A stretch of 32,398 nucleotides of DNA, taken from the NCBI GenBank assembly GCA_027083815.1, contig JALWMR010000224.1, positions 1-32,398 on the forward strand, given 5' to 3'. Source of the stretch: Thiotrichaceae bacterium. GTDB lineage: Bacteria; Pseudomonadota; Gammaproteobacteria; Thiotrichales; Thiotrichaceae. The notes beneath the pieces are model-generated. The model was not told the DNA's origin. It worked only from the letters and a program-made list of their open reading frames with translations, and searched no databases. The position numbers were made by a program, and so were the translations under genes. Shown piece by piece: positions 1-32,398 of the stretch. Position 1 is the stretch's first letter; the number at the start of each line of letters is the position of its first letter.

Positions 1-2
1 CA

Positions 3-257
3 AAAACACTGCGTGTTTCTCGAGAAAAACTATTTTTGTTTTTGAGTGGTTGGTTAGGTGGCCCTGACTTGTACATACAAAAATATGGGCATCCTATGCT
101 ACGCCGCCGTCACCTTCCTTTTAAAATTGGACAAAGTGAAAGTGATCAGTGGATGCTTTGTATGAATCAGGCTTTGGATGAACAGGTAGAAGAGCCACTT
201 AGGTCACAATTAAAAGAATCATTCACTAATGTTGCCAATCATATGATAAATCAGTAA
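3..257 (+). CDS. Truncated hemoglobin (group 2-like), C-terminal part; 5' end lies outside the window
   Basis: The open frame runs from the window edge: KTLRVSREKLFLFLSGWLGGPDLYIQKYGHPMLRRRHLPFKIG...MNQALDE, typical of truncated globins. The listed ATG at 36 is internal. Confidence 0.85.
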   Translation, partial: KTLRVSREKLFLFLSGWLGGPDLYIQKYGHPMLRRRHLPFKIGQSESDQWMLCMNQALDEQVEEPLRSQLKESFTNVANHMINQ

Positions 258-472
258 ACCACGTTTATTCTCCTTCTAATTTCCGACTTATACCCTGTAT
301 AACTACAAAAAATGTACTATGCTAGTAGGGCATAGATGCGAATGATTCTTAATCATATATTTCTCAAGTTTGTGAAATTCTTCACAGAAATGGAATAAAT
401 GATCTGATTAAATACTCATAAGCTTTGAGAATGATTATTTAAATAAAGTATTTTCAAACTAAGTTATGTAAA

Positions 473-630
473 GAGACCTTGCACGAAAGATATGACGGAT
501 AAAAATTGCTTAAATTCCCCTGTTTTTTCGTATATTTTCGGTCAATAGCCCTGCTATTACCCTCAAATCTACAAAAAATCAGGAAAATTACGCTAATTTT
601 TCTCTCGCCATACTCTCATGCAAAGGTCTC
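473..630. mobile_element. 158-bp MITE-like / internally deleted IS remnant with imperfect terminal inverted repeats
   Basis: Left end GAGACCTTGCACGAAAGATATGACGGATAAAAATTGC. Reverse complement of right end GAGACCTTTGCATGAGAGTATGGCGAGAGAAAAATTAGC. Exact 5-bp flanking repeat GTAAA at 468-472 and 631-635. No transposase ORF. Confidence 0.75.
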
Positions 631-714
631 GTAAAAAAATAATAATACGAGTATCCAGGCCAATTGTTAAAGGATGGCATGGAAAGGAAGTCAATGTTGC
701 GAAGGAGAAGTAGA

Positions 715-1335
715 ATGAAAGTGTTAATAATAGATGACCATATACTATTTGCTGAAGGTATGAAGCTATTGCTGGAGTCATTTCAAAGCGATGTTGTTAC
801 GGTTTATGCAGAGAATAGCGAAGCAGCCTTTGCATCGTTAGAAGATCATACTGCCCCTGACTTGATACTTTTAGATGTTAATCTGTCTGGTATTAATGGT
901 TTTACCCTGATTGAAAAATTCAGAGCTATTAATATTTGGGCGCCAATATTGGTTGTTTCTGCAACGGATTCGGTATCAACTGCAAAAATTGCAATCGACA
1001 AGGGTGCCTCTGGTTTTGTATCAAAAGCGAGCGATAGCAAAACGTTTTTGCAGGCAATTGAAACAGTATTATATGGCGATGTATATGTGCCATCGTTTTC
1101 AACGGTTGCTACAGATGGAAGTGAAAAACCTTCAAAAACAGAAGCAAAAGTAACATCCAGGCAGCATGAAATCTTATACCTGCTTTCTCAGGGAATGTTA
1201 AATAAGCAAATAGCTAATGAATTATGTATTTCATCTAACACTGTCAAGGCACACCTGCACGATATTTTTAGGCAACTGAAAGTAACTAATCGTACCGCTG
1301 CGGTACAGAATGCACATAAGTTTGGGATCCTTTAA
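715..1335 (+). CDS. LuxR/NarL-family response regulator (REC + HTH)
   Basis: MKVLIIDDHILFAEGMKLLLE... with phospho-acceptor LILLDVNLSG and C-terminal LuxR HTH (SRQHEILYLLSQGMLNKQIANELCISSNTVKAHL). Start moved from 664 to 715 because of an upstream GGAGAAG Shine-Dalgarno. Confidence 0.9.
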   Translation: MKVLIIDDHILFAEGMKLLLESFQSDVVTVYAENSEAAFASLEDHTAPDLILLDVNLSGINGFTLIEKFRAINIWAPILVVSATDSVSTAKIAIDKGASGFVSKASDSKTFLQAIETVLYGDVYVPSFSTVATDGSEKPSKTEAKVTSRQHEILYLLSQGMLNKQIANELCISSNTVKAHLHDIFRQLKVTNRTAAVQNAHKFGIL

Positions 1336-1356
1336 AAGGGTCTCTGAATGATTACG

Positions 1357-1689
1357 TTACTTGTGAGAAGAGAAAGAAGATGCGTGAAACTTATTGAGTA
1401 AACGAACCAGTTTTAACTGTTTTTGGTGCTCAATAATTTGTGAGTTGGTTTTTGCATTTAAGCGTAGCATTGAATAAAGAGAACCGGCAAAGCATCCTAT
1501 GACTATTATTGCAGTCCACCAAAGTTTTGGAAATGCCAGTGAGAGCACCAGAGAAACAAGAAAGCTAATAAAAAAATAGAAACGCCATTTTGACGCTCTC
1601 TTTGATTGCATTATTTCCCATTCATCCTTGAAATCATTTAAAACTTTCTCAAGCTTATCAATTTCATTTTGATCTATATCAGTATTCAT
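1357..1689 (-). CDS. Small hypothetical membrane protein with two predicted TM segments
   Basis: 110-aa ORF; hydrophobic stretches FYFFISFLVSLVLSLAF and WWTAIIVIGCFAGSLYSML. Confidence 0.6.
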   Translation of the reverse strand: MNTDIDQNEIDKLEKVLNDFKDEWEIMQSKRASKWRFYFFISFLVSLVLSLAFPKLWWTAIIVIGCFAGSLYSMLRLNAKTNSQIIEHQKQLKLVRLLNKFHASSFSSHK

Positions 1690-1886
1690 TGCTTGATTCC
1701 CTTAAGAACGTCGGTATACTGTGCATTTTTTATACACCACTGGTCAGATCGACCTGTGAATTTTAGTCTTGTTAAGAATCTCTTCATTTCAGGTGGTGTA
1801 TATTAAAACGGCTTTTTAAAACAATAATTATAAAAACCTACCGGGCATTTATATTTGCCAAACGGGGATACAGACAGGAAAACATA

Positions 1887-3176
1887 ATGGGAAGGCTAAA
1901 TTTCTCAGACACACGGCACCTTGTTACGAGGACTGCGCTTGGGCAGGAATGGGGTGGTGTAAAAGCACTAGAAGGAAAAACCAGACAAGAAGCGATTCAA
2001 ATTTTATTGAAACCCGCACCACTTACGACTCCTCCTTTACCGGCCTTAACACCCTGGGCCAAAGTAAGCAGAATGAGTCAGCAAAGTGGCCTGGGTAAAA
2101 AGCGCGCCCGAAAGATGATGAAAGTTGAAGGTGAGCGTCTAAAGCGTTGGTGGATGAAGCACCTGCTATTTACCAAAGCGCCAGTCAATGAGCGCATGAC
2201 GTTATTCTGGCAAAATCATTTTACATCGTCACTTGAGAAAGTGCAGCAACCTCGCTTATTGTATTTGCAGAACCAGCTTCTACGTCGCAATGCAATGGGC
2301 AACTTTCGTTCATTATTGCATGAGGTCGCCCGTGATCCAGCCATGCTGGTTTATCTTGATGGCTCAAAAAATGTAAAAGGCAGCCCCAATGAAAACTTTG
2401 CGCGTGAATTATTAGAGCTATTTACCTTAGGCCGTGGTCATTATAGTGAATCAGATATTAAAGCTGCCGCGATTACTTTTACAGGTTGGGGAACTGACCG
2501 AAATCGTGGCACTTACGTTTATGATGCGTCAAAGCATGATAACCGTCGCGTTACTTTTATGGGTAGAACCGGCAGTTTTAGTGGTGACCAACTGATTGAT
2601 ATTATTTTAGAGAAGCCTCGCGTCGGTGAACATATCGCTGAAAAATTCTGGAAAGAGTTTATTAGTGATTCTCACCCCGACCCTCGTTATATTAAACGTT
2701 GGGGGGCTGTTTTTCGTAACTCTAATTATAATATCAAGGCGCTGCTGTCAGAGGTTCTTAACAGCGATGCCTTCTGGGATAAAAAATATACAGGAACTTT
2801 AACCAAGTCACCTGTCGATCTGGTCGTAGGGACATTACGCGCCTTGCCTTTTCCCAAACTGCCAGCAGGTGAGCTGGTACATATTACAAAACTATTAGGT
2901 CAGGATTTATTTGATCCGCCCACGGTTAAAGGCTGGCCCGGCGGTAAGGCATGGATTGACACGCAAACACTTCTGGTAAGAACCTCCTTACTCAATAAAT
3001 TAACAAGACACAGCGGTGCATCAGCCAGAGTACAGTCCAATTTACCAAGAGCAACGGGTACGGAAGTAGTCAACTGGTTATTACCCATGCCACCCGTATT
3101 ACCCCTTCCAACAACCCCCGGCAAAAGAAGAATGGTACGAGCTTTAATGCTTGATCCGGTTTTTCAGCTTAAATAG
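1887..3176 (+). CDS. DUF1800 family protein
   Basis: Characteristic RMTLFWQNHFTSS, NENFARELLELFTLG and AAITFTGWG motifs; immediately followed by a DUF1501 gene as is usual. Confidence 0.9.
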   Translation: MGRLNFSDTRHLVTRTALGQEWGGVKALEGKTRQEAIQILLKPAPLTTPPLPALTPWAKVSRMSQQSGLGKKRARKMMKVEGERLKRWWMKHLLFTKAPVNERMTLFWQNHFTSSLEKVQQPRLLYLQNQLLRRNAMGNFRSLLHEVARDPAMLVYLDGSKNVKGSPNENFARELLELFTLGRGHYSESDIKAAAITFTGWGTDRNRGTYVYDASKHDNRRVTFMGRTGSFSGDQLIDIILEKPRVGEHIAEKFWKEFISDSHPDPRYIKRWGAVFRNSNYNIKALLSEVLNSDAFWDKKYTGTLTKSPVDLVVGTLRALPFPKLPAGELVHITKLLGQDLFDPPTVKGWPGGKAWIDTQTLLVRTSLLNKLTRHSGASARVQSNLPRATGTEVVNWLLPMPPVLPLPTTPGKRRMVRALMLDPVFQLK

Positions 3177-3206
3177 AACAATTAAGAAAAAAGATCTGAG
3201 AGAAAT

Positions 3207-4346
3207 ATGAATAGACGAGAATTTTTACAATACACCAGCCTTATGCCTCTTGCTGGAATGGTTCCGGATGTTTTTGCTGCCAATAAAGGCCACCGCCCCG
3301 ATCAGATCGTGTTACTCGTTGAGCTAAAAGGGGGCAATGATGGCCTGAATACCTTGATTCCTTTCCGAGATGATAATTATCATCGGGCAAGGCCTAAGCT
3401 TAGAGTAAAAAATGGTATTCCTCTAAAAAATAATATGGCGATGAACGCTTATCTTAAACAGCTTTTACCCCTGTGGAAGGAAGGCCATATGGCATGGGTA
3501 CAAGGGGTTGGATATAGCCATCCAAGTCGTTCTCATTTTCATTCGATTGATGTTTGGGAGACAGCATCTACCCGTAATAATGAAGATCGCGGTTGGTTAA
3601 CCCGTGTTCTACCCGTACAACCAAACACTATTAATGGCGTTGTAATGGGTGATAGTAATCTTGGCCCAATGGGTGGGGAAAATAGCGCTGCCGTCGCTAT
3701 GGAAGACCCAAAGACCTTTTTACGCCAAACGAAATATCTTAATAAAAAACCATTTCGTGCGACGAATCCATCCCTGGCGCATATGCTTAATGTCCAGAAT
3801 CAAATTAATACTGCCGCACGTGAGTTAGGGCGTGTCTATCATGGTCGTCGCTCACCGGTGCATTTTCCAAATAGTCATTTTGGCCGAAAGCTTGCGCTAG
3901 TGACGCAAATGATAATTAACGGCATGGATACGCCTGTTTACAAAGTCTCGCTAGAAGGGTTTGACACTCATGCTGGCCAAGTCGATCAACATAATAATTT
4001 AATGAACCATCTTGGTGGTGGTTTAAAAGCATTTAGCGATGCAATGAAACAAGCTGGCCTTTGGGATAATGTCCTTGTTATGACCTATTCTGAATTTGGT
4101 CGTCGTGTTGCTGAAAATAATAGTGGTGGAACCGATCATGGTGCAGCCGCGCCTCATCTTGCACTAGGCGGGCGTGTTCGCGGTGGCTTATATGGAAAAC
4201 AGCCGAGTTTGGCACGCGAAAAACTCTATGATGGTGACCTTGTTCATAGCGTAGATTTTCGTGAAATGTATGCCACACTGGCGCAACGCTGGTGGAGAAG
4301 ACCTAACCCGTGGGCTAATTCACACCGCCCTATTCCGTTTGTTTAA
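3207..4346 (+). CDS. DUF1501 family (sulfatase-like) protein with Tat-like signal
   Basis: MNRREFLQYTSLMPLAG signal; ELKGGNDGLNTLIP, GFDTHAGQ and MTYSEFGRRVAENNSGGTDHGAAAP motifs. Confidence 0.9.
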   Translation: MNRREFLQYTSLMPLAGMVPDVFAANKGHRPDQIVLLVELKGGNDGLNTLIPFRDDNYHRARPKLRVKNGIPLKNNMAMNAYLKQLLPLWKEGHMAWVQGVGYSHPSRSHFHSIDVWETASTRNNEDRGWLTRVLPVQPNTINGVVMGDSNLGPMGGENSAAVAMEDPKTFLRQTKYLNKKPFRATNPSLAHMLNVQNQINTAARELGRVYHGRRSPVHFPNSHFGRKLALVTQMIINGMDTPVYKVSLEGFDTHAGQVDQHNNLMNHLGGGLKAFSDAMKQAGLWDNVLVMTYSEFGRRVAENNSGGTDHGAAAPHLALGGRVRGGLYGKQPSLAREKLYDGDLVHSVDFREMYATLAQRWWRRPNPWANSHRPIPFV

Positions 4347-4410
4347 GGAAGTTTGATTAAGGAGAAAACAGCAAGTCGAGCATAGCTGCGACTAACCGAA
4401 GGGTGGCTTT

Positions 4411-4447
4411 AGAAAAGCCGTAAAAAGTAGGGGGGTGTACTTTTAAA
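4411..4447 (+). repeat. Dispersed G-tract dyad repeat, copy 1
   Basis: agaaaagccgtaaaaagtaGGGGGGTGTACTTTTaaa; between convergent genes. Confidence 0.85.
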
Positions 4448-4463
4448 TCCCTTTGCTTTCTCT

Positions 4464-6242
4464 CTAAGGCAATGCCATCAGCGATGGATACGCATAAATA
4501 TCCGTTTCCAGCGACCGGCTTATGTGATTTTGCACCGCACTTGCTTTTTTTACCAGCTCGGGATCTTTTGAATGCAGACTAACACTCAGTAATAAAGCTT
4601 CGGCTGAAATTAAAGAGCTATCGGAAATATGTGAAAGTTTTACACCCGGCGGCAATAGGCTATTTGTGTTCTCATGCCAGCTATTATTTATATAAAAGCG
4701 CTTCCAGGCTATTTTTGCGATTTGGCCGGCAATTTGTCTGATATTTGCATTATGAGTGGCAGCGCCCCACTTATCCAATCCCCAGGCAGTGGCTGCATAG
4801 TCATACAAAGTTCCTTCTTTTGCGTTAGAGGCCGAACGCCGCAGTGTTTTACCATTCCATAGCTTTAGCAAAAACTGGCTTAACTTGTCACCCGTGTTTT
4901 TTAAACCTGGATCATATTGCAGAGCACGCGCAAATGCCGCCAGAGTTAAACCATTCATACCTGATAGAAGTTTGGTATCACGTGGTATTACGCGGGTTTT
5001 ATTACGATGCTTTTTAAGCTTTAATTTTAAGGCTTTAATCTTTGCCCTGATTTTTTCAGAAGGTTGTTGCATTTTTATAACGAGCTGGTCGATGCTTCGC
5101 ACTTGTCGGGGCAGGTTTCCGGCAGGTAACTCACCGGCACGGTCCAGGTTCCAGTAAAGCTTGGCAAGTTTATATTCTTCTGCTGTTAATATTTTTTTCA
5201 GTTCTGAACGAGTCCATAGGTAATAACCGCCCTCTTCGTTTTTATCATCAACAGCTGATAAGCTGGAGATATAGGCGTTGCCGGAGCCGCGCATTTCTGC
5301 ATTTAAAAAGTTAATTGTTTCCAGGGCCACTTGCCGATATTGATCATTTTTATAAATGTCTGCCGCATCCAAATAGAGTAGTGGCATCATTGCATTCGTA
5401 TAAATCATTTTTTCAAAATGGGGAGTCTCCCAATCCGGATCAGTGACATAGCGAAAAAAACCGCCCGCAATTTCATCATGTAAGCCTTTGCTCATCATTT
5501 GATTTAAAGTGAGCTTGATAAATTCATCTGCTTCTTTATTCTTTTTGTGTTGGTTAAGTTTTAACAATGCCCATAACTGCGGGATCTGCGGAAACTTGCG
5601 TTGCTGCCCAAAGCCACCTTGCATGGTATCAGCATATTGCATGGCAGTTGATATATAGCGCCCACTTAGTTGTTGTATGGTGACTCCTTTGCTGGGGTGT
5701 TCCTGTTTTTGCAACATGGTGTTAAGCGTTTTAGACATCTCTTTTGCCTGCGCCACTAAACTGGGCTGATCTGCTTTCCACTTCTTGGCAAGTTGCCTGA
5801 GCACATTGGCAAAATGTTCGCGGGGCATATAGGTGGCCCCCACTAGTGGATAACCCTCTGGAGTAAGAAACACATTAAGTGGCCAACCGGCTGTTCCGTT
5901 GGTAATTTGCACAAATTCAATCAGGCGTTTGTCTAAAACAGGGTTTAACTCGCGATCGACTTTTACCGAGATATAATTTTTATTCAAAATTTTGGCAATG
6001 CCTTTATTTGAATAGCTTTCGCGTTGCATTACATGACACCAATGGCAGGAAAAATAACCAATTGAGACAAACAGCAATTTATTTTCTTTTTTTGCTTTCT
6101 CAATGGCAGGTTTGCCCCATTCCATCCAGTTAACCGGGTCATTTCCGTGCATGGCTAAATAAGGTGACGAATTATTTTTTAAATCATTAGCAAGTACGCT
6201 TTGCAAACTGATGAGAAGTAAAAAAGTTAGGAGTTTTTTCAT
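4464..6242 (-). CDS. Thioredoxin domain-containing protein, YyaL/DUF255 family
   Basis: NSSPYLAMHGNDPVNWMEWGKPAIEKAKKENKLLFVSIGYFSCHWCHVM and following (alpha/alpha)-barrel region; N-terminal signal peptide. Confidence 0.9.
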   Translation of the reverse strand: MKKLLTFLLLISLQSVLANDLKNNSSPYLAMHGNDPVNWMEWGKPAIEKAKKENKLLFVSIGYFSCHWCHVMQRESYSNKGIAKILNKNYISVKVDRELNPVLDKRLIEFVQITNGTAGWPLNVFLTPEGYPLVGATYMPREHFANVLRQLAKKWKADQPSLVAQAKEMSKTLNTMLQKQEHPSKGVTIQQLSGRYISTAMQYADTMQGGFGQQRKFPQIPQLWALLKLNQHKKNKEADEFIKLTLNQMMSKGLHDEIAGGFFRYVTDPDWETPHFEKMIYTNAMMPLLYLDAADIYKNDQYRQVALETINFLNAEMRGSGNAYISSLSAVDDKNEEGGYYLWTRSELKKILTAEEYKLAKLYWNLDRAGELPAGNLPRQVRSIDQLVIKMQQPSEKIRAKIKALKLKLKKHRNKTRVIPRDTKLLSGMNGLTLAAFARALQYDPGLKNTGDKLSQFLLKLWNGKTLRRSASNAKEGTLYDYAATAWGLDKWGAATHNANIRQIAGQIAKIAWKRFYINNSWHENTNSLLPPGVKLSHISDSSLISAEALLLSVSLHSKDPELVKKASAVQNHISRSLETDIYAYPSLMALP

Positions 6243-6329
6243 GGATAGCGCCGAATATCAATAAAGAATAGATTGGATAATAGCGAATAGATACGAAGGT
6301 TACCGGTATTTAGTTGCATTTTTACCTTA

Positions 6330-6406
6330 GAGACTTTTGCACAAAAGAAATGAGGGATAAATATTGCACTAATTTTTTTATCGTCATCTTCTTGTGCAAA
6401 GATCTC
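6330..6406. mobile_element. 77-bp MITE with the same terminal inverted repeat type as 473-630
   Basis: Left GAGACTTTTGCACAAAAGAAATGAGGGATAAA. Reverse complement of right GAGATCTTTGCACAAGAAGATGACGATAAAA. Flanks CTTA and GTTA. Confidence 0.75.
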
Positions 6407-6412
6407 GTTATT

Positions 6413-6447
6413 AAAGAAAAAGGCAAAAAAGGAGGGGGTGTACTTTC
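6413..6447 (+). repeat. Dispersed G-tract dyad repeat, copy 2 (5-G variant), upstream of aroC
   Basis: aaagaaaaaggcaaaaaaggaGGGGGTGTACTTtc. Confidence 0.8.
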
Positions 6448-6471
6448 ATAATATTCGCTATAATGCCATCT

Positions 6472-7572
6472 ATGTCAGGAAATACTTACGGAAAACTATT
6501 TACGGTGACCTCCTTTGGTGAGAGTCACGGCCCCGCCATTGGTTGTATTGTGGATGGCTGCCCCCCCGGGATGGAATTATCGGAGGCAGATATTCAAGGT
6601 GATCTTGACCGGCGTAAGCCAGGAACCAGCCGCCACACTACGCAGCGACGAGAAGCTGATGAAGTGCAGATATTATCAGGCGTTTTTGAAGGTAAAACGA
6701 CCGGTACGCCAATTGCGATGATTATTTACAATACCGATCAGCGCTCTAAAGACTATTCCGACATTATGGCCAGCTTTCGCCCAGGCCATGCAGATTATAC
6801 CTATTATAAAAAATACGGCTTTAGGGACTATCGAGGCGGCGGGCGCTCATCGGCGCGTGAAACTGCCATGCGTGTGGCCGCTGGCGGCGTTGCTAAAAAG
6901 TACTTAACAGAGCGATATGGCATAGAAATACGCGGTTATTTATCTCAGCTAGGTCCCATAAAGGCAGATAGCGTAGACTGGAATGAGATTGCCAATAATC
7001 CCTTCTTCTGCCCGGATGCCAGTAAGGTCGCTGAGATGGAAGCCTATATGGATGCACTGCGAAAAGAAGGTGAATCAGTTGGTGCTAAAATAACGACTGT
7101 CGCAACCGGGGTTATGCCGGGTTTGGGCGAGCCTATATTTGACCGGCTGGATGCAGACATTGCTCACTCAATGATGAGCATCAATGCGGCCAAGGGTGTT
7201 GAAATAGGTGCAGGTTTTGAATCAGTGACTCAAAAGGGCACGGTACACCGCGATGAAATCTATCTGGATGGCTTTGATGGCAATAATGCGGGTGGTATTT
7301 TAGGCGGCATATCTACAGGGCAGGATATTGTGGTGCATACCGCTTTTAAGCCAACATCAAGCTTACGCTTGCCGGGCAACTCAGTGAATATCCACGGCGA
7401 ACAAGAAGTAATTGTTACCAAAGGGCGACACGATCCCTGTGTGGGCATTCGTGCAACACCCATTTGTGAGGCACAATTGGCAATGACATTGATGGATCAT
7501 GTCTTGCGTCATCGTGCGCAGAATATGGATGTGGAGACCAGCTTAAAGGATATTCCCGCATCAAGAGATTAG
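6472..7572 (+). CDS. aroC: Chorismate synthase
   Basis: [33 protein letters not shown]... and [30 protein letters not shown]. Canonical N-terminus MSGNTYG places the start at 6472 rather than 6463. Confidence 0.97.
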
Positions 7573-7611
7573 ATAAAGGCCTGACTTCAGAAGGTAAATT
7601 AAGGAACGGAT

Positions 7612-8220
7612 ATGATAACGCGACTCTTTAAAATTATCTTAATGCTATTAGTATCGTCGCTTATATTATCGTGTTCGCCAACTTATAAAATTGCCCATGA
7701 TTTTACCCCACCATCTACTAAACGGGGTTTATCTTGTATATCTGGCTGCCAAAATAAGCTGAATCAGTGTAATTTACAGTGTGGTAATCAGTATCGACAA
7801 TGCTCGCTTCGTGCCGAACAACAGGCAAAAAAACAACTTCCTGCTCTGCTGCAAGCCTACCCTCATGAGCTGGAAATCTGGTTAAATGAGCGCGCTCGCT
7901 ATGAAAGAGATTTGGACTGGTATCAGTTTCGGGTTGATATGGCCGAGGCACGTTATGATCGTTATCTGGATCGCTGTTTGGCTAAGGGAAAAAAGAGGCA
8001 CACCTGTAGGAACAGCTTTAGTTACCGCAATGTACCGTATGAAAGACCTACGTTTAATATTCCCCGCCCGCAAAAGCCGACTCTTGCCAGCTTAACAGAC
8101 AAGATACGTAACAGTAGTTGCAGTTTGAACTGTGCTTGTCAGTCAGATTATCGTTTATGCTATACTAGCTGTGGTGGAGTGGTAAAATCAAAGAAAATTT
8201 GTGTCAAAAACTGTAAATAA
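7612..8220 (+). CDS. Cysteine-rich putative lipoprotein
   Basis: Signal plus lipobox LILSC; two Cys clusters (CISGCQNKLNQCNLQCGNQYRQC and CSLNCACQSDYRLCYTSC). Confidence 0.7.
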   Translation: MITRLFKIILMLLVSSLILSCSPTYKIAHDFTPPSTKRGLSCISGCQNKLNQCNLQCGNQYRQCSLRAEQQAKKQLPALLQAYPHELEIWLNERARYERDLDWYQFRVDMAEARYDRYLDRCLAKGKKRHTCRNSFSYRNVPYERPTFNIPRPQKPTLASLTDKIRNSSCSLNCACQSDYRLCYTSCGGVVKSKKICVKNCK

Positions 8221-8249
8221 TATCTTATACCCATAAGCAGAGCTTCTTT

Positions 8250-8284
8250 ATAAGTACACCCCCCACCTTTTTTGCCTTTTTCTC
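8250..8284 (-). repeat. Dispersed G-tract dyad repeat, copy 3
   Basis: + strand ataagtacaccccccaccttttttgcctttttctc, i.e. G-strand on minus. Confidence 0.85.
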
Positions 8285-8438
8285 CAATTGTTCAGTTTGT
8301 GTAAAGAAATCTCCATGTATATTGGAGAATAACCGTTTATCGGAAAGTGACGGTTAAAAATAAAGGTATAAGAACCGATTTTTATAAAAATACTCAAAGG
8401 TTCTGTAAAAAATAATAATACAAAAGGAATGTATAATA

Positions 8439-9167
8439 ATGAACAATAAACACATACTACGTCGATCTGGCTTCTTACAAACAACAGCACTCCTTTTCAT
8501 CCTGCTTTTTGCTCAGCAAGTGAATGCTTTGCAAATGAACCCTTTATCTGTTGTGGTGCGTCCCGCTGGTGGTGGAACAAAACAATCATTTCGGGTTACC
8601 AATGAAAGTAATCTGCCAATTGCAGTTCAGTTCAGCGTTAAAACACGGCAACAGGTGAATAATAAAGAAATCAGAAGGCCAGCTGATAGGGATTTTATGA
8701 TCTATCCTGCACAAACCATTATTCCACCTAAATCGACTCAAAAAGTACGGGTTGAGTGGCTGGGTGGCGGCAATGTGCCTCGTGAAAAAGCGTATCGTTT
8801 AATTGCTGAGCAGGTTAATGTTTCCCTGGGTAAAGAACAAACTGGTGTCAAAATGCTAATGACTTTGGTTGGCGCCCTCTATGTTCAGCCCAAAAATACC
8901 AGAAGCAATGTACAGGTAAGAGCAGTGCAGCGTCAGGGCAACAAGCTGGCAGTAACCTTGATGAATTCTGGATCACGCCATCAATTAATGAATTTTGCCA
9001 CACTAACCCTTCGAAATGGCAAGCGAGTTATAACACTAAAAGGCAAAGACCTTATCGGCTTAAGCGGTAACAATGTGTTGGCAGGATCAACAAAACGGTT
9101 TTTTATTCCACTACCCAAAGGCTTTGTGAATGGGCGCTGGCAGGGCTCAATAAAATATCCAAGGTAA
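8439..9167 (+). CDS. Fimbrial biogenesis periplasmic chaperone
   Basis: Signal peptide then LSVVVRPAGGGTKQSFRVTNESNLPIAVQFSV...FMIYPAQTIIPPKSTQKVRVEWLG; PapD-like architecture; followed by usher. Confidence 0.85.
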   Translation: MNNKHILRRSGFLQTTALLFILLFAQQVNALQMNPLSVVVRPAGGGTKQSFRVTNESNLPIAVQFSVKTRQQVNNKEIRRPADRDFMIYPAQTIIPPKSTQKVRVEWLGGGNVPREKAYRLIAEQVNVSLGKEQTGVKMLMTLVGALYVQPKNTRSNVQVRAVQRQGNKLAVTLMNSGSRHQLMNFATLTLRNGKRVITLKGKDLIGLSGNNVLAGSTKRFFIPLPKGFVNGRWQGSIKYPR

Positions 9168-9200
9168 TCATAGAAGCTAATTGATTATACAAGTGTTCAT

Positions 9201-12092
9201 GTGATTGTCATGAAACAGATAACAGCTATTAAGCCTTCTGCCTTTTTAAATATTGCTCAGATTATTTTCTGGCTGGTTTGCCTAAATGTCGCTTTCTTCC
9301 CTCTCGTTTCCTTTGCGAAAACGGCAGGGAAGCAGCAGACACAGGGCGCTAGCTATGATATGGCTGCGCTGTATCAACAGGCTTTTGGTAATAAAAAGAA
9401 AAAACAGCCATCTCGACACACCCCTCCCCCTTCTACACGTAAGTCTCAAAAAGTATTAGCGGCCAGCAAACCGGTAAAGCAATATGATTTAGCAGCATTA
9501 TATTCACAGGCATTTGGCAAGAAGCCATCGCGCTCTAGAAATACAAGAGAATCAAAACAGACAGAGAGTAAACAAAAGGACTTTGATCTTGATGCCCTAT
9601 ACGCCAAAGCCTTTGGCAAAAAGAGAGTGGTTGCGGCAGCTCCAAACCATGTTGATGTGGATTTACGAGTAAATAAAAATATCATGGGCGAAGTAACCGT
9701 ATTCAGCAGTGCTGCTGGAATGATCAATACGGTTGGTACAGAAAGCCTTTTAAACGTGCTAAAGGATGTACTCAAAGAACACATTTATAAAAGAATTAAG
9801 AAAAAAATAGCGGCAAAAAAGAAAATTCCCTTTAAGACATTGACCTTGTTGGGCATGAAGGCACATTACAATTCAGTAAATTTAAGTTTAGATTTACAAA
9901 TTAATCCCGCTTTGCGTAAACCACGCGTGTTATCCATGCAGAATAAGAAAAAGGTGAGTGTTCGAGATGAAAATAAAATAACAGCGGATGAAATTAGTGC
10001 TTTTTTGAATATGTATACCAGTGTGGGTCTGGACTCAGGTAGAGATAGCAGGGCTGATACCAAGGTAAAACTGGAAGGAAGCATTAATATTGATAATGTT
10101 GTATTGGAAAGCAGCGGAACCCTTAAAAATAGAAAGTGGGATATGGGTAGAACGAGACTGACTTATGATAAGCCAGATAAGCTACAACGTTTTGTTGTTG
10201 GTCATATTTCGACAGGCAATAGAAATTTCCAGGAAAACCTGGAGCTTACCGGCTTGAGGGTGAGTAAAGAATTCTTTATGAAGCCTGAGCTGCAAATAAC
10301 CCCCAAAGCTAATCAATCCTTTATTTTAGATACCGAATCCGAGGTTGAGGTTTATATCAATAATCAGCTACGCCAGCGGTTTTATCTTGAGGAAGGTATC
10401 TATTCATTAGAAGATATTGGTTTATATAACGGAGCAAACAACATCCTTGTAAAAATTACCGATGAGTTTGGTAAAGTTACCGAAAAAACCAGCACCCAAT
10501 ATTATGACTCTCACTTATTAAAGCCTCATTTATCGCTTTTCTCAATGAGCGTGGGTTATTTGAGTAACCAACAAGCGGTTAAAAATAACAAGCTGGAGAA
10601 TAAGCCAATTTTTAGTGGTTATTACCAGCGAGGCATTACCAAGAACCTCACAATGAGCCTGGATGCACAAATCAGTCCGAATAGTTACTTGCTGGGAGCC
10701 GAGGCGATTACATCTGTGCCTTTTGGCTCATTAAAAAACAGTATTGCTGTTAGTGGCGGAAGTGATAAGTCTACGGGCTTTGCAACAAGATTTGAGTTTA
10801 AGCCAAATATTCAGCGTCAAATAATTGGCCTGGATACCTTAAATGAAGATATGTTGCGTCTTGATACAGCGGTGGGAAAATTTGTCGATAGCTGGACTAT
10901 CTCTGGTGAATACCGCAGTGAAGATTTTTCGATGCTTAATCAGGATAATGCTTTGTTGTTATCCGGGCTTGATGATGAACAACTTAGAAATAAAAAGCTA
11001 AAGGCACGAATACAGACACATTTTGGTTTTGATCTGACACACAAGTGGCGTGGAAATTTAAGCCTAAGCGCTCAGAACTATTATGATAATAAATCAGCTT
11101 ATACGGCAAATTTGGCGGCAATAAAGCGCTTTAACAATGGTGTGCGCTTAGGTGTGGGGGCAAATTATGATAGCCGAGATGATTTTTCGGTTAGTTTGCA
11201 GGTTTCTATTCCGCTTTCCAGAGAAAAGGGTCGAAGGCGCAAAGATTTTGATGTCCTGACTAGCTCTAAAGATAAATCAATCAAAAGCAAATTTAGTGTA
11301 AAGCCCGGTAGTTATGTTGGTAAAAATAGTTTTGCTGGATCAGTTGAAGCGATTAAACGGGATAAATCAAATGAGCAGAAGCTGGATCTACGTTTTCGAC
11401 ATACCAATTTTGAAACAAACTTAATAGCGCGGAATCAATTGGATAAAGAGAATAAAAATTCTCAACAATTAAATATTGGTTTTAATACCAGCATTGCCTG
11501 TGTTGGCTCTAAATGTGCTTCAAGTTACCCGGTGAGTGATAGCTTTGCTTTGATATCGGGTCCTTCGAATCAGAATAGGCCGATTGCAGTAAATAATGGT
11601 CAGGCAAAATTCTTCTATTCAGATGAGAATTCAGGAATCCCTGATAATTACACCACGCTTATCAACAAAAAGGGAAGTACCGCCGTGGTTCCTTTAGAGT
11701 CATATCGTTATCAAAATATCAATGTAGATGAAAGCACCTTACCCAGTGGTTACGATGCAGAGAAAACTGAGTTTGAGGTCTTTCCTAGATATCATCAGGG
11801 CTTTATTGTTAAAGCAGGTGGTGAACCTGCCACAAGTCTATCGGGTGAGTTAATAAACTCTGGGCACAAACCATTAGGCTTTAAAGGTGGGCAGTGGGTG
11901 CCATTGAAAAATAAAGGTAAAACAATAGCCTTTTTCAGTAATAAAGCAGGTTTGTTCAGGGTGACATCTATCCCTGCAGGGCGCTACAAGCTAGAGTTGT
12001 TTGATTATCCGGATATGAGAGAAATTATAATTAATGTACCCGATAAGAAGGGCGGGGTACATGATGTGGGTAAATTGATCATTAATGAATAG
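9201..12092 (+). CDS. Outer-membrane fimbrial usher with an N-terminal repeat extension
   Basis: 963 aa; TcfC/usher-like beta-barrel core (SEVEVYINNQLRQRFYLEEGIYSLEDIGLYNGANNILVKITDEFG), C-terminal carboxypeptidase-regulatory-like segment; adjacent to chaperone and pilin genes. GTG at 9201 or ATG at 9210. Confidence 0.85.
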   Translation: MIVMKQITAIKPSAFLNIAQIIFWLVCLNVAFFPLVSFAKTAGKQQTQGASYDMAALYQQAFGNKKKKQPSRHTPPPSTRKSQKVLAASKPVKQYDLAALYSQAFGKKPSRSRNTRESKQTESKQKDFDLDALYAKAFGKKRVVAAAPNHVDVDLRVNKNIMGEVTVFSSAAGMINTVGTESLLNVLKDVLKEHIYKRIKKKIAAKKKIPFKTLTLLGMKAHYNSVNLSLDLQINPALRKPRVLSMQNKKKVSVRDENKITADEISAFLNMYTSVGLDSGRDSRADTKVKLEGSINIDNVVLESSGTLKNRKWDMGRTRLTYDKPDKLQRFVVGHISTGNRNFQENLELTGLRVSKEFFMKPELQITPKANQSFILDTESEVEVYINNQLRQRFYLEEGIYSLEDIGLYNGANNILVKITDEFGKVTEKTSTQYYDSHLLKPHLSLFSMSVGYLSNQQAVKNNKLENKPIFSGYYQRGITKNLTMSLDAQISPNSYLLGAEAITSVPFGSLKNSIAVSGGSDKSTGFATRFEFKPNIQRQIIGLDTLNEDMLRLDTAVGKFVDSWTISGEYRSEDFSMLNQDNALLLSGLDDEQLRNKKLKARIQTHFGFDLTHKWRGNLSLSAQNYYDNKSAYTANLAAIKRFNNGVRLGVGANYDSRDDFSVSLQVSIPLSREKGRRRKDFDVLTSSKDKSIKSKFSVKPGSYVGKNSFAGSVEAIKRDKSNEQKLDLRFRHTNFETNLIARNQLDKENKNSQQLNIGFNTSIACVGSKCASSYPVSDSFALISGPSNQNRPIAVNNGQAKFFYSDENSGIPDNYTTLINKKGSTAVVPLESYRYQNINVDESTLPSGYDAEKTEFEVFPRYHQGFIVKAGGEPATSLSGELINSGHKPLGFKGGQWVPLKNKGKTIAFFSNKAGLFRVTSIPAGRYKLELFDYPDMREIIINVPDKKGGVHDVGKLIINE

Positions 12093-12599
12093 CTATTGAG
12101 TAGTAACGACGACCGTAATAACATCCCGATAGTTGCCGGATTGGATAAATAAAGCAGGAAAAATATTTCCAAAAACAACTTGTGTCGGTGTGAACTGAAT
12201 ATTAGTTGGTAGCGTAGTACAGGGAATCGTAAGAGTTGGATTGCTTGTTCTGCCAAATTCTTGATTTTGATAAAGCACTTTGTACTTTGTAAGACTGTTG
12301 CCACTTACCGTGTGAAGTAGTTCGAAATTGTTTAAAGTTGAAAAGTTAAGATCGCAGTTTCCCCCTACATTGGATTCAAGCCCCATCGTTCCAAGATCAA
12401 CAACACTCGGAAATATCCAGTTTGCAATATCATTATTATCATATTGTCTGGAACTGCCTGGCGCTGTACCGGTTAACTTAACATACTCGGTATGAGTAAG
12501 AGTCAGTTCTATATCAGTTTGCCTTGTCTTTGCCTGGATAGATGCAGAGAAAACAGATAAAGATATACAGGCTACTAGCGTTTTAGCATTTATTATCAT
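12093..12599 (-). CDS. Pilin-like fimbrial subunit, paralogue of 12862-13350
   Basis: Signal peptide; TDIELTLTHTEYVKLTGT...DLGTMGLESNVGGNCDLNFSTLNNFELLHT...SGNYRDVITVVVTTQ aligns with the other pilin along its length. Confidence 0.75.
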   Translation of the reverse strand: MIINAKTLVACISLSVFSASIQAKTRQTDIELTLTHTEYVKLTGTAPGSSRQYDNNDIANWIFPSVVDLGTMGLESNVGGNCDLNFSTLNNFELLHTVSGNSLTKYKVLYQNQEFGRTSNPTLTIPCTTLPTNIQFTPTQVVFGNIFPALFIQSGNYRDVITVVVTTQ

Positions 12600-12861
12600 T
12601 ATTTTTTTGTATGGGGGTTCGTTCTTATTTATCTTGCATTATTGTGCAGTGAAGCTGAATGTAGCCTTAAGAGAGTATTAACTATACATAAATTAAGTCA
12701 CTTCATCGACAAATGGAGTTAACCCGACGAATGGTTGCTAACTTAATAGTTCGTTCAGGAAAGGTTAAGCAAAAAAAACTTACCATGTTTGCACGTTGAC
12801 ACAATATAAAAATTTAGAGTCAGCTTAACAATAACCCCAATCCCTAAAAAAGGAAAAAATA

Positions 12862-13350
12862 ATGAAATTAAGAAACTCCCTAATCGCATCTGCAGCACTT
12901 CTAGCAATGAGCTCTTTTGCAACAGCTGCAACTGATACTACTGATATCGAAATCAATGTAACAAAAGATGCTTACGTAAACTTTATAGGTTCTTTACAAG
13001 GTAATGCGACTAAAACATTGGCGCTAGCAGATGTAGATGCCACAACAACTACATTGGGTACATTAGGTACAGAGTCAAATACAACAGGTACATGTACGGT
13101 TGATTTTACAACAGACAATGATTTTAAAATGGTACATGATACGGATGCTACTTTATTCCTGCATGGTGCTAGTCAATATACGCTCGCATATGAAGGTGCA
13201 ACTATCCAGTCTGGTGGTACAAACTCAGTAAACCTGGCGACTTGTAACAATGCAGCAAGCAACATGGATATGACTTCTCCAGCTTTGCCAGCAGTTGTAA
13301 TTGCGGGTACATACACAGATACTATTCACGTAACTGTAACAACTCAGTAA
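12862..13350 (+). CDS. Fimbrial major subunit (pilin)-like protein
   Basis: Signal peptide ending ATAATD; TDIEINVTKDAYVNFIGS...LGTLGTESNTTGTCTVDFTTDNDFKMVHD...AGTYTDTIHVTVTTQ; followed by a strong terminator. Confidence 0.8.
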   Translation: MKLRNSLIASAALLAMSSFATAATDTTDIEINVTKDAYVNFIGSLQGNATKTLALADVDATTTTLGTLGTESNTTGTCTVDFTTDNDFKMVHDTDATLFLHGASQYTLAYEGATIQSGGTNSVNLATCNNAASNMDMTSPALPAVVIAGTYTDTIHVTVTTQ

Positions 13351-13368
13351 TTTTTACGTGATGTTTTG

Positions 13369-13397
13369 AGCCGCTACCTTTGGGTAGCGGCTTTTTT
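13369..13397 (+). terminator. Rho-independent terminator of the pilin gene
   Basis: Perfect 10-bp stem AGCCGCTACC-TTTG-GGTAGCGGCT followed by TTTTT. Confidence 0.95.
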
Positions 13398-13469
13398 ATG
13401 CCTAAAAATCAAGGTTGGCTTAGCTATACGAGAGAGATAGCAACCTTTGTTAATCAGGTTCGTTGTTGG

Positions 13470-13504
13470 ACAAAACGCAATAAAAGGTGGGGGGGTGTAC
13501 TTTT
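13470..13504 (+). repeat. Dispersed G-tract dyad repeat, copy 4
   Basis: acaaaacgcaataaaaggtgGGGGGGTGTACTTTT; between convergent genes. Confidence 0.85.
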
Positions 13505-13533
13505 GGGTGCTTCTAAAAAGGGCTTTATAGCGG

Positions 13534-13794
13534 TTAGTTTGCTTTTTCTTCAAGGTCAATATTTTTTGGTGGAGGCATTTGTAGAAAGAAACCGTTTTCT
13601 TTAAGGTTTCGTATTACTTCCTGGGCTTCTGCCCTTACCAGTTTGCGATTCTGGCTTAAATCAAATTCGAATGAGAAGTCTATATCACCCAAAAGCGTAA
13701 GTAGTGATTCTGGTACTTTTTCAAAGTTGTCTTTTTCGAGTATGTAAAGATACATACCTTTTTTAGTATTACTGCGGTAAATGAAACAGTTCAT
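13534..13794 (-). CDS. ycgL: YcgL domain-containing protein
   Basis: MNCFIYRSNTKKGMYLYILEKDNFEKVPESLLTLLGD...RKLVRAEAQEVIRNLKENGFFLQMPPP matches the YcgL family pattern. Confidence 0.85.
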   Translation of the reverse strand: MNCFIYRSNTKKGMYLYILEKDNFEKVPESLLTLLGDIDFSFEFDLSQNRKLVRAEAQEVIRNLKENGFFLQMPPPKNIDLEEKAN

Positions 13795-14492
13795 GGTAAT
13801 GCTTTTCTGGTCATTAACTGTAATTCTTTAATGTTGCCAATCGGCAGTTCCTGCTTTCCTGCTGACTGTATAATAACTGTACCGTTGTTAACAGCGAGTA
13901 TTCGTCCTTCGTAAGACTCTTTATTTGTTTTAATTTTTACAATGCGATTTTTCAGTGCCGTAATTTGATTAACAGGGATGGTTTCAAATGTCATCATGTA
14001 TAAAGCCTTTGCGGGTAAGCGGCCCATTTTACTTTCGTCAATAACACGCTGACGGGTATTAGAAAAAGGGGCAATGGCAGAAGTAACAGGTGGAGCATCA
14101 CTAGAGAAAGCTTGTCCTGCTGATGATTCTTCGCCAGGTGATATGCTGGGTGCAGGTTTGATTATTGTTGTACCTGTATTGCCGCTAATAGTTTGTTGAA
14201 CAGTGCCAATATTATCTTCTCCACCATTAAAACGTAGCAATAAATTATCAACACCTTTATTGGCACCAAAAAACCAGCTCGCACTTAAAATAATGAAGCC
14301 TAAGACGCCCATAAAGAACTTTTTACTGACCTTGTTCCATAGTGCTGGCAGGGTGACAATATTAAGAACAGGTAAGGCAGATATCATTCCCGTTATTAAG
14401 TTATATTTAAAACCCGCGCGTACATATCCCAGGTAGCTAAAGAAAAAAAGCAATAAACCAAGTGCGGCGATGATAGTGAGGGCAAGTTCCAT
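13791..14492 (-). CDS. Membrane protein with C-terminal Sm/LSm-like domain
   Basis: N-terminal TM segments; C-terminal ITALKNRIVKIKTNKESYEGRILAVNNGTVIIQSAGKQELPIGNIKELQL resembles an Sm fold; 4-nt ATGA overlap with ycgL. Confidence 0.65.
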   Translation of the reverse strand: MELALTIIAALGLLLFFFSYLGYVRAGFKYNLITGMISALPVLNIVTLPALWNKVSKKFFMGVLGFIILSASWFFGANKGVDNLLLRFNGGEDNIGTVQQTISGNTGTTIIKPAPSISPGEESSAGQAFSSDAPPVTSAIAPFSNTRQRVIDESKMGRLPAKALYMMTFETIPVNQITALKNRIVKIKTNKESYEGRILAVNNGTVIIQSAGKQELPIGNIKELQLMTRKALP

Positions 14493-14655
14493 GAAGCAAC
14501 CATCTAGAATAGAGTGTGATAATTGTACACGTTTTAATCCCCTTGTTGCTATTCGGAAAAAGAAAAATCTGGCCGCCTCTTATCCGGCTTGTGTAGGTAG
14601 GGCTTATAGAGTCTGATAAAATTGGAATATCGCAAGCATAAGAATACTTTAAAAC

Positions 14656-16164
14656 GTGAACCTTTCTGTTATTTATAGTCGCACTAATGATGGTGTTGAA
14701 GCGCCACAAGTTACTGTGGAAGTGCACTTAAGTAATGGCTTACCGGGCTTTTCCATTGTAGGTTTGGCTGAACTTGCGGTAAAAGAAAGTAAGGATCGTG
14801 TCAGGGCGGCAATTATTAATTCTAATTTTGATTTTCCTGCCAAACGCATTACAGTCAGTCTGGCTCCGGCTGATATACCAAAAGATGGTGGGCGTTTTGA
14901 TTTGCCTATTGCCTTAGGTATTCTTGCTGCATCTGGTCAGATACCAGCAGATAAACTGGATCAGTATGAGTTTATTGGTGAGTTATCACTGGGTGGGCAA
15001 TTAAGATCAGTAAAGGGAGTATTACCGACTGCATTCTCCGCTAATCAAGCAAAGCGCATGTTGTTTGTGCCGTTAGATAATGCGAATGAAGCAAGCTTAA
15101 TGAAATCATTGCCTGTTTATGCCGCAAATCATTTGCTACAAATATGCAACCATCTAGCGGATATAGAAAAACTATCCTTGTTTAGTGTCACTGCTGAAAA
15201 AAAGGAACCGGACTATTTAATTGATATTAATGAGGTTAAAGGGCAATTTCAGGCAAAGAGAGCCTTAGAAATTGCCGCAGCCGGGAATCATCATTTAATG
15301 ATGATTGGCCCGCCTGGTACAGGAAAAACCATGCTGGCAAAGCGCCTTGCAACAATATTACCACCGATGACAGAATCTGAAGCACTGGAGTCGGCAACCA
15401 TTGCTTCAATTAGTGACCAGGGTTTCAAGGTTGATAACTGGGGCTTACGACCTGTTAGAGACCCGCATCATACCTCATCTGGCGTGGCCCTGGTGGGCGG
15501 TGGATCTAAAGTCAGACCGGGTGAGATATCTTTGGCTCACAATGGCATTCTGTTTCTGGATGAGCTGACTGAGTTTGACCGTCGCGTTCTGGATGTGCTT
15601 AGAGAGCCTTTGGAAACAGGAGAAATAACAATTTCCCGTGCAGCGCGTCAAGCCACATACCCAGCAAAATTCCAGCTTATTGCAGCCATGAACCCGTGTC
15701 CACAAGGCTTGGATTGTGACTTTCGTAGTAATTGCCAATGTTCTATTGAACAACAACGACGTTATCGCTCTAAGCTTTCCGCCCCTTTTCTTGATCGCAT
15801 TGATTTGCAAATAGAAGTATTGCGTTTGCCAAGAGAGGATCTACAAAAGCCGGCGCAGGGTGAGTCTAGCCAGCAAGTGCGAGAGCGTGTTGTTGCAGCA
15901 CGAAAACATCAAATAAGGCGCCAGGGTAAGGCTAACCAGTTTTTGGGCAATAAAGAGATTGAGTCTGTTTGCACAATCAGTAAAGCTGATGAAGCATTGC
16001 TTGCACAGGTGATGGATAAGTTTAGGCTATCAGCTCGGGCTTATCATCGCATATTAAAAGTATCCCGAACCATTGCTGATTTGTCAGGTAGTGAGCAGAT
16101 AGAGACTAACCATATTAGCGAAGCGGTATCTTATCGTGCAATGGATAGATTGAATGCACGTTAA
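14656..16164 (+). CDS. comM: YifB/ComM family Mg-chelatase-like AAA+ ATPase
   Basis: VHLSNGLPGFSIVGLAELAVKESKDRVRAAI, Walker A GPPGTGKTMLAKRL, PRDPHHTSS-like motif and CPQGLDCDFRSNCQCS. GTG start. Confidence 0.92.
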   Translation: MNLSVIYSRTNDGVEAPQVTVEVHLSNGLPGFSIVGLAELAVKESKDRVRAAIINSNFDFPAKRITVSLAPADIPKDGGRFDLPIALGILAASGQIPADKLDQYEFIGELSLGGQLRSVKGVLPTAFSANQAKRMLFVPLDNANEASLMKSLPVYAANHLLQICNHLADIEKLSLFSVTAEKKEPDYLIDINEVKGQFQAKRALEIAAAGNHHLMMIGPPGTGKTMLAKRLATILPPMTESEALESATIASISDQGFKVDNWGLRPVRDPHHTSSGVALVGGGSKVRPGEISLAHNGILFLDELTEFDRRVLDVLREPLETGEITISRAARQATYPAKFQLIAAMNPCPQGLDCDFRSNCQCSIEQQRRYRSKLSAPFLDRIDLQIEVLRLPREDLQKPAQGESSQQVRERVVAARKHQIRRQGKANQFLGNKEIESVCTISKADEALLAQVMDKFRLSARAYHRILKVSRTIADLSGSEQIETNHISEAVSYRAMDRLNAR

Positions 16165-16186
16165 GTAGATGGCAAGCCTATAGAAC

Positions 16187-16224
16187 GAGAAAAGCGATAA
16201 AAAGTGGGGGGGTGTACTTTTAAA
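16187..16224 (+). repeat. Dispersed G-tract dyad repeat, copy 5
   Basis: cgagaaaagcgataaaaagtgGGGGGGTGTACTTTTaaa; between convergent genes. Confidence 0.85.
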
Positions 16225-16251
16225 GCTTTCTTTTGCTCTTTGATTGTACGT

Positions 16252-16779
16252 TTAACGATGCCCAATACCATAAACTTGCTTATACATGGATGTCATATCC
16301 TTACTGCTGCTACGAATCAGCTTGTCGACGCTCATTATTACAAACTCAAGCAAATTCACTGCAATATAGGAATGTTCTACGCAAAGTCGTTTATACATGG
16401 GTCTTGAAATAGCAAGTGCTACAAGGCCTTTTGAGCCTGCTTTGAGCCGAATTGAGCGTGGTTGTCTATCAAAGAACGACATTTCACCAGCTAAACAGCC
16501 TGATTCGATACGTCCAATTGTTATTTCTTTGTCAGCCTCAACATTAATCAGGTTAACCCTGCCGCTGAGCACCAGATAAAACTCTTCTCCTATATCACCA
16601 ATATCGGCAATAATTTGTCCGGGTTCAGCTTCAAGTAATTTGGTAAAAGAAACAAATGTAGCGACTTCATCCCTTGTAAGTGCTTCACAAAATTTGGGGC
16701 AGGTGCTAATAACTTTTTCAACGAGTTCTTTAGGTGCGGTTGTGCTCATTATGGAAAACTCTTGCTTTATAATTGGCAT
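16252..16779 (-). CDS. Cyclic nucleotide-binding (cNMP/Crp-type sensor) domain protein without obvious HTH
   Basis: FVSFTKLLEAEPGQIIADIGDIGEEFYLVLSGRVNLI...GRIESGCLAGEMSFFDRQPRSIRLKA. A start at 16749 (MSTTAPKE) is also possible. Confidence 0.8.
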   Translation of the reverse strand: MPIIKQEFSIMSTTAPKELVEKVISTCPKFCEALTRDEVATFVSFTKLLEAEPGQIIADIGDIGEEFYLVLSGRVNLINVEADKEITIGRIESGCLAGEMSFFDRQPRSIRLKAGSKGLVALAISRPMYKRLCVEHSYIAVNLLEFVIMSVDKLIRSSSKDMTSMYKQVYGIGHR

Positions 16780-16840
16780 GGATTATACGCCTTGGTTATA
16801 CTGTTTTCGACAATTAATATGACAACAAAGTGGATTTAAT

Positions 16841-17074
16841 ATGAGTATAAGCAATGAAGACGTGGCAAAATTAATTCAACAAGGAATTCCAGATGCTGAA
16901 GTATCTGTTGATGGCGATGGCTATAAGTATGAGGCAACCGTAATCAGTTCACGCTTCGAAGGTTTGAATACGTTAAAGCGACATCAAGCGGTCTATGCGG
17001 CAGTGAATAGTGCAATAAGCTCTGGTGATCTACACGCTTTAACTATTCATGCTAAAACTCCCGATGAAGTCTAA
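16841..17074 (+). CDS. BolA family protein (IbaG-like)
   Basis: VAKLIQQGIPDAEVSVDGDGYKYEATVISSRFEGLNTLKRHQAVYAAV...LHALTIHAKTPDE. Confidence 0.92.
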   Translation: MSISNEDVAKLIQQGIPDAEVSVDGDGYKYEATVISSRFEGLNTLKRHQAVYAAVNSAISSGDLHALTIHAKTPDEV

Positions 17075-17076
17075 CT

Positions 17077-17325
17077 ATGAGTAAACCCAAAATTCACAGG
17101 CTGGATGCTCGGCGCCTGCTTTGTCCGATGCCGGTTATCAGGGTACAACAGCTTATTGAAGAGCTGGGCGAAGCAGCAATAGGAGATCAGATTGAAGCAA
17201 TTTGTACTGATCCTGGGGCACTTTATGATATCCCTGCCTGGGCAAAGGTACATGGTCATAGTGTGCTTGATACTCATGAAGAAGATTATGAATATATGAT
17301 CACTATCCAAATAGAAAGAGCGTAA
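17077..17325 (+). CDS. tusA: Sulfurtransferase TusA family protein
   Basis: LDARRLLCPMPVIRVQQLIEEL with the CPxP motif. Confidence 0.92.
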   Translation: MSKPKIHRLDARRLLCPMPVIRVQQLIEELGEAAIGDQIEAICTDPGALYDIPAWAKVHGHSVLDTHEEDYEYMITIQIERA

Positions 17326-17332
17326 TAAATAG

Positions 17333-18505
17333 ATGGATCAGGTAGATGTTGAATACTCTGTGTCTGATAAGAACAAGCTACGTTATCAGGCTACCCGGAA
17401 GGTCACTTTGGTGGGTATGTTTGTTAATATATTCTTATCATTGGCACAGTTAATTGGTGGTTTTTTTGCACACTCCCAGGCCCTGATTGCCGATGGAGTT
17501 CATACCCTTTCCGATCTTGCCAGTGATATTGTGGTGCTAATTGCTGCCAAACTAGCTAGCAAAGACGCAGATGAAGATCATCCATACGGGCATGGTCGTT
17601 TTGAGACAGTGGCAACGGTTATTCTTGGCGTGGCATTAGCTTCCGTTGCGGTTGGTATTGCAATGAATGCTTTCAGCCGCTTAATGAACCCTGAGCACCT
17701 GTTACAGCCGCAGCCAATTGCAATATTATTTGCCGTACTTGCTATCATCAGCAAAGAGGGCCTCTATCACTACACCATGCATGTAGCAAAAAAAATAGAT
17801 TCAAAAATGCTTCGAGCAAATGCCTGGCATCATCGCTCTGATGCAATATCATCGATTTTAGTAACAATTGGCGTTGCCGGAAGTGTCTTTTTTAAAATTC
17901 CCTGGCTAGACGCCGTTGCTGCTATTTTAGTAGCTACTATGATTTTTTATATGGGTATACGTCTTATTCTGGATAGCACCATGGAGCTGGTGGATACTGC
18001 TTTAGAACCAGAAAAAACTGAAGAAATCAGGGCATTTATCAGTGGTATCGAAGGTGTGGAGCAAACGCATATGCTGCGTACCCGAAAAATGGGTAACAAT
18101 GTCCTGGCTGATGTGCACATACAGGTTAATTCCTATTTGAGTGTGTCTGAGGGGCACTATATTGCCGAACGGGTGATTTATTTACTGCGCCAGAAGTTTC
18201 CTGAAATGCATGATATTACAGTACATATTGACCCAGAAGATGATGAAACAACAAGCCCTTCTGCTAAACTGCCTGATCGTCGTGAAGTTATGGCGCGAAT
18301 CTACCCTAAAATTCAGGAGCTTGAGCTAGACCAAAGCATTGGTAATATTGTTTTACACTATATTGATGGAAAAATTGAAATTCAAGTTTTTCTAAATAGT
18401 GATGCTGATACAAGTAAAGCTGAGCATTTGAAAAATGCTTGTTGTGAAGATGAAGATATACGAACCGTAACGTTTTACAAAAAAGTTGCTCATAAGCCTA
18501 ACTGA
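17333..18505 (+). CDS. Cation diffusion facilitator (FieF-like) transporter
   Basis: ADGVHTLSDLASDIVVL, DEDHPYGHGRFE, NAWHHRSDAISS and C-terminal cytoplasmic domain. Confidence 0.93.
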   Translation: MDQVDVEYSVSDKNKLRYQATRKVTLVGMFVNIFLSLAQLIGGFFAHSQALIADGVHTLSDLASDIVVLIAAKLASKDADEDHPYGHGRFETVATVILGVALASVAVGIAMNAFSRLMNPEHLLQPQPIAILFAVLAIISKEGLYHYTMHVAKKIDSKMLRANAWHHRSDAISSILVTIGVAGSVFFKIPWLDAVAAILVATMIFYMGIRLILDSTMELVDTALEPEKTEEIRAFISGIEGVEQTHMLRTRKMGNNVLADVHIQVNSYLSVSEGHYIAERVIYLLRQKFPEMHDITVHIDPEDDETTSPSAKLPDRREVMARIYPKIQELELDQSIGNIVLHYIDGKIEIQVFLNSDADTSKAEHLKNACCEDEDIRTVTFYKKVAHKPN

Positions 18506-18570
18506 GTGGCACAACTAATAATAAATGCGTTACAAGACATTGAAAATTATGCACTAAAAAGAGAGTTAGC

Positions 18571-19749
18571 ATGTTAAAACCACGAGAAATTATAACGCCG
18601 CGTCCCTCCATGTCCCTTACAGTCCCAGAGGGAATGTCGCCCGTTGAATTTTTTAATAGCCCCGCAAATTTAAAGAATCTGGCTGAGGAAAATGGGCTCT
18701 TTAGGTCTCCTGAAGACTTGCTTATGTACCGAAAATTAATAGGGCATAGCACTGAATTTGATACATCCATTATTCTTGATACTTCAAGGCGAATTCTGGA
18801 TCCTCTAGGTAGACCAGTGAGGCGTGATCAAATGACGCGCCAACAAAAGAAAGTCTGGTCTAAAATGACAACTATTTTAATTGAATATATGCTTGAAAAG
18901 TATCCGGATCCAGAAAAGGATTTAATCCTTTGTGGTGAAGCAAGCCTGGATTCTACCTGGCCGTTAAACAAACCGGGTGTGCCTAGTATCCGTATGATTC
19001 ACAACCATTTTATGGTTTTCCCAATGGATGATTTAATGATGGCAAAGGAGGCCGACCCTAATAATCCGAACCTCACAGATAGCGGCCATAACACATTATT
19101 TTTGCGTCATTTAAGTGACGTGTATCATGAGTTTTTGGAGGTGCTTGACTTGCAATTATTGAGGTTTTTGCCTTCTGAGGAATGCGCGCTTAAATTGACA
19201 GGATATCCACAAGGTTTACCAAGTTGGGAATTAGTAGATGGGGTTGAAAAGCTACAAGATAAATATTTCTGGTATGAATATGAACAAATTTTGCGCGGTT
19301 TTCTGGATTTTTACAGAACCTTCTTTTCATTAGTTGCTACAGGTGATGAGCGCATTCCTGCAAACGCCTATTTTCCCGATCAAGTTGATGATGTGCTATT
19401 AGGCAGCAATCGCTTCTTAAGGGTTGCAAGAGATTTGCGTGAACAAGTTATACAGGACCCCCAATTTGCTAATGAAATACGTTGGCGCCCTGCTTATAAA
19501 CAAATACTTTACCGTGATGATCGGGGGCGTTTGATTGTAACCATTTCACAGAATTCGGTAGGCAATGCGATTACTGAACTACTAGGGATTGTGGTCAATC
19601 GGGTTGAAGATAATGAGATCTATGCAGAGCGAGAACCGGCGCTGGTTGGGAGGTTATTAGAAGCTCGCCAACGTTTAATTGATGCCAATTTGGGGGAACC
19701 CATTTCGGCACCTTGCTGGCCCGCGGGTAAATATGTGCCCTGCCGTTAA
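18571..19749 (+). CDS. Conserved-looking hypothetical protein of unknown family
   Basis: Intact 392-aa ORF with good coding character in a tight co-directional run; contains SIRMIHNHFMVFP. Confidence 0.75.
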   Translation: MLKPREIITPRPSMSLTVPEGMSPVEFFNSPANLKNLAEENGLFRSPEDLLMYRKLIGHSTEFDTSIILDTSRRILDPLGRPVRRDQMTRQQKKVWSKMTTILIEYMLEKYPDPEKDLILCGEASLDSTWPLNKPGVPSIRMIHNHFMVFPMDDLMMAKEADPNNPNLTDSGHNTLFLRHLSDVYHEFLEVLDLQLLRFLPSEECALKLTGYPQGLPSWELVDGVEKLQDKYFWYEYEQILRGFLDFYRTFFSLVATGDERIPANAYFPDQVDDVLLGSNRFLRVARDLREQVIQDPQFANEIRWRPAYKQILYRDDRGRLIVTISQNSVGNAITELLGIVVNRVEDNEIYAEREPALVGRLLEARQRLIDANLGEPISAPCWPAGKYVPCR

Positions 19750-19759
19750 CGTTAGATAG

Positions 19760-20533
19760 GTGGAAGCCTTTGCAGAGCCAGGTATTAGCTGGTTAATCGC
19801 GTTAGCCTTTATCGCTTTTAGTGCGGGGTATATTGATGCGGTGGCAGGTGGAGGCGGCATGCTAAATTTGCCTGCTTTAATGGTTGCTGGCGTGCCCCCG
19901 GTTTCAGCACTCGCAATTAATAAGGTGACTGGTGTTGCTGGCACAACATTTGCTGTTATTAAATATGCTACAAAAAAGCAGATTCATTGGCACACTGTTT
20001 TGGTAGCGGCGATTCCCTGTCTAATTGCTTCCTATATTGGTGGAAAGATCGCCCTTGGCGCCTCAGCCAATGCCCTGGCATGGGCTATTATTATCTGTAT
20101 TCCTATTGCTTTATTTATTGTTATGACCGATAAGCCTACGATAAGGAAAGGCCATACTATAACAAGTCCTTTAAAAACCATCTCAGCTATAGCACCAATA
20201 GGTTTTTATGATGGAATACTTGGCCCAGGCACGGGTACATATATGGCAATTGCGGTTAGAAAAATTTTACGTTTTGATTACTTGTTAGCAACGGCTACAA
20301 TAAAGCCACTAAATTTATTAACCAATATTGGGGCGGCAATTGCCTTTTTATTGGCAGGTAAGGTGATTTGGGTAATTGCAGTCCCCATGATTATGGCCAG
20401 TTCGCTGGGTGGCTGGCTGGGTAGTCACTCAGCAGTTAAAGGGGGAGAAAGGTTTATCCGTCGCCTATTAATTAGTGTTTTGATCGTGATGTTGATAGCG
20501 AATATTTATAAGATGGTAGCTACCGCTCCTTAG
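19760..20533 (+). CDS. Sulfite exporter TauE/SafE (TSUP) family permease
   Basis: FIAFSAGYIDAVAGGGGMLNLPALMVAGVPPVSALAINKV...GFYDGILGPGTGTYMAI. GTG start. Confidence 0.92.
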   Translation: MEAFAEPGISWLIALAFIAFSAGYIDAVAGGGGMLNLPALMVAGVPPVSALAINKVTGVAGTTFAVIKYATKKQIHWHTVLVAAIPCLIASYIGGKIALGASANALAWAIIICIPIALFIVMTDKPTIRKGHTITSPLKTISAIAPIGFYDGILGPGTGTYMAIAVRKILRFDYLLATATIKPLNLLTNIGAAIAFLLAGKVIWVIAVPMIMASSLGGWLGSHSAVKGGERFIRRLLISVLIVMLIANIYKMVATAP

Positions 20534-20548
20534 AGTAACAAAAAGAAC

Positions 20549-21004
20549 CTATTTCACTCTGGGATTTTCTTCCGCAAGTATTCTAGCTCTACGTTGTTCC
20601 CATTTTTCTCTCACTTTGGTAGGTGATACTTCTTTTTTGATTTTAGTGATATTAACGATTTGATCATCAGCTTTTTGTTGAAGTGAGCGATGAACCTGGT
20701 GTGTGCGTTTTAGCGTTGCGGCACTATCAGGTCGACGTAGTGTTTTCTTTTCTGGAAAATAGTTTGAAACATTGATTGTAAAAGAGTCAAGACCCAACTC
20801 TTTTAGGTATTTGGCAAGTGTATCAAGCTTGCGCCAAATACGGGGACTTTTACTGTTTTTTGCAATGACGGTTTTCTTATTCCCACCAACAATGACATTA
20901 AGTTGCCATTTATCATCGTTAGCAACGACGATGGCAGAGTCTATAGCCCCTGCCTCTATTAAATGTAGTAAAGCATTATGATTAATTGTCTCAGAAATAG
21001 ACAT
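20549..21004 (-). CDS. Protein resembling plasmid-stabilisation/ParC-like accessory proteins
   Basis: SISETINHNALLHLIEAGAIDSAIVV...WRKLDTLAKYLKELGLDSFTINVSNYFPEKKTLRRPDSAATLKRTHQ, recalled pattern of plasmid/ICE 'plasmid stabilization' ORFs. Confidence 0.55.
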   Translation of the reverse strand: MSISETINHNALLHLIEAGAIDSAIVVANDDKWQLNVIVGGNKKTVIAKNSKSPRIWRKLDTLAKYLKELGLDSFTINVSNYFPEKKTLRRPDSAATLKRTHQVHRSLQQKADDQIVNITKIKKEVSPTKVREKWEQRRARILAEENPRVK

Positions 21005-21063
21005 TTGATTTCCCCCCGTGACCCAGTTATCAAATAATAGGGTATCACAGAGTTAATAGATTT

Positions 21064-21098
21064 TGAAAGTACACCCCCCTACTTTTTTGCGGTTTACT
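21064..21098 (-). repeat. Dispersed G-tract dyad repeat, copy 6
   Basis: + strand tgaaagtacacccccctacttttttgcggtttact. Confidence 0.85.
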
Positions 21099-21142
21099 GT
21101 CTATTGTGCTTCTCTTAGGCAGAATCAGGTTGCAGTTTTTTG

Positions 21143-21712
21143 CTAGCGTTTAACCTGAAAGCTCAAAGCATTTGTTTGCATTACAGTTTGGCCTGCTGGA
21201 TCAACGATTTTAACGGTTACCTGATGATTGCCAGCAGGTAGGTTTTGAAAATTGATCACTCGGGACTTGCTGGATCTGATTTTTTTGCCGTCTAGAGAGA
21301 ATAAGATTTTGTGCATTTTTTGCAAGGGAGGTTTAATACTTATCATGGCTGAAACATCACCATCCTTTGCGTTAATGACCTGATTGGGCTTTGGAGCCAG
21401 GAATTTAAGGCTAGTGTAACGGGGGGTAACAGCTTGGCTTCGTTTGTTTTTTCTGGTGGTTACCGTCTTGTTGGTAATTGAGGGAGCAGTATTTTTTAAT
21501 GGCTCAAGGGGCTTCCACTGATCTTTATAATTCTTAATGATAGTAATGGCAGGCAGGGATAAAGGTTGTGCATGAATATTTTGGGGCGGCTTATCACCGT
21601 ACTGTATAGTGCCGTTTTTAGCTCGCCACTTGAAGATACCATCTGCACTCAGGACGTTAACCATCAACAAGAATAATGCTAAAATAAAAATCAGTATAGG
21701 GCTCTTGTTCAT
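21143..21712 (-). CDS. DUF4124 domain-containing secreted protein
   Basis: Signal peptide then DGIFKWRAKNGTIQYGDKPPQN; C-terminal Ig-like segment. Confidence 0.75.
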   Translation of the reverse strand: MNKSPILIFILALFLLMVNVLSADGIFKWRAKNGTIQYGDKPPQNIHAQPLSLPAITIIKNYKDQWKPLEPLKNTAPSITNKTVTTRKNKRSQAVTPRYTSLKFLAPKPNQVINAKDGDVSAMISIKPPLQKMHKILFSLDGKKIRSSKSRVINFQNLPAGNHQVTVKIVDPAGQTVMQTNALSFQVKR

Positions 21713-21800
21713 ACGTTTACCTTATTCATCAACTAGTTGTATACCAGAATTATAGCAAATGCTGTTCAGCAAAGCTCAAATTCAGATAATTGGCCAGAAA

Positions 21801-22439
21801 TTAGTCAGAGGTTCTCCCAAATCCTGTTTGCGATGAAAGTTTTATGATTAGCCAATGGAGTAGCTTATTTGCGATGATGGGCAGGCTATCATCAATGCCT
21901 TGAGTTTGGCATTGTGTAACTTCCAGGCCCTTGTAGCCGCAGGGGTTGATATTATTGAAAGGGGTAAGGTCCATGTTAATATTCAGACTTAAACCATGGG
22001 TGGTTCGCCCTTTAGATACCCGCAGCCCAAGAGCTGCAATTTTTTGCTTATTGATATAAACACCAGGTGCTTTTTTATCACTATAGGCTGAGACATGGTA
22101 GTCGTTCAAAAGAGCGATAATGCTATCTTCAATAAGTGTGACTAGCTCCCTCACGCCTAAATTAAGCCTATGTAAATCAAGCAAAAAGTAAATTATCAGT
22201 TGCCCTGGGCCATGATAGGTTACCTGACCTCCTCTATCTACCTTAATAATGGGTATATCGCTTTTTGCGAAAATATGTTCTTCTTTACCATTTCTGCCGA
22301 GTGTATAAACAGGTGGGTGCTCAACGACCCATAATTGATCTGAACTTGTCTCATCGCGATTTTTGGTATAATCCTGCATGGCTTGCCAGGTTTTTTTATA
22401 GTCTTGCAGTCCTAGATTATTTACGACAAGTTTTGTCAT
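21801..22439 (-). CDS. lipB: Lipoyl(octanoyl) transferase
   Basis: LWVVEHPPVYTLGRNGKEEHI, VDRGGQVTYHGPGQLIIY, THGLSLNINMDLTPFNNINPCGYKG. Confidence 0.96.
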   Translation of the reverse strand: MTKLVVNNLGLQDYKKTWQAMQDYTKNRDETSSDQLWVVEHPPVYTLGRNGKEEHIFAKSDIPIIKVDRGGQVTYHGPGQLIIYFLLDLHRLNLGVRELVTLIEDSIIALLNDYHVSAYSDKKAPGVYINKQKIAALGLRVSKGRTTHGLSLNINMDLTPFNNINPCGYKGLEVTQCQTQGIDDSLPIIANKLLHWLIIKLSSQTGFGRTSD

Positions 22440-22451
22440 TTCTTTGATTTA

Positions 22452-22733
22452 TTACAGCACCCATTTAACAAGATCATGATCGGTAAGATCTTGATAGATA
22501 TTGTCCAGTTGCGCCTTGTCTTTAGCGTGAATATTCAACGTCAGACTAGTGTATTTTCCGTTGCTGCTCTTTTTTTCTTTGGTTTCATCAGGGCTGAATT
22601 CAGGGTCATGTTTTTCAGCTATTTTATTAACGCAAACGTAAAAATCCGGGTCGTCAAGCCCCATAACCTTTATTGGAAATTCGCAGGGGTATTCAATTAG
22701 GGACTCTTCTTGCTTAGCTTTGTTATCAGTCAT
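22452..22733 (-). CDS. ybeD: DUF493 / YbeD family protein
   Basis: LIEYPCEFPIKVMGLDDPDF...SSNGKYTSLTLNIHAKDKAQLDNIYQDLTDHDLVKWVL; between dacA and lipB. Confidence 0.93.
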   Translation of the reverse strand: MTDNKAKQEESLIEYPCEFPIKVMGLDDPDFYVCVNKIAEKHDPEFSPDETKEKKSSNGKYTSLTLNIHAKDKAQLDNIYQDLTDHDLVKWVL

Positions 22734-22739
22734 AATTTA

Positions 22740-23876
22740 TTAATTAAATAGTTTCTTAACGCTATCGGTTACCTTCGACCAAAAACCACCGGCATCAACA
22801 GCATCTAGTGCTACTAGTGGTACTTCACTTACAATAATATCACCATCTTTAATAATAGCGTTGCCTAATTTATCACCTCGTTTAACGGGCGCATCGACTG
22901 TATTATCCAGTTTCATTAGACCCTTAAGCTGTTTGTAGTGGCCCTTTTGCACGGTCACGTAAAAATCTTCTGTGATCCCAGCGGGAACAGTATCTTTGGT
23001 GCCTTTCCAGATGCGCGCATCTGCCAATACTGAGCCTGCATCGTAAAGTTTATAGGTTTCGAAAAAACGGAAACCATATTCAAGTAGTTCCTGGCTATAG
23101 TCGGCACGTGTTTTTGCATCTTTAGCACCAAGAACTACAGAGATTAAACGCATATCATTTCTTTTTGAGGATGCAACCAAACAATACCCCGCTGATTCTG
23201 TATGACCCGTTTTAACACCATCAACCGTTTTGTCACGCCATAGTAATTTATTGCGGTTATATTGTTTTATGCCATTATAACTATACTCTTTTATTGAATG
23301 TAGTTTGTAATGCTCTGGGAAGTCTCTAATAATAGCCTGTGTTAGTTTTACGATATCCCGGGCGGTGGTGTAATGATTTTCTGCAGGCCAGCCGGTTGCA
23401 TTCATATAATGAGTATTGTTTAATCCCATGGCTTTTGCTTGCTCATTCATCATTTTAACAAAAGCACTCTCGCTCCCAGCGACGTGTTCAGCCAGTGCAA
23501 CAGCTGCATCATTGCCGGACTGGATAATTAAACCATGAAGGACTCGATTGAGCGGAACCTTTTTGCCAGCTTCTAAAAACATTCTTGAGCCTTCCATTTT
23601 CCAGGCTTTTTTGCTGATAAGAACATTGTCTTTTAGAGAAATATCTCCCTTCTCAAGTGCCTTGTAAATAACATAGGCGGTCATTAGCTTGGTGATACTT
23701 GCAGGTTCAATACGTTTATCAGGGTTTTTAGCAACAAGCTCAGTACCGCTGTGATAGTCAACCAGCAGATAACTGTCCGCATTTAGCGTGGGGCCAACGG
23801 GCAAATTAGCAGCAAAAAGAAAGCTACTGAATACAAAGAGTGAAATTAATAAAACTATTTTTGAAAAAACATTCAT
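22740..23876 (-). CDS. dacA: D-alanyl-D-alanine carboxypeptidase (PBP5/6 type)
   Basis: EPASITKLMTAYVIY (SxxK), SGNDAAVALAEHVAGS, VDGVKTGHTESAGYCLVAS (KTG). Confidence 0.95.
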   Translation of the reverse strand: MNVFSKIVLLISLFVFSSFLFAANLPVGPTLNADSYLLVDYHSGTELVAKNPDKRIEPASITKLMTAYVIYKALEKGDISLKDNVLISKKAWKMEGSRMFLEAGKKVPLNRVLHGLIIQSGNDAAVALAEHVAGSESAFVKMMNEQAKAMGLNNTHYMNATGWPAENHYTTARDIVKLTQAIIRDFPEHYKLHSIKEYSYNGIKQYNRNKLLWRDKTVDGVKTGHTESAGYCLVASSKRNDMRLISVVLGAKDAKTRADYSQELLEYGFRFFETYKLYDAGSVLADARIWKGTKDTVPAGITEDFYVTVQKGHYKQLKGLMKLDNTVDAPVKRGDKLGNAIIKDGDIIVSEVPLVALDAVDAGGFWSKVTDSVKKLFN

Positions 23877-23963
23877 TACTTAAAGTTGTGCAGCATTCGT
23901 TAGAAAAAAAGGCGCATAATGATTTACGAGCCAACTATTAATCTTAGTTAGTGTGGTAGCCTA

Positions 23964-24467
23964 TTAGTTTTCGACAACCTTAAATTGAGATAAGCCATCA
24001 TTTGTTAGGCTATCTTTTACTTTATCAATATCTTCTTGTTTATGATAAGGCCCCAGACGTACCATATGAAGATTTTGTCCTGATTTGGTAACGCGAGATT
24101 CCATTGTAGCTCCGGGTAGGCCAATAGAGGATAATCTAACAAAAGTATCTAGAGCCTGCTCTTGATCTGGGTAAGTGCCTACTACAATATAGTAATTCTT
24201 CTTTGATAAATAAGATGTTTTCCTGGTCGGTGATTGCCTACTACTCGGTCTTGGTGGTGTTCGTGCACTTTTAGTTATGGTCGCTGGCTCTTGTAAACTT
24301 GGTGGTATGGTTAGCTTCTCGTTGACAGCAACCTCACTACTATTTTGACTGCTTTGGCTACTTTGATTTCCAAAGGTGGTCATCTTACGCATTGTACTAC
24401 ATGCTGACAAAACACTAATAGTCGTTAGAGCTACTGCCACACTCGTAACAAATTTTAATTTATTCAT
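23964..24467 (-). CDS. SPOR domain-containing lipoprotein at the rlpA position
   Basis: Lipobox LSAC; C-terminal SPOR-like YYIVVGTYPDQEQALDTFVRLSSIGLPGATMESRVTKSGQNLHMVRLGPY; no double-psi beta-barrel region. Confidence 0.8.
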   Translation of the reverse strand: MNKLKFVTSVAVALTTISVLSACSTMRKMTTFGNQSSQSSQNSSEVAVNEKLTIPPSLQEPATITKSARTPPRPSSRQSPTRKTSYLSKKNYYIVVGTYPDQEQALDTFVRLSSIGLPGATMESRVTKSGQNLHMVRLGPYHKQEDIDKVKDSLTNDGLSQFKVVEN

Positions 24468-24560
24468 TATCGTCCCCTTTAAAGATAATGGTTAGTTGTG
24501 ATTACTTCTAGTTGTCCTGCTTTTGAGTAAAGTTCTCTACTGCATTTTCAACAATTAAGC

Positions 24561-25574
24561 TTATTTATGTTTCAATAGCTTGCGCCGTTTTATTTCTCTT
24601 GCTAGCTGATAAATAGCCATTGCATACTTTGGGCTATGATTATAACGCGTAATCACATAAAAGTTATCACCTGTTATCCAGTATTCATACCCGCGATCGC
24701 CCTGCAGTTTTAATAATGCCACCCGTGTAGAATTAATATTAGAAACGGGCGTAACACCAAATTGAGCAAGTTGAGGCAGAGAATACTTTGGTTTAGCCGC
24801 ATCAGTTGTTGCAATGTTATCATAAAAACGGCCTTTTATCTGTGCTGGAACAGTAATATCACCATTGGGCTTCCAGCCATGTCGTGAAAAATAATTAGCG
24901 ACACTGCCAATAGCATCTTCAGGATGCCAAAGGTCTTTATGTCCATCACCATTAAAATCAATTGCAAAATTACGATAACTGCTGGAGATGAACTGCCCTA
25001 GCCCCATGGCCCCGGCATATGAGCCTTTTAGTGAAGCTGGGTTGGGAATTTTCTCTTCACGAATTAGGCGAAGATAATGGTCAAGCTCTTCCGTATAGAA
25101 GGATTGTCTTTTAGGAAAATCCATAGCTAAAGTGGTGAGGCTTCTAAGCACATTATGCTTGCCTGTATTGCGTCCGTAAAGTGTCTCTACACCAATGATA
25201 GCAACGATTATTTCTTCCGGAATACCATATTGCTGACTAGCTGCTTTTAAGGCGCGGTGATGTCTATTCCAAAAACTGACACCGACGTCAGCCCGCTCTT
25301 GTGTTAGAAATATCTTTCTATAAATATTCCAGGGTTTTGCCTCAGCAGGCGAGTTAACTTTTCTTAAAACGTCTTCGTCACGAGTTATTTTGGAGAAAGT
25401 TTGTAGAAGATAGTTTCTATTAAAGCCTTTTTGCTGCATCCGGTTAATAAATTTCTGCATGGCCGGGTAGGATAAATAAGAGCCTGTTTGCCTAACTTTA
25501 GACGGTTCGGCAAGTGTCAAATTGCTGAATGAAAGAAGTAATATGAAGCCTGTTAAGAAACGAAATGAAGACAT
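24561..25574 (-). CDS. mltB: Membrane-bound lytic murein transglycosylase B
   Basis: IVAIIGVETLYGRNTGKHNVLRSLTTLAMDFPKRQSFYTEEL...GSYAGAMGLGQFISSSYRNFAIDFNGDGHKDLW. Confidence 0.95.
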   Translation of the reverse strand: MSSFRFLTGFILLLSFSNLTLAEPSKVRQTGSYLSYPAMQKFINRMQQKGFNRNYLLQTFSKITRDEDVLRKVNSPAEAKPWNIYRKIFLTQERADVGVSFWNRHHRALKAASQQYGIPEEIIVAIIGVETLYGRNTGKHNVLRSLTTLAMDFPKRQSFYTEELDHYLRLIREEKIPNPASLKGSYAGAMGLGQFISSSYRNFAIDFNGDGHKDLWHPEDAIGSVANYFSRHGWKPNGDITVPAQIKGRFYDNIATTDAAKPKYSLPQLAQFGVTPVSNINSTRVALLKLQGDRGYEYWITGDNFYVITRYNHSPKYAMAIYQLAREIKRRKLLKHK

Positions 25575-26689
25575 TAGTGGTTTGACCTTTTTTTACGTTT
25601 ACGCATTCCCATAAGCAGACCAAAAGCGGCCATTAGGGTAACAAGTGAAGTGCCCCCATAACTAATAAGAGGGAGAGGAACACCTACAACAGGTAATACA
25701 CCGCTAACCATACCTGTATTTACCAGTAAGTATATAAAAAAAGTAAGGCTCAAACCGCCACCTAAAAGTCTTGCAAAGGTGTCTTCCCCCTTGGTTGCCA
25801 GATATAGACCTCTCCATATAATAAAGATATACAAAGAAAACAGAATCAAGTTTCCAAGCAGACCAAACTCCTCACCAAAAACAGCAAAGATAAAATCGGT
25901 ATGACGCTCAGGTAAAAAATCAAGCCGCGACTGATCCCCTTTTAGCCAGCCTTTACCATAAACACCACCAGAGCCAATCGCAATGGTGGATTGGATAATG
26001 TGATAGCCAGAGCCTAAACGATCTGCATCGGGGTTAAACAGAGTGAGAACTCTTTGCCGTTGGTAATCATGCATACCAAAATAAAAAATAAGTGGTGCGG
26101 CAATTATTCCAGCGATTAGAGTGGCCAATAGCCATTTCCATGGAAGCCCAGCGAAGTAAATAACAAAGAAGCCAGCACTTCCTACTAATAAAGCTGTTCC
26201 CAGGTCGGGTTGCTTTACAATTAACAACATGGGAATTACAACCAGCAAGCTGGCAATAAAAATATCTTTAAAGCTGGGGGGTAGGGTTTTTTTAGAAAAA
26301 TAGCTGGCAACCATCATTGGGACAGCAAGCTTCATCACTTCTGAAGGTTGAAACCGCAGGCCACCTAACTCAATCCAGCGTTGTGCGCCTTTACCCATTG
26401 ACCCTTGAATTAATACCAGCACCAGAAACAAAACACCGAAGGCATAAACCCAGATAGACCAGCGATTTAATATTTCACTGGATAGCTGGGTGGCAATAAG
26501 CATAATAGATGTGGCTAAAATCAAGTGAATAGTGTGTGTATTCATCATCGCCTGATTTTCACCAGTTGCGCTAAATAATGTAATTGTTCCCAGAAATATC
26601 AAAAGAATAATGGCAACGACCAATACTAGATCAATGGAGGTTAACCATCGAAGTAATAATTTGCTAAAATTAAAATCACCGGTGTTCAT
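25574..26689 (-). CDS. mrdB: Rod shape-determining peptidoglycan glycosyltransferase RodA
   Basis: SEDS family: GLRFQPSEVMKLAVPMMVA...LPERHTDFIFAVFGEEFGLLG...LPLISYGGTSLV. Confidence 0.96.
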   Translation of the reverse strand: MNTGDFNFSKLLLRWLTSIDLVLVVAIILLIFLGTITLFSATGENQAMMNTHTIHLILATSIMLIATQLSSEILNRWSIWVYAFGVLFLVLVLIQGSMGKGAQRWIELGGLRFQPSEVMKLAVPMMVASYFSKKTLPPSFKDIFIASLLVVIPMLLIVKQPDLGTALLVGSAGFFVIYFAGLPWKWLLATLIAGIIAAPLIFYFGMHDYQRQRVLTLFNPDADRLGSGYHIIQSTIAIGSGGVYGKGWLKGDQSRLDFLPERHTDFIFAVFGEEFGLLGNLILFSLYIFIIWRGLYLATKGEDTFARLLGGGLSLTFFIYLLVNTGMVSGVLPVVGVPLPLISYGGTSLVTLMAAFGLLMGMRKRKKRSNH

Positions 26690-26707
26690 TAAGCAGGTCT
26701 CATATTA

Positions 26708-28675
26708 TTAATTGGTTGCCCTTTTAGGTTTTTTCTTTTCTGTTTTCTGTCTTTTGATTTTATTGGCATTAATTAATGTGGGCGATGAGTCTGACGGTTT
26801 TTTGATATTCTCATCATTTTTTTCATTTTCTTTTGGATCAAGCAAATAGGTATCTAATAATTGTCGCGCTATTGGTGCTGCTACCTTACTTCCACCCCCG
26901 GCATTTTCTGCAATAATTGCTAAAGCAATCCGAGGGTTATCTACCGGTGCAAAGGCAACAAATAAGGCATGATCGTGTAATTTTTTTCGTAGTTTTGATG
27001 CGTTATAAGATTTATTTTGTGCAATACCAAAAACTTGAGCCGTACCCGTTTTACCAGCGAAACGATATTTGGCACCTGCGCCAGATCTTCTGGCTGTACC
27101 ACGCTCACCATGTACGACATTGACCATGCCACGAATAACATCATTCCAGTAGCGTAACTTAGTAACGCCAATGGAAGGCAGCTTCTCCGGTGTAACCAGC
27201 TTTTCGGGTAGATTTCTAGAGATACGAACAGCGCGTAATACATGGGGCTTAATGCGTCGCCCATGATTGGCAATGATAGCAACAGCGTTTGCTAATTGGA
27301 GTGGGGTGGCAGTGAAATAGCCTTGCCCAATCCCCATATTGACAGTATCTCCTGGATACCAGAATCTGTCATAACGTTTTCTTTTCCACTCCGGTGTGGG
27401 CATTAATGCTGTCCGCTCATGGGGTAAGTCAATACCAGTTTTTTGTCCAAATCCAAACTTTTCCATTCCTTTGGAAAAGCGTTTCACACCCATACGAAAG
27501 GCAAGATCATAGAAATAGACATCACAGGACTGGTAAATGGCGCGGTTTAAACTGATATGCCCATGACCTGATTTCTTCCAGCAGCGAAATCTGTGCCTGT
27601 TTCCGGGAATCTGAAAAAAACCTTTGCCATAAACTGAGCTACTAGGCGTTACCACTCCAGCATTAAGTCCAATTAATGCTGCCATGGGCTTAACTGTCGA
27701 GCCAGGTGGGTAAGAGCCTTGTAATGCACGATTATATAGAGGGCGATCAGGGTTGCTCCTTAAGGCATTATAGTGTCGATAGGAAATACCATCGACAAAT
27801 AGATTTGGATCATAGGTAGGCATGCTTGCCATGGCGAGCACTTCACCATTGCGTGGATCAATAGCAACAACGGCACCATTATAATCTTTAATTAATTCTT
27901 CGGCTTTGATCTGCAACCTAAGATCAATGCTTAAAAATAAGTCTTCGCCAGCGATGGGGGCCTGCTCAGCGAGCTTTAGTTGTGGTTTGCCGTGTGCATC
28001 AACCTCAATAACTTCATACCCTGCCTTGCCATGTAGGCGAGACTCATAATACTTTTCGATACCCGATTTACCAATATGAGTTGTACCTTTGTATTCATTA
28101 CTATCAACTTTTTTTAAATCTTTTTTATCAATGCGCCCTACATAACCCAATAAATGGCTGGCAACAGAGCCTAAAGGATAGTTTCTTTGCATTCTTACAC
28201 TGATTTTAAAACCGGGAAAACGAAAGCGGTTTTCCGAAAAAAGTGCTATTTCGTTTTCTGTCATATTTTGCCGCAAAACCACAGGTTGAAAACGGGAATT
28301 AACACGCAATTTTTGTTTAAATTTGTTCACCTCAAGTGGTGTGATAGGCAATAGTTGCATTAAGCGTTTTAAACTACCTTTCATATCACTGACATCATCT
28401 TCAGCGGCTTCTAACACATATTCTATGTGGTTATCCGCGAGCAATACGCCATTACGGTCATAAATTAATCCTCGTACCGGTGGAATGGGGATTTTCTTCT
28501 GATAGTTTTCTTTTGACTTTGCAGTGTAATAGTCATGATGGGTGACTTGTAAAAAAAATAGCCTGACAAAGACCAGTAACAAGGCTATAAACACCAAGAT
28601 GGCAGCAACAATTGCTCGTGATCGAAACAAACGGTATTCATCTCTTTCACTTTTTACCGTAACGCGTTTTTCCAT
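26708..28675 (-). CDS. mrdA: Penicillin-binding protein 2
   Basis: RGLIYDRNGVLLADN, YPPGSTVKPMAALIGLNAG, FAGKTGTAQVFG; adjacent to rodA. Confidence 0.96.
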   Translation of the reverse strand: MEKRVTVKSERDEYRLFRSRAIVAAILVFIALLLVFVRLFFLQVTHHDYYTAKSKENYQKKIPIPPVRGLIYDRNGVLLADNHIEYVLEAAEDDVSDMKGSLKRLMQLLPITPLEVNKFKQKLRVNSRFQPVVLRQNMTENEIALFSENRFRFPGFKISVRMQRNYPLGSVASHLLGYVGRIDKKDLKKVDSNEYKGTTHIGKSGIEKYYESRLHGKAGYEVIEVDAHGKPQLKLAEQAPIAGEDLFLSIDLRLQIKAEELIKDYNGAVVAIDPRNGEVLAMASMPTYDPNLFVDGISYRHYNALRSNPDRPLYNRALQGSYPPGSTVKPMAALIGLNAGVVTPSSSVYGKGFFQIPGNRHRFRCWKKSGHGHISLNRAIYQSCDVYFYDLAFRMGVKRFSKGMEKFGFGQKTGIDLPHERTALMPTPEWKRKRYDRFWYPGDTVNMGIGQGYFTATPLQLANAVAIIANHGRRIKPHVLRAVRISRNLPEKLVTPEKLPSIGVTKLRYWNDVIRGMVNVVHGERGTARRSGAGAKYRFAGKTGTAQVFGIAQNKSYNASKLRKKLHDHALFVAFAPVDNPRIALAIIAENAGGGSKVAAPIARQLLDTYLLDPKENEKNDENIKKPSDSSPTLINANKIKRQKTEKKKPKRATN

Positions 28676-28765
28676 GCCCCAGTTTGTATTATATATTCTT
28701 AAATAAACATGACATTATAACGCTTGTTTAGTTCAGGGGCACCATAAAGATAAAGTAGTGTTAGA

Positions 28766-28789
28766 TTCATTTTATCTTGATAAAATGAA
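28766..28789. promoter_or_regulatory. Perfect 11-bp-arm palindrome in the mrdA / DUF2058 divergent intergenic region
   Basis: TTCATTTTATC-TT-GATAAAATGAA. Confidence 0.6.
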
Positions 28790-28816
28790 GGCTTTGATAA
28801 TTTGAGATAAAAATAA

Positions 28817-29323
28817 ATGAGTTCATTGAGTGATCAATTATTAAAAGCGGGGTTTGTTAGCGAAGAACAGGTCAAAAAAGCGATTGAAAAAAAAATAAAG
28901 AAGCCAACAACGTATAAATCCAAAAAGACTGAAAAACGCGCTAAAAAGAAGCCTAAGCAAAAACATGAGGAGTCTGATTTAGCTAAATTTTATAGTGAGC
29001 GTAAGCAGCTTGAAAACAAAGAAAAGCAAGAAGCGAAGCGTAAAAAGGAAGAAGCGGCCCGAATAAAAAAAGAGACCAATGCGAAAATTAACAAACTGAT
29101 ACAAGATAATCTTCTAAATGATGATAAGGCAGAGATTCGTTTTAACTTTGTTGTAGGCACGAATATAAAATATCTGTTTGTGACAGAGCAGCAGCAACAA
29201 GACCTTATCGACGGCAAGCTGGCCTTCACTTTTCTGGGCGGTAAAAGGTGCTTAATTCCAGTTGTTACTGCTAATGAAATTTTGGCACTTAATCCACATA
29301 AGGTTGTTATCATCCCAAATTAA
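28817..29323 (+). CDS. DUF2058 family (YaiL-like) protein
   Basis: SSLSDQLLKAGFVSEEQVKKA...K-rich...AEIRFNFVVGTNIKYLFVTEQQQQDLIDGKLAF. Confidence 0.9.
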   Translation: MSSLSDQLLKAGFVSEEQVKKAIEKKIKKPTTYKSKKTEKRAKKKPKQKHEESDLAKFYSERKQLENKEKQEAKRKKEEAARIKKETNAKINKLIQDNLLNDDKAEIRFNFVVGTNIKYLFVTEQQQQDLIDGKLAFTFLGGKRCLIPVVTANEILALNPHKVVIIPN

Positions 29324-29443
29324 TTTTATTGATTAAGATCAATATTGTGATTTACAATGAACCAGTTTAAAAGCACTTGCGACTATATACCGTTGCAAAG
29401 TTTTTTTATTAATTATTACTATACAAGGATTGTGGAGAGAAAT

Positions 29444-29836
29444 ATGGGAATGCTTAAGGATTTTAAAGAGTTTGCACTGAGTGGCAACTTAATTGATATG
29501 GCAACGGGTATTATTATTGGTGTAGCATCGGGAAAATTAATCTCGTCCCTGGTCAATGATGTCATTATGCCACCAATCGGTGTCGCATTAGGAGGGGTGA
29601 ATTTCACTGAGCTTGGCTACAAGTTGGCGGATACCGGTGGTGGTGAAAAAGGCCTGGACCCTATTGAGCTTAAATACGGTGCATTTATTCAAAACTTTAT
29701 CGACTTTTTAATTATTATGGCTGTTGTATTTATTATTATTAAAGTAGCAACACGTAACAAGAAGGAAGAAGAACCAAAGGGCCCAACTCAGGAAGAGTTA
29801 TTAACTGAAATTCGTGATGCGCTTAAAAGTAAGTAA
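29444..29836 (+). CDS. mscL: Large-conductance mechanosensitive channel
   Basis: MGMLKDFKEFALSGNLIDMATGIIIGVASGKLISSLVNDVIMPPIG; start at 29444 preceded by GGAGAG. Confidence 0.96.
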   Translation: MGMLKDFKEFALSGNLIDMATGIIIGVASGKLISSLVNDVIMPPIGVALGGVNFTELGYKLADTGGGEKGLDPIELKYGAFIQNFIDFLIIMAVVFIIIKVATRNKKEEEPKGPTQEELLTEIRDALKSK

Positions 29837-29853
29837 GAAAGAATTCAGTTGCC

Positions 29854-29881
29854 AAAAAGGGCGCAGCATGCGCCCTTTTTT
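29854..29881 (+). terminator. Rho-independent terminator after mscL
   Basis: AAAAAGGGCGCA-GCA-TGCGCCCTTTTTT. Confidence 0.93.
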
Positions 29882-29930
29882 GTGCCTGAAAATAGTGTAA
29901 TATTCAAGTTCACAAACTAGATGGATCCTC

Positions 29931-31547
29931 ATGTCGCTCACCATATCTATTGCTCAGATTAACCCCACTGTTGGTAGCTTTACCGGCAACAATCAGTTGA
30001 TTATTGATGCCATTAATCAAGCCAAAAAAGATAAGGCCGATGCAGTTGTTTTCCCAGAGCTGGCTTTAACAGCTTACCCGCCGGAAGATTTGCTATTTCG
30101 CCCTGCTTTTTTGAAAAAGGTTGAAGTCTCCTTGCAGGAAATAAGTCAGCACTCAGATGGCATAACGGTCATTATCGGTGCGCCAGTCAAACGAGGTAAA
30201 AAGCTTTTTAATATGGCCTGTGTTTATCAGGATGGTAAATGTATCCATCAATATGCCAAACAACATTTACCCAACTACCGTGTTTTTGATGAAAAGCGCT
30301 ATTTCAGGCGAGGTAAAACAGACGGCATTATTACTATTGCCGGGCATAAGATTGGTCTGTTAATTTGTGAAGATATTTGGCGAGAGAAGCCAGCAGTTAA
30401 GGCAAAAAAGGCAGGTGCGGAAGCACTTATCGTTTTAAATGCCTCGCCCTTTAGAGCTGAGAAAACCAGCGAACGAATGGCTTTATTGCAGCAACGCTCC
30501 AGTGAAAATCAATGCCCCATCGTTTATGTCAACCTGGAAGGAGGGCAGGATGAACTGGTTTTTGATGGTGAATCGCTGATTTATGATTCAAGCGGCCAGC
30601 TTGCTTTTCAAGCGCCTAAATTCAAATCTGGCTTATTTACTCAGCCGATTCCTTTTAAGCCGGTCAAGCAGCCCTTAAAGCCTCTGCCCATTAATGTAGA
30701 AGCATGTATTTACAATGCCCTGGTTAAAGGAGTTAAGGATTATGTGCATAAAAATGGCTTCCCCGGCGTTATGTTGGGGCTTTCAGGCGGAGTTGATTCT
30801 GCCCTGACAATGGCAATTGCAGTTGATGCGCTCGGTGCCGAAAATGTAGAAGCTGTGATGATGCCGTTTCGCTATACCGCTGATATCAGTATTGCCGATG
30901 CAGCAAAGCAGGCGAAAACACAGGGCGTTAAATACCGTGAAATTCCCATTGAGCCAATATTTAACAGTTTTATGGAGGCATTGTCGGCGGAGTTTGATGG
31001 GCTTGAGCGGGATGTCACCGAAGAGAATATACAGGCCCGTTCACGTGGTGTGCTACTTATGGCAATGTCGAACAAGATGGGCAAAATGCTACTGGCAACC
31101 GGCAATAAAAGTGAAATGGCCGTGGGCTACGCCACCCTTTATGGCGATATGGCGGGCGGCTATGCACCGCTAAAAGATGTGTTTAAAACGTGTGTTTATT
31201 CACTGGCGCGCTACCGCAATAGTTTGGGAGATGGTGAAATAATCCCCGAACGCGTCATCACCCGACCACCCTCGGCCGAGTTAGCGCCTGATCAAATTGA
31301 TGAAGACTCCTTGCCACATTACGATATTCTGGATGCGGTACTTAGAATGTTTATCGAAGAGTTTCAAAGTGTCGCCGACATTGTGGCACAAGGTTATGAT
31401 GAAGAAACAGTGCGTCGCGTGGCAAACCTGGTATTGCTCAATGAATACAAGCGTCGACAATCCGCGCCGGGAGTGCGAATTACAAAACGCGCCTTTGGCA
31501 AGGATCGGCGCTATCCGATTACCTCACATTATCGCTGGTACTTATAA
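29931..31547 (+). CDS. nadE: Glutamine-dependent NAD+ synthetase
   Basis: N-terminal nitrilase domain (SIAQINPTVGSF, FPELALTAYPPEDLLFR) plus synthetase domain (GLSGGVDSALTMAIAVDALG, LLATGNKSEMAVGYATLYGDMAGGYAPLKD). Confidence 0.97.
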   Translation: MSLTISIAQINPTVGSFTGNNQLIIDAINQAKKDKADAVVFPELALTAYPPEDLLFRPAFLKKVEVSLQEISQHSDGITVIIGAPVKRGKKLFNMACVYQDGKCIHQYAKQHLPNYRVFDEKRYFRRGKTDGIITIAGHKIGLLICEDIWREKPAVKAKKAGAEALIVLNASPFRAEKTSERMALLQQRSSENQCPIVYVNLEGGQDELVFDGESLIYDSSGQLAFQAPKFKSGLFTQPIPFKPVKQPLKPLPINVEACIYNALVKGVKDYVHKNGFPGVMLGLSGGVDSALTMAIAVDALGAENVEAVMMPFRYTADISIADAAKQAKTQGVKYREIPIEPIFNSFMEALSAEFDGLERDVTEENIQARSRGVLLMAMSNKMGKMLLATGNKSEMAVGYATLYGDMAGGYAPLKDVFKTCVYSLARYRNSLGDGEIIPERVITRPPSAELAPDQIDEDSLPHYDILDAVLRMFIEEFQSVADIVAQGYDEETVRRVANLVLLNEYKRRQSAPGVRITKRAFGKDRRYPITSHYRWYL

Positions 31548-31573
31548 TTTTAGGTGTTTAATGAGTATTTCAG

Positions 31574-31610
31574 TAGAAAAGAGGCAAAAACTAGGGGGGT
31601 GTACTTTTAA
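31574..31610 (+). repeat. Dispersed G-tract dyad repeat, copy 7
   Basis: tagaaaagaggcaaaaactaGGGGGGTGTACTTTTaa, 26 nt after the nadE stop. Confidence 0.85.
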
Positions 31611-31730
31611 CTATTTAAATAGGCATCAAAATAGCTTAAAAGCGTCAGTTTTCAAGTCAAATACAATAAAAATAAGTCAAAAAGTACCTGATTTTGTTTC
31701 AATAAGTAATTTTAAGCCCAAAATAAGTAT

Positions 31731-31768
31731 AAAAAAGTACACCCCCCCACTTTTTGCCCTTTTTCTCC
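31731..31768 (-). repeat. Dispersed G-tract dyad repeat, copy 8, inverted relative to copy 7
   Basis: + strand aaaaaagtacacccccccactttttgccctttttctcc, ending 13 nt before tmcA. Confidence 0.85.
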
Positions 31769-31781
31769 AGAGTTAATAAGC

Positions 31782-32398
31782 ATGGGCTTCTCGACAATAG
31801 CGCGTCATCTGTTTGTAGTATCTGGTTCACAGGAAAAAACACTGATTTGCGCTAAACAGCTATGCCAGAATCAGGACTACCAATTTATTAAAGAGCCGAA
31901 GCAGGCAAATAATCTACTGGGGCAAGCGTTTGATGCCGTTATTATTGATTTTAGTGCAGGTTTTGATGCCAATGCCTTTGGTGCAATAGCGGGGACGATA
32001 AAGGCAGGTGGTTTTCTTGTCATGATTATGCCAGCCTTGGCGCAGCAAAAGAAAAGCCTGTTTTTAAGCCGTTTTAGCAGGCTGGCAGAAAAGACCCATC
32101 AGGTACATTTTATCGATGCGCATCAATGCCCGCCGCCACTGTCAGTTGTTGATCATAAAGTCGATTTTGCCAGGGCGAAAGAAGACCAACAAATTGCCGT
32201 TAATAAAATCATTCATGTCCTGACAGGTCATCGTCGCCGTCCATTACTATTAACCGCCGATAGAGGGCGAGGCAAGTCGGCTACATTGGGCCTGGCGGCA
32301 AATAAGCTGATTAAGAAAGGCTATAAAAAAATCATTCTTTGTGCGCCTTCCCGCAAAGCAGCCGAAGTTGTTTTTCAATTTTCTCAGCTTGATTCAAG
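31782..32398 (+). CDS. tmcA: tRNA(Met) cytidine acetyltransferase TmcA, N-terminal part (runs off window)
   Basis: Read directly: MGFSTIARHLFVVSGSQEKTLICAKQLCQN...RRPLLLTADRGRGKSATLGLAANKLIKKGYKKIILCAPSRKAAEVVFQF, with Walker A-like RGRGKS. Absent from the ORF track because it has no stop in the window. Confidence 0.88.
   Translation, partial: MGFSTIARHLFVVSGSQEKTLICAKQLCQNQDYQFIKEPKQANNLLGQAFDAVIIDFSAGFDANAFGAIAGTIKAGGFLVMIMPALAQQKKSLFLSRFSRLAEKTHQVHFIDAHQCPPPLSVVDHKVDFARAKEDQQIAVNKIIHVLTGHRRRPLLLTADRGRGKSATLGLAANKLIKKGYKKIILCAPSRKAAEVVFQFSQLDS

Follow-up and report, generated by a model that had tools for sequence, protein, structure and literature searches.

Self-specific uptake of DNA has been described for species of two families only (PMC7811141), and with just two cases to draw on, ideas about its origin rest on a narrow base. 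The signals most relevant here are the DUS of the Neisseriaceae and the USS of the Pasteurellaceae. Inverted pairs of DUS form terminators (PMC3630211; PMC2397512). Here we describe a repeat that resembles both signals in several respects. It was noticed in a window of 32,398 nucleotides (the whole stretch of DNA that was analysed), which comes from a MAG of Cocleimonas (Thiotrichales), a draft of 2.78 Mb in 254 contigs, referred to below as G000. No uptake or transformation data for Cocleimonas were found in the literature, and no publications on repeats of this genus were found in the library consulted, which is incomplete. By analogy with the two known systems, the repeat is probably a DNA uptake sequence of Cocleimonas.

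The repeat in the window and in its host genome

The original prediction placed eight copies of a sequence of roughly 35 bp in the window. Eight exact occurrences of GGGGGTGTACTT are indeed present at these places, the expectation from 100 shuffles being 0.00, and a search at up to two mismatches added no further copies in the window. The flanking consensus matches that described earlier, the orientation is mixed (G strand on the plus strand in five copies and on the minus strand in three), and according to the ORF listing all eight copies are intergenic. Three are found between convergent genes, as had been claimed: copy 1 (4411..4447, plus strand; AGAAAAGCCGTAAAAAGTAGGGGGGTGTACTTTTA), flanked by genes ending at 4346 and 4464; copy 4 (13470..13504, plus strand); and copy 5 (16187..16224, plus strand), which comes directly after a gene of the YifB/ComM type (14656-16164). 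The left part of copy 1 is the tail of a longer, hairpin-bearing form. Copy 3 (8250..8284, minus strand) has tandem genes on either side, its G strand being antisense to both, and copy 6 (21064..21098, minus strand) is located 3' of a gene on the minus strand (21143-21712), with which its G strand is co-directional. Copy 7 (31574..31610, plus strand), 3' of nadE (29931-31547), makes up a convergent pair with copy 8 (31731..31768, minus strand), itself upstream of a gene starting at 31782. Seven of the eight copies flank a gene on its 3' side, the exception being copy 2 (6413..6447, plus strand), which is between divergent genes, with aroC (6463) beginning 16 bp downstream. These are not regularly spaced direct repeats, and their irregular spacing and mixed orientation exclude a CRISPR array, in agreement with the original prediction. 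There is no Rfam match in the window.

Two details of the earlier description have to be revised. It was stated that only the G tract varies; in fact, variation also affects the 5-6 bases that separate the A-tracts and the two that precede the G-run. The AAAGTA/TACTTT dyad is not a feature of the family, most copies having GTG or GGTG in place of GTA. The dyad was also considered as an RNA stem and rejected, since it is not conserved and single copies do not fold.

A genome-wide scan, proposed earlier as a check, returned 521 exact occurrences of GGGGGTGTACTT in G000 (258 forward, 263 reverse), with 0 for the reversed pattern used as a control. The outcomes that had been named as speaking against the proposal were that only the few copies of the window exist, that the motif matches a described repeat or terminator family, or that it is equally common inside genes. 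None of these came true: the copies run to hundreds, and those within genes, which do exist, are far below the expectation from the coding fraction. In 324 kb of G000 there are 72 perfect cores and 11 with one mismatch, most of the latter being clear variants of the element, and control words gave 0-2 one-mismatch matches in the same 324 kb. The consensus of 135 copies is GAGAAAA-gggc.-AAAAAGt.-GGGGGGTGTACTTTTtAa, with about 49 bits, and the information content of the signal as judged from logos is about 36-49 bits. The layout is an A-tract, about 10 bp, a second A-tract, a G6 core and a dialect tail. The A-tracts, the spacing between them and the core are constrained, and no constraint is seen on the bases of the linker that joins the A-tracts.

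About 90-95% of the copies are intergenic. Those within genes amount to 7 of 126 (6%) in G000 and 10 of 93 (11%) in G003, another Cocleimonas genome, with coding DNA making up 82-83% by a home-made gene caller; these counts come from sequence covering 23% of G000 and, for G003, about 10%, selected in part because it contained copies. The density in G000 is about 2.4 (2.37) elements per kb between convergent genes, compared with 0.65 between divergent genes. Relative to tandem genes, the two orientations are balanced in G000 (28:27), and G003 shows a bias (29:12, p=0.01). In G003 the G strand favours the leading strand: 49 of the 67 unpaired copies (73%, p=2e-4) have it on the strand with G>C. 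The corresponding figure for G000 is 57 of 93 (61%), and the bias of the G strand to the G>C strand is not significant in G011 and G007.

Dialects and orthologous sites within Cocleimonas

The named contigs that bear the motif belong to Cocleimonas MAGs. Among the twelve genomes of the genus (G000 to G011), AAGTRGGGGGGTG occurs 879 times in G003, 913 in G007, 620 in G011, 651 in G004, 289 in G008 and 237 in G000, the controls giving 0-1; some of the comparison genomes are fragmentary. Outside the genus, 51 genomes from seven other genera of the family have 0-4 copies. A second dialect, AGGGGGGATGGGT, is found 392 times in G002 and 124 times in G009, with 0 occurrences in the remaining ten Cocleimonas genomes. 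A third set, small and mostly of the form AAAACnnCGAAAAAAGRGGGGGG, is present in G010; a handful of copies built in the same way are found in G001 and G005, and G006 has none. The motif is thus present in most members of the genus, and four genomes have few or no copies. The motif provides the top k-mers in sampled DNA of G003, G004, G007, G011 and G002, and is among the top in G009. The dialects follow the phylogeny: in the ComEC tree, G002 and G009 form a clade with support of 1.0, and G003, G007, G008 and G011 form one with support of 0.997. A viral origin was also considered, and rejected: 15 matches to the core in IMG/VR do not extend to the other parts of the element and appear to be due to chance. 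Terminal repeats of insertion sequences were considered as well, and seem unlikely.

Orthologous positions can carry the motif in different species. In a gene without an NCBIfam match, which we take to be COG1565/midA-like, the motif is present at identical codons in six of nine species. It is spelled GTGGGGGGGTG in G000, G003, G007 and G011, and GGGGGGGGATGGGT in G002 and G009; it is absent in G001 and G008, and G004 has a remnant at most. The region upstream of aroC in G002 has a counterpart of copy 2 of the window, in the other dialect (GGGGGGATGGGT) and in the same place and orientation. Over about 20 kb compared between G003 and G007, all seven G003 copies are, in our reading, matched in G007 by one in the corresponding gene or intergenic region. 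The right flanks at these sites are often conserved, and the left arms are diverged or swapped. Certain left arms are repeated modules in their own right, and at a conserved site one arm has been exchanged between G003 and G007. Taking all dialect genomes together, there is a positive but modest association at the ends of orthologous genes, with odds ratios of 2.1 and 3.9 (p=0.10 for 3' flanks and p=0.01 for 5' flanks), as obtained from approximate gene calls and small numbers of orthologs.

Four of the in-gene copies of G003, located in tsaB, ubiH, dus and the gene of a response regulator, give alignments with homologues that are gap-free at the motif, and these copies have therefore arisen by substitution. 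The G003 copy in polB is common to G007 (96% identical) and is in a 9-residue insertion relative to G009. Some of the in-gene copies of G000 resemble additions of a whole element, and some longer forms, of about 110 bp, have REP-like hairpins.

Possible functions of the repeat

Four options had been put forward originally: a DNA uptake or recombination mark, a site for a nucleoid or partition protein, a REP-like family mobilised in trans, and a 3'-end RNA element. The uptake mark is the best supported of these, by the dialects, maintenance in situ, in-gene substitutions, inverted pairs and competence genes, with the function itself assigned by analogy. Uptake specificity appears most likely because the over-representation, phylogeny-congruent dialects, respelling at orthologous sites, substitutions in coding sequence, preference for permissive regions, inverted pairs and a core flanked by AT-tracts together resemble the profile of DUS and USS (PMC3630211, PMC2397512, PMC7811141, PMC2346458).

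Several components of the machinery that such a function would need are present, among them the YifB/ComM-type gene of the window. ComEC and DprA are each found in 11 of the 12 genomes of the genus, and G000 has a type IV minor pilin with the ComP_DUS domain (PF16732; E=2.7e-20), which is found in 9 of the 12 and in most sister-genus genomes, and is absent from 14 control genomes. ComEC and DprA are also found in Cocleimonas genomes without the motif. Since all three proteins are also present where the motif is absent, they are not discriminating.

We propose that the repeat would act as a double-strand recognition signal of 30-35 bp for the type IV pilus DNA-uptake machinery, bound most likely by the ComP-type minor pilin, with the A-tracts, one helical turn apart, the G6 core and the dialect tail being read from one face of the helix. 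DNA bearing the motif would be taken up and recombined more often, and this drive would lead copies to accumulate. A new copy would be born by mutation in a tolerant place, mostly a 3' flank and sometimes a protein loop, and would then spread through the population; drift in the specificity of the receptor would cause all the sites to switch dialect in place. Inverted pairs may double as intrinsic terminators.

There is somewhat better than an even chance that this represents a third, independently evolved uptake-sequence system, in environmental gammaproteobacteria, with several dialects in one genus, a composite A-tract/A-tract/G6 signal that exceeds the known ones in length, and a receptor specificity evolving so quickly that hundreds of sites are respelled in situ. 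If true, it would add a third lineage, in which species with the signal, without it and with different dialects are found side by side in one environmental genus, and would permit tests of the origin of the signal, of co-change of receptor and signal, and of a role as a barrier to gene flow. The low in-gene share, the G003 strand bias, the long signal and the modular build of the left arms fit less well with an uptake function. The four Cocleimonas genomes with few or no copies and the modest association at orthologous gene ends also count against it, and the left-arm modules and their swap between G003 and G007 are not predicted by a simple uptake model.

The main rival is that the copies are sites of a chromosomal protein (a nucleoid, segregation or recombination factor, or a bidirectional termination or insulator factor), kept at the 3' ends of genes by ordinary selection. 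The mostly intergenic location, the higher density between convergent genes in G000 and the persistence of sites between G003 and G007 are all consistent with this, and the leading-strand bias in G003 recalls Chi or KOPS. However, Chi and KOPS are short and frequently found in genes, seven sister genera and some Cocleimonas species lack the motif, and hundreds of sites have been respecified together at least once in one genus, a change difficult to achieve for a host factor whose selected sites number in the hundreds. We consider such a protein unlikely to be the explanation; if it were, the coordinated respelling of hundreds of sites in one genus would be surprising too.

Movement in trans by a transposase, of a REP/REPIN- or MITE-like repeat that is conserved because it is recent, is improbable. 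G000 has 0 matches to Y1_Tnp (RAYT, PF01797), there is no sharing of flanks beyond the motif, and the linkers vary among copies around a constant core. The substitutions seen in the G003 in-gene copies, and the different dialects carried by one site in different species, also argue against it, and the family mobilised in trans of the original prediction is disfavoured, despite the hundreds of short intergenic copies, the inverted pairs, the repeated left arms, the longer forms with their hairpins, and those G000 in-gene copies that look like insertions of a whole element. An RNA-level 3' element, acting as a transcription terminator or stability element, would account for the association with gene 3' ends. 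It is very improbable for the family, in that the single copies, which make up most of the family, have folds scarcely more stable than those of shuffled sequence for both strands (mean z -0.06 to -0.8), G000 shows no preferred orientation with respect to tandem genes, and Rfam finds nothing in the window. The part of this option that survives concerns inverted pairs, which are predicted to fold into near-perfect to perfect hairpins (-36 and -56 kcal/mol), with A-tracts at the pair junction in G003 and mostly TGTACTTTT ends in G000. These pairs are candidate terminators.

Comparison with known systems

REP/REPIN elements with RAYT are likewise short, intergenic, present in hundreds of copies and found as inverted doublets, whereas the Cocleimonas repeat has no RAYT and no hairpin in each unit, and changes dialect at orthologous sites. 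Chi and KOPS resemble it in being G-rich, in occurring about once per 5 kb and, for one species, in the leading-strand bias, but the Cocleimonas repeat is long, mostly intergenic and has dialects within one genus. In USS the A-tracts are 3' of the core, and in Cocleimonas they are 5' of it.

The resemblance to the USS of the Pasteurellaceae (PMC7811141, PMC2346458) lies in a core that contains G and is accompanied by AT-tracts, copies within genes that make use of codons already present, and two types in different subclades. It differs in the G6 core and in the strand bias of G003: DUS and USS have no reported general bias in orientation (PMC2346458), and the 49:18 ratio in G003 departs from this. 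Moreover, 47-70% of USS are in genes in five Pasteurellaceae (PMC2346458), compared with 6-11% of the Cocleimonas copies. With the DUS of the Neisseriaceae (PMC3630211) the repeat shares near-identical copies that number in the hundreds to thousands, dialects that agree with phylogeny, permissive placement, inverted pairs linked to terminators, and the presence of a ComP-family minor pilin. The sequences are unrelated, the Cocleimonas copies are more intergenic, and the Cocleimonas signal, 30-35 bp with A-tracts as against 12 bp for DUS, holds 36-49 bits, which is more than the capacity of a 12-bp DUS.

Orientation of unpaired copies

Among the motif copies lying outside inverted pairs, the strand carrying the G tract falls preferentially on the strand richer in G than in C, with a ratio of 49:18 in the sampled stretches L217-L236 of G003, another Cocleimonas genome, and of 57:36 in the samples of the window's own genome, G000.

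Other repeats and an apparent fimbrial-type operon

A second dispersed repeat, GAGACCTTTGCACGA, is found in L240-L242 (G005), with similar words in L046 and L107 of G000, and seems to be common to Cocleimonas species. G010 (L243-L245) has a repeat unit containing the words AGATAGGCCTTGGTTGGTTACACT, with 24 copies in 60 kb. Outside the genus, CCAGTTACAATCACTCGA is also over-represented in G014, from a sister genus (L268-L271), with its parts present in 7-14 copies in 80 kb; it could be a dispersed repeat or signal of that genus's own.

Window positions 8439-13350 hold an apparent operon of fimbrial type, comprising an apparent chaperone, an apparent usher (963 aa, with a weak match to PefC/AfrB) and apparently two small secreted proteins.

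Sequences adjoining the motif

At one orthologous site in G003 and G007 (L223:15214+ and L254:6874-), the core and right flank are common whereas the left arms differ, that of G007, AAAACGTAATATCATTC, being a repeated module also present at other copies. Some motif copies in G011 (L153, L156, L157) are followed by a repeat, TTCGGCAAGCTCAGCACGAGTCATTTCGACAGGCTCAAT, to which sequences in L158 and L159 (G004) are related. In G000, a minority of copies form the end of a repeat of ~110 bp (L056:1632-, L082:6979+, L039:13481- and window ~4370-4430), with hairpins of the type GCGACGACTACCCGNAGGGTGGC located between AGAAAAGGGC and AAAAAG. In this longer form, the motif is joined to repeats of a REP-like family.
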